A stretch of 64,000 bases of DNA from Paramacrobiotus metropolitanus (taxonomy: Eukaryota; Tardigrada; Eutardigrada; Parachela; Macrobiotidae): NCBI RefSeq assembly GCF_019649055.1, contig NW_026570296.1, positions 248,001 through 312,000 of the forward strand, written 5' to 3'. Below the pieces are notes generated by a model. That model was not told the origin of the DNA. It did no database searches and was given only the letters and a program-made list of their open reading frames with translations. This document shows, in pieces, positions 1 to 64,000 of the stretch (its first letter is position 1; each line of letters starts with the position of its first letter). A program made the translations under genes and the position numbers.

Positions 1-126
1 AAACCTATGAAAACATAAGAAGAAATCACTAGGAACACAAGAAAAACATGAAAGCAGAGAGGAAAATTCGGAAAACCTGTAAAACTAAGTGCACATATTT
101 GTTTGCGGTGAATTGTCGGCCGTCAG

Positions 127-295
127 TCGGTTGGCGGGTTCCTACAACCACTAGTCCCACTCCCAAAGGGTCACAGTCCCAATCGGTCCCAGGCCGAGTG
201 CAACACAGTCACAGACGGTCACAGTCACATAAGGTACCAGTCACGTAGACTCACAGTCCCAACTCCCACCCATTCACAGTCACAGACTTTAGCAA
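127..295. repeat. CACAGTC-rich degenerate simple repeat
   Basis: The motif TCACAGTC or CACAGTC recurs many times with variable spacers (TCACAGTCCCAA, TCACAGACGGTCACAGTCACA and similar). It is preceded at 1-60 by AAGAAA/CATAAGAA-type sequence like the minisatellite at 26.6 kb. The open frame across it is a by-product of the repeat and no coding role is supported. Confidence 0.6.
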
Positions 296-299
296 TACC

Positions 300-2229
300 C
301 GAAAAGTGAAGGAAGAGCAAAAACCTTCACGAGACGATATTTATATCCATATCCAGTACCCGGTAACTACGTACCGTGTCAAACGCAAAATCCTGGACAT
401 CGTTCCATATCATATACCCGCGCACTACCGTCATGCGGTCTTCACGCGAATCGGATGATTGAATCGTACGCGCGCGGCGCTTACCAATATTGTTTACCAA
501 TCTGAATATCAGCAAGGCAGAAATTCATTCTGAATCCTAAAAACAGAAATGCATGACAGTCGTCAGAACTCGCTCCCGAGGTTGGCGTAGTCACGTTTCA
601 CATCCGATTCTCCATTATTATCCCTTATTTTTGTCAGAGAATTACACATTAAAAATCATATATTGGAATAAAAAAAAAGCTTGCCCTTTTCTAACGCGGA
701 AATTTGTTAGAATTCTAAAACACGAGCAACTGTAGCAAAATTAAGCGCGAAGGTGACCGGTAAAAATCTCGAAAGTTTTTTCATTAAATCGTTAAAAAAT
801 AAGGACAATTTTCATAAAAATCGTCGAAAGCATTTTTCACTTTTCGAAATTTTTGAAAAGCGGGCAGTTTATTTCAGCTCTCGTTTTTCCCGCTACCTCC
901 CGTTCCGAACACATGACATCTGGCTACCTCATTTCGTCAAAACGAGGATGCGCGAATATGCGTGTGTTTCCGAGTTCGTGAAAAAAAGATACATCCTTGA
1001 TCAAGCCACACAACCCGCTAGTTTATCAATATTCTGCTTACAGCGGTCAGGAGGTTATCGGATAGACTGCGGGAAGAAATTTTTGATCACCTCGTTTATT
1101 ATTTGAATTAGTTAAGCACAGTAAGAGCAAAGGTAAGTACGTGTAATTTCAAATAGTCCGGCTCTTACCAGTTGGCTGTCCACCGAGTCCCTACGCCCGA
1201 CGAGTCTCCGGTGTTCGACGTCGGTGAAATCTTTGTGCAGATGCACCTGTGTGGTGGAGCAATTTGGGCAATACAGATGTCTCGTAAATAGATCTTTCGC
1301 TTAGCTAAGCCGGCTCCTTTGCGTCTCATTATCACGAACCTTTTAGATCACAGTATGCTTGTCAACATACTCGCAAAATGCGAGGTCGCCAGCGATTATT
1401 TTATTTGGTTTGTTATTCGAAGACGCAGTTCAAGCCGCTTGAAATACAATAAAAGATGTAAAATGTAAAACACAATAAAAGATGTAAAATAACTTTGGGA
1501 AGATGCTAATTCTAATTTTTCTTGTTGATTGATGAGCGCGCCACAAATTACTTTTCATTGGGGGCTCCTGTTACATGGCCGGATGCGTTGCAACAGCTTA
1601 TACTCAGCTTTTCTTCGAACGCATCGCAACCGCAAGTTTCATCGGTATCTCTGCAGCGCAACACCAGATTTATCTGTATACTTGCGAATGCACAAGACGA
1701 CAATTGCAGGGCCGAATGTGCATGTCGCCTAAAATACGTCGACTAAACTGTATCGCCAGCCATTGCAACTCCAGTAGAATATCACCAGTTGTTTTACACC
1801 GCAAGCGGAATTACTGTACACTTGCGTGTTATGATAATTATTATATTGTAGCCGCTAGATGAACTTCCACCAGAGTCTGGTATACGGAAAATGACGCACA
1901 CGCTGCTCTATATTATAGTAGCTTATGCAAAACCCGGCAGGAGGCAGGCAGCGGCCGGATCTGAAAGTGGAGTAACTTCATCTAGCGGCTAAAACAAACT
2001 AGTAAATAAACTGCAAATATCCAGATTATGCGTTCATGTATCATAACACACTCGAATCGAACTGAGACGTCGCTTCCGCTGGAAAGGGTTGGTCGCATGC
2101 ACTGTTATAGAAACCGACGCTGCTTCAGTTTTCGTTCTAGAGCTTCAAAAGGCTAGAAAGCGCAGACAAAATTCCATGTTTAAACCTCTTGGAAGTCTGG
2201 ATCTTTAACACGTTTCTGGAAAAAAGCCG
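300..2229. other. Gene-free stretch
   Basis: I see no recognisable gene, RNA or complete mobile element. Open frames are short, have no family resemblance and lack a convincing splice context. The longest, at 753-1106, is Lys/Phe-rich and reads like AT-rich spacer. Confidence 0.5.
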
Positions 2230-2398
2230 GGCGGTCAGATGAAGATCCTGTCTGTTGAGGAAATTCCGAAAAATGGCGATGGAGCGGAATCGAACCGCTG
2301 GTTACCGAGTGAGATCCACGTAGCACAGCCACTGTGCCATCGCCGCTGTTGGCGAAGATCAAGATATTTGTGCTTGGGCTTGAGCCAACCAGGTAGTA
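2230..2398 (-). repeat. tRNA-related dispersed element, copy 1
   Basis: This 169-bp segment is closely matched, in opposite orientation, by 8028-8196. Its core at 2275-2344 (minus strand) resembles a tRNA gene. The ends GGCGATG and CATCGCC pair over 7 bp, an A-box TGGCACAGTGG sits near the 5' end, and GGTTCGATTCC is a perfect B-box inside a T-arm-like hairpin. Similarity to the second copy extends about 50 bp past the tRNA-like core on both sides. That suggests a transposed unit, such as a tRNA-derived SINE, rather than a plain tRNA gene. I could not assign an anticodon because the middle arm folds poorly. Confidence 0.7.
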
Positions 2399-2399
2399 G

Positions 2400-4045
2400 C
2401 GAAGGTGTCCCACAATTTCATAGAAAATAAATGTGCGCCTGCGGCTCGAATTTACCACTACTGTTATATTACAGCAGTTTTGATATAAGCAGAAAATTAC
2501 AGATTTATACGAATATTTTGGAGTTTGCCTTAGTGCTTTTAGTCTTCGAAAGCGACATTTTTACCCCGGAAATGATCGCGCCATTCATCCCCCATGGCCG
2601 TAAATAACACATACTGTTGATTCTTGAGGGAAGTTACCGGTACATGGAGCCAAATTCATTCTGTACGTGCAGGAGAACTTTCACCTTCGCGCACTAAGCA
2701 CTTCAATGTCATTTTCTGTAAATTTTATAGCCAGATGCGTTGTGTGAATGTCGCAGTATAGTTCTCCTGTAAGCGCACCTGTGCTACACCTGTACAGGTC
2801 GACGATGACCTTTACGTGTTACCTATGTCTCCCTATAACGATTAGGCAACGCACCCGTATGTTAGTGACCTTTATTCAATATAACACTATGCCCACAATA
2901 ACAATGCTAATGCTAGGTAATCCAGGTGTAGGCTGGTAGTCGAGTGGTAGACTGCTGGTGGACTGCTGTCGGACTACTGTCTGGTACGGTGTGGAGGGGT
3001 GCTTTATATATGGTCCTGGTCCGGATGGGCTCGGCTGCCATGGGTGGGGCTGGTGTGGCGACAAGCCAATGACAGAGTGCATGACGGCATGATGATGTAA
3101 TATGCGGTCAGCGTGATGCCATATGACCGCGCAGGAATGTGCAGGGCATACCTGCACGGGCTTCCGGTGACTAATGGTCATGCGGTGCGACTAGTGACGA
3201 TGTCGTCACATGAATTGGGACAAAAACCGTCTGTGCACGGAGTACCCGGTTGGAAAGTTCTGGCTGAGAGAAATCCCAAAAAGTTCGGTACGAACTGCAT
3301 AAATAAAGTTGCGCATAAATAAACGCGACGGGTTTGTTTTTTTTTAGAAATGGATAAACGCATAAACATACCGATATATTGTAGTCAACAAACCATCCGG
3401 ATGCATGACCCATCCGACGGCCGCCGGACGCTTTTGCCTGTAAGTTGGAGAGCCCTACACCGTTTCGAGAAAACGTCCGCCGTAAATTTTTTGATAGATC
3501 TGCATACGGACATTATGTCCCAGGCTGTAAATTTTACATTATAATTGCGTCGCCTTTTTGGGTAGGCATGGATCCCGGTTGCTGGCTTTGAGCACGGGTA
3601 TTAGATTTACGTTTACGTATTTTTGAATAACATACTTCATAACCAGAAGTTATAACGTTGCCCCTTTTCACACTTCAATCAACATTGATCAGTTTTTCCG
3701 CATCCTCTGAGACATATGTTGTTTGAGACATATTTAGTTGTTTGAGACATATTTTTGATGTGAATTTTAATAAATGGTTTATTTTATTTTCGAGAAGACA
3801 AACTTTGAGGCACTCATTGGTGTGTCCAACATATTACAAAGTTTAAACAAATAAGCAACCATCATTTAAACAAGACTATAGAACGCAGTTAGAATAGGAA
3901 GGCTTCAGTAGAACTATAGCCAAACAGATTACCTCTGTCGCTCATACTTGTATCATACTTGTATTATTCAGCAAATGCAAATGCAAATGAGACATTTTTA
4001 TTGATTTCACAAGAAGCGGTAACATCACTGTTTCAAAACAATAAA
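2400..4045. other. Gene-free stretch
   Basis: No gene is recognisable. A direct repeat of TTGTTTGAGACATATTT lies at about 3718-3755. Short overlapping open frames at 2876-3413 lie on both strands and look like chance frames. Confidence 0.5.
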
Positions 4046-4670
4046 TCAAATACAAAATAATTCATTTAATGCTGCTGCTCCCTCCATTGTCCCGAGCACG
4101 GAAGCAGCGTTGCCTCGCTGAATTTCCAGCGACAGTCGTTGACGGAGGTACTCATGGGAGCGAGGCTCACCCGTATGCTGTTGAAGTCGCTTGCCAATTT
4201 CTTTCACTAATCGGCTAGCTGACTTTCCCCATGGTCCAAGAGTTTCGAAAGCCAGCGGTACGAAGATGTATCTGCCCTGAAGGTACAAGTACAATCCCGC
4301 TTTCCTATCCTCCGCCTGTGCGGCGGCGGATCCCGCTGTGACTGATGTGGCTTTCCGGTGAGACATAACATCAGTATCCACGCAGGTCACGTCCCACGCC
4401 AAACAAATACCGCGTTGCCACGCAAACGTGGTGCAGCCATACTTGTATCTGTACACACTTTGTAGCCTCATCGCTGAGGTCGTCTTTCCGATGCTGCGCC
4501 GCGCGGTAGCACCTATCCGCTGTGTCCGGCGAAGTCTGTTTCGCGAACTGGTTTCCCTGAAGGGATCCAAGTCGCACATATGTATATGACGGCACAGTGG
4601 CACGTGAGAATGGTGCGTTGCTCATGGTCCGTAGGCCTTCCGATAACCGTGCATCATGTCCGGTTCGCAT
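4046..4670 (-). pseudogene. Non-LTR retrotransposon ORF2 C-terminal fragment
   Basis: On the minus strand the translation contains LAWDVTCVDT, then GRYIFVPLAFETLGPWG, and ends with GEPRSHEYLRQRLSLEIQRG followed by NAASVLGT and a stop. This order (WDxTxxDT, ETLGxWG, GEPR..L.QRLS..IQRGNA) is typical of the C-terminus of reverse-transcriptase ORFs of non-LTR elements in aquatic invertebrates, downstream of the catalytic domain. No YADD-type catalytic motif is present, so the element is 5'-truncated. Upstream similarity seems split between two frames (4046-4603 and 4371-4670), which suggests a frameshift. The same tail recurs at 38.1, 49.0 and 50.1 kb. Confidence 0.75.
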
Positions 4671-4699
4671 GCTGCAGTTCCCTGGAATAGGCGAATTTA

Positions 4700-7600
4700 A
4701 CTCGCTTTGACGGGAGGGGGACTGAGAGCCCGGGAACCCGTCCTTTAAAATTGTTTAAAGTACCGTAATTAAACTGGTAGTTTTACTGCATAATAATTCA
4801 CCAAGTTTTTACTGCCGTGTTAAAATTACAACAATGGCCTATTCTCGCGCGAAGCCAACGAGTGGTTTTACTGCAGAAATTGCTGAAAATTCAACTAAAG
4901 CGAGCGAGTGCTATTGATTTCTTCAACTACCGGGCGAAAAGTAACTTGTGCTACAATAGTGTAGAGAAAACGGCTCGTTAGATTTGCATACAGTTTTTTG
5001 CAGTCGTTTTGAAATGAGCACTTGGGCCGCCGAAAAATGCCAGAAGTGTCGAGAAAACTCTGGGAGGTCCGGAACATAAGACGGAGTTAACATAGGCGCC
5101 TGCTGGGAATGCGCTACAATGAGCGGCTAACCACCTAGCTTCTGGTTAGCCGCTTTGAGGAGAGCCATTACCGTAGCGTCCCCCGAAGGCGGAGCCACAG
5201 CCGACGCCGGTCTGCGGCGCGGCGGAGCCAGCGAAGACCTTTCTCCAAACTGGCTAATCACCAGCGCCCTCTGGAAAAAATCCTTTGCTGAGTTTACGAG
5301 AAGGAAAAAAGGTAGACATTCCACGTTTAATGGCGCTGAGAAATTCCAAATACTGGCCTGAACTACTGTACATCAACAATACGAGTATGCCGAAGATTGC
5401 CCGGCAGTCTTCTTCCTGTTATCAATGTTGTAGCCAGCATCGAGGATTGATCGGGGAAGGTGTGGCTGAATTTTTTATGGTGCCTCTCATTGCCTCTTAC
5501 GCTGCGTGTGATTTTGCATGAAAATGCACTCTAAAAGAAAAAGGTAGTGTGTACTTGTAGTATGTGATGCTTGTTGATGAGATTATCATAACTGTGCTTG
5601 TTTTTCAGAAACGTTTTGAACGTTCGGCATGAATAATATAATCTGTCCGGTTGATCTATCCCTGTTGCCATGGTCGCTAGGGCTACTGAAAGAAAAATGA
5701 CACGGGCATGCACTGGCTAGGTATTTACGGCAGTGGGACGAGACCGGGATCACATGAAAGTCCGGCTGCAATAATGTCGCGGAGTCGCCGCATCCAAAAA
5801 ACAGGTAGCCATCTTAAGGCAGCACGAGCCTTTCGCCGAATTCAGACACTAACATAAACCTTTTGAGCAGCGGAAGTTGTGATACCACTTCAGCTGATGG
5901 TTTTGCAGATGTTGCAAAAAAACGCTATGCGAGCGTTTTGTGGTCGTCTAAGAGTGAACATTCAGTTTCGAGGAGGCTGATCGTGTCAGTGGCAGTTTGC
6001 CTACACTTTAGCGAACGCGAGCCTCGAGACGTAAGTGAGTAAATCAGATTACATCAGATTTGTTAGTTTTTTAACTACATAGTACTCTGTAATAGTACAC
6101 TTTATCTCCAACCATTACAGCACTATGGCGGCATGCAAAGTACTATACTGTTTTAAGTTATGTGGTACACGAAACAGTTTCGCTACGGCGTTTCTTGTGG
6201 TCTACGGTCGATTGCAAAATCGCTGATTTCGAGCGCAGTATGTTTAATATGATAACCAGGCAGAAGGGCGACAAAAGTAGGTAGATCCGTAGATGGGACG
6301 CTACCGCAAATCGACTGGCACATGTTTACTTATTTTTGTCATCCAATGTATTCTATAAGTAAAATAACGGTGATATTTCTTGCGTTTCACGTTAATACAT
6401 CGGTGATTTACTTATTCCGCGTAGTTTGCACGGGATCTACTAGTTATTGTTATTGTTAGAACTACAGAGTACAGTAGCACGATGATTTACGCTCAACTAC
6501 AACTTCCGGTGAACCTGCAGTAGAGTTATCAGACGGCGCATTTGTCACTAGGTGGAATCGGTCAAGCACCGTTCCTGCCGGCAAATCCTTTTCTAGCCCA
6601 GTGGAATGCAGATCGGCATTCTGACTAACCGGTGTCCGAAAGAGCGGCATAGGTTAAAATAGTGTGTGTTATTACACAGTTTGTGTATTATTAAATGTGC
6701 TCTGTGTATTATTAACTTCTCGAATGTGCAAGATTAAAAAAGTTGAAATCCGTTGAGAAAACGTTAGAGGGGTCTGTCGAATATAAAATTTGAATTAAAA
6801 TTTGTATTTTTAATGGATTTTCTTAATTTTTTAGGGCAAAATCTGCCGTCGGCTTCGCGCGAAATTAGTATTATTAAACGTCACACTTGGATACAGTGGT
6901 AATCGTGCACTAAATATTCCTTAAAAATCCCTCTCACCAGTAATAATTCGCGACGGCCCTACTTGAAATTTAGAACATGGGTCAGGTTTTCTGTACCTTC
7001 GGCATAAATCCAATTTAAAACAACCTTCATTAATAGCAATAACCGGTTCATTTTACGAGAATCGGTATTGACCTGCAAATTTATGTACGCGTATTACACG
7101 TTGTTCAAGATATTTGCTCGTTGTTTTATTACCGTTAGTAAAGTGAAGCTCGGCACAAATTAAAACTCCAGCAAAATAGTTTTTCATGCGTCTTTCATGA
7201 AAATATGTAGCTGGTCGGCTTCGCGCGAAAATATTCTTTATCCATAGCTGCTTAATAAGAACTTTAACTTACCCCACCCAGCGCCCCCGAGGTCCCAGGA
7301 CTAGGAGCAGCCCCCCTGGGGGTGGGGGGGAGTGTGTATTACTAAATTTCTACTATTTTAATCTCTGATCGGCGGCTTGGTTGGCCTGGACGCTGCACGT
7401 GCTCTGGAGATGGTAAAAACCGACGGGGAAGCGTCTCTTCTTCAGCGTTGTAGGAGGAGACATTCCTGGGGCAGTCACGGCTGTCGGCGAGCGGAGGTTG
7501 CCATGACAGGATTTAGGAACCCTGCCGAAGTATGGCTGCACATTAAGAAGCACGGAAGTATAAATATGAATCATTTTTATCGAAGAAATTTGCAGTATTC

Positions 7601-8027
7601 GCGTCTTTCGCTGTATTCTCTGGATTGTTTCCTAAACCGGCAACGTAGTCGGCATGGAAACTGGAGTGTTCAACGCTTTTGGTATAATCGTTTACAGTAT
7701 TAAAGGCATTGAAAACTCCTTTTCCATGTCGTTCACGAGTCCGACTCCTGAGGGCACATTATGGAACAAGGTCATATCTGGCTTTAATATCTTCGGCCTG
7801 TTTTGTTTATTCAGATGCGAAAACCGAAGAAAGTTCAACTCGCTCTTGATATGCTGTCACATGGAATATGTGCGAACTCAAGCGAAGCAGTTATATTATG
7901 AGTGATGTCTGTGATTAATGTGTGAGCCATGTGACAATAATTAATCAAAAGTGCTACGCACCCGGAAAATTATAATAATAATTATAATGGATTGTAAGAG
8001 GAGAATCCTCTGTACACACAGCAGCCG
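4700..8027. other. Gene-free stretch with one hairpin
   Basis: No gene is recognised. A clear 12-bp hairpin (AGCGGCTAACCA paired with TGGTTAGCCGCT, 9-nt loop) lies at 5122-5154. The motif GGCTTCGCGCGAA at about 6850 and 7212 belongs to a degenerate repeat seen again at 41.7, 44.7 and 45.7-46.1 kb. A G-run, CCCCCCTGGGGGTGGGGGGG, lies near 7310. Confidence 0.5.
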
Positions 8028-8196
8028 CCTACCTGGTTGGCTCAAGCTCAAGCACAAATATCTTGATCTTCGTCAACAGCGGCGATGGCACCGTGGCTGT
8101 GCTACGTGGATCTCACTCGGTAGCCAGCGGTTCGATTCCGCTCCATCGCCATTTTTCGGAATTTCCTCAACAGACAGGATCTTCATCTGACCGCCC
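8028..8196 (+). repeat. tRNA-related dispersed element, copy 2
   Basis: This is the plus-strand partner of 2230-2398 and has the same 169-bp length. The tRNA-like core is 8081-8150, with paired 7-bp ends and the perfect B-box GGTTCGATTCC. The A-box position reads TGGCACCGTGG here. Shared flanks run from CCTACCTGGTTGGCTCAAGC on the left to ACAGGATCTTCATCTGACCG on the right. The two copies differ at only a few positions, so they spread recently or are under constraint. Confidence 0.7.
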
Positions 8197-8328
8197 TCCC
8201 TCGCTGAGATCATCACGGACAGCCGACTTATGGCTGCCTCTGTTATAGGATATATAATACAATAATAAAAAGATACAATATTACCGGGCGCGTAATTAAT
8301 TTGCTGTGCTCCCGGAAAAATTAACTAT

Positions 8329-8350
8329 GCGCCCGGAAATTTCCGGGCGC
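8329..8350. repeat. Perfect 22-bp palindrome
   Basis: The sequence is GCGCCCGGAAA followed by its exact reverse complement. Further CCCGGAAAA motifs lie at about 7960, 8310 and 8372, so the palindrome is part of a local CCGGAAA-rich repeat. Confidence 0.7.
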
Positions 8351-9489
8351 GAATTTGGTTTGCTGTGGGCCGGAAATTCGTCGTAAAAATATAGTTTGAA
8401 GGCATTACAAACGTTTCAGGTTTCCATATTACTGTATTAATTCTGAGTCTGTTTCGAAGCGGGCCCACGGTTGTTCCGGTTCCTGGCGAGGCTGTATCCG
8501 TTGTCGCGGCGGAAAAGGTAAAAGCTTCGATATCATGCAAATAACGAATCTAATTGTTCACGTGCCGGAAATACTTTCGTTTTTTGGGTGATGTTAAAGC
8601 GCAACCACGCTATAAACCGCAAGAACCGCCTGAATTATTTTTGGCGTCTGCCAATCGCCCAAGTTAGTACCCGCACCCGCACAAGAGCGTAAAGCTTTCA
8701 CAGCTGGCCCTCCATCCGGTTATCCGGGGATTTCCACCATCTGGATAAGAAATGAGTTGCTCGATCGGCTCCGTGGATCGACGATGTGCAACAAGGGATA
8801 GCAGTTTGCGAGGCGACGGTTATCCCGATACCACTCGAGGCTTCATCGGTGTCCGCGGCGCAAATGTCCTAGAAACGTTCGATGTTTCGTTATCATGCAA
8901 AAAATAACATAATTTTGTACAAACCAGAATCAGGTTTTTTCTCGCGTGATACCGAGGCTAAGCTATGCCATAAATTTTAAAAATCCCCTGGATGGACGTG
9001 GAATATTAAAACAGACAGAGACAAAAACCGGAAGTACTCCAAAAAGAGCATAGAAAAGCTGTTCGAAATACGCTTTATTTAAAGTCCATTATTTATGCTG
9101 TTGTGCAGATACCGTACAACAGTACTTATAATAATGGATTTTAAAGCATATACCGGTATTTAGAAAACGTTGCAAATTGCGCACTGACATCAGGATCGTT
9201 GCAATTACGAGTTATGACCGGTAGTCCGGTACAGCTGCTGTAAACTGCCGAGTACTTGTACGTACGTAGAATTATTATATTTATAATGCGTATAATAATT
9301 TGAGTACGAGTACGTATGATTAATTGCTTATCGTACGTCTTATTTAATTGAACGTGTGCGCATTTCGAGTTTAGTTCTGTAAATCACCTGTTTCGGCACT
9401 GAATATACATTGTACCAAGTACCAACCAGAGCCCCCGATCAAAGGCTAGTGCTGCTCCCTCCGAAAATTTCACTATTGTTTGAAGACAG

Positions 9490-9695
9490 AGTTAGCAGTG
9501 AGAACACTTAAAAAATTGTTTCGCCGGAAATGGTCTAGTCGCATGTCCAAAAACCAATTTAAAGAAAATCGTATGCATTGGCGCTGTAGTGCTTATGGTT
9601 AGTAACCCCTTTACAGCACCCTTTACAGAGTGCTTTAAATTTTTAAAAAAGCTTGAAATGGCGTGGTTAAAAAAGCAGTAACGGCACACTTACCC
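9490..9695 (-). repeat. Dispersed repeat shared with 14.97-15.85 kb
   Basis: The reverse complement contains GCCGTTACTGCTTTTTTAAC and CCGGCGAAACAATTTTTTAA, followed by GTGTTCTCAC. These match the two ends of a region at about 14978-15050 and 15731-15790. The shared blocks explain the similar short translations (RYCFFNxA) at the two sites. This looks like a non-autonomous element rather than coding sequence. Confidence 0.5.
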
Positions 9696-9699
9696 TCGT

Positions 9700-12600
9700 C
9701 AGAAATATCATATAGTTTAATCATTACTTTTGAATTAGCTTTAGATATTAGAGATTACCTCATTTTTTATATTAAACTTACAAATATGAAACATTTAGAT
9801 ATGGATATCAGATACCATTTTGTATTTATTTTGGCATATTCCACATAACTAGTTGTACACAAAAAGACCAACATCCGAGACATACCTTCTCATGAAAATA
9901 CCAACATAATTAAGTAAAAAAATTGATTTGGATAATGCGCCAGAAGCATAAACGGAAAACTGGCAAGAGCGATAGAAATTGCAAAAGAGCCAGCATGGAA
10001 GCATTAGCGACTACTAAATGCATAACAAGTCAATTATCCACGATGGCAAGGACAATCATGGATGTCGACATCCACGCGCTTCCCGGTGAATTCGCGTCTG
10101 GCAAAGGACCTGGAGAGCAACACTTCATCTGCCCTGCAAAACATTCAGATTTTGATCCATCAGCATGGTTAACTTATTTACAATAAGATATTTTCAGATG
10201 CACAACAGTTGCAATCAAGGTTTACTTGAACGCAACAGATGCTGCATTCCTGATCTACTGCATTCAAGTACGGTTATTCGTTATAGAAAAGCGCTGCGTG
10301 TTAGGACTTTTAATACACCAGCAACAAAATTGCTGTGCATGTCGACATGCAGTTTTCAAACGAAAAATCTTAAATTAAGCATTATTGTTTTTGTTAACGG
10401 AGCATTTGACCAATGAAATAAAGCGAATGGAAAAATGGACACTTTGGCATAAATACTCTGTATTGTTTTTATGAGCCAACTGCAATGGTCAGGACAGTGC
10501 AGCAACAACGCATTAATTCATTATTTCTTATTTTTTAAAAATTTATTATTTGAAAGAGAATCTGGAAAATGGCAAAAACAAGTTATGGACGCTTCATATG
10601 CGCACCACCAATTACGCACTGACTGCCACTTTTGAAATAGGCATGTCGACATACAAATAAGCAATACGATAGACATATGCATGTCGACATGCAAAAAAAA
10701 TAAAAAAATAAAAAGACTTAAAGTCAGCTCCAGTTTTATTACGGTGAACTTGTCCCTGCGGCACTTTGAAATACCTAAAGAAATCTTCTTTAGTAAAAAA
10801 TCTAGTTTCTGCTCGCTTCTTATGTTTAAGGTAACAAAAAGGTCTAATATTCCCCTTAAATTAAAATTTGTTTTATCGTTTTGTAGCTGAAAATAGCGCT
10901 TTATTTAGTCTACTACACAATTAGATTGCCTGTTGCTTTACTGCATGTTCTCATACACTTTTGTCCATCTAAGCAGAACCTCCTAAGGAGCTGGAAATAA
11001 AAAGGCACACAATAATTCGACACGTGCTATCTTTATGACGTTTAAATTGGAAACTATTCGATAAGCTCTTACCCTAGAACTAGTCCGAAATTGCAGTGGA
11101 TCCTCGCATCATTGCAGACTGTGTCGAATGTTGCACTTTTTCCATAAGCATGCCGTGCGTGACAGTGCCACGCAAAAGTATCAACACTAGCAGTGCTTTT
11201 TTAAATGTTTTGAATAAAATTTGACTGTCGACAGCCATAAAGCAAAAAACGTCAATGATTCAAATAAAATACCAGAAACCATTTCAAAAGCACAGTTACA
11301 AAAAAGTCGAGATTTGCCTTTACCAAAACTGGCTGTCAAAATCAGCTTGGGTGCAACGGCGCTGAACGTGAACTTGCGGTGAGCACTGAAACTGCCATAC
11401 AGCCAATCAGAAGCAGCATGAAAGTAGCCTACAGTGAGCGTAGTCGGCAACAAAAGTAATGCAGCCACTGCGTGGGCAGTGTCAAATAATACTCAAAATT
11501 TTGTCGTTAACGTTTTGCCTCCAACTAGGTAAATTGGGGCAATTTGTTTTTTGTTTCGAAAGACTTTTGCTTCTTTTTTTGCGATTTTTGCTTTTTTGTT
11601 TTTGCGACTTTTGTTTTGAGGATAATTGTTGTCGGTCGACCGATCATGTCCTTACATAGAAACTATGCCTTTCATAACTGATTATTTATCAAGGTTCTGC
11701 AGAAAAGCTTTGATGCTCTATAACGGCGACACATGAATCAAAATCGCTTTTAGGTTATGTGGCGAGGCGATCAATGTCGGTAGACCGACAAAGCTTTAGC
11801 TTCAGATGCAATATCTTGCATTGTTATTTGCAATGAACCAGAACCGCGACGGCGTCGGGACTGTTGGCAATTAACATGGGCGGAGTAATTCGTATGCGTA
11901 GTGCAGGATCTTGGAATTTGGCTGGTTTATTTTTTTTATCTTTTTGTAATTGTTTCTTGCTGAGCGAGATATTGTTTACATGTCGGTCGACCGACAAAGC
12001 TTTTGTTCTTCTTGTATTACGTTTGCTTCTGTTTAACGTTTTGGCTAAACAGTTGCGAAGACGCGGGTACGAGTTTCGAATAAATTTTGTAACTTCGATA
12101 CGTTTTCGTATTGATATAAATCATTACATAAGATCTGCTGCCAAAATCATGCCGTCGGCACATTTTATGATAAACGGCTTAACATTTGAGGTATGTTGAT
12201 ACAGTTTAGAACAAACTTTTTGACGAGGGTTAGCCACGCCACGCGAGCCACTGCACTACGCGATATATCTCTTGTCACCGCCACACACGCGCGGCTGCAT
12301 GGGCCGCCACTGTGCAAATGTACATGTACAAAACGAAAATGAATTTACTTCATTTTCAAAAAATAAATAAACTGATTAAATCAAACTAACAAAGTTGGAT
12401 TGCCTAGCCGCACTGGCCCGCAAATGTATGGTGGCAAATTAAATGGCAAATGTATGACAAATGTATGACTGCAACAATTTTGGTGTAGTGTATACCTCAT
12501 TAAAAGTAAATAGGTGATTGATATTTATTTCGCTACTTGTATCCACATGTGTAGTCACCCGTAGTTCGCGTGGGTCACAGTACCCCTTAAAACAGCACTT

Positions 12601-12913
12601 TTTTGCCGGGAAAAAACAAATTTTGTAACGATACAAATTTTGTCGAAGTCGGACATGAAGTGTTCCGGTCGAAATTACATAAATCCTGATCGTACAAAAA
12701 ATGTTGTTTCTATCTTTTAAGTACGTGTATTGTTAATTATAAATTTTTTGCATTTGCTTTTTGGTAGGTCAAAAGGTTTTTAATAACGATCTGAGTGCAG
12801 GTGTTTGTTGCCTACTTGTGTCTGAGCGAAATACTAGTTCGCGATTGGTAAAACGGTAACGAAAGTATACATAATTAGTATGTTGTGATATACAGCTGAT
12901 TTCATTTTCAGAG
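9700..12913. other. Gene-free AT-rich stretch
   Basis: No gene is recognised. The palindrome GCATGTCGACATGC or close variants occur at about 10335, 10645 and 10680, and GGATGTCGACATCC lies at about 10060. GGTCGACCGA-type palindromes lie near 11635 and 11985. Their function is unknown. Confidence 0.45.
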
Positions 12914-12976
12914 GGTTTTAAAAGTTTTAAAAGTTTTAAAAGTTTTAAAAGTTTTAAAAGTTTTAAAGGTTTTAAG
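12914..12976. repeat. 9-bp minisatellite (TTTTAAAAG)n
   Basis: About seven nearly perfect tandem copies of TTTTAAAAG are seen. On the minus strand they read as a KLL tripeptide repeat, which is an artefact of the period. Confidence 0.9.
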
Positions 12977-14977
12977 ACTTGGCCCATTTTGTACCTACAG
13001 TGCATTTTCAACGGAATACGCCTCCCTGGAGACTTAACAAACTCCCAGTTTTCTGTGCTTTAAGCCAGTAACAAGCCATCGGCATCCACCACAACCTTAC
13101 TTGATAGCACTACAGAGTACAGGTGCACTTGGATTATGATGTACAGAGTAATTAGGCAATAACAGTGCATTGCACATTATCGACGATCAAAAGTTAAAGC
13201 AAGGGCTAAAGGTGCATTGCCCAGAAAGAACAGCTGAAACGGTGTAACAATCTTTGACTGAATGTCTTAGAAGATGTTGCGAATTTACTAATACATTAGC
13301 TCGTATTAATTATTAGATGCCGGATAGTTAAATTTTGAATACATAGCAGCGGATCAACGAAGATATATTTTTATACGGTGCAATGCGGTGCAGAATGCAT
13401 TCGACTGAAAAGTCAAGTTTGACTTGGTACCTCACTGACAAGTTTTGCCGCGCGCATTGGAACAGCGCATAGAATCCACAGCCGTTACGGCGCGACTCTG
13501 TGTGAGTTGCTGATAAGATGTTTTTTTCGCATCAATATTACTTACGCGTACGTGCGCGTCTGCGATAATTATGTCTTCTTTTAACCGGTGCACGTCAAAA
13601 AGCAATATTTTGCGCATCACTTTTCGAAGGTTAATAATTTAGTTAGTGATAAGTGGTGATTTTAGTTTTACGCGCTGCCACTGCTACGGGAAAATATAAT
13701 GAAATAGGTAGTATGATCGTTGCGGTTCTGGCTAACATGCAAGGAAGTAGGAACAAAAGTCATGAAATTTGCGTTTTAGGCATAATTATACTGTACTCTA
13801 TAGTTAATCGATGTTTTTTGCATTCCGGACACTTTGACAATACGATTTGCGAGCCGGACACCACAAACCGGCATCCCTTTATTGTTCCATATTAGAAAGC
13901 GTGATATTTTTTTATGATCTTGTATACAAGTTAAGCATAAAATAATAATTAGCATATATTCAGTTTTTGACAAATATTTTTGCCAAGTGGAACAACATGG
14001 AGAATGCTTTGTCCAGTGCGCGAATCGATATTGTTAAATTGTCTGGAATACAAAAAAAAACAAGTAAAGCAGATTTTGTAGTCAATTATTATTAACGATG
14101 AGTATGAATACTTGATGATAATTGCAAAAACCTAATCTTCAAGGTACACGTCGGTCGCAACGTACAGTATATACCGCACCTACGTACAATACAAATGGCA
14201 CTCTCAATTAAAGCATGGCTTTATACGCATTAGCAGCATATGCAGTGATTAATTAGTACATGACCTTTCCAATAACAAGAAAAAGAACTAATGTAGCCCA
14301 TGCAATTTTCGCAGGTAGTAAGTTAATCGGTGTAATGATTATAATAACAGTCACAACGCCTCATCAGCAATACTGCTACTGTTTTGTGTTCGGTCTTTAA
14401 TTTAGCAATTGATCTTTTATATATAAGCAGTTCAGCTCCACACAGTCTAATTAGTGCAGATGGAGGATTAGCAGGCGTAAAGTGCATTTCAGACTCTTAT
14501 ACATATGCGTTAATTAGCGCATAGCTTAATCATCGTTGCACGCTCATGCCACCCGTTGGATTAAGTTTCGTGAACGTGTAACGTTAATTAAAATCATTTT
14601 TTACAATAAAGATCATTTGTGTTTTTATACAAGTATAATCAAAATAATGAAATAGTACATAATACAAAACATGTTAGGCAGGTTTGGACGATGGCAATGG
14701 GAAAGCTCAATTGCCGGCAAATGTTTGTCAGCGGAAATCAGTTTTTGCGTTTTCGGAAAGAAATATGTTCAATAACGACAGCCTTCGTGCTGCACCAGAT
14801 AGAAATCTAACTGCCCAGACGTTATCAGTCGGGGCGAAAGTGATTTGAATGAACCGACATGCACACTTGTGTATCACATGCCGTTTTTTGTGAGTCGCTC
14901 ACCCGAAACACACAGGTTTGTGGCATCACGTAAACACTGTTAATAGGGGTAGGGGCTCGCGTGGCGTGGCTTCAGAT
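12977..14977. other. Gene-free stretch
   Basis: No gene is recognised between the minisatellite and the repeat beginning near 14978. The only promoter-like sequence is the TATATAAG site at 14417-14450, listed separately. Confidence 0.45.
14417..14450 (+). promoter_or_regulatory. Possible TATA-type core promoter
   Basis: TATATAAG is followed about 20-25 bp later by CACAGTCT, which resembles an animal initiator. No convincing open frame follows (ATG at 14459 is closed after two sense codons by TAG). It could be a chance match, or the promoter of an RNA or spliced gene that I cannot see. Confidence 0.25.
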
Positions 14978-15850
14978 AAGTCGTTACTGCTTTTTTAACG
15001 ACGCCACTGCAGGAAAACGGTTCATCTTTTTTAAAAATTTAAACTACTTTGTGTTTAACCGACAAAAGAAAAAAAGAGGAAGGAAATCGGTTTGGGGAAT
15101 TTGTGATTTACGATTGTTCAACCGAATGACCATCTCCCTTTGACTTATTATAGCAAACCAACCAAAGTATCATACGAGTAGTTATGGGTAGCTACTAACT
15201 ATTCTTTTTTCGGCGATTAAAAGTACGTATTTTCGGCGGTTAAAAATATACGGTTTAAAATACGTATTTTCCAGTCATAGTGTTGCCCGTTAACACTCAA
15301 TTTATAGTATTGCTCCATCACTTTTTTCCGTTTTGTATGACCGGCTTGGTAATACTCGTATAAAACGTTTGTCGTGTTTGGCATTTACTCTTCTGTCCGT
15401 ATTCAGCAGTTAATTACTTCTGCTGCTACAATATTTTGTATGTTGAGCTGCTGCAGCCTGCAGGTACACATTTGCTATGTAGGCCTAGGCCGATAAGTTG
15501 CAAGACGTTCTAGAATGTTTATGTTGGCAAGTCCGCTGTTCAAAGATAAAATCAATGCAAATCTGCAGACGGGAGGGGGTACAAACATTATGCACGTAAA
15601 ATATCGCTTCGCAGCCGAATCAGGAATACTATGGCCAGAAAATTACAAAGTAATATGTACATTGTACATTGACAATATAATTATACGATACTTGCATGAT
15701 GCTGCATCCTCGGAATTGGCTTTTGGCTACGCCCACTGGATCATTGCCGGTGAAACTATTTTTTAAGTGTTCTCACGGCCCACTATTCTTCAAACAAAAA
15801 ATCAGGTTTTTCGGGGTGGGGTAGCCTCTGAGCGGCCCCTGGTAAGAAAT
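14978..15850 (+). repeat. Candidate non-autonomous element with shared ends
   Basis: Blocks at 14978-15050 and 15715-15850 match the reverse complement of 9490-9695. The right end (GCCCACTGGATCATTGCCGG through CGGCCCCTGG) also resembles the right arm of the foldback element at 33.1-33.2 kb (CCCACTGGGCCATTGCCGAT through GTGCCCTGG). The middle has no recognisable gene. I could not fix the exact ends. Confidence 0.4.
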
Positions 15851-16669
15851 TTTCTTAACATAGAGAGTAATTAACAAAACTAAGCTTGGAAAATGTGCAT
15901 CAGATATTAAAATGCAGTCGTACAGATATATTGTCATGTCAGCGCTGCTCCCATTCCTCAACACACTGCAAATGTGCAACGCAATTCTTATAATTGTATA
16001 TTATTCTTACATTATGTGATTTTGCATTACGTGATTTTGCTATGTGTGAAACATTATTTTATATAAAATTGGACATGCAGAAAGTTTACTCACTGTATAA
16101 CGATGATTGTAGAGGTAGCTTATATGATCACATGCGATAATTTTATTGGTCAAACCAAACTCGAGGCACACGGTATTCGGAAGAAAGTACGCAAAGAAGA
16201 AAGCAATCACGGACAAAATAAAGTATGCACATTAAAATGTGAGTGTAATTATGTAATCATGAAAATTAAAACGGGTAATTTAAAATTTGTAACGTAAAAT
16301 TGTGTAAATTTAAATACAAATTTTTATTAAGATGTGAATGTAAAATGAAAATGTAGTTAAAAATATTACTAAAGATTTTGCAGTTCGATAGAACGCCGAC
16401 ATGTTAACAGATACCTGTATCTGCAAGGGCCTTGACAGTACTACACGAATGCAAGATAGTAATTATGTCGGGTAAACAAAAAGATACGAACATCTTTTAC
16501 ATATGTACTGTAACTGCCCTCATATAATAATTATTGTACGAGTATGAGGCAATTAACAACTTCATCATAATCTTTAAAAATTACTTTCAAGATTTTCGAA
16601 AACGTGGTAGGTTAAAAAAACCGAAAGGAATCTGTGATGCGCACAATAAAAATATGTTTTCGGCAAGTG
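15851..16669. other. Gene-free AT-rich stretch
   Basis: Nothing recognisable is present. It is probably spacer upstream of the conserved region that precedes gene A. Confidence 0.45.
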
Positions 16670-16982
16670 ACTGACGACTACGAGAGATGAACGAGCACTG
16701 TCGGATGCAGATGCCGGCAGCGTTTGGCCTTTATTGCGGCATGACCGTGAAACCGTGCAGATAATGTACTAGACGCTGTTGTCTTCCGCTTCTTAGTTCC
16801 ATTTCTGCAGGCCCACACCGTCATTACCGTACAGCACGCCCAGATTGGCGAGGTAATTGTCTTGCAGCATCTCATGATGATGACAAACAATTAAGCAACA
16901 CGAGCGCGCCGTATATCCACGTCGCGGCTTTCGTGAACATGGTAGCCGTGACAATACAGCCAATGTTATAAGTAGCACAGCC
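16670..16982. promoter_or_regulatory. Upstream region of gene A, duplicated elsewhere
   Basis: The 300 bp before the gene A start is matched in inverted orientation by 41930-42372, and its first part also by about 46260-46325. Shared blocks include CACGAAAGCCGCGA, ATACGGCGCGC, CTCGCCAATCTG, GTGCTGTACGGTAAT and CATGCCGCAAT. GTTATAAG at about 16964 is a weak TATA candidate. On the minus strand this region has a short open frame (16793-16984) whose partner at 42 kb keeps several residues in frame, so a decayed divergent coding exon is an alternative. Confidence 0.45.
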
Positions 16983-19900
16983 ATGAAAACAGAAGCCGCC
17001 GCCCGTATTTCCGGGACACCCGGTATTACGTCGGGAAGAAGGGGGAGGCTATCCCGGGCATCACTATGTATTGTTGTGGGATGTGTATTCTTGGTGATGA
17101 TGGGCGGGGCTTACGCCACGTTGGGATACTACCGCACGTATACTGTTTACGGAACGGTATGTGATCGCGTTAAAATAGGTATTAAATCGTTCAATATTAA
17201 CAAGAATAATTATTTACGTCATCGTTCATGTAATTTAATAAATTTCCATTTATGCTTGATATCAGTTATTGTTTTAACGTTAAAATGAACGTTTATATGC
17301 TGTATTATGTTTAAGTATTTATGGTACGTGATTATCCACAATATTATTGCATAATATTATTTGAATTATGAAATAAATACTTATGGCACTCTTACCAATT
17401 AATATAAAAATGCCATCTAATAGCTCAAATCACAATAATAAAGTAATAATAACTTAAATAATAATAATTAATAAAATATAATTTATTTACTTGAAGTATT
17501 TATAAGCACTGTTTTTGCCAATAATGTATTACAAGAAACAGCCTCGGCTTCGCCTCCGCGTTTCTTGTGGTCCATGGCCATTTTATTTGGATTTGAATGA
17601 ATATTTATTAGATTAACATCAGTCTATCCGTCGAAACATGATCGGTACACGAATTTTCTATGAAAATCAGTTCATGATTCTCTCAACCTTGAAAGCATTC
17701 CCTTTCGCTGCACATACAGATAATTTTACGATATCCCATACCCGAATAGAAAGCCGAAATATCAGTCTATAAGTTGTGAAATTCGAAACAGTGATAGCGC
17801 ACTGGATCACTAGTTCGGTAACTCATCACTTCACTGGCTCCTTTCACTGGAAGTTGGTGTGTGCCCAGTGGTGTATGTCCGGTCAGTAGTGGTGGCTCGA
17901 TTACTTGCTTAGCTAACCGGTTCCGTTCTCCGGACAGTAGTGGTAGCTCAGTCACTCATGTACAATATACAATAATGACAGCTCGGTCACCCGCTCACCA
18001 CCCGGGCTTTCTGCGCCGGACAGGAGTGGTAGCTCGGTCGCCCGCTCACCTAACGGACTTTGTACACTGAACAGTAGTGACAGCCGCCACTGACAGCTCG
18101 GTCACCCGCTCACCTAACGGGATCTGTACACGGACAGTAGTGGCAGCTCACTACTCCTTCACCGAACGGGCTTTTTGCGCCGGACATTAGTGACAGCGCG
18201 GTCACCCGCTCTCCTACCGGGCTCTGTGCACCGGACAGCAGTGGTAACTCGGTCACTCGTTCCCTAACGGGCTTTTTACACTGAAAACTAGTGACAGCTC
18301 GGTCACTCGCTCACTCGCTCACTCGGCATCGGACAGTAATGACAGCTCGGTCAACCGCTCACATAGCTATCCATAGTGGCAGTTCGGCCACTCACTGGCT
18401 TAGCGGGCTATTTTAACTAGAATGTAGTTGTAATTTGGTCAACTAACGGGCTTGTGCACTGAACAGTGGCGGTAGTTCTGTTTATCGCTGCTTGGCCGGC
18501 ACTTGTTTAGAAATTGTCCTCGATGACAGCGTTGGATATATGTAGTCGTTCTTGTCGCAATAACGCCAACGGTCTGCTAATTAAATTGATTCCGATATTT
18601 TAATTAGCGGAAAATACTTTCATTTTTTAACTATATTTTATTTGGTTTACGTGGCAACATTGCCTGGTTAAAAATACCACGATGATAATTATATTATAAT
18701 AATTTAGTTACATTTGGTGAAGGTAGTCAAAACTCTTCCGCTGTGGCGCTCGAAGCGGGAGAGGTTTTAAAAGAAATGAATACTATCTGGCCGGGTTTTC
18801 GATTACGGTCATTCAGAATATAATATTGGTTTTGGTCAGTCTTTTCTGGTTTGCCGGCTCTGGTGTATCCCATTCGTGGCAATATAGATCTGAATCTTGA
18901 TAAATTGTAACAAAACGGTTGTTTTTCCGGAAGGCCTTATTTTGTGTATTTTTTGGAAGCACTTTGATTGCAGGGTGATAACATTATCAGTACATTCTGC
19001 GCCCACGGTGGCCCCGGTCCCGGACATCCTTGGCGGAAATGGAATGTAGAATGCCTCGATGGGGAGGCCGTCATCGGGATACTGTATGTACGCATTCCGA
19101 CGCAACGTTTTTCATATGTTTATATAAATTGCTGCGTTTGACAGGGATTCATTGAGTGACTATCAGGTATACACGGTTTGCACCGCGCAGAAAAGTACCG
19201 GTTAATGAGATATCTTGTTGTTGTCCTAATTTGGCAGAATATTGGCAATGTGTGGTGCAAGTACATGTTTCCTTATAAACCGCCCACCAACGGCATTTAT
19301 CCTTATTATCCCAAGTAAGTGTCTCCTTATCGCACATGCTATTACACTTTACATATCAAAATTATTTAAATTTTAATTAAATATATAATTGATTTCGGTA
19401 GTTGTTTCTCCAAGAACATGACCTTCCAGTTCTTCTGCTACACACCAAAATACCATGATGCGTCGGTGGACAGCTTTATTGTTGGTAATTACGATAACCA
19501 TAATTCCATAATACCATAATCCTAATGAATTCCATAATACACCGTGTTATGAACATTATTGGAACACAAGGTTTTTATGACGATGACTTCTCCTTCAACA
19601 TCTACCGGAAGACGCTGGATGATCCGTCACCGTATAAATGCTGTAAAGCACCGACGGGATACTACATCGATTATTCCTCCTGTTACTATTTCCCCACGCA
19701 TGACCAGTACGTACTTACACTTTATCAATTAACAGTATTTTATTACTGTTATGCAGTAATGTTTGTTACTATATATTAGCGTTCTCATTGTTTTATACTT
19801 ATTATTAACTTTACTGTTCTGATATTTATGTATGCATTTATAACGTATGTATTAATGGATTTTGTTTATTCTTAAAAATAACATTTATCCAACAGTAAAG

Positions 19901-21015
19901 CACTTGCTTCATAAAATTATGCTCAGTACATACTATTATTTGTAGACTCCTGCATTATTAAACAAAAATGCAGGCTTTCTGCACAGCTACATAATTTAAA
20001 TTATTCCACTGAAAAGGCTTAGATGTATTAAGTAGTACATTGCGGGTATACGGTTAACAATAGTGCATGGTGAGATTTTGTTGGGGTACTTTTTTATTTC
20101 ATAGATTTGTAATGCAACCTCCTCATAATGGCATTATGAATTATAATTATTCTTTACAATGCAGCGACTGCTACTTGAAAAATCGTGCCCTGCTTTGTAG
20201 ATTTTGGGAATATTACGATACTCCCCAGTATTTCCTGGTACGTACATTTAGCATTCTGCGCTCAAGTGCTTAAACCGCACTTGTACTTCTAGGTTATAAA
20301 TTATTATTATCCAACCTTATGTAATAATGTTGTATATTAAGTCGCACATTTATTTCATGCGTTGGATATTTGTAAAATGTACGAGTATTAAAGTAAGTAC
20401 ATACGTAATAAGCGAAAAAACACGCGCTTTATTGCAAGGATCCGCGTGTTGAAGTTTTTAACTGCAGTAATGCTTAATTTCAAACGCACTTATTCATCCG
20501 CCGCGGTAAGCATAAAATTATGTTAAGTGATTGTGATTTCACTTTGTGGTGCAGGTGTACTGTACAACAGGATACGTAATGACGGGAATAGGGAAGAAGG
20601 TCAATCCTTACACGACGGAAGCGCATATCGAATGGTACGTCGATGTGCGCACATATCTGTTACTTATTGTTAGTTTATGCTTGTCTAAAACGAATGTACT
20701 GTACACTGCAGGATCCAGTGCTGTCGTCTGGGCTTCGGCACGGTACCTAACATCATGCCCGCGCCACCACCCCTCGCCGACGACTATTATTATCCCAGCA
20801 ATGTCTCCTCCTACAGCGGCGGGGAGGAGGCGCGTCCCAGTCGGCCCTATACCGGCCTTGGAGGGACATACGGCGCCGGAGCTAGCCAGGCCTCGGGGCG
20901 GTCGCTCTTCCAGGCGGAAGACGGGACGCTGGTGGATAAGGGTGTTGATTTACAGCACTGGGCCTCCATCGACGGCAAGATGAGCGCGCTCTGGCACAAG
21001 AAACAGGAGCTATAG
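16983..21015 (+). CDS. Family member A: signal-anchored Cys-rich ectodomain protein
   Basis: I built this nine-exon gene by hand: 16983-17156, 18974-19083, 19145-19166, 19238-19314, 19402-19484, 19571-19706, 20201-20237, 20555-20634 and 20712-21015. All junctions are GT-AG and phases close, giving 340 aa. Residues 1-27 are basic, 28-47 are a membrane anchor with no obvious signal-peptidase site, then comes YYRTYTVYGT. The ectodomain has Cys in VECLDGE, VWCKYMF, NCFSKNMTFQFFC, YKCCKAPTGYYIDY, CTTGYVMTGIGKK and IQCCRLGFG. The tail (about 250-340) is Pro/Tyr/Gly/Ser-rich. Exon 3 is only 22 nt and encodes xDSLSDYQ. Intron 1 (1.8 kb) carries a minisatellite. Type II membrane topology is inferred. 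I know no family with this layout. Confidence 0.85.
17870..18480 (+). repeat. Degenerate minisatellite in intron 1 of gene A
   Basis: About ten imperfect tandem copies of a roughly 50-60 bp unit are present. Each contains a version of GGACAGTAGTGGTAGCTCGG, then TCACCCGCTCACCTAACGGG, then CTTTGTACAC. The array lies wholly inside the first intron of gene A. Confidence 0.85.
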
Positions 21016-21348
21016 CATCCATACTGACTGACAGATTATTTTGAACAGCAGCGGCGAACTCCGCTTTCGGCGCCGGTGGATGATATTGCGATTGCGCTAC
21101 CGATTGTTGATGGTTGATTTTTCATTGGATTTTATTTAAGTTTGATATCGTGAGTCTTGTTTTTCTACTGTGATACTACACCAACGTCGTTCTATGTTTA
21201 TCGTACTACGGTACTAGTACCATGGCATGCTAGTACTCTTGGTATCAAAGAATACTTCAGTTTTAAGCGAAAGTTTTAGTGTATGTATCCCATTTTTTGC
21301 ACTACGTACCGGGCCATTTCCTTTAACGCATACAGTCCGTGTGTAATC

Positions 21349-21354
21349 AATAAA
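21349..21354 (+). terminator. Candidate polyadenylation signal of gene A
   Basis: A canonical AATAAA lies 334 bp after the gene A stop codon and is the first one downstream. The 3' end itself cannot be seen in the sequence. Confidence 0.45.
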
Positions 21355-21968
21355 GCGCGGATACATGGTGTATATCACTTAACAAAATTATGACTATTAA
21401 TTTAATATTTTATTATTACTTAGACGTCAATTTGTATACCATATAAATTAAATCGTATAAATAACCCGCCGTAGCATTTCGTTACATCATTTGTATGACT
21501 ACTCGCTTACACCATTGATACTTAATGCCGTATCTGCTGCGTCACCTTCTGTGTCGTATGCTGCATTTCTTCGCATGAGATCTCACTTACAGAAAATTTA
21601 CTCTTTATTATACCCGTTCCGCTTATAGAGATAACAATTAAGTAACTTCTCAACGCCTACTATTCTAGCGAACAATGAACATGCACGGCACACTTGAATC
21701 AATGTTGCTAATATGCTGCTAACCACAAAATTGTGCTCAATGAATAAACTAACCTAAAACTATTTGCGTGTTATTATTATCTTCGCTCTCTGTTTAAACC
21801 TAAATACGACATCGATTATGCATATTTGTGCAAGGCAGCGAATATGCACAGTCAATGGGAACCCCGATTATTCCTCCCGGATAATTATTGGCCGGGATTT
21901 ATTATTACGTACGACGACGCTCAGTTAGTACAGTACATATTTGAAGTTAGGACAATACCCCAGTTTGT

Positions 21969-22481
21969 TTGGCTTCAAACTGCGAGACTGTCGCGCCACT
22001 AGGAAAAGCAAGACGATGGAACGCATCACTGAAAAAGCACGTCAATATTGACCAGCCAAAAATGATCGGCAGCTATAACAAGTACATGGGCGGTGTGGAT
22101 TTATGCGACAGGTTCATCAGTGATTACCGGCCGATGATTCGAACGAAGAAGTGGTGGTGGCCATTCTTTGCCAACTCAATTTCTCTGATGACTGTAGCAG
22201 CGTGGCGTATCCACAGAGAGGTAGGAGGAAACCTGACACAGATCCAGTTTTTATCGGAAGTTGTCGAAGGGTTGCTTCTGTCGGGACTGCAAAAGCCGGC
22301 TCGTCTTGGACCTTCAACACCAGTGACCAGCACTGTTCGGTTTGACGGGATCAATCACATTGTGGAAAGATGCAAGCGAGGCCACTGCAAATACTGCCGG
22401 CGTAGTTCAGCGTGGCAGAAGTGCGGGAAGTGCAATGTCCGCTTGCACAAGGCCTGCTTCCCGTTATACCACAAACGTTAA
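21969..22481 (+). pseudogene. piggyBac-type transposase, C-terminal relic
   Basis: The open frame encodes about 170 residues of the C-terminal part of a piggyBac (DDE_Tnp_1_7) transposase. It includes MIGSYNKYMGGVDLCDRFIS, YRPMIRTKKWWWPFF and a closing Cys/His zinc-binding block (CKRGHCKYC, WQKCGKCN, LHKACF.LYH). The MGGVDxxD and RTKKWW motifs are family hallmarks. Upstream sequence is in another frame and does not extend the similarity, so the N-terminal half and first catalytic aspartates are missing. No terminal repeats are obvious. It sits 1 kb downstream of gene A and is presumably dead. Confidence 0.85.
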
Positions 22482-23284
22482 CTACGAAACTTGTTTGTCT
22501 TCCCTGGAAAAGGCTTTCCAAATTTTTTGCCATTTTTTCTCATTTTCTACTGACTGTGTGTGTGATGAAACGACTGTGCCGGCTGCGATCTGTATTTCTG
22601 CAATTTTTATTTTTTTCTTGACCACTGGTCATCTCGATGACCATCACAATGCTCTTGTTTTTAAGTACTCGTTGAGATCTGTTGTTTGAGCTATTGTCGT
22701 ATCCCGTGCGATTTTTGTAACTATTGTTATAAACGTAATTAGATAACATGTCGGCCCAACATGGTTCCCATGCGTGTTATTTCGACATGGTCATCTCCCG
22801 CTTGACCTATGGTCGGTAAAATTTTGAAAAAAATATTTTTCTCTTAATTGAATTTTTTTATCCCAGAATGCAAATTTTCAAAACCGTAGTCCTATCCCTT
22901 CTAGTACCCGGTTTTCCTGGGTTAAGTACAGTAAAGTACTGTGCCTAGAGAGACAATTTCATAACCGTTTAATATTGTGCTTTATTTAAACCAGAATCAA
23001 TTTTGTTAATATGCTGCAGTCTTGTAGTCATGCACTTCCGGTAACCGAAAACCATTAAATACGTTTTTCTTACAGCCGGAGCCTGGAACTGACAAGACCA
23101 AGCATAAAATACTTCACTTTCGAGGTATATAGAAGCGCCCCAAGTTAGTGTCAGTGTGAAATGGTTTCGATGTCTACAGCTAACTTCAGGGAATTAGTTA
23201 ATGAGGATAGCAACAGGTTACGATACTCGGTGTCAGCACTAGTCGAATACCAACTACTTAACACAAACCAAAGATGCATGGGCA
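22482..23284. other. Gene-free spacer
   Basis: This is the stretch between the piggyBac relic and the PAN-gene promoter. Short open frames opposite and after the relic are shadows or spacer. Nothing else is recognised. Confidence 0.5.
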
Positions 23285-23294
23285 GATATATAAG
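23285..23294 (+). promoter_or_regulatory. TATA box of the PAN-domain gene
   Basis: GATATATAAG lies 155 bp before the predicted start codon of the secreted PAN protein, a good position for a TATA promoter with a leader of about 130 nt. The TAAG ending is typical of strong animal TATA boxes. Confidence 0.5.
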
Positions 23295-23448
23295 CCGACG
23301 CAGTCTGGACCAAAAATTTTTGTAGAGCGTAACATTACCGTATTATAGTTCAACCGTATATGTGTTGAGTGTTGACTAGCATCAGATTAATTATTACCAT
23401 AGCGTCCAGTCGGCAGCATAACAGTTCTCTGTACATCTCCACAAGAAA

Positions 23449-24554
23449 ATGCAAACCTTCTTGTCTGTGGCTGTTCTTGCTGGAATCGGTAAGGCTGACC
23501 ATTCAGATTTCATAATTTTATTGGCAGCTGGTCAAAGGTCAAGAAAGCCACCTATTGATAATAAATAGTTTACTGTTTAAAATATGGTAAAATATTTATG
23601 AATCGTAATTGATATTAACGTTTACTTTCAGTGACTTAAATATGTATGCAAAAAGTTCAAGTGTACTTACTGTGCATGTTACAGTTACCCTCGCGTACGG
23701 AGCCGGCGTTTTTGTAAGTAGCCAAATGATAATGCCATAGGAAGTGATTTTAACGAATACGAAGCGATTGGATTTGGATCTACCAACAAGCCTGTCAAAC
23801 AACGCAAGAACGTGCATTCCTGGATGCTGGAGAACTGCATTAAGAATTTCGTATTCGAATGTGATAACGTTGGGTGAACTTAATCTAGGCTAACTTAAAC
23901 TGCCACCACGAGACGGAAAGAAAACAACTCTTAGGAATTTCCCCCTTGAATGACATGTGTTGATTGACATTGTTTTATTAACGACGAACATTGTGCAATA
24001 TTTTATGTGTTTGTACAATACAGGAAAGCAAGATGGTGGAAGTCAAATCCGTCGTTGTGGACTGTGATCAGGAGATCCTCTACACCGCCAGCGAATCAGC
24101 GAAGGATTGCTACAACAAATGCACGGAAGACGGCAACTGCCGAATGGCATCCTACAACATCAGGGACAAACAATGCGGTCTCGTTCCACCACAGTTCGAC
24201 TGCACTTTCGGTACAGAGGTCTTTAACGATTACGAAGTGATCGGATCTACCAACAAGCCGTTCATCCAACGCGACAACGCATCTCTCGATGCTGGGGAGC
24301 TGAAGAATCAGAAAGGTCAAAGGGTGCTACAGGGCGCCAATGGTAAAAAAGCTCGGATCTCGGCTGATAAGTGCAAATCTCTGTGCGATTTCCATCCCAA
24401 CTGCAAAGCAGCGTATTACACGGCAGCCCGGGGCCAGGCCGGTACTTGCCAACTGATGGCCAAAGCGGAACCGATCCGCCAAATTATCGAACCAACTTCG
24501 ACGAGCATTGTCTTGGTAGCCCAGTTTTGGGGTGGATTACCTGCCCCCACTTGA
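23449..24554 (+). CDS. Secreted protein with two PAN/apple-like modules
   Basis: Three exons (23449-23488, 23685-23713, 24024-24554) join in frame to give 199 aa. Exons 1-2 encode MQTFLSVAVLAGIVTLAYGA, a clear secretion signal that could be cut after AYGA. Module 1 runs roughly from VDCDQEIL to CGL and has the PAN spacing C..E.L......S...C...C.....C....Y.....C. Module 2 (about GQRVLQGANG to CQLMAK) repeats it: DKCKSLCDFHPNCKAAYY then TCQL. PAN/apple modules bind proteins or carbohydrates in secreted proteins; the partner here is unknown. Small exons splitting the signal from the mature chain support the model. The first exons rest on splice consensus and frame only. A degraded copy of the module-1 to module-2 linker lies in intron 2. 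Confidence 0.75.
23738..23862 (+). pseudogene. Relic of PAN-gene exon 3 inside intron 2
   Basis: Sequence just after the exon 2 donor (AACGAATACGAAGCGATTGG, then GGATCTACCAACAAGCC, then GGATGCTGGAGAACTG) matches exon 3 at about 24222-24310 (AACGATTACGAAGTGATCGG, GGATCTACCAACAAGCCG, GATGCTGGGGAGCTGAAGAA). The copy has base changes and length differences, so the frame is lost. It indicates an older internal duplication of this gene. Confidence 0.7.
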
Positions 24555-24744
24555 TGGATTTGGTTACTGTACTGTAGTTTGATAAAAACACGCCAAATAA
24601 TCGTGTTAATAATAATTTGTTTAGTGGGAACTTGCGCAAGCTGTTCCCAATTATAACGAATACAAAATTAATAATAATAACACTCTGACGTTCGATCTGC
24701 TTTGCATGTAGTTTGACAAAATGTGAGTATACTAACCATGGTTA

Positions 24745-24897
24745 GGACAAAATGGTCGCATACCCAACATGTCCACATTCAGTACGAATGCAGCGCAGTG
24801 CACTGTACGACTGAGTTCAAAATGTCCGTTTCGTACAAGTGCACTGCACCGCTTGCGTACAGAATGCTGGGTATGGGGCTATGCGACCATTTAGTCC
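24745..24897. mobile_element. MITE with TA target duplication
   Basis: Imperfect inverted ends GGACAAAATGGTCGCATACC and GGTATGGGGCTATGCGACCA (then TTTAGTCC) bound a 153-bp element flanked on both sides by TA. Inner parts are also complementary, so the whole element can fold into a hairpin. TA duplication suggests mobilisation by a Tc1/mariner-type transposase. No coding sequence. Confidence 0.65.
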
Positions 24898-24899
24898 TA

Positions 24900-26284
24900 C
24901 ATTGTACTGTATATAGTATACGTATAAGTGAAATGAAACATCCATTCCAGTTATTATAAGAAGGAACTGCTTGCAGAAAACTCTGACCTTTGCCATGTTA
25001 TTCTCAGGACTTAAACGCTGTCCACCAGCCTTCTCCGTTCCAAAGAGATTTTTCGACAGCGTTTGTCTATGTAGATCCAAAGAGCGCACGCGCTGTATGT
25101 TACGAGCAATTTGTCGGAATGCAGGGAAAACGGAGCAGAAGGTTTTTTTTCTTATACTTTTAGTACGTACTTCTGAAAATGTGCCATTCAGAAAATTAGA
25201 GTTGAAAAGTGATGCAGCAAGATAACAACACACGAAGTAAATGATCTGCAGACACCTTTCAAGTACGAACTCAAAGTGTATGTTGCATTGGGGTTATGCA
25301 TAAAGTATGTAACGCAGCAAACAACGCAAAAAGTGTGACCAACGTAGAACAAAATTAATAATGCCTAGCCCATTACGAATTATGCAAAGTACGTACAAAT
25401 GTTCCTACCATTTTTTAAATTTTAAAATAAATGACAATTTTTGAAGTTTAGTTAATATTTTAATAATTTCATCACCGTAGCAGGTAATCCATAAACCTGC
25501 TGTTTTTTAGGTACATGCAACATCGGAGTTGTAACCTGGCCGAGCGCTTTAAGGGCGCCAATACCGTACTTGCAGCTGTAAATTCGGTACCCAACTACCG
25601 ACCCTGTGGCTGTGGTTACTTTATCAAATTATCTGAAGCAACTGTAGCCGACTTCACAGCCTCGCTTTTTAAAATTTTTCATCCGCACCATATTTTCTCT
25701 GAAAACCAGTTTTTTTTTGGGCTAATCTGCGTAATCCGCACTCGTATTTATCGAGATGAACCGTGATTCCGTACACGTGGAATCTCGTAGATATCTCTAT
25801 TGGTTACTCAGGAAACTTAGAATGCTTCATATCAACTCAACTCGAAAAGAAAGTTTACGCCACAGCAAACGGTGCATTCTCAATATTATGGGATCCAACG
25901 ATATGCAGTAGTATAATTATTACAAGCCCAGCACGGATGAATATTGGCCGATGACTATTAAAAAATAAGTAACTCTAAGCATGTGTTGGTTTGCGGTCGC
26001 TAACAGACTGTCATATAACATTAATAAACCCGTACGTATGTTTAGTAATATCTATATTATGATACATTTTACATAAGTTAATCGAAACCGAAAACACGGA
26101 ATGTTTACTTGTACATACAGTACATAACTTGCAATGATGTCTGACGTGATAATGACTAACGTGTTAAGTTACAGTACATGATTTTTTTACTTTGTATTGT
26201 ACTCGTACTTATTGTTAAGTAGCAGCTCAGATATTTCTACTGTTCTGGGTCAAGTTGTGTTAGAACAGTGTGTATTTCTTATCG
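24900..26284. other. Gene-free stretch
   Basis: No gene is recognised. TGGCCGAGCGCTTTAAGG at about 25539 resembles a type-2 tRNA A-box but has no matching B-box or acceptor pairing. CAGCACGGATGAATATTGGC near 25930 is repeated near 27870 and, inverted, near 48700. Confidence 0.45.
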
Positions 26285-26490
26285 CGTCCATGGTAACAAG
26301 CTTATGATTGACCACTGGACTCAGACAAATGATTTTGACAAAAAGTCAACATTCTTGGATCCACCGCTATACCTAGAGAATTTTGATGTACTTTAAAGCA
26401 ACAAAATTGGTGAAGTAGAAGCCGAGATCCTTCGCCTCAAAGGACAGGGGCCGAAGTCCTGGCACAGATAATCAGTATTCATATAATTAC
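26285..26490 (+). repeat. Duplicated flank, copy 1
   Basis: The segment beginning CCATGGTAACAAGCTTATGA and ending CAGTATTCATATAATTACC matches 28148-28356 (CATGGTAACAAGCTTTTGAG through TTAGTATTCATATAACC). Each copy sits immediately before an inverted-repeat unit, so flank and element were probably duplicated together. Confidence 0.55.
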
Positions 26491-27220
26491 CAGTTTACGG
26501 GATCTACATCCGTACACAAACTTTTGCGGCGCAAGTTTGCTACGCAATGCACACTTCGCAACGGTTGATTGCATTGGTCCCAGCCGCTAAGAAAACTACG
26601 AAAACTAAGAAAGAGAAAATCTAAGAAAACTTGAGGAACCCTAAGAAAGCCTAAGAAACCTAAGAAAACAAAGAAACCCAAGAAATCTAATAAACCTAAG
26701 AAACTTAAGAAACCTGAGAAACCTAAGAATACCTAAGAATACCTAAGAAACCTGAGAATACCTAAGAAAACCTAAGAAACCAAAGAAACCTAAGAAACCG
26801 AAGAAAACCTAAGAAACCTAAGAAACCTAAAATATCTAAGAAATAGCGTATATGAAAGAATACGAGGTATACCGATCACGCTGGTGGGATTGACTGCGAT
26901 TAATTTTTGCACATGGTTTTTAAATTTTCAATACTTTGGAACGTGCCGATGCCGAAGGCCGCGGTCTGTTTCGGTTTTTCCGAACGGTCCGCGAACAGAC
27001 AATGCATTGACCATGTATGTTTATGGGGGCCCAAGGCAACAGTTTGTTTTTTGGGGCTACTCCTTCCCTTTTGGGGCGTATCGATGACGCAGTAGCGTAA
27101 GAACATTCGCGCCGTTGAGACGAATTTAACGCACTTGGCCGCGTCGAAATCGGTTCAGCCGTTCGCCCAAACATCGGCTACATTATCAATCGTGTATACA
27201 TGGTTACGGATGTAGATAAC
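26491..27220. mobile_element. Inverted-repeat element with internal minisatellite, unit 1
   Basis: The unit starts CAGTTTACGGGATCTACATC with CTACATCCGTA and ends TTACGGATGTAGATAAC, so CTACATCCGTAA/TTACGGATGTAG is a terminal inverted repeat. Inside, 26585-26848 is a (AAGAAACCT)n-type 9-bp minisatellite. Then comes a conserved core: GCCGAAGGCCGCGG, a GTATGT.TATGG.GGCCC block, a GGGGCG block and CGGTTCAGCCGTTCGCCC. No protein is encoded. It is immediately followed by unit 2. Confidence 0.65.
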
Positions 27221-27858
27221 CAGTTTACGGGATCTACATCCGTACATGACTTTTGTGCCGCTTCTTCGTTTCGAACTTTCGCCCTACCTTAATTCCGGCC
27301 GCTCAAGAAAACTGAAAGTATAACAAATCTGAGGAAACCTAAGTAACATAAGAAAATTTTAAGAACTCTCAGAAACATAAGAAACCTACGAGAACTAAGA
27401 AGCCCAAGAAAACAAAGAAACCTCACAAACCTAAGAAACCTAAGAAACCTAAGAAACCTAAGAAACCTAAGAAATCTAAGAATCCGAAGACATCTAAGAA
27501 AGCTTAGTTAACAGAACCTGAGATGATTAGGTATTTTGAAACGCCAGGTTCATAATGGTATTTTGTTGCGCATTTACAATTTTTGCATGAATTGTTAGCG
27601 AAGCGAGGCCGAAAGGCGCGATTTGTCTTTGTCGCTCTGCGTTAGCTCATGTATGTCTATGGAGGCCCATAGCAACAAGTCGTTTTTTTTGGGGCTGTCT
27701 TGCCCTCTTGAGGCGCACAATATTCGCAGTGTTCCTATGTCACTCGCGACGTTGCGACGATTCCGGCGCACTTTACCGCGTCAAAATCGGACCATCCGTT
27801 CGCCCGATCATCGTGGTCGTCTGCTTAGCATGTATAAGAGGTTACGGATGTAGATAAC
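27221..27858. mobile_element. Inverted-repeat element with internal minisatellite, unit 2
   Basis: It has the same terminal inverted repeats as unit 1 and abuts it directly. The (AAGAAACCT)n block at 27305-27505 contains a run of near-perfect 9-bp repeats. The conserved core (GTATGTCTATGGAGGCCCAT, then CGGACCATCCGTTCGCCCGA) follows. It ends TTACGGATGTAGATAAC. Confidence 0.65.
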
Positions 27859-28356
27859 AAGCTGAGCACGGATGAATATTGGCTTACGACTGGGTAAATG
27901 AATCAGTTTAAAATTCATAGGTTGCAGTGTATTCGAGGAAGCAATAGCAGTTAGTATTTTGTTTGAAGCAGTTTCGTGCACAGCGGCTAATAGTCTCCTC
28001 AGAAGCTTGCAAATGAACTGAAGACGAGCTTGATCATTTGTTTGGTCCGATTTTGGACCATGAGAAACGCAAAGGCGAAGCCAAAGCTGTTTCTTGTTTG
28101 AGTACAGTATAATTGTGACCGTGGTAACAGACCAGCCCATGTTAGACCTATGGCATCCATGGTAACAAGCTTTTGAGTGACCACTGGGATTGCGGTTCTG
28201 AATTCAACAAACAACGACTGGTCTTAGATCACCCGCCAGACTGGGAGGTTTTCATAACATTTTGAAGCAGGAAGATCGGATGAGCAGAAGCGGAGATTAC
28301 CGCGGTCTAACATGAGAGGCCAAAGACCTGCTAGAGATGTTTAGTATTCATATAAC

Positions 28357-28957
28357 CAGTTTACGGTATCTACATCCGTACGTACACTCGTGGCGCACAT
28401 TAGTTTCGAAAATTACAATTTAAAGAAACATATAGGTCTTCTGTATTCATAACATTTTATGAGCGTAAGAATTCTAAAAAGGCTTAAAAACGTAAGAAAC
28501 ATGAGCAAGCTAAGGAAATCTAAGAAATTTAGTAAACCTACGAAACCTGAGATAACCTAAGAAATCTAAGAAAATTAGGAAACCTAAGAAAGCTGAGAAA
28601 CAAAGCAAAAAATACAGACTGAGCTAATCGCCAGCTTGATTACTATTATTATTTTGCCCTGGTTTCACGATTTCTTATTTTGTTTGCCGAAGCGATGCCG
28701 AAGGCCGCGGGCTGCCTCTGTCGCTGCGGCTGTACAACTGAATAGCCCACGTCCGTCTATGGGGGCCCATGGCAACAATTTCGTTTTTAGGGCCCCTGTT
28801 TCCCCGTTGGGGCGCATCGATTAAGCAATAGCGTAACATTAACGGCGTCTTTGCGACGATTCTAACGCACTTTTCTGCCTGAAAATCGGCCCAGCCGTTC
28901 GGCCAATCATTCGGAACAAAGCATACTCGTGTATAAGATGTTACGGATGTAGATAAC
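28357..28957. mobile_element. Inverted-repeat element with internal minisatellite, unit 3
   Basis: It starts CAGTTTACGGTATCTACATC and ends TTACGGATGTAGATAAC. The minisatellite at 28482-28605 is shorter and more degraded. The core (GATGCCGAAGGCCGCGGGCT, GTCTATGGGGGCCCATGGCA, CGGCCCAGCCGTTCGGCCAA) is well conserved. It is preceded by the duplicated flank 28148-28356. Confidence 0.65.
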
Positions 28958-29287
28958 AGTGTACGGAGGACTACATCCGTAAGCAATTTATCGGCGTCGG
29001 CTTTTGGTGATTAATTTATGTTTTTGTTTGCATCGAGGCCGCTGGCCGAGGCGTGTCGTGTCATTTACGCACATTGGAACAACTTGTCCATGTATGTCTA
29101 TGGAGGCCCGTGGCAACAATTTTCCTTTCCGGTCCCCTTATTTCCCCTCGAGGCGCATCGTCTCGGTAATAGCGTAACATCCACCGCGTCGTTGCAGCGG
29201 TTCTAGCGCACTTGACCGCGTCTACCCGTTCTCCCAAACATAGGTTTTTTAACCTTACTCTGTCACGGTTGTTACGGATGTAGTTAA
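28957..29287. mobile_element. Inverted-repeat element, unit 4, minisatellite lost
   Basis: This 331-bp unit directly abuts unit 3. It has CTACATCCGTAA at its left end and TTACGGATGTAG at its right end, and keeps the core (GTATGTCTATGGAGGCCCGT, GAGGCGCATCGTC) without the AAGAAACCT block. Confidence 0.6.
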
Positions 29288-29289
29288 TG

Positions 29290-31227
29290 ATTTATGACTA
29301 AAGCATTAATTTAACGAGTATGAGGCGCGATTCAAATTCTACGTAACGCAATTTTTCGTGATTTTTTACTACTTGTTACCCCTTGTAACACTAGCTTTAC
29401 AAAGCCTTCAACCCGCCAGCTGCATACGTAAAGGAAAGCCCGAACACACCACTATAAAACTGCATTTCAGTTATACTAAATTAAAATTATTGAAATCTAA
29501 ATTATATTAAATTATTATATTAAATTTCAATTATTCATATTATTTACGTATGTAAATTAAATAATGATAATAATTATCGTTATTATTAATCGTAATTTTT
29601 TCCAAGTACTGTAACACAGCAGCACACAGTCAAGACCACCCCTATCCCTCTAGCGTTACGCAATACTAGAATCGCACCTAATGGTTTTGATTGGATCAAG
29701 GAAGTTGCCGGGAAACGAGGAAAAATGCCAGCCACACGTTTTACGACAACGTGACGGCGCTCTGAAATTTACCTGACCATTGAAATACTGCACATTACAA
29801 TAGATATTATTCATCTGCAATTCTTCTGGTTGGGATAAATTAGATTCTGATGACCTTTTCTGTTATTCTGATCCAAAATTATATTACTGGTACACAACAA
29901 ATCTGTCAACTATGGATGCGCAGTCACTATCCTCAGGCCACACCTATTTTTATCAAGGCCACTATCTCATTCTTCCGCCGCGTATAATCATTCTGGCGCG
30001 AACTAAGGTACTGGTACTCCATGTTGGCAACTTGGCCATAAGAATTTCATTACAAATACTTATTCCAATTCCTATTTACTAAACATTGTAATAGAAACAA
30101 TAAATTGCGGTATTCCGAAAATAACATATCGTGTTTCAACAAGTTCGTTGCAATCTGTATTAAGGCGTAAAGTGCAAGTTCTAGATCGTGTAAAAAGTTG
30201 AAAGTAGAATGTAACTGACAATACAAATAATTGGCAACACAAAATCAAACAAATTTATGAATGACGCTTCCCGATAGCCTGGTAATACTTGTACGAGTAT
30301 ATCTCCGTTATTACTACAAGGTAATCTTTAGCTCCCGGCGGTCGGCTGGAGGTGACCTTAGCCCTCAGGTCCCTTGCGATGGGTGAAGTTAATCCCGAAC
30401 ATGGTGCTAAATTCAGGTAAATGCAGAAACTCACTTTCGAGCATGTCGAGTTTGCATTGTATTATGACAATGTGTAGCCTAACATTAAAGTACAATAATT
30501 TGAATACATGGGCGAGAACACTATTTCTGAGCGCAGCATCCGGTTGAGGAGTTGTGGCTATAAAAAATTCTAAAATGTTTAAAGTGTGATTATGAGCCAA
30601 TCTCCTTCACATTCAGCAGAAAAATACACAGAAACGTGTTAGACTGTTTTGACACGGAAGCGGGACCCTGACAGTTTTCGTATTATAAACGAATTTTGAA
30701 ATTTTTATAATTCGTTTGAAAATTGGAAAAACGTAGTGGAGACGTGGTTTCGTGTCAAAATGATCTTCAGACATAACGCACAATTCTGTGCAACATTTGA
30801 AGAAGATCGGTCCAGAATGCAACTTTTGGAATCCATTTTCGCTTTTATAAGTTTTGGAATTTTATTTCACCCATATCTTCCCAACCGAATCTTGCGCGTA
30901 CAAAAGGATTCCACATCATTGTCGAGATATACGAGTACTTGTACAAGATTTAATTATTAAGAGAGTTTAGATATTTGGCGTGGCAATGCTCAGTTGGTTT
31001 TGGCCACCATCCTCTCACGCTCGAATTGGCATCACGTTTTCTTTTGATTTGTTGAAGCTGTTTTATGACGCTGTCCACTACACTCAGGGTTAATAAACAT
31101 GAAAATTATTAAGATAATTCGCAACAAACCTGTTCAAATTAAGGTGCTATAATTTTATTATAAAATCGAAATATTTTTTAATTTTAAATTAATTTTTAAT
31201 TATTTTATAAAAGCCCTATATGCCTGA
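29290..31227. other. Gene-free AT-rich stretch
   Basis: No gene is recognised. The few open frames, such as 30358-30600 (minus), have no family resemblance and no convincing splice context. Confidence 0.45.
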
Positions 31228-31873
31228 CCAGGGAACATAGGGGTCCTCCCCCTTCAGAAAAATCTCATTTTTTGCATAAAGGTAGTAAACATATGTAGGA
31301 CATTTAAAAAATATTTTCAGCTGCTGTAATCAAGGTAGGCGTGGTCAAACGTATGTAATTTAAAATTATTAAGTTGGTAAGGACTGCACATATGATAATA
31401 AATCGATTTTTTGTCAGTTAATTCCTTGATTTCATAAGTGACGCATGGCTTAAGGCTGCGAGTTCACCTGCTGGGGTCAAGAAAACCGCACTGAAAACCA
31501 CACATCAAGCCTTTAACTTTAGTACTGTACTCCTGTCCTGTACTTCACTAGTACTCCTGTACTTTGCTGCAGAGTAGCATGAGTATCTGTATGAAAATCT
31601 TCTTTACTGGAATGGTTATAAATATATTCCTTTATCATCAGTTTTTCTCTTGAATTTCGTTTGAGCAACTATAAATTAGCACGACCTCAAAGTGTCTATC
31701 ATGTACAAAAAACCAAACGGTGGTGTCACTCATGAAAACGATGAAGTAACGGAGAAGAAACCTAATATACATATTAGCATATGTGAAAATATTTTTTAAA
31801 TGTCCTACATATGTTTACTACCTTTGTGCAAAAAATGAGATTTTTCTGAAGGGGGAGGATCCCTATGTTCCCG
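31228..31873. mobile_element. Foldback element 1
   Basis: Arms of about 90 bp at 31228-31320 and 31784-31873 are near-perfect reverse complements. The left arm begins CCAGGGAACATAGGGGTCCT and the right arm ends GGATCCCTATGTTCCCGG. About 460 bp of AT-rich sequence without a gene lies between them. Long inverted arms with no coding sequence suggest a foldback or long-TIR non-autonomous transposon. The CTGACCAGGG left terminus matches element 2 at 32521. Confidence 0.75.
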
Positions 31874-32520
31874 GTGAGATTGCTGTTCGAATTTTGTGCT
31901 TTAACGTTTTTAAAAATTATGATTTGGAAACAGGAGATATTTCAGAAAAACTATTTCTAAATATTTCTAAATATCCAGAGCTAGTTACTGGTATGCTTTT
32001 TAAAATTACAGATATTCTTATGTTTTTTATTCCTTCTTGTTGTGTTTATATTGTTATAAACCATGTCGATAAACACATAGTATCGTTGTGTTTATTGCTG
32101 TGTGTGTGTGAGAGAGTAGAAAACATGCAGGCACGTAAGAAACATAAGGTAACTTAGGAACAAAAGGTAAAGAAAAAATAACATAAGAAAACACAAGAAT
32201 AAAGAATGAATAAATCATAAGAAAAACATAAGAATAACAATATAAGAAATCTAATGAAGAAGCGCATCTCTTGGAAGGCGAAGGCGAAGGAAGAGGCGAA
32301 GACAGAAGGCCACTCATACTTCTTACCCACCCCGATTTTCCTGCTATAAAAGTATTTTAAAATCCTCTCATTGCGGGGACTATCATAGAATTTTGACCTT
32401 TCGCTATTGAAATTAGGCTGGGTCCACTGGTCCCCAAAAGGGATCACAGGGTTCACAACTTCACATGGACTGGACTTGGAGTATTACCATGACTTTAGTG
32501 CTTATTTTGCAGTACTCTGA

Positions 32521-33208
32521 CCAGGGCACGGTTAGAGGTTCGCCTCTCACAAAAATTTTATTTTTTTTCTGGAGAGAGAGTATGCCCAGGGTATATTTAA
32601 AAAAATCCTTTCATCGGCAGTGGTCCAGTGGGCGTGGCCAAACACAAATTTAATGGTTGATAGTACTGCATATACTGTATGTATATCATTGTCGTATTAA
32701 GTCGTACTCGGCATTACCATTATACTGAAACAAATTTTATTTTCCGAGTTGTGTTGCCCGTTAGCCCCTACCCTGTAACCTTTACTCCTTCATTCGATTT
32801 ATTCCTCAATCGTTGTTTGAAAATTTAAAATTTTTAGAGAATCTCGCTCCTTATTGAGCTCTAAAATATTTGCAGCACACGGACGGTTCAACACAGTCGA
32901 TAAGTAGCGAGATTCTCTAAAATTAAATTTTCAAAACAATGATTAAGAAAAAAAATAAAGAATTGAAAAACCACAATGATAACGGGTGACTTAGAACTCG
33001 GAAAATAAAATATGTTAGTGTAATCAGTAATAGTGCGGCTGTACGGCAATGACAATACATGCAATACCGTCAACAATTAAATTCGGGTTTGGCCACACCC
33101 ACTGGGCCATTGCCGATGAAAGTATCTTTTTAGATATACCTGGGCCTACTCTATCTCCAGAAAAAAAATAAAATTTTTCTGAGAGGCGAACTTCTGATTG
33201 TGCCCTGG
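32521..33208. mobile_element. Foldback element 2
   Basis: Arms of roughly 220 bp at about 32521-32750 and 32985-33208 are imperfect reverse complements, starting CCAGGGCAC and ending GTGCCCTGG. A second inner inverted pair (TTAGAGAATCTCGCT near 32835, AGCGAGATTCTCTAA near 32910) extends the fold almost to the centre. No gene is present. Its termini resemble foldback element 1. Confidence 0.75.
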
Positions 33209-34721
33209 TGAGTGCAGTGACACGCTTAATTGGGTGACAAGCGACAGCAGCACTCCGGTAATCAAAAGCGCATAATGTTTTAAATGTAGACCTTCCTAAA
33301 AATAATATACGTATATACAGTGCTTACACGCTGCATTAAAAATTCCGACAAAACACGTTAGTTTTCGTTTCGACAAAACTGCAATCCGTACTGAGTACAG
33401 TACGAGTACAGACTACAGAATATTGGCTTTACAGTATAAAACCAACATGCATTCGTGCTCAGCTTGTATAAAATATTTTATTCATAGTGTTTGTGGTTGG
33501 CGCTGCTTGATACCGCACGTTGTTATTCCCGTCCAGCGCGAATCGGCCGTCCATAAATGCATGCAGCAATGCGACCGGGCGACAGCAATGCTTACCTATT
33601 TCGTTTAGTATTGGCATAGAAAATTATTATTATTTTCTATAATAAGTACAGTTTTTCTATAATATTAATAATTTTTCTATAACAATAAGGTATTTGTAAT
33701 TTTCTATGGTATTGGAGCGTACATATGACGACTGCCTGTTAACCGAGGGCCCAGAGAGAACACAGCTGGTGCTATACACGTAGTGCATGATTGTATTACA
33801 TTGCCATGTCTAAAATGTATTAATAATAATGGAGTTTATTTTATTTTTTTCGCTAATAATTTATTAATGCTTTCTGTTCACAGAAAAATTTCACAGTAAC
33901 TTCAGAAACGGTCACGCTAAGCACAATCAACAAAGGCGGCTTAATCACAGAACAATGGAGTTTATTGTCCTGGCACGGAGCAGGTGCCCCCTGTAGGCTT
34001 CAGACAGTGACAGAGAAAATGGTACAAGGCACACATGATTGTATGTGCATGCACATATCGCCGAGACGGGCTTGAGTGTCTGCGTTTGTATACTTTGGCT
34101 TTGAATAATTTTTGATTGACGGTATGTACGCCAATACATTCATGCTAGGTCAACAATAATACGGTAAATGCATTCGTACCAAGAGTTTGGCTTTCGTTTG
34201 CGGCCTGGCTTGTACGGTAATTACTGTACAGTGTACGCTAACCCTGCACTTGAAGGAAATTTCTACAGTATGAGTGGCGCGACACTGTGTGTCGACAGTG
34301 TCATGTATTCGACTAATGTGCGCTCTCCCACAACGTACGCCCGAGTACACAGGTCAAATTTCCTTCAAGCGCAGGCATACAATAAGGTCTGGGGCCGATC
34401 GGAGAAACCGGTTGATAGAAACGCCTTCTGTTCTCAGACCTGCCATTCTCTCGAATTGTGCAAATAATGTAGACTGTACCAAAAGTGATGGTAATGACCG
34501 AATACTGCAAATGGAAGCCCGGACTAACGAATCGAACCGGTTTATTTCTCCAGTTGAAGGCCACTATGTGCTTAAACTAAACTCCTAGCGATAACAGCAT
34601 CACGTGACGAGTCGAGTTGATGACTCTTAGCAGGCAGTTAAATTGATAAGGCTAAACGTTTTCATTAAAGTAATAAAAAACTTTAATACAGTACGACTGT
34701 ACTGTACTTTGCCACCGCTAA
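33209..34721. other. Gene-free stretch with one inverted repeat
   Basis: No gene is recognised. A 20-bp inverted repeat (CCTGCACTTGAAGGAAATTT at 34245-34264; complement with one mismatch at 34357-34376) could form a hairpin of about 130 nt. TTTTCTAT repeats lie at 33615-33710. Confidence 0.5.
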
Positions 34722-35210
34722 CTCTCACGCGGTAACGTACGGTCGTCAAGTCTCACGCGGTAACGTGTGGTGTCACGTAATAAGGTCCTGCCGTTAACTG
34801 TCACGTAACTCTCACCGTTAACTGTCACGTAATAAGGTGCTGCCGTTAAATGTCACGTAACTCTCACCGTTAACTGTCACGTAATGTGCTGCCGTTAAGT
34901 GTCACGTAACTCTCACCGTTAACTGTCACGTAATAAGGTGCTGCCGTTAACCCCCACGCGGTAACGTGCGGCCGTTGACTGTCATGTAATAACGCAGTGA
35001 CGTTAACTCTCATACGGTATCGTACGGCCGTTATCTTTCACACCGTAACGTACGGCTGTTAACCGTCATGGGATAATGTACCACCGCTATATCTCACGCG
35101 GTAACGTACGGCCGTCAAGTCTCACGCGGTAACGTGTGGTCGTTATCTGTCATGTAATAACGTGCGTGCTGCCGTTAAATCTCAGGCGGTGACGTGCGCA
35201 CGCCGGTAAG
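34722..35210. repeat. 28-bp satellite array
   Basis: About 17 tandem units follow the consensus TCTCACGCGGTAACGTACGG plus CCGTTAAC. Some units are shortened (TGTCACGTAACTCTCACCGT plus TAAC, 24 bp) and alternate regularly with 28-bp units between about 34800 and 34930, which points to a higher-order repeat. No coding potential. Confidence 0.9.
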
Positions 35211-36513
35211 TTTAATGAGGTTAGTTCGTGACTTGTGTAGTTAAATTTTTATAGTTAGCAGTATATTTTGTCCAGTGAGGGGAGGGGGAAGCGGAAGTGT
35301 TCTCACAACGTGTGCCATATATTACACAAAATTCTTTTTGATTCAGCATGTTTTGCTCGTTTATTCAGTAAACTGAATTTAAATTACAGTAGTTAGTCTT
35401 ATTTAATTCGTTAATTTTGTCAGTTCAGGTTGGTTGAGCAAATTTGTTTTGCTTAGCTAGGATTTTCTAGCAGGTACATATTACTATTTACTAGGTATTA
35501 TTTACAAACTTTAGTAAATTTGGTTTTTTTAGAACGTTTTATTTTACAACTTTTTACTTGATCACAACCGAGTAACTGTGCTGTCTCTGCATAGTGCAGT
35601 ATTCCCCCGTTGTATTGCGATCGACCAACGCTCTCGGAGAAGCTTATGTGAGCGTGCTTCTTCGGTGTGCTGCCGGAGGCTTGTACCCGTTCCTTAATGA
35701 TAGCGATTGTCGATGTGCGCGATGGGCCAAGCGTTCAGCTTAGTTAGTTGGGGTTAGCTTGGTTTTAGTAAGCTTAGTTCGCTTAGTGAGTTGGCTTAGT
35801 AAAAAATCTGATTTGATCGCTGAGAGTTGGAGGCGGGATCCGCCGCTTATTATGAAAGATAGTATAATCCACATAATATCAGCCGCGCCCCTTAAGCGGA
35901 GGGATTTCCGGTCATCTCCCGGAGGGCTTAGTAAAAAGATTTTTATATACTCGTATTTACTCGTACGTACGGCTTACTGCATCGCAGTTCTTGCGTACAG
36001 ACAAACTTCATTCCTCGCCACGTCGGAAAATTTGTGCTGCGATGCATTACTCTATAACTAGAAAAATACAAGTTAGCGTGCTTTGGCAGACCGGAGCGTT
36101 GCTAAGGAAAAATTTGCTTTATTGTTTGTTGCTACTTCCGTAACGCACTTTCGTAACGAACACAGGTACATTTTTGCACTGGTACTGAATTAAGAGAACC
36201 TTCGCTACGCTCCGCACGATTAAAAGTGAAAGTAAAAAATTTCAGATCGTTGCCACTGCCACCGTCAAGTTTTCCATTGAGACGCAAGATCAAGAGCCTG
36301 TTAAATCTGTAACACCAGACCGAATGAAGCAATTGCAAGATTGTTCAGGGTGCTGGCGAAGCGATAGATCTTGAAGGTTTGCATGAAGAGTGCCTGAATA
36401 AATGTCCAGAGTTCTAAGAGGAAGTTATTTGCTATATGGAAATTGGGTTCTGTTTTACTCCTGGCATTAATGCAACTCAGCAAAAAGACATCGGAAAGTC
36501 TATTTGGAAGGTA
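35211..36513. other. Gene-free stretch
   Basis: No gene is recognised. At 35735-35800 there is a run of GCTTAGTTAG or GCTTAGTTCG-type repeats. The rest is plain AT-rich spacer. Confidence 0.45.
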
Positions 36514-36521
36514 GGTGATCC

Positions 36522-37053
36522 TAGGGTTGTCATCACGTCATCACACACTATCACAATCACGCCGATTTCCGGTTCCCAATCCCATCATGCCGGAAAATTA
36601 TGGCTGTGATAATGTGATGGGATGAATGATGGGATTGGGAAGTGATGGGATGGTTTTCCACTGCCCGAAAATATGTGTTTTAGTGCCAAAAATTTATTGC
36701 GCTTCAGTTATTCCACATTTGCGCGCTACAAATTTTTCTTCCTTTAAAAATCAGGCGAGCGGTGCCCGGAGAAAACTTTATAATAAAGACCTTTAGCAGT
36801 TTTGTCATTACGGTACGGTACGCCACTTCCACCACAATGACCACATGCCATTTAATTTGATTGATGATGCCTTTCTCACTTGTGATAACTGTCTTTACAA
36901 CATTCATACTTTATGAAAACATTAAAATAATTATTTTTCGAAATATAATCCATTAATATTTATTTTGTTTTCGTCCCACCAATCCCGCTATTCCCATCAC
37001 TTCGCAATCCCATCACATCCCAACACAAAAATTACGGTGGGATGACAACCCTT
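36522..37053. mobile_element. hAT-like non-autonomous element, 532 bp
   Basis: The ends TAGGGTTGTCATC and GATGACAACCCTT form a 13-bp terminal inverted repeat with one mismatch. They are flanked by a perfect 8-bp direct repeat, GGTGATCC, at 36514-36521 and 37054-37061. Subterminal sequence is rich in GATGGGAT and ATCCCATC repeats in opposite orientation at the two ends. Eight-bp duplications are typical of hAT elements. No transposase is encoded. Confidence 0.8.
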
Positions 37054-37350
37054 GGTGATCCCACGTGGTAGAACAGAGCCGATTTTATATAACCTGCGTT
37101 TTTGTAGGTTACGAGCAACAAGCGCGGTTTACGAAGGATTTATTTTGCAAGCGCGTCCGATTATAAGAGGGAAATTTGATGAACGATGCTTGAACCATTA
37201 GAAAACCTTGACAGGTACTTTCGCATATTGCCTTATCAGCGGAACACCACCGACTCCCTCTCCTGAGTCCCCTCTCAGATCTATTTTGTTTTTTTGTTCA
37301 CCCAGTTTCACAGGAATGGCTTGTACAAAGTAGAAGGCAGTGAACTGTGA

Positions 37351-37470
37351 TTTTGAGAGATAGATTGGTAGGAGCTTCTTACTTAGATTATGCGCTATCA
37401 ATTTTCAGCAAACACAGTATACTGCGAACACTAAAAGAGATTAAATGCTCCTACAGATCTATCTCTAAAA
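37351..37470. repeat. Small inverted-repeat element
   Basis: TTTTGAGAGATAGATTGGTA then GGAGC at 37351-37375 is complementary to GCTCCTACAGATCTATCTCT then AAAA at 37447-37470, with few mismatches and a loop of about 70 nt. It is probably a short MITE or hairpin. No clear target duplication. Confidence 0.5.
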
Positions 37471-38039
37471 AAAAAATTACTGCCATTTTCTCTGTTCAAA
37501 ACCTTTTTGCGAAACCGGGGAACAGAGAATACTACTGAGCGCGCATAAGTGTCGTGTTTTTCGCAGATCCACGTAATAAATACTTCGCATACGACTGATA
37601 CGAGTACTGTACTTACTAACGCGCGAACTATGAAGTAGCGCACGGAAAATTTTTGACTTTTAAACTTTGTTTGCACTCCCTTTCGAGTCTTGACAATGAC
37701 AGATTATTTAGCTTTGTTGGAGTAATCTACTCGTGCTTATATTGTTAACTACTATCAAGCTAGAAATTAAACATCTTTGAAAACGCGTTGCAGATCAGCT
37801 ACCGTGGTCGCCTTTCTCTCAAATAAAATTCAATCTGAATTCCTATTATTCCAAAGGTGCTAAATCAGTTATCTTGGCCATCTCGTGGCCCATCGGAGTG
37901 CACGTCACACCAGGAACTCGAAGACCCTTCCGGGTCAGGGCAGCAGTATATCTGTTGGCGTAGTCCAACGGAAGAACGACTCCTTCCCAAGGTCACGGTA
38001 GAGCCATGGAAATCCTCCTTGACCATGCGCCACAAAATA

Positions 38040-38555
38040 GGACCCGGGAAGTGTTGGGCGTTGATGTTTTCAGTACCATCGGCAACATGAGCGCGCGACA
38101 CTCCATAGTAACAGTTCCCCGTGGTCATCGTTACTTTTTATAACCAGCACTTGGTTTCGGGGAAAAAGCGATTTTGCTCCCTCACGCGTTTTGCTGCTGT
38201 AGTTTCGCCGAAAGAAATGAAAAAACTGGCCTTGTTTCACGTGAGCGCTAGCTCGAGGAAAGCCGGGAGCGTAGCGCAGTTGGTTGAAGTTAGTAAGCGC
38301 GGGAAATATGCCTTCATCGAAGAACTGGGATATCTGTTCTATCCTCTGGCAGTCGAGACGTTCGGGACGTACTTTTCTGAGCTGATCCGTTTCGCCGGCT
38401 GGAAGATCCGCGAAGTTACTGGGGAACCTCGTTCTACGGCTTTTCTCAGACAACGTTTAAGCTTAGCAGTAGTCAGAGGAAATGCAGCGGGCGTTTTAGG
38501 TACGCTGCGTGCACGTACTGACAATATGGATTATGGGTGTTTTTTCAATGTTTAA
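38040..38555 (+). pseudogene. Non-LTR retrotransposon ORF2 C-terminal fragment
   Basis: The frame ending at 38555 contains SRKAGSVAQLVEVSKRGKYA, LFYPLAVETFGTY and GEPRSTAFLRQRLSLAVVRG then NAAGVLGT, the same tail as at 4.0-4.7 kb. Upstream, GKCWAL and DVFSTI-like pieces fall in different frames, so the copy is frameshifted as well as 5'-truncated. Its distance from the 4-kb copy suggests a different insertion age or subfamily. Confidence 0.7.
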
Positions 38556-41500
38556 AACTATTCATTTTAATTGGTGTAAATCTGCGCAGGCTTATTGTTA
38601 AAAACTAGGTGAAATTAGTTGAATGAATGAATTAGATGAAATTTTTTCTGAAATTTTTCTATAGTTTCTACATGTATTTCGCTGCCACATCATTTTTTGA
38701 CGATTTACCTTTCTAGACAAAATTAATTATTGCTGCACTTTAAATTCTGTACTTTAAATTCTTGAAATTCTGTATGGTAATTTGGTAAACCGTGTTTTCG
38801 CAGACCGGATTGCTTGCTATGGGTTTTAGTAACTGCAGTAGGTATGAGATAGATACTAGATTGTATGAACGTTGAACTGAATCAGCTAAATAATTTCTAT
38901 TGTAAGGCAAAGGTAGTGCCTAGTCCTGCATGAGTAAGCCAGGGTAGGTAATACCGTCTTAGGTACGAAATACCGGTATCAGTAGGTTAATAGAAAGGCT
39001 ACCGTTTCAAGCAGCATTTAAGAACAAGGATTTTGTTCAATTTGCGTGCTTATAGCGGCAACTTTTTTGGCTTCGAGATAGATATGGCACGGTTTGTTAC
39101 CGCACGTAATGCGATTTTTGTTTCGTTACCGTAACCTCACGAAGCACCAGCGCAATTCCAGGCATTTCAATGAACTCAATGCAACCCTGTAGTTTTGGGA
39201 CTTGTGCTGAGCCTTAAAATAAAGTTTTATTTTAATTTTACTGACGTAGAACAAACAGAAGATAAAATTTGCAGAGCAGTCAAAGTACTAGTTACTGGAG
39301 AGCAGCGATGCATTATGGCTGTCCAGTTGTCTCCGTACCACAAAATCATGCCTGCGCTTTTAAACACCGTGTTTTCATCGTGGAACATCATGTTTAATTT
39401 TTTAACATCCTCTCTGCTTTTCGATGAAATCATTTCTGTGTTTTTCACCGTTCGCAACCATCATGAGCGTTAACATACTGTACTGTAATGCACTAAGCCC
39501 AACGAATCGCCATAATGCATCTGTATCTCTACTATCTAATAATAATATTATATCTATTATTATTAGATATGTAATATTATTAGATATTATCTAATAACTT
39601 CAACTGCTCTGCAGATCTTATCTTCTGCTGCCTTAGCTGTATATGCGGAATGTGCTACGTGCAACGACCGGCTGACTATAAATCAGTTTTGGGCCGGTTG
39701 CAGCAGTTCGTAAGCTTATTGTAACACTTACCGAAGAAGGAGCCGAAGGGGGAACGCCCGGATAGCAATACAAATTTTTTGCCTACCGTACAAGTTTTTA
39801 AGTTTTGGGCAGAACATCCAAATTCATGTAGCTTGATAAAGTGTTTTCGTTTTGTAAATTATCTTAGTTCGCTTCTGCGAATTCTAAACGCGGTCACAAA
39901 GATTACAGCCGTCACGAACGCTAAACTGGACAGTGGAAACTGTTTTTTTAAATGCTATGAAAAATGCATGTTTGCGTGTATGTATTAGCAAAACCGGAGC
40001 AACACCTTTTTGCTTGTATGAGGTTATAACTTTTTTCAAATACAGTACCACCTACCAGTACCCTTAAAAATCAGCGTATTATGTAATTTTAATTTAGCAG
40101 CAAAACCATTCCAGCTTCTTATCTGATAAATGTGGAGCTTAATTTTTTACTGGCCGTAACGGACAAAAATCATTGGAAGCACTGCTTTTGAAAATGGACG
40201 ACTGTCAACGACCGGAACGATCAGTTTCCATAATAATGTGGATGTTTATATTTTACTAAATTTAATTAGTAGGACAGCGAATCATTTGCTATTCAGATAT
40301 GATCAAAATTAGGAACCAAATCAGTATTCAGCTAAAAGCTAAAAAAATTCATGAAATTAAAAGAACATTACTTAAAGAGCGGATCCAGTTGGGCGGGAAA
40401 CCGTCTCCACAAGCTGGGTAGGATTGGGTAGGATTGGAGCTAGGTTGGGTAAGGAACCGTTTCGACAAGCTATCCTATCCTGGTTTCATCACTGAATCGC
40501 CAATGTGGATGACAGTTAATGCCGCGTCGTTGGCGGTAGCAGCAGCTACCGTTTCCGGCGGTGGAACAATTGCCGGAACGGCTCCGGCAAAGGCTTGCTA
40601 TAAAAATAGTCAAATTTCATTGCCATACAAATACCAAATGAACTTTCCTACCAACCTGAAGGTCGTTTGATCTTTGTGTGCCACTGATGGCTAAAGAAAA
40701 AAACAATCGAAGAAAGCCCTTCGATTTGGCGCAAATGCCAAAGGTCACGAAAAAGAGGACTGCGACAAGGTACTGCGACAAAGGTAAATCTAAATTGTCC
40801 ATGTTTTACAGTAGAAGTACGAGGAGTTTAATGTAGGCTAAGGTAAAAATGAAAACATGCAGGTGCTTCAATTATGCTTGTGCGATTTGTGTGGTATACG
40901 CCATGGCGCCACAATTTATACTGTACATCATCGTTGGAAAGTGCCAAAGTGGAACTGCATTGTCGGCGGATGACCGGCCAACGTTTGCTTGATTAGCGGA
41001 CGAGCAAACTTAAGCCATATTGTCAACGCAGGTGCAACTGGACGCCGAGGTGGTCAACAAACAGCGATGCTGTAAGTATACATAAAAGCCTCTTGGCTAC
41101 TGCGTGGGGTCAACGCGAGACCGGTCTTCGAGACTTTCATAGTACAATACCTACTGTCTACGGAGCGTTCATTTCATACAGTAGAAGCGTCCATTTCACG
41201 TGCGTCCATTGCGCGTAGCGTTTTTCATTGCTTCAGTTAGCTTTCCGTCGTGTGAAAATCACAGTAATTTTTTAATCGTTACGGGCACCAGTATTTCGTT
41301 TAATTAATTCCCCAGAATGTTTATTCTAGGGTTGTTAACGGTACATTCGGTACGGTGCGGTGCAACTGCGGTGCGACTTTCAATTAAAATCGCACCGAAT
41401 CCATCGGCGCTTTTTAGAAAAGTCGATCGTCGGTGCGGTGAAAATTTAAAAATCGCATCGCGGTGTTTTTCACCGCACCCCAGCGGTGCACCTCGATGTT

Positions 41501-41814
41501 CACCGTCTGCGGTAAACCACGTGAAACTGCTAAAAATGTGAAATAAAAATAGTAAATTTCGACTTAGCTAGTAATAGTCGACAATCAAACTAATAATTAC
41601 TTCATCGGTCATCATATGGTTCCGAGCGGAGAAATAGCGCAAAACAGCTAAAAAGTACAAAAAGTTGTATTGAAAATCTAGTGAAAACGTATGCCGGCTT
41701 TGCGCTTCGCGCCAAAATTTTCTGGTTTTTTTAGCTTTGTACATAGTATCACATTGTTTTTTGCCTTTTGACTTTCCCGTAAAGAAATTCGAAAAGAAAT
41801 ACAGCAGTTAATTA
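38556..41814. other. Gene-free stretch
   Basis: No gene is recognised. 39530-39600 is an AT palindrome-rich block of TAATATTATTAGATA repeats. At 41335-41520 GGTGCGGTGCAAC and CACCGCACCCC-type motifs recur in both orientations, which suggests a decayed inverted-repeat element whose ends I could not define. Confidence 0.45.
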
Positions 41815-42372
41815 TTACGAGTTTCGGATAAAGCTCCTTTTGGCACATGGTTGATTAATAAAAGAATAAGATGTAGTTCATGATAACTCTCTTTTTCCAC
41901 CCTTTTCAGACGAAATACTTTCCGCCGTTTTCGGTTCTCTTGAGTGTTTGCTTCACATTGGCCATTTTATCACGTCGATCACGAAAGCCGCGATGTAGAA
42001 CTAGATATACGGCGCGCCAGTGTTGTTTAATTGATTGTCATAATTTGATTCTACAAAAGACAGTCAACTCGCCAATCTGAGCGTGCTGTACGGTAATAAC
42101 GGTGTGGGTGTGGAGGAATGGAATGATCCATATTTATTCAGCTTGCCGATACAATACAGTCACAAGTTTCCATAAAAGTGAAAGAATTGTACTGAATACA
42201 CAGCCTCAGCCGACTACGGAAATAGGCGGCTGAGTGGAGTCGGAATGGAATTACAAAGCGGAAGGTGACAGCAGTATCTTGTACATTAGCTGCACGGTTT
42301 CACGATCATGCCGCAATGAAGACCAAACGCGGACGGCATCTGCATCCGACATTATTCGTTCATCTTTCGTCT
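41815..42372 (+). repeat. Inverted duplicate of the gene A upstream region
   Basis: The stretch 41930-42372 matches the reverse complement of 16670-16982, interrupted only by the insertion at 42125-42241. 41815-42005 also matches 46138-46325 directly (GGATAAAGC.TCCTTTTGGCA, TTAATAAAAGAATAAGATGT, CGATCACGAAAGCCGCGATG). So three copies of the core exist in the window. No family coding exon is seen beside this copy. Confidence 0.65.
42125..42241 (-). mobile_element. 5'-truncated retrotransposon 3' end with target duplication
   Basis: This 117-bp insert is flanked by the perfect 10-bp direct repeat GGAATGGAAT (42115-42124 and 42242-42251). The matching empty site upstream of gene A has one copy (GAAATGGAAC, inverted). 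On the minus strand the insert reads GCCGCCTATTTCCGTAGTCG, GCTGAGGCTGTGTATTCAGT and TTTCACTTTTAT, which is the 3' UTR of the retrotransposon tail at 48921-49339. A short 3' piece with a target duplication is the classic product of target-primed reverse transcription. Confidence 0.8.
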
Positions 42373-42379
42373 GTATGTT

Positions 42380-45300
42380 GCTGATAATATATTTTGAATA
42401 TGCGCCTCTTAATTTCGTCTTTTATAACCTGTTATGTTCTTGAAGATCTCCAAAAATCAATATAAATTTAATTTTATAAAAATTTAATTTTGAATTTTTA
42501 AATATGAATGAGTATCGCAATTATCGCATATTGGAGGACATGCTGCTACAGTACGCAGTGCGTAGGTAAAACCTGTGATCTACGTACTCGTAGATACCGT
42601 GAATTTGTATTTTTTATTTACCCGAGATAACTACCTTCAGTACCTTGTTCTGGCGTAGTATTTTGCAAGAATTGTAAAGTCCCCTGCTCACGCAGGTGTC
42701 GAACGTAAGTATGTGCATTTTATCAACTGTAAATATTTTGGAATTTATAGTAATAATTACCTATAATACTTTTGCTGTTCGTATTATTTATTATTTACTG
42801 TATGCTTACTACCGTTTGATATAATTACTTCACTATTGCGTTCGGGATCAGCCACTACACGCATCAAGTGTGTCTGCGCTGGTGCGCACGACGGATTAGT
42901 CTTTTATTAATGTATTATTTTCAATTAGTACAGTAACTAAAACAAATATAATTATTACAATGAGTTCTTTTAATAATTACTATAACGTGAAAATCATAAA
43001 AAGAATATGGTAAGATTATGTGATGATAAGTAATAATATTTTATAATGTTACTGACTAAACAACAATATAATAATAATACTATTATAATAATAGTATTAT
43101 CCGACCTGGGCAGCTATGGAAAATGCTCCCACCGTTCAGGTAGGAAAGTATAAAGGCACTTGCTGGCAGTTGCATGGCTTTTTATAAACGGTCGCTGCAC
43201 CACAGTGTACTTAAGCGTACACTTACAGTGCTGATCCTGCGGGCAAGAGCACTACATGCTAATCCGGCAGATGAGCGGAGGCATACTTAACCGGCTGCCT
43301 GCTGCGGCATGGTCACAGCGGCCGCCCCTGCCGTTCAACCAGTTATCACTTTTAAAACCGGTTGAACCGTAAAATGTTCACAAAAAACCAGCTCGTTATA
43401 AACCTTATACTGCATAACTTTGTGGTAAGGTTTGAATGCCCACGCACATATCTCTACGGCGTCATTCAGGGTGACTGCAAGAAATTTATTAGGCTGATAC
43501 TTGACGACGCCGAACTACAAAGTGCACGAATAAACCAAATTTAACGAGGGGACACCGGCAGTCAAATTACAGAGTATAAATTTTATCGGCGAAAAATAAA
43601 TAAATATTTCTTCGTTTCAATTTAATTTCGTTAATTTATTTGGAAGTTTATGCCATCCCAGTATCAAAATTTCCAAACCACATAAACTGACCGAACTTAC
43701 GACGGCATCATAGGAAATTAAATATCGTACACGTAGTACTGTACTTCTTTCTCGATCTTAATCTGTACAAGTATCTGCGCTTTTTTAACCACGATTTCAT
43801 CGTCAGTACACAAAAATTGTTATTGACAAGAGAAGTACCTATGTCGGAAATAGACAATTCTCGAGCCGAATGCATAATTCGCGCGATTAACGGAAAAAGT
43901 AAGCATAATAATTTGGAACCTGCGTCCATTACAGATTATTGTGCTTGTGTTAGTACTACATGTTCACTGTGAAAACTTTTTCTATAGAATCTTGTGCCTT
44001 AGTAGGTTTTGTTAGACATATTTCGTTCGTTCAGCGCCAGTAATAACTTGTGTTAATACTTTACGGTACTAATTGTACATGGCACTCATTCGTCAATATA
44101 TATGATAGCTTACTTTCGCTCGTGTCTTTTCCAGTATCACCTTGAACCCCGCAAACTCAAAACAGGTACATACTGTATTATTATGCACCTGATTAACAAT
44201 ATGACAAGTTATTGACAGCGCTTTAAACATAAATAAGAAAAGCGCGGCGGTTTTCAGATAAGATTTTTTGTATGAAGTTTGATGTTAAAGTACAGTACAC
44301 GTCCTTCTAAGTTGCACGTAGTCGAGTATATCTTTAAGGAAAGTTCCACAAGTTTATCAGAAAGTCACATAATATTTCATTTATCAGCCTTTCAGCAAAA
44401 CCAATACTGTAATTGTTTGCTGAATTAGCGAGGGGCTGCTCACGGAGGCACTTTCCCATCCGGAATTTTATTCAAAATGAAGTATTTCAAACGAGTAAAG
44501 GGGGAGCACGGCTTAAGACGTTAAACGATTTTGCAAAAAATCTGACAAAATTACTTTTTTTATTTGCATTTCTACTGTAGCAATTTTAGCAGTAAAATCG
44601 TTTCGCGCTTGATTTACTTTGTTTATAGCTCCTTAGTGTAATTTGTAAAGCGAAATCAAAATCTCTGGGCGAAATTTTCTAATGAATTTCTAGCAGTTCC
44701 CACAGGAATAACGTGGGCCGGCTTCGCGCGAACATTCACGTTTTCTTTAAACCTTTTGCAGGATGCAACCGTGCATCCTGCCTTTCTTTCGATACAGGAG
44801 ATAAAAATCAATCTCATTATTTTAATGGAATTTTAGCAGCAAAAATGCTTGATCGCGAAAATTGACATTTATGTAATGTTTGACCTGGCACCCACAAAAT
44901 TGCCCGCAATATGTATTACGGACTAATAAAAACTTCGTTATAAAGCGCTTCGTTATAATAACGTTGTGTAGTAACGCTTAATCGCGGCGGCAAAAATGGG
45001 CTCAGAAAGTGTCAAAAGAAATTGTTGCAGTTTAAGATTCTTAAATCAGGACAATATGGGAATAAACTGCTTTCTCTAATAAATTGACCCAAATTGGTAG
45101 TCCATGTATGTTAAGTTGCTGTAGCCGACACTTGTCGGCGGTAAATTCCTTATTCTCAAATAATGCCGATCCCTGTGGTCGTCTTCCAGACTTAATTTGA
45201 CTTTGACTTAATTCCTCGTTGAACTGATAATCTTCTGCGCGGCATATCTGTCGGCATGGTAGTGTCGGTTTGTAACACATCCAGCAAAAAGAGCCTTCCA

Positions 45301-45719
45301 TATTTTTCCGTCAGTTGAATTACATATGATACGTTTGAGTTTATCTTGTATGATACCATTTGCCTTCGGTCAATCTTCGGGTGTAAAATGTAGCCGTGTT
45401 CTTCTCGCTATGGCAGAGAAGCATTGCGTTTGCGCCAAGAGTAAGCGGCGACCATGCCCGTGCATCGACATTAGAGTGTGCTACTTTTGTTTATTGTACG
45501 CAATAAAAAGCCATTAATTTTCATTTGGTACACTGCACCATTTCCGTTTAACCGAGTTACACAGTAACTGCAGTTATGTTATCGCATAGGCGAATTAATT
45601 CGCCTGAGCGAGAGGGGCACTGAGAACCTAAGAACCCCAAAGATAGCACAATAACTTACTGCAACACTTACAAAACATTGTATAAAAAATACGAAGCAAA
45701 ATCAAAATTTTTTACAGCA
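42380..45719. other. Gene-free AT-rich stretch
   Basis: No gene is recognised. GACCTGGGCAGCTA at about 43107 resembles the hAT-like terminus at 59310 but has no partner end. GGCCGGCTTCGCGCGAACATT at about 44717 belongs to the dispersed degenerate repeat. Confidence 0.45.
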
Positions 45720-46140
45720 AGGTGTCAACTGTCAAGTCGAAAATTAAATGAAATAAACATTTTCGCGTGAAGCACAAAGCCGGCGAACGTTATCGCTGCG
45801 GAAACTGCTAAAAAATTCATAACAAAAAATGGCTAAAATTATGAAATATTTTTACGCGGATGTCAAATGGCAAAAAAATGCGATACTTAATGTTTAAAGT
45901 TCAGAAAGACGGTGACTTTTCACGCGAAGCCAACGACCGCTTTCGTTGCAGAAACTGCTATAAATTCTATAAAACTTAGTGAAAATAAATTGAACAGTTG
46001 AAATTTTTCTGCAGCGGAAGTTAAGCGGCTAAAATAATGTGATATCATGTTCAGGAAAAAAACTGAATTTTCGCGCGGAGCGCGAAGCCGAGGCACGCTT
46101 TCACAGAAACTGTTAGAAATTCGATAAGAAATAGTTAATT
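45720..46140. repeat. Degenerate tandem repeat, about 150-bp period
   Basis: Three imperfect units each contain a GCGCGAAGC or GCGTGAAGC block, then CAGAAACTGCTAxAAATTC, then an A-rich run and GGCTAAAATxATG. Single units or parts occur at about 4850, 6850, 7212, 41697 and 44719. It is non-coding and of unknown origin. Confidence 0.5.
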
Positions 46141-47689
46141 GTTACGAATTTTGGATAAAGCCTCCTTTTGGCACATGGTTTATTAATAAAAGAATAAGAT
46201 GTAATCCATGATAACTCCCCCTTTTTCAGACGAAATATTTTCTGTCGTTTTCAGTTCTCATGATTGTTTCGCTTCACGTTGGCTATATTATCACGTCGAT
46301 CACGAAAGCCGCGATGTAGATACCTAATGTTGTGGATCACACATTCACACTCATTGTAAGAAAATTCTTAATACAACCATACAGCCTGCGACAATAGTGC
46401 CGATGAGTACCCCCGGACCGCAGGTGATTACAAAAATAAATTTGGAATGCGCACACGTCCAAATAAATTTTTTATAATGTATTGTATTGTACAGTATGTA
46501 CTCAAAAATTTACATTTAATTTACTCTTTGTACAGAATTTCTGGCTGTTTCCGCAGTAAAAATTTGTGTCGGTTCCAAGTTTCACGCGAAACTGACTCTG
46601 TACTTTGAGTTCCAAGAAATTTTGAATTAGTTTTTCAATTTTTTTGCAGGGATAACGTTTGCTGGCTTTGCACGAACATTTTTTCTGCTTTAGTTTTCGA
46701 ACCGGCACCTTGCTTTAAACACAAGTTTAAATCAGTTTAATGAGTTCTAAAAAATGTTAGGCAGTTTTTGCAGCAAGATCTTTATTATTTTAACCGAAAA
46801 TTATGAGAATACGTTAATAGCCGGATTATGTTTCTAGAGGATACGATCACGATACAGCAAGATGCAGTGGACTTCATAAAGATGTATTAAAAGTATGTTT
46901 TTCCGTACCTGGCTGCGTACTTAATGCTTCATCAGCCCCGCTCTTGATGTAACAATAAATAATAATAATAAATAATAATAATAATCCCGCGTAACACAGC
47001 TGTATGCATAAGGCATATCCTAACACAGTTGTAAATCTTCAAGATCACATTCGCGCCAGCTCCTGTATAAAACATGCGACTTGGGATCGCTATAATTGGA
47101 TTGTTGTTCGAAAAAGGAAATTAACGCGCTCTGAATGTGCTGTAGCAATATTATACTTATCTTAACGGTTAAAGCGTTTTAATTTAAATTTTTCTAAGCA
47201 ATCTTCACGCCACAGGGCACAATTCTGCAAACGTGGCCTTGATAAGGCACCGCTGTAGTAGCTCGTTCTTCGTCGCCATCTTCTTTTTCTGTGCATATTT
47301 CTTGCTTTGCTGAAAAGCGGCCGGGTACAATATTCCGCCCGAAAGTCGTCTGAACCAGTCAGTCGATCAGCGGTTAGCCGAGCCCGGCTGCATGCGCCGG
47401 CTATCACGTTTAGCCGTCCCTTACTCAACTGCGCAATCGGATATTGGCGCGATTGCGAAAATAAGCTCCGCCCAAAATCCGCCCAGTTTATCCAGAGCAC
47501 CTTCAATTCGTAAAAAAGGCAGTTCTACTTGAAAAAACAGAAAACAAATGGAGCGGCTTTTTCTCCTTCTGTTATATAACGCTTTGCCGATCTCCTTCAA
47601 CTAATTAACGGAGCCGCACATTCGCAGACAAACGGCGGTTAATGCAGTCTCGTGCTGTTGTCCAAATTTGACCGAATACTGCCAGAATG
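46141..47689. other. Gene-free stretch
   Basis: 46141-46325 is a direct copy of 41815-42005. The rest has no recognisable gene. The frame at 47162-47506 (minus) is Arg-rich and lacks family features. Confidence 0.45.
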
Positions 47690-48150
47690 TTGACCGAATA
47701 TTCCATAATGCAGCGTGCTATTACCATTACTGGAAACTGGAATATAAGACTTTTATGACGATATGTGATTCCTCCTTTAACGTCTACCGGAAGACGCTGG
47801 ATGATCTGTCACCATACAGATGCTGAAAAGCGCCGACTGGACGTTACACCGAATATTTCTCCTGCAGCTGTTTCCCCACCACGATCAGTATGTGCTGATA
47901 CTTAATTAACTATTATCAAACATATTAATAAATGTATATTAGTGGGTTGAAAATATTTTATTGCTATATTTATTATCCACGGTTTCTGATGCTTATCAGT
48001 TATTTATTTCGTACGTATTAATGTAGTTTCTTTATTCTTGGCATTAAGATTTATCCAATATTAATCCAGCCCTTCATCCATATCTGTACATTTGCAATCT
48101 TCTGCATTGTTTGCCTAAAAATGCAGGCTTCTGCTCAGATATAGAGTACT
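47690..48150 (+). pseudogene. Decayed fragment of the Cys-rich family, exon 6 region
   Basis: Sequence matches gene A at about 19530-19990, including intron flanks. It keeps ACTTTTATGACGATATG, TCTACCGGAAGACGCTGGAT and TTTCCCCACCACGATCAGTA. An extra few bases after TTTATGACGATA shift the frame, a TGT-to-TGA change removes the second Cys of the CC pair, and further changes break the HDQ end. The downstream match (TTCTGCATT, AAAATGCAGGCTTCTGC) shows that a genomic segment, not an mRNA, was copied. No other exons of this copy are seen nearby. Confidence 0.8.
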
Positions 48151-48740
48151 GCTCAGATACATTATTAATTTTAATTGTTATACTGGGCACGATTTTACGG
48201 ATAGCCGCACATTGTGCGATTTATGCTGCCATAAGTTCGGAAACTTTGTTGGCTACGCTTGCCTATTACAATTTCGCGAGTTTAGCAGAATAAACATAAA
48301 ATTAGCAGCCGAGCCACAAAACCAAATGAACTCTATTAACAAAGGTCAACAATCCAAGAACTGGGCATTAGTAGATACTGGACTGATAGACCCTGACTCA
48401 AAGAAGAAGTGCAAACTGCTAGTTTGCTAAACTAATAACCGATAATTACGGTCAGCGTCGCAGGTTGGCTAATCACTATAAAGAATAAGCCATACGACAA
48501 GAAAAGAATAATTTCACCTGATACAACCGCAAGTTGACCGCAGAGCGTTTCGTGTCATTTCTTAAATCTGATAAACTGAATAAAATCTGTTGTCTTATAC
48601 AAAAACCAACTGTTTTCAAACAAAATAATAACTGGTACTGCTTCCACGAATACGCTGCAACTTATGAATGTTAAACTAATTTATTTACACAGTCGTAAGC
48701 CAATATTCATCCGTGCTCAGCTTGTTTATAGGTATGTGTT

Positions 48741-49850
48741 GCGTAAATATCGTCTAATTATACACGCGTGTGTTCGTATTTATGCTATATTCTACTGTGA
48801 ATTAATTTGAGTTGTAACGGGACCAGACCGACGTGGTACCTCACGTTTTATTTTCCATTGCAAGTCCCGCTTGCTATGTACGTATTTCTTGTTCTGGTGC
48901 TTTACTGCCGCAGAAATTCAGTGTTTGCGTCGCACATCGCGGCAACATCGAAGCAAGCGGGGGCAGCCGCGGAGCGCGCATAACAGGAAAAAATGGCAAA
49001 GTATCGGGAACTCAGCCGAGATTACCTGTTCCGTGCAGTTGGCGTCGAAACACTCGGACCGGACGCCTCTCGTTTGGTCACCGATGTCGGGAAGATGATA
49101 CAACAGGAAACAGGCGAGGTACGGGCGACGGAGTATCTGCGCCAACGGATCAGCATTGACATCCAACGCGGGAACGCGGCCTAGCAGTCATGGGAACAGC
49201 ACCAGTATCGGCTAACTTAGACGAAATGTTCTGTGTGATTAGGCCGCCTATTTCCGTAGTCGGCTGAGGCTGTGTATTCAGTATACAGTACATCTTTCAC
49301 TTTTATAGAAAATTTGTGACAAATACTCATGTACTTTGAAAATTCATTGTTGGATGTAAAAGATCGGCGGTGATTAATATCCGCGGTTTGGTAATAAATT
49401 ATTTTCGGGAAGAACATTGGCCGCTCTCTCACTGGTCGCCTGTGGACCGTATTTTGGACTCAGCCGGAATCACGTTCGGTCATTACAAAATTCGCACGCG
49501 TTTTGGAGCGGTATGTACAAAATTTTTGCAATTTACCGGGAAAGTTGACTAGTTGAAATTCTAAATTCAGTGCAATCAAATGCAACGGTTTTCATTTTTT
49601 AAACCTTTTTTGGCAGATTTGGCAGCTTTTTTATTTCTTGTTTTTCTATTATAACATTTTCGTTGCCAGGGTGACGCGATTATACACACATGGGGCGCCC
49701 ATATCGGCGCCAGCTACAATCTGCCAGAAGGGAAGTGGATCGTCTCGTCGAATGCTTCGACATTAGTATGTCCGGCCGTCCCCACGTGTACGAGCATGAC
49801 ATTACGATTACTTTCTGTAATCATCGAAAATCACCTGATATTTGAGCATA
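48741..49850 (+). pseudogene. Decayed copy of gene C exons 1-2 with insertion
   Basis: This matches 54261-54905, covering the upstream region, exon 1, intron 1 and exon 2 of gene C. The start codon region is deleted (CGGGAAGAACATTGGCCGCT where C has CGGGAAGATGCGGCGGCGAA). Exon 1 still reads DSAGITFGHYKI and exon 2 GDAIIHTWGAHIGASYNLPE then GKWIV. A 5-bp insertion and a nearby deletion destroy the ECFDGEAV segment. The copy stops before the microexon. A retrotransposon tail (48921-49339) interrupts its upstream part. Confidence 0.85.
48921..49339 (+). mobile_element. Retrotransposon 3' end inserted in the pseudogene
   Basis: It encodes YLFRAVGVETLG, GEVRATEYLRQRISIDIQRG and NAA, then a stop and the 3' UTR (CCGCCTATTTCCGTAGTCGG) shared with 42125-42241. 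A 7-bp direct repeat, AAATTCA, flanks it (48914-48920 and 49340-49346). The gene C locus has one AAATTCA at the matching point, which proves insertion. The element is 5'-truncated. Confidence 0.85.
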
Positions 49851-50029
49851 CTAGCATTGTATGTTTCAATAAGTAGCAGAACCAGGCATCTCCCACCGTT
49901 CCTCTGTACTGCTGCAGTCACCCGGCTGGAGGGTGACGTTGTGGCTGAACATGGCGCATATGTACCGCGCCAGATTTAACCATATGTATCGCCTTAGCCG
50001 TATAGGCTTAGCTGGGCTTCCGGTAGCCT

Positions 50030-50105
50030 CCGAAGGCGAAAGTCATCAGCCTCGTCACCTCGATCGGACGGGACGAGACTTCCGAGTTCTGACTTTCGCC
50101 TTCGG
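50030..50105. repeat. Perfect 16-bp hairpin arms
   Basis: CCGAAGGCGAAAGTCA at 50030-50045 is exactly complementary to TGACTTTCGCCTTCGG at 50090-50105, with a 44-nt loop. It sits directly before a retrotransposon tail fragment. Confidence 0.7.
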
Positions 50106-50125
50106 TCGGCGACATTTTAAGCAGC

Positions 50126-50221
50126 AGAGTCCGATCGATAGAAATTCAACGGGGAAATGCGGCGTCGGTGATGGGCATGATGGAAGGACTGGATAAGTTG
50201 AACGACTTTTTTCTGTTGTAG
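50126..50221 (+). pseudogene. Retrotransposon ORF2 extreme C-terminus
   Basis: The frame reads RVRSIEIQRGNAASVMGMME then GLDKLNDFFLL and a stop. This closely matches the end of the 4.0-kb copy (LSLEIQRGNAASVLGTMEGA). Only about 30 codons survive. Confidence 0.7.
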
Positions 50222-50423
50222 CTTTACGTGTTTTTGTAGCTTTAAGTGTTTTTTGTTCTTCAACTTGCATTGCGTTTCGATTCGACCAATAAAGTTGATA
50301 CGGAGAACTAACTGCTTAATTATTTTGTCGTCATCCTGCACGGTCGGTTTTATCGGAATCACCTGGGCCTGTAGAAATGGAGCTTACACTTACAGTATTA
50401 GAAGCGGCAGAAGCTAGAGTCGG

Positions 50424-51007
50424 TATGCAATACTGTACAGTGTACACTGTATACTACAAGCCCATCCAACAATTCTTTGACCGCTGTAAGCGCAGCGCAT
50501 ATAAATCGCGCACAGTAATGCAATTACGCATCGTAGTGCAGTGGCAGATATATTTATAAATATTCAACCAACAATAATACATTAGATCACAGTTGATCAC
50601 CGATAAAGCATCATCACAGTTAAAATTATCAGGTTAATCCACAAAACCAAACAGATCGCAGTTAGAATTATCATAGTTAAATTACCAGTAACTACAAAAG
50701 AAACAGATCAGTTTATGAACTACCATTCATGAAACGAAATATGGAACAAAATATCAATACTCAATTCAAGCGCCACCTGCGTGGAAGACCTTCTCATATC
50801 GCACTGGAATAGATTTGTAAAGATTCTGGCAGATTTGTTGCTTATTTACGTTGAATACGCAGACTCATGTGGCGTGATGTGTCGAAGCACATAAAATGGC
50901 TCAAGCCCACGTTTCTTTAAATTCCCGCTTACAGCGGTCAAAGAATTGTTGGATGGGCTTGTACATATATACTGTATACTGTACGCTATACTGTACACTG
51001 TACAGTA
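50424..51007. mobile_element. Foldback element 3
   Basis: The left arm (about 50424-50492) ends ACAAGCCCATCCAACAATTC, TTTGACCGCTGTAAGC and the right arm (about 50929-51007) is its reverse complement with extra CTGTATACTGTAC repeats. About 440 bp without a gene lie between. No target duplication is clear because the outer ends are TGTACAGT-type simple repeats. Confidence 0.65.
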
Positions 51008-51546
51008 TGTTTTTACGGCTTTATAATGGTGTTGATGCAACAATGAAGGCCACGGCTGTGATCAATCGCAGAAATGACCTCGTTCGTTTATTTCCTGTAC
51101 GTGCAATATTTTTTTTCGGTGCTGCTAACGGATTAACAAAATCAGTTTTATTCTTATTGGATGTTTACCGGTATCGGTGTAAAGGCAGCACATTTATTAG
51201 GAATTTTTCAAACCAAACGAACACCTTAGTAAAAATTAACAGGATTTCTTGATCAGCTACCTTTTTGTTCCTAATACGTATATGCGTGTAATTATTATAA
51301 CTTTTAATTGTGCTGTTTTTATTGCTAATTCCCCAATAATTATGACAATCCATCCAAGATGAATAAATGATTGCCATATCAACAATATTAATATACAACG
51401 GCGACAACTACCGCGCAAACCTCCGCCTCGAAAGAAAACCGGACGGACAAATACGTACAGCAACGAGCGCCATGCAACAACAACCAAGCAACATGAACGC
51501 ATTGGCATCTAATCACAGTCTCCAATGATAACAAACACACACTTCT

Positions 51547-53907
51547 CTACCAGGCCGAAAAGGCGTCGCTAGCCTTCTGGTACACGTCCGGATGCGTCAA
51601 CTCTAGCCCCGGCTCCTCGCCTATATGCTGGTCGGGGTCATAGCCGGAAAAGACCTCTGCTTCCACCGGATACGCCGGTTTATAGGTCGTCGTATCGTGC
51701 TCTTCATGTTCTTCGTCGTGTTCATCGCCCGGACTGCTGCCTAATCGGCTGACGGTGTTGACCGAGAGATCCGCCGGGCCCAGGGACCTTCCGGCGGAGG
51801 TGTAGGGGCTCTGGTCATAGCCATGGGCCTGGCCGCCGGCGTACCCGCGTTTCAGGGCCTGCGCGCCCAGATTGCCCATGTTGTATTGGTCAGCGTACGC
51901 AGCCGTGGGTCGGCCCGGCTGGCTGGTGTTGGCGTAGCTCCCGTAAGAGTATGCGCCGCTGCTCGGGAGCCGCTTGAAGTCGGGAACGGCACCGTAGCCC
52001 ACCCGGCAGCAATGGATCCTAATCAACAATTTATTATTTCTGGCCGTCATTCTTATATTTCTTGTGTTTTTAAAAATATGACTACGGTACATTATTACTA
52101 CCGCCGTAATACAGACACCGGTGTGAATATTTAGCAATGCTGACAAGAGGTGGGACTGACAGGACAGGACTAAAAAGGGACAGCAGTACCATTCAATGTG
52201 GTAGTCTTTGGTCCAGACGCTCATCTTCTTAGCTAGTCCGGTGACCACGTAGCCGCTCGCGCAGTATACCAGCATGTGCATCGATGAGTCGTAATATTCT
52301 CCTAAAAATTGGGCGTCAGTGGATTACTTTGACGTTACGCATGAGGACGAACGTTGGCACAGAAATTCTAATACAGTATCTGTGTACAGTGTGATTACGC
52401 ATCACAGTATATAGATACTACGCATTGCGTAATATAGATACGTAATTACGAACAAAATATAAATATGTAGGTATATTTAATTAAGCATGCACATGGACTT
52501 ATGTAACATATAACATGTTTTTATATCGATTCTTGCAATACGGCACGCAAACTTTTGTGTGCACCATAAACGAGTCAAAGACGTCAACCTTATCGTCTAA
52601 CTTATACGCGAAATTAGGCCGTAATATTAAAAAGATTATTATTAATTTCGTATAACGTCGTTGTGTAAACAACTGACCATACTGATCGCGTGTCGGCATG
52701 TAGTAGCAGGACATGTAGTCGATGTAATATCCCTGCGGCGTTTTACAGCACTTATACGGCTGCGCATTATCTAAGAATGGCCGGAAGACGAAGAAGGAGA
52801 TCTCCTCGTCCCAAAACCTGCCGGAAACCGAATAAAAAGAACCGTACTGTAAACACTGACGGTGCGCCGAAACATATGCCCATGAACGTACCGGTGACGA
52901 AGGAGTTAACGGAGGCGTCGTGATACTTGGGACTATAGCAGTGCCACTGGAAGGTGAAGTTCAGCGCCCAACAACTACCACGAGAAAAGAAAACTATACG
53001 GTATTCCTTGCGATCGTTGCACTAATATTTTTACTATGCTTTTATATCTAGAAAATGGGGCGTCGTTATTGCTCACTCGGGATAGTAGGGATACAAGCCG
53101 TTGAGGAAGGGTTTATAGGGAAAGGTGAAACGGCACCATACGGTAACCAATTTCTACAATATTGACAACATGTGGCGTATTCAAAACTGTTACACTGTAC
53201 ACTTGTGCCGGCTAACCTGAAAATCATCCGTAAGATCGCTGCAAAACCAATAAATTGTTACTTCAATCTCCCGCTTTGTAGTTTAACGTACAATACGATC
53301 TGTGACGGTCCTAATTAAACAATATTCCCCATTTGATACACGGTCACTGTGGATCATATTCATTAAAACCATTTGTGTTACTTTCGATCTTCAAAACCGA
53401 GACACCCACCTACCCGATGCCGATAACCGCCTCTCCTGCAAGAAAAATCACCGTTATAATTCTGTATTACGTTTTGTAATTCCTGCGTTATTCCGTTTTA
53501 TTCACAAAACTGAATCCGACTATATCCTCAGAATCAGTACGTGCCAATCAGTACATCAAATTATTGACAGGAGTACATATGTATACAGACAATTAAAAGT
53601 GTGACACGGGTTTAGTCTAACGGATGATTTAAGTACTGACCATCTAAGCACTCTACATTCCACTTCCGGTGCGGATGCGACGGGCCGCGGTGCGCGTGAT
53701 TCGTATTGATATACGTGTCGCCCTATATTAACAAGCATAATATATACAAGAGGACGATGCCCAGATGCGCCGGGAAGAAATTATCAAGCCACTCACAAAT
53801 CCATACGTGACGTATGTCCCGTAGTATCGGTTAGTGGGGAGTACATAAGGAAGACAATTAAGGAAGACGACGATCGCCGCTGTCCAGCAGAAAGATAATC
53901 GCCCCAT
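51547..53907 (-). CDS. Family member B: signal-anchored Cys-rich ectodomain protein
   Basis: Eight exons on the minus strand: 53907-53797, 53722-53637, 53238-53217 (the 22-nt microexon), 53153-53077, 52974-52888, 52817-52678, 52301-52190 and 52018-51547, giving 368 aa. Residues 6-24 form the anchor, followed by NRYYGTYVTYGF. Family Cys motifs are present: VECLDG, VWCRFTFP, CWALNFTFQWHC, YKCCKTPQGYYIDYMSC, VYCASGYVVTGLAKK and IHCCRVGYG. Two oddities need care. Exon 2 ends early and lacks the E-A-V-x-G-x segment. The usual exon 5 donor (52892) leaves exon 6 out of frame, so a donor 4 nt later must be used or the gene is damaged. The tail is Tyr/Gly-rich, then very acidic (DEHDEEHEEHD). It is head to head with C. 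Confidence 0.75.
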
Positions 53908-54497
53908 TATGTCAGCTGTATATATCACTTCCGGTCAGTGCATGCTTCACACCGATAAAACAGGTCAGATAATCGGGAAGGACACAACAGCCAGATGATG
54001 TAATACACAGCTGCCCTTGTACACCACAAACAACACGGCTGTAATTATTGTCGCTGAAAGTTAATTGTACTGCATATCGCTGTAATGCGCAGATTGCGAT
54101 GGCGGCCAGTTCGTTGGCAGCGGCCGGCGCAGTGATGCCCACGAGCTCACAAATGTGCTGCTGACCTTGATTCATGGTTTTCAAGTATACGCAGACGCCG
54201 GCAGAAGTAACAGCCGTCGTATTACGGAAATGCAAGATAATGCCATAATATCCAACAGAGTAAAGTATCGTGTAATTACAACTGTATATACGCGTGTTCG
54301 TATTAATGCTGTACTCTACTGTGAATTAATTTAAGGCGGAACTGGACCAGACTGACGTGCTCCTCGGTTGTATTTTACTTTGAAAGTCCCGCTTGCTTCA
54401 CATTTTCTATTCTTGTGCTTTACTGCGATATAAATTCAATGGTGGATGCAAAGGAGCGGTGATTAATTTCGGTTTCGTATCAATTATTCTCGGGAAG
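53908..54497. promoter_or_regulatory. Shared 590-bp spacer between divergent genes B and C
   Basis: The start codons of B (minus) and C (plus) are 590 bp apart, so both promoters must lie here or overlap. The C side (54261-54400) is conserved in the pseudogene at 48.74-48.92 kb. The B side has an uninterrupted frame of 107 codons (54235-53912, minus) that ends just before the B start. I see no family resemblance in it and treat it as leader sequence. No clear TATA box. Confidence 0.4.
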
Positions 54498-56674
54498 ATG
54501 CGGCGGCGAACGCTGGCCGCTTTCTTACTGGTCGCCTGTGGACTGTTTCTCCTCTTCGACTCAGCTGGAAGCACGTTCGGTCATTACAAAATTTACACGC
54601 CTTACGGAACGGTTGGTACAATTGTACAAACATGGCTAAAATCGATCAAATGGAGCCAAATCTTACGAAGCCTCATTTAATTACTATTATGCCATCTTAA
54701 TTTTTATTTTTCTCTTTATGTGTTCATTGGTAGGGTGACACGATTATGCAGACCTGGGACGCCCATATCGGCGCCAACTACAATCAGCCGGAACGGAAAT
54801 GGATCGTCGAGTGCTTCGATGGGGAAGCGGTTATTGGTATGTCCACATGTACCAGCAATTATAAATACTGATGATCATCAAAAATCACCGGTATTGAGAA
54901 CTAATGCTCTGTTTTTCATGTTATTCTTCGGGACTGATCAGGAGTAATGTAAGTAGCATCCGGTACACAAACACATACACATGTCCGACAACACATGTTC
55001 ATCGTGTGCTGTTTTACAGGGGCAATGGTGATGATTTCACAGTAAGCGACACTTCTCCATCGAATTTATTTATATGCGTATATGAGCTGTACTAAGCTGA
55101 TGAAGAGCTTCATTTTTTATCTGGACAGCGTATATGGTGGGTGTGGTGCAAGTTCATGTTCCCCTATAAACCGCCGTCCCAGGGACTGTATCCCTATTAT
55201 CCCAGGTACTGCTGTATTAATTTATTACTTAATTAAATTTATTTTTTAATATAATTATTTATAAGTTATTTTTTATTAATTTGGTCAAATTTATTTAATA
55301 ATAATAATAATTGTTAATTTGCTCTGCAGCTGCCATGTGCGCAACTTCACCATACAGTTCTTCTGTTATACGGCGCTGCAGCACGAGAAGACCGTCAACA
55401 CCTTCATAACAGGTACATTAATGCACTCTACGTATATAATGACGACAATCTACAGCATTGATTGATTTGTATCATGATTTAATATCATGTACGGTGTGTT
55501 TGTGACTAGGATTTTACGGGAAACAGTGGAATTTTATCATGAGCCGTGCACCGCCGCCACCGCCCGGTGATTTATTAAATCCTTACAAATGCTGCAAGAC
55601 TCCGCCGGGATATTATATCGACTATACGGCATGCTATTACCAGCCAACGCACGACCAGTACTGGGTACTTCCTCCTCACGAATAACAAACACTTCGCTCT
55701 TAATATCTTCATTTGCCATATACAATATATATTTAATAATATATTTTATTTATTTACGTTTATTCATATTTCTCTTCTCTTTTATGCATTTATTGCAATT
55801 TACATAGTATTATGTACATAGTTTTAATTGCATTTTTCATTTCTGCCCACAGAAATGTTCGATCTCCTCATATTCTCCCAAATTAGGCAAATTTAATTGT
55901 AAATTGCGTTTATTAAACTTGAATGTAGTATTGTAAATGAGACCTTGATGTAATTTCTGCCCAATTTTTTTAAATAATGCTAATATTACGAATGCGCTGT
56001 TTCCACAAACAAGGAATAATGTAAGTATTTTCCTAATACATTTTCCATTTATTTATCAATAATTGCCACCTGTCAAGCAATGATTAAAAAAACACGCTGT
56101 ACAGGAATACTACGACACGCCCTCCTACTTTCTCACCTTCTGCGCCACCGGCTACGTGATGACCGGCCTCCCTCGCAAACTGAACCCCTACACCAACCCC
56201 GACTCCCACATCGACTGGATCCAGTGCTGCCGCGTCGGCTTCGGCATCAAACCCATCCAGCCGCCGCCCCGCAGCGACAACACCACCACCTACGCCCCGC
56301 CCACCTACTCCCAGGCCCCCCGTGCCTACGCCTACCCCCCACGGCAACGCGGCGGTCCCATGGCGCATTCCCGCTTTCCCGTCGATCCCGACAGCCTCCT
56401 CGGGGGGCGGGCACTGGACCGGGAGCTGGCCATGAACCCGCAGCTGATGGGGACCAACCTCTATCCTTGGTCTAATGGGGAACCGGAAGGGGAGGTGCCG
56501 GGAGAGCTGGACGTCCCGTATGGGAACACCAGTCAACGGCCGGTGCCGGATAGTGCGTATCTCAGTCAATTAAAGGCGTTTTTCGGTCCGACGGAGGACT
56601 CGGTAACGGCCGGAAGTGCCGCGCAGGACCCGGCGCAACCGCTGGTGAATTACGATCAGGAAGCTATGCGGTGA
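54498..56674 (+). CDS. Family member C: signal-anchored Cys-rich ectodomain protein
   Basis: Seven exons: 54498-54611, 54734-54840, 55020-55041 (22 nt), 55129-55205, 55330-55412, 55510-55664 and 56105-56674, giving 375 aa. MRRRTLAAFLLVACGLFLLF is a short basic tail plus anchor. Family motifs follow: YKIYTPYGT, VECFDGEAVIG, VWCKFMFPYKPP, NFTIQFFC, YKCCKTPPGYYIDYTACYY, FCATGYVMTGLPRK and IQCCRVGFG. The exon 2 donor was placed by phase (ATT GGT AT then GT); a stronger-looking site four bases earlier breaks the frame. Exon 7 covers what takes three exons in A, so two introns are missing. It is strikingly C-rich at third positions. The tail is Pro-rich, then acidic. Confidence 0.85.
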
Positions 56675-57924
56675 CCTTTCGCCGAATACTGGTTATGTTG
56701 TTTTTCAATAAGGCTTTCACGTTGTTTTTCTCTCGTTGTGGAAATGACTCGTTAATAATTGTTGGTGGCATTATGCAGAAACGATAATATATATAAAATG
56801 TACGGTCTGTGATGTTTTCGTATACGCACTGACATTCCAGTGGCGCTTGACAAGGGTATTGCAAATTTAACTAAGATGGTAACTCGATAAAATAATAAAT
56901 AATACCAACATAAAACAACATGTTATAAATAAAAATAAATAAATACATATTCACCGACATAAAAAAATAATGGTTTGTTATAATAAGCGCCATATTATAA
57001 GCGCCATATATGTATTTTTGCTTGTTAAATAGTATAAGCGACGAGCATACCAATCGGCGAGTTTTGAAAATAAATTAGAAAAACGTTTATAAAACAGCGC
57101 GTACATTAATCCAGATAATTCCTGATACACTCACTACACTAATATGTAACGCATCGTATGAAAAGAAAATCGAAATATTTTCTTGAGGAAATGTAGCTTA
57201 TATCAATTAAGTATATAATAAACAGTAATTACATTTAATTTAAATCAAGCAGTTATTGATAATTTGTTCTAGTTGCGGTTCAAATCAGTGCATGAAATCA
57301 TCTATTTAAAACTGGACAATCCGACATATTATTATTTCTAAAAACACATATAGGAGGATTAGGCAATGATAATGAAGGGTGTGGCAGCATGTCAGAAATA
57401 TTACTGCTTAAAAAAGTAGGTCTATCGAAACTATGCATGCATCGCTCAGAATCTCCGGCACGGTACAATGTCGTTTCTACTGCGCCTTTCGGCGCATCCT
57501 TAATTAACCAAGAACCGAAATGATGCTGCCAACGAGAACGACATTGTAGTGTTGTTTTATTGATGTCTGTTGAACAAGCGCGCCGGCATCGGCACACAAG
57601 GTTACCATACAGCTTGCGGAAAAGGGTCACTCGACGCGGCGGTTTATGCAGTAATTGCAATTGGCCAACATGTGTGCATGACGCGGCGCATGCAACAATT
57701 ATGGCCGCAGAATAATACACGTTACATATCACAGATTGTGCTCGTTATTATTCGTATACGGTCATCATTAATACCTTCATAACAATATATTTTTTATTAT
57801 ATCATCCTCATGCAAATTATTCACTCTAATTGTTGTTAATTATTGCACGCATAATCTAATAATGTAAAATAATAATATAATTATTCATATTTTAATCCCG
57901 TCAATATCCGGTCTGGAATTCAGC
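56675..57924. other. Spacer between genes C and D
   Basis: AATAAA-like signals at about 56930 may end gene C. A minus-strand frame of 144 codons (57732-57298) has no family match; its Arg/Cys-rich middle overlaps sequence weakly similar to the gene A upstream region (GCGCGCCGGCATC, GACGCGGCGGTTTA). I treat it as regulatory spacer, but a divergent small gene cannot be excluded. Confidence 0.4.
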
Positions 57925-60900
57925 ATGGGTCCGGTGTGCTGCGGTTGGTGGCGGAGGACGCCGGTTATTATTGTTATTGTTGCGTTATGGGGAATCAGTG
58001 TTGTTGTGGCTGTTAACCGGTACTACGGTACCTATACAGTCTATGGATCGGTGAGTTGTACTACTAATTATTAATAAATAATAATTATTAATTTACATTA
58101 TTGTGAAAATAAATATGTTATTATTACATTGTCATTATTATATACAGAAGTATATGTTGTATATAAATTATTGTTATATTATTATGCCCTGCATAAAACC
58201 AGCTCTGCTATACTTTATACAGGGTGATACGATTATGACCACCTTCCATGCGCACGGCGGCCCCAATCACCCGCACCGGAAGTGGCATATTGAGTGCATG
58301 GACGGGGAAGCAGTCGTGGGAATTGGGTACGAAGCTTTTTATTTCTGCAGTAGTATGTTGTTATCGTGTCTGTTATTATTCATTGTTACGTAGTTAACAT
58401 AATGTAATACTGTCTTAATTTTTTTACCGTATTTTATGAAAAATATTTTATTACGTTGAATGAGGAAGTATACTTTATTTTACAGAGACATCAACGATGA
58501 CTTTCAGGTAGGTAAGCAGCATGCCTTTGCATTTACGCATTTACAGTGCACAAGTACCGGTTTCAGTGGTTCGTACGCAGTCAATCAGAATCTCATGTAC
58601 AAGTACAATATGTACCCTAACACGACAACGTGATGATTAATGTTTCTTTGGCAGAAATTCGTGTACATCTGGTGCAAATTCATGTTCCCTCATAAACCGC
58701 CCACAAACGGCTTATATCCCTTTTATCCCAAGTACGTATACTTCTATGTGTAGGATGTGATCGGTCCACATTCAGTCGTAGATTGAAAAGAACGTATTCT
58801 GTAGCCAAATAATTTGTAATCATTGACGTGAAAACCGTTTATGCATGCAATATCCGGTTGGGGAGTTATGGGAGAAATATAAAGTAATCTAAAAGTCTAG
58901 ACGCAGGGCGGTGTACCGAAAGTCTTGTACTATATCACCCGATTTTCTTTAATTAAGTACTAGATGTAAAATAAGGAGGACAAATCCACGGGCGCGAGCC
59001 CGTGGAAAGGATTTTGGAAAGGAAATTGCCATGGAATTCCATGGAATCCGTGGATTTACGGAAATCCAAATGGATTTCCGTAAATCCAAGGATTTCGTTT
59101 TTTTCGTTGGAATACCATTAATTAGCCATCAATTTACATAAGTTTTAACAAAACACCATTTCAGATATCGCCCGCTGATTAATTACCGCGCATTCATCGC
59201 TTGTAAATGCATTCAAAGCTCTAAACAAAGTAAAGGTACACAGAAGTGACAGAACTATCTGCTTTTCATAAACAGAGGCAGTGGTACTATGTTATTAGAG
59301 CATAGCTAGCAGACCTGGGCAGTTAATTTTAACTATTTAACTTAACGCGAGTTATTTTCGAGTTATTGAGTTATAACTTAACTCTTTAGCGTAACTTGCT
59401 CAGAAGAAAACTTAACTTTAACTTAACTCTCATACAAATACTATGTATTGTCTATGGTACCGTAACTCGCGGTTTAACTCGAAACTCGGTTTTCCTGCAT
59501 AAATAACTTAACTCTTAACGTAACTCGCACGTTCCTGTAACTCCTAACTCTAACTTTGGGTCAAATTTCTATAACTGCCCAGGTCTGATAGCTAGTACAG
59601 ATGCCGCCGGTCTACAGTATATTAGAGATACCTTATAGTGCAGATTCGGAAACTGCAGATAGTTAGCTACTGAACATAGAAACTGAACTTATTTCACAAA
59701 AAAAAATAAATGAAAAGGGTAGTTTCGGCTGCTACGCTAAAACCACGCCTGAAGTTAATAAATTTCGATATGCATGTCTGTTTTCTCCTTAGTTTTAAAA
59801 CAGCAAAACAATACTATACTACCATCTACCAATACTAGTACTCTTACATCATTGATGTAGTGCGGTTAAACTGACACCGGTAACTTGTCTTTGATACTGT
59901 ACGAGTCATGCATGCGTACTCATGTTGCAGTCTGACGTTATCTGATAACTCCGGCGCGTTTTTTCTTTACCGGGCAGTGTCAGAATAGAGACGGCCATTT
60001 TTTAAATAATAAATTTGTAGCTACTCGTTGAAAAATGTTCAGTTTGTAATTTTTTATTCGACATTTCTGTGCGTTTGGAATTCCAAATACAGGGAATCTG
60101 GAATTCCAAGCAAAAATTGGAATTCCACGGATTTCCTCTTTTCCATTTTCCAAATCCGAGCCACTCGCATGGGGCGCGGATTTGGAAATTGGATTCTATC
60201 CGTGGAATTCCATTTTCCGTGGACGGTCGTTCCTTAATGTAAAACTACGTATTGCAGTGAGACATAGCTTACAAAGCACTCTGTATTGCAGCTGTTACGT
60301 GCAGAACTTCACATACCAATACCACTGCTATAATCCCAAATTCCACGATGCCACGGTACACACCTTCGTTACCGGTAATTATACTGAATGAACAAATGCT
60401 GTATTAATTTTGGTATAATTAACCGCAAAACGACGCTCCACCGCTGTTTTAGGGGGAGTTTTGTATATGTATCTGTACTTATACACAAATACATAATGAT
60501 TTTTAACAGGATTCTGGGATAACGACTTCCAGTGGTGGACGTTCCGAGACGTGGTGGACTATCTGCAGCCATACAAGTGCTGCAAGACACCGGCGGGATA
60601 TTATATCGACTATTCCCTGTGCTATTACTTCCCCACGCACGACATCTACGGCGAGTACTACGACAACGTCAACCAGATCATGGTCACCTGCGCCACCGGC
60701 TACGTCATGACCGGCATCGGGAAGAAGCGCGACAAGTGGAACGACGGCCCGATTCCCAACAACGGCATGCATATCGCCTTCATCCAGTGCTGTCGGGTAA
60801 TTGATACTGTAAAATACTATTTGAGTACCATACCTTTTTTCAGTTTTTTGGTTTATCTGGTTTAGGTAAAATAATCGTATTTTTTATTTTATTTTTCAGA

Positions 60901-61899
60901 CGCTGTACATTATTTCATATTTCATCTTAATTTTTTAAGATAATAGCATAATGTTCATGTAAATTTTTTTAAATAAATTTCTTTTAAATAGTGAAAGTAC
61001 TGTTTTTTTTTAAATCTGGTGCCAATTTTTCACATGTTCCATGTTTTCCTAGTACATGCAGTATCTTTATATTCATACAAGCTCACCGACCAAAGCGTAT
61101 TTATGCACCGTTTTCATGGACTCGTGAACGCGTGGTCAGTTTAAGTCCAGTTTGGTCCTAAAAAATTCCATATTTTTCATAGGTGTGCCAATAGATTTTA
61201 TAGTTTTTTTAGTGATCTCTGGTCGCAAAATAATTTCATCGAGTCTTAAGCATAGGCATTATACGTAGATTACTGGAATAAAGCCCAGTACTTCAGACTG
61301 CCTGTAACCACGGAGAAAATAAAACCAAAATAGAACCAATACCATGCAGTACCTAAGTGCCGAGCGCGAATGCCGTGTATTCATACACTGCATATTTTTT
61401 CGTTAGCATCGTCTGGTTAATATACTAATTATTTCAGCTTGGATACGGACCAGTGCCTAGTTTCCGACCACAGAAGCACACCTACACGTACGACTACTAC
61501 GCCAACAACGACTATCCCGGTAAACCCAGCGGCGCCTATGCCGCGCAGTACCAAGGCCGCAATCTGGGTGCTTCTGGTATCCCGCGCGGATATGTCGGCT
61601 CCGACCGGCAGCCGGAGCCGGAACGCCAAGGAAGATACCTGGGAACCAACGTCGACGAGGACGACCTGTATGACCATCACGCCCAGAGCTACGCAGAGAA
61701 GCCATATGATAACCAGCCGGAACAGCATAATGGTGAACAAGCCCGGTCGCAAGAAATGTCGCCGCAACAGCCTTATATTCGACTGGAAACGTCGCAGTCG
61801 GCATCGGTACAGGGCGCTCCCTTGGTGGGACATATAATGGCGTCGGATGCTGCCCATCATGAAGACGATGACATGGACACACCGTACAGTGAGGGCTGA
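57925..61899 (+). CDS. Family member D: signal-anchored Cys-rich ectodomain protein
   Basis: Seven exons: 57925-58050, 58223-58326, 58486-58507 (22 nt), 58655-58731, 60292-60374, 60510-60796 and 61438-61899. All have GT-AG ends and matching phases, giving 386 aa. Residues 13-31 form the anchor after MGPVCCGWWRRT, then NRYYGTYTVYGS. Family motifs follow: GDTIMTTFHAHGGPNHPHRK, WHIECMDGEAVVG, WCKFMFPHKPP, CYVQNFTYQYHCYNP, YKCCKTPAGYYIDYSLCYYF, TCATGYVMTGIGKK and FIQCCR. The tail (about 235-386) shares a Tyr/Gly segment with B (AAQYQGRNLGA versus ADQYNMGNLGA) and ends acidic. The HDQ-site intron is absent, and the last intron lies 16 nt downstream of its place in A and B. Intron 4 is enlarged by transposons. 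Confidence 0.9.
58972..60236. mobile_element. hAT-like element in intron 4 of gene D
   Basis: A perfect 8-bp direct repeat ATGTAAAA (58964-58971 and 60237-60244) flanks a 1265-bp insertion. Its ends begin TAAGGA and end TCCTTA, with further imperfect complementarity (ATCCACGGG on the left, CCGTGGA on the right). Internal GGAATTCCA and GGATTTCCGTAAATCC motifs are palindromic. No transposase is encoded. It contains a younger MITE at 59310-59587 and explains why this intron is 1.56 kb when its counterpart in A is 87 bp. Confidence 0.7.
59310..59587. mobile_element. hAT MITE nested in the intron element
   Basis: The ends CAGACCTGGGCAGTTA and TAACTGCCCAGGTCTG are a perfect 16-bp terminal inverted repeat. 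A perfect 8-bp target duplication, ATAGCTAG, lies at 59302-59309 and 59588-59595. CAGACCTGGGCA is a classic hAT-type terminus. The 278-bp interior is made of TTAACT/AGTTA-type repeats and is non-coding. The intact ends suggest a fairly recent insertion. Confidence 0.9.
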
Positions 61900-62975
61900 G
61901 CCAGCCTAACTAAATTAACTGTTGTAAACTAAACGAGAAGCTTGTTCCACTGGTCAACCGAAAATGTTCTTGGGTTTCTCGTAGGTTTCTTGTTAAAAAT
62001 TCTGCAAAGCTGTGATCTCTATTGAGCAATTGATGGTTTGCTTTACAACTGATTACTTATATACTTACTCATACTGTATATACAGTCTGTAGTGTCTGGG
62101 GTTATTGAGCATTTTCATAAATTTATAGTAGCAACGAAGACCGTTCTCACTTAACGAGCGTTTCCAGAAGTTCTAATGTTGTGGCGTTTAACATGTAGTT
62201 TCAGCACCGTCCTTACCGGTACGACAACATATGTAGTAAATCTGCACGAGTACATGGGGTTTTTTATTGTCCACGTCTCGATACTCGTTAACGATCCGCC
62301 GACAATCGATAATCTAAAGATTACTGAGTGGGTGTGTCTTGTTGACAATAATTTATTCGGTAGATTCCAACGGAGCGCAAGCATCTGGTTACTGGCCGAG
62401 TTATTTTGAATCTATTTGTCGGCTCACAATATCTTGTTTGAACGCCGGGTAAATAACTGTCGGATAAATAATAAAAAAATATCGTATAATATGTAATACT
62501 TATCTTGGGTAGCGTGGTAAAAAAAAGTAAAAACATGTTCCTCATTCTCCATTTACATCAATAAGTGGCTGTACTTGCCTGTCTTTTTCTTCAATAATAA
62601 TTCAAACCACTCAATGTGTAAAATCTGCCGATTCAACTTTAGTTAATACAATTTAGTGATTTACGACATACGTCCCCGGCCAGGAAATGTACGGGATGTT
62701 CCAGCGCTCTGTTTTATTCATAAATATATGCTTTTCTCAAGTTTCGATCACATGAACATTTGTAAATTATTATAATATTTCAGACCTTTCTGTATCGGAA
62801 TTATACCTACAGCGTTCTTTTACCAGAACCCAGACCAAATCTCTCCCACAACCATTTTATAAAAATCTGTTGCAAAATATAAAGTCTCCTCAAAAATATA
62901 GCACAGAACTCCAAATATAACAGTACATAGATGGCCGCCGCAAAAATGGTGAAAAATACTGTCGAAAATCGCAAT
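61900..62975. other. Spacer downstream of gene D
   Basis: No gene is recognised. ATAATAAA near 62464 is the nearest polyadenylation-like signal. This stretch also holds the 3' flank of the minus-strand receptor exon. Confidence 0.45.
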
Positions 62976-63289
62976 CTAATGTATCCGTCCTTCGGAATGA
63001 AACCGATTAACCACCCCGTTGTGATCCTTTTTCCACAGGATGCTGTGAAAGAGTTCCCGGAACGTCTGTCCACCGGCCGTGCGCAACGGCAACGAACCGA
63101 AATCCAGCTGCGTTACATACCGCTCCGATACGTCATTCATCGTGGGGATAGTGAGAAAAAACTGCTGCAGCGCCGTCACCAGTTGTTTTCCGTGCGTAAG
63201 GCCCGAAACATAGTGCATGAGTGCCTCGAGGTAATGAGCGTGGAGGGGCTGCAGAACGGCTTTATCGTCCGCCGGAAATCGAGTATTAC
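62976..63289 (-). CDS. Last exon of a probable nuclear-receptor ligand-binding domain
   Basis: On the minus strand, acceptor TTTGCTTTTAG precedes an open exon of 104 codons starting in phase 2. It reads NTRFPADDKAVLQPLHAHYL, EALMHYVSGLTHGKQLVTAL, QQFFLTIPTMNDVSERYVTQ and ends near TFRELFHSILWK plus a short His-rich tail. The pattern (..QxxYLEAL..Y......LL..LP.M..xxxxY..QL.......FxEL) resembles helices 9-12 of nuclear-receptor ligand-binding domains. If so, the product is a ligand-regulated transcription factor. Upstream exons with the DNA-binding zinc fingers are not in this window. A reading without the intron (to 63359) is also open, and the plus strand is open too, so the call is moderate. 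Confidence 0.5.
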
Positions 63290-63423
63290 CTAAAAGCAAA
63301 CAGACAGGTGCACTTTCGGTGTTATTGTAAGACACTTTTCGTTTTCGCAATGTGCACAAAAAGTCGCGGAGTTCGGTTTTTCGTTATGGAATTTACGATA
63401 ACGAAGACGTCAATGAAGTGGTA

Positions 63424-63451
63424 TACGAAAAGATATTCGTATCTTTTCGTA
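63424..63451. repeat. Perfect 12-bp hairpin with TTCG loop
   Basis: TACGAAAAGATA, loop TTCG, then TATCTTTTCGTA. The arms pair perfectly and the loop is the very stable UUCG tetraloop sequence, though not with the usual C-G closing pair. It lies about 135 bp from the receptor exon acceptor, inside its predicted intron on the minus strand. Confidence 0.7.
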
Positions 63452-63529
63452 ACGAACGGCAACAGTAGTATTAAAGTGATGCTTAGTCATCTGGAATGAC
63501 CTGGTATATGGTACCAAATTTGTGTGGTG

Positions 63530-64000
63530 ACCACTCCGTACACACCCTTTCACACCCTTTCACTCCGTACACAACCTTTTGCACTCCCTTTCATTCCGTG
63601 CACAACCTTTTTGCGCACTACCATTCACTCGGTGCACTACCAAACTTTTATATATACTTATATATATTATACTTAAATATCTGTAATCTATATTACTACA
63701 GAAAAGCAAAATTACAAAAAAAATATTACTACTTTCTTGCAACATCATGGGACCGTTCCGACGAAGACGTCCTGGTGTATGACAGCGTCAGCAAATAACT
63801 CACGTGGCAAGCGTAGATTTAATATACAGTACAAGTGTTACGGAGCAGATCTTGCGGAGATTAGAGTGAAAAACGTTGCTGATCAAAATAAAAAAAGCGG
63901 TCGAGATTGCGCGTTTTTATTTTTTCCAGAAATAACTCTTGCTGTGAAAAAATTAAAAGGTTGTGTACGGAATGAAAGGTAGCGCAAAAAGGTTGTGCAC
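63530..64000. mobile_element. Possible element with inverted ends, cut by window edge
   Basis: 63534-63625 has short tandem blocks CTCCGTACACAACCTTTT, CATTCCGTGCACAACCTTTT and TGCGC. The last bases of the window (63957-64000) carry the reverse complement (GGTTGTGTACGGAATGAAAG, GCGCAAAAAGGTTGTGCAC). The arrangement suggests a transposon with repetitive inverted ends, whose right end lies outside the window. Confidence 0.5.

Follow-up and report, generated by a model that had tools for sequence, protein, structure and literature searches.

The genome of Paramacrobiotus metropolitanus hosts a real multigene family, with around 58 loci on 22 contigs, that is far larger than the four genes and two relics first recognised in a single 64,000 nucleotide stretch of contig NW_026570296.1 (hereafter the window). 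The best explanation of these loci, in which our confidence is evenly balanced, is that they constitute a large and old tardigrade family of secreted proteins, most likely laid down in the extracellular matrix. The five DM-domain genes of this genome, of which two lie on contig C5 near 2.1 Mb, agree with the published account of the species (PMC11191345); a lipocalin search aimed at tardigrade SAHS proteins returned one gene resembling those for fatty-acid-binding proteins and two weaker matches.

Size and divergence of the family

The locus total is a hand count over three genome searches, and the number of genes is treated as a lower bound. Gene models were built for 35 of the loci, 30 of which are frame-clean. 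The pattern TGYTGYAARNNNCCNNNNGGNTAYTAYAT has 14 matches in the 170 Mb genome, as against none for the same pattern reversed, and the family pattern is therefore not attributable to chance. In a tree of the 35 modelled loci, the paralogs are both dispersed and strongly diverged; gene C of the window groups with a locus on another contig, L020, with support of 100/99. Pairwise pS values are at least 0.7 in 427 of 435 comparisons. In the eight pairs with pS < 0.7, dN/dS ranges from 0.05 to 0.35, indicating purifying selection over the whole of the head domain.

Gene structures in the window

The four genes, A to D, and the two relics identified by a previous sequence-only reading are all found where it had placed them, and the span it gave, 16983-61899, is exact, with the ATG of gene A at 16983 and the stop codon of gene D ending at 61899 (Table 1). 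Genes A to D have a common intron plan and share a 22 nt micro-exon; the latter was absent from the sequence-only reading. An exon of the same length is found at the equivalent place in 22 of the 30 frame-clean models. Owing to this micro-exon and the splitting of the exons, automatic annotation may well mispredict these genes, and the family would then be easier to overlook.

The frame of gene A is open provided that a short cassette exon near 20200, encoding EYYDTPQYFL, is skipped, as joining it is not in frame with the AG present. In gene C, the donor of exon 2 is weak (AT/GTCCAC). Gene B reads through save for one apparent frame break at exon 7, the exon beginning at 52817, and its last two exons both lie inside the open frame 51547-52323, with their edges set by eye. 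A single-base misassembly has been reported in another gene of the P. metropolitanus assembly (PMC11191345).

Table 1. Positions of family genes, relics and micro-exons, numbered from the first letter of the window.
Feature	Position	Strand	Description	Basis
Gene A	16983-21015	+	8 exons, 329 aa	GT-AG model; spliced aligner gives equal exon lengths over the head
Gene A exons	16983-17156, 18974-19083, 19145-19166 (micro-exon), 19238-19314, 19402-19484, 19571-19710, 20555-20634, 20712-21015	+
Gene B	51547-53907	-	9 exons	Spliced alignment: 8 introns and one frame break
Gene B exons	53907-53797, 53722-53641, 53435-53414 (22 nt), 53238-53217 (micro-exon, 22 nt), 53153-53077, 52974-52892, 52817-52678, 52301-52190, 52018-51547	-
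Gene C	54498-56674	+	7 exons, 375 aa, open	GT-AG model
Gene C exons	54498-54611, 54734-54840, 55020-55041 (micro-exon), 55129-55205, 55330-55412, 55510-55664, 56105-56674	+
Gene D	57925-61899	+	7 exons, 386 aa, open	GT-AG; manual and automated models coincide across the head
Gene D exons	57925-58050, 58223-58326, 58486-58507 (micro-exon), 58655-58731, 60292-60374, 60510-60796, 61438-61899	+
Micro-exon of D	58486-58507	+	22 nt, between phase 2 and phase 0 introns; encodes DINDDFQ
Counterparts of the micro-exon	A 19145-19166, B 53217-53238, C 55020-55041			That of B by hand
Relic	47773-47894	+	A-like exon 6 with in-frame stop	Edges approximate
Relic	49481-49744	+	C-like exons 1-2	End approximate, taken from frame 49655-49876

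The ten-cysteine head and the tail

Each protein would begin with a signal peptide and a short aromatic linker, followed by a head of approximately 195 residues with ten invariant cysteines and then by a tail containing Tyr and Pro. The plan of ten conserved cysteines that had been proposed from the window extends to all 35 modelled loci, in which the ten columns hold Cys wherever they are covered, as all ten are in 29 loci; they correspond to positions 36, 60, 80, 91, 130, 131, 144, 167, 200 and 201 of D. Extra cysteines are present in seven of these 29 loci, and the ten invariant residues are presumably paired as five disulfides. A sequon follows the third cysteine in 28 of the 35 loci when searched for by script, and in L031 too by eye, such that each protein would usually carry one N-glycosylation site. 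The heads are rich in Tyr (10.3%) and have a mean pI of 5.9, based on the 32 of 35 that exceed 170 aa, and A, C and D have a pI of 5.5-5.6 once the first segment is removed. Comparisons between parts of the head using hhalign are not significant as evidence of internal repeats; the match between parts R0 and R1 consists only of the six residues by which they overlap. Fold prediction for 95 contiguous residues of D, from an alignment with three partial rows, gives a pLDDT of 38.3 and a pTM of 0.22.

Two blocks within the head are strongly conserved. One, KCC..P.GY..DY..C with HD, persists with substitutions even in L042-L044, a distant subfamily; the other is W[IL]QCC. By contrast with these, the loop between Cys4 and Cys5 (GFWDNDFQWW... 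in form) is highly variable in both sequence and length, with indels. This single variable loop, like the abundance of dispersed and diverged paralogs, would fit secreted recognition proteins of a lectin-like or immune kind, in which a conserved disulfide scaffold carries one variable loop and specificity differs between paralogs. Such a function nevertheless seems unlikely, given the purifying selection in the eight comparable pairs, as computed over the whole head, conserved blocks whose length appears to exceed the needs of a mere scaffold, and the lack of any Pfam match to a lectin or immune domain in the heads scanned. The two conserved blocks suit a structural or self-assembling role better than one in variable recognition.

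The tail had been characterised as a fast-changing region rich in Tyr, Pro and Gly. Its low conservation is borne out, but it does not change uniformly fast: among 15 tails examined, a PP motif is found in 12, an AYxxQY-type motif in ten and both in eight. Furin-like R-x-[KR]-R sites, at which some tails might be processed, are found in only six of the 15, and in none of those of B, C and D.

Signal peptide or anchor

Exon 1 resembles a signal peptide. Of 12 members that were scored, nine have no stretch longer than 17 residues that lacks charged residues, amide residues and His, and in nine the top-scoring cleavage site lies 0-3 residues upstream of the YYG-type linker. These features weigh against the description of the proteins as anchored, which had been put forward in the form of type II signal-anchored cell-surface proteins; what favours it is the 19-residue hydrophobic run that follows two arginines in D, together with the weakness of the cleavage scores, which more than 20 of 500 shuffles match in 11 of the 12 members, L014 alone being clearly better. 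On balance, the hydrophobic N-terminus looks more like a cleavable signal peptide; an anchor is possible, above all in D, and as an account of the family it is distinctly unlikely. No second hydrophobic segment is present in A, C or D, the three proteins checked, which, along with the even number of invariant cysteines, is as expected of secreted, disulfide-rich proteins. Since the N-terminal segment is signal-peptide-like, the members of the family are probably secreted.

Searches for related families

The view that the family is unrecognised is upheld as far as Pfam, NCBIfam and the PDB go. No convincing match was found in Pfam using fragments, the whole proteins A, C and D, 19 members, the family consensus, a distant member or six tails, or in NCBIfam using the consensus, and searches of the PDB with a single sequence and with the family profile returned one chance-level chain, 5ua4 (E value of 0.26, by profile). 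Pattern scans of bacterial or archaeal and of viral contigs gave no confirmed relative. Neither occurrences of six family peptides nor a description of the family could be found in the open-licence literature searched. Matches rejected as chance were those to six Pfam families, each seen in a single member of the 19 (the best being RcnB, E value of 0.0014), to Fungal_trans (E value of 0.05) and DUF7629 (E value of 0.09) on a fragment of D, and to PilW on one tail (E value of 0.19). An unnamed family with no Pfam model would thus appear, as far as the libraries searched extend, to be a missing annotation.

Dermatopontin, or tyrosine-rich acidic matrix protein, is a secreted, Tyr-rich and acidic protein with ten cysteines including a CC pair, W..C-type motifs and a repeated D-R-[EQ]-W-x-[FY]-x-C motif. 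The tardigrade family is similar in its ten cysteines including a CC pair, its Tyr-rich and acidic composition, its W..C-type motifs and its predicted secretion, but differs in cysteine spacing, in having two CC pairs and in the addition of a tail. Kinship was tested because of a pattern noticed by eye, the local arrangements G..I......R.W...C and G.V..G....W..CC being common to both. When compared by hhalign with human dermatopontin, represented by one sequence that scores as DERM (PF14704), the segment of the first pattern aligned over 33 columns with 21% identity and an E value of 0.028, at a probability of only 1.8%. The full family profile, however, scored 2.5 bits over another region, which 80 of 2000 shuffles equalled, and of four sub-profiles, one gave no match, whereas for each of the other three 377-674 of 2000 shuffles scored at least as well. 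In Pfam, the DERM profile matched neither A, C and D nor the 19 members, the consensus or the distant member, and the one match of the DERM model to the genome (E value of 0.146) is below the cut-off and outside the family. The human dermatopontin sequence itself had no match in the PDB. Instead of the dermatopontin motif, members carry RKWxVEC and HIDWIQCCR-like segments; with no significant profile match, membership of the dermatopontin family is rejected, and even a very distant relationship is highly improbable.

Arthropod RR cuticle proteins and peritrophin-type chitin-binding proteins are likewise secreted, aromatic-rich and present in many copies, secretion being predicted in the present case. 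The tardigrade family differs from them in lacking a Pfam match to such a domain: none for chitin-binding (RR or peritrophin) or another matrix function was found in the heads or six tails, in searches where the HMMER filters limit weak matches. A further many-copy tardigrade family, the secreted Mn-dependent peroxidases typified by g12777, of which there are 39 copies in H. exemplaris, is described as having three disulfides, a disordered N-terminal part and a Mn-binding CD-CD motif whose cysteines are spaced six residues apart (PMC9145152). Compared by that published description, the present family also combines a signal peptide with a disulfide-bonded domain (both here predicted) and a disordered stretch, but has ten cysteine columns, none of them six residues apart, and a tail that is C-terminal, and membership of the peroxidase family is rejected.

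Putative role in the extracellular matrix

From these features we infer a role at the surface, in the cuticle or in the matrix, as was originally suggested. If the proteins are matrix components, the signal peptide would be cleaved and the heads would fold in the secretory pathway, with some tails perhaps being processed, before deposition in a cuticle, eggshell or basement-like layer, where the Tyr-rich surfaces and tails may bind or cross-link their neighbours. A more tentative and rather unlikely extension is that the family represents a new extracellular disulfide fold, present only in tardigrades or in one of the tardigrade families and encoded by more than 50 loci, that could form a main building block of the outer coverings, whether cuticle or ornamented eggshell.

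Tardigrade genomics has centred on heat-soluble and stress proteins. To our knowledge, little is known of the composition of tardigrade outer coverings, and no studies of tardigrade cuticle proteins were found in the open-licence literature searched. The approximately 58 loci, with their fully conserved ten-cysteine head, offer a concrete list of candidates, and a covering protein with a new fold would, if the proposal is true, bear on how tardigrades shrink, seal themselves and survive drying.

Size and divergence of the family

The ten-cysteine family to which the window genes A, B, C and D belong is represented throughout a genome of 169.8 Mb in 533 contigs, in which three protein searches returned at least 167 (E up to 1), at least 126 and at least 142 (both E up to 0.001) exon matches. 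The same genome contains five DM-domain matches, including a pair on C5 at 2.14-2.16 Mb separated by 28 kb; this agrees with the report of five DMRT genes in P. metropolitanus, two being placed on scaffold 5 within 1.96-2.37 Mb (PMC11191345), and the host is very probably that tardigrade. Grouped by hand, these correspond to at least about 58 loci on 22 contigs, a lower bound because the best 150 candidates were scored per search; four are known from one exon each (C13:1438, C5:1745, C116:351 and C384:31 kb, as contig and position). Closely alike sets of matches are found on the small contig C428 and the large contig C13; the C428 set may duplicate a C13 locus, the two possibly being alleles kept in the assembly. 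Thirty-five loci were modelled, four in the window and 31 elsewhere (the latter given L-numbers), with L011 left out as a duplicate of L003. Frame breaks were present in five (B, L031, L035, L037 and L042) and in none of the other 30, and exon 1 was located in 19 of the 35.

Among the 30 frame-clean loci, pS was at least 0.7 in 427 of 435 pairs and dN/dS was 0.05-0.35 in the remaining eight; hence the copies are old, and the measurable pairs are maintained as proteins. In a midpoint-rooted tree, A, B and D form one supported clade, C pairs with L020 of another contig, and L042-L044 are separate from the other members.

Gene structure

Gene models were first assembled manually, with exons spliced at GT-AG sites and the reading frame checked; a second route, a purpose-written spliced aligner, reproduced the head (the cysteine-bearing part) of D exactly. 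A 22-nt micro-exon lies between the exons encoding the conserved EC.DGE and WCKF motifs, which are unjoinable without it, as the first ends in phase 2 and the second starts in phase 0. It is present in 22 of the 30 frame-clean models, and was not placed by the aligner in L004, L013, L014, L029, L034, L038, L043 and L044. Models of gene B, L006, L007, L009, L016, L027, L030 and L041 contain two successive 22-nt exons, an unusual structure that could serve the study of micro-exon splicing. The reading frames of C and D are open, as is that of A on skipping one cassette exon. The single apparent break in B may be real decay or an assembly error, the latter being possible because PMC11191345 describes one of this kind in another P. 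metropolitanus gene.

Conserved head and C-terminal tail

The ten conserved cysteines proposed in the sequence-only reading hold without exception: each column is Cys in every covering locus (34, 35, 35, 35, 35, 35, 35, 34, 30 and 30 of 35, respectively), with 29 loci covering all ten. Alignment of 19 loci gave 24 invariant columns. Conservation peaks in the KCCxxP..GY..DY..C...HD block and WIQCCRxGYG, and is lowest, within the head, in the loop after GFWDN; a distant subfamily retains the KCC..DY block in altered form (GYKIDY, GYHLDY). By script count, 28 of 35 loci have a sequon after Cys3.

The C-terminal tail, described earlier as fast-changing, is not so throughout. A tail frame of 70 aa or longer (introns ignored) was available for only 15 of the 35 loci. 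Of these, 12 carry a PP motif close to the beginning of the tail (PPV, PPI, PPL, PPQ or PPPR), ten an AYxxQY-type motif and eight both, such that the tail is partly conserved. R-x-[KR]-R occurs in six tails (L003, L009, L014, L016, L018 and L028), all from outside the window.

Secretion or anchoring

N-termini were scored for 12 loci, the ones among the 19 with a located exon 1 for which a Met could be chosen by eye. The longest run without charged residues, amide residues or His is at most 17 in nine of the 12, and the best cleavage site falls 0-3 residues ahead of the aromatic, YYG-type linker in nine (A, B, C, D, L003, L014, L018, L034 and L038), lying elsewhere in L020, L030 and L036; no hydrophobic segment was found beyond the linker in A, C or D. 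Together these features suggest that the proteins are secreted, a reading preferred to the membrane anchoring first proposed. Anchoring is retained as a rival, as cleavage scores were weak against shuffles in all but L014 (4 of 500, compared with 27 to 213 of 500 in other members).

Neighbouring features

The PAN-domain frame represents a second extracellular-type gene near gene A, directly downstream of which is a transposase remnant, presumably piggyBac-like. Three look-alike pieces each contain LRQR(L/I)S....RGNAA; no Pfam match was found for them, and they may be tail portions of a mobile-element protein. Elsewhere, about 2 kb separates the lipocalin-family gene L022 from L020, a member of the ten-cysteine family.

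Coordinates of features in the window and on other contigs
Feature	Location	Strand	Basis or remark
D micro-exon	window 58486-58507		22 nt
PAN-domain open frame	window 23982-24554	+	Pfam PF00024, E 3.6e-12, two stretches
Transposase remnant	window 21951-22481	+	Pfam PF13843 DDE_Tnp_1_7, E 4.1e-8
Look-alike piece	window 4046-4621	-	likeness by eye
Look-alike piece	window 38112-38555	+	likeness by eye
Look-alike piece	window 48984-49184	+	likeness by eye
Arrays of similar 9-base repeat, CTAAGAAAC-like	window 26587-26843, 27334-27501, 28488-28601		several, over 2 kb
Degenerate minisatellite	window 34771-35166		periods 28, 56, 84 bases
Lipocalin-family gene L022	C14:1066177-1066566		PF00061, E 1.5e-10; fatty-acid-binding-like by eye
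Family match set	C428:19480-20567		small contig
Family match set	C13:1824061-1825142		large contig

Relationships and putative role

The family was initially considered unrecognised, and neither Pfam, NCBIfam nor the PDB sequences yielded a convincing match. Scans for family patterns gave two matches in bacterial and archaeal contigs and 16 in viral contigs, but tblastn confirmed no relative in either set, and six family peptides had no occurrence in the open-licence papers searched. A resemblance to dermatopontin was seen by eye, and hhalign picks the same segment (probability 1.8%), but the family was not assigned to dermatopontin because shuffle tests give the likeness no support. The tardigrade g12777 family, as described in PMC9145152, is alike in general plan but differs in its cysteines and metal motif. 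The predicted fold of a contiguous piece of D had a pLDDT of 38.3.

Read from sequence, the family proteins appear likely to be secreted, disulfide-bonded and glycosylated. The main rival view of their function is that they are recognition proteins; a putative extracellular matrix role is instead favoured here, as the heads are acidic and tyrosine-rich (Tyr 10.3% across 32 heads), and this composition would, like the number of copies and the conservation of the aromatic blocks, be consistent with matrix components.
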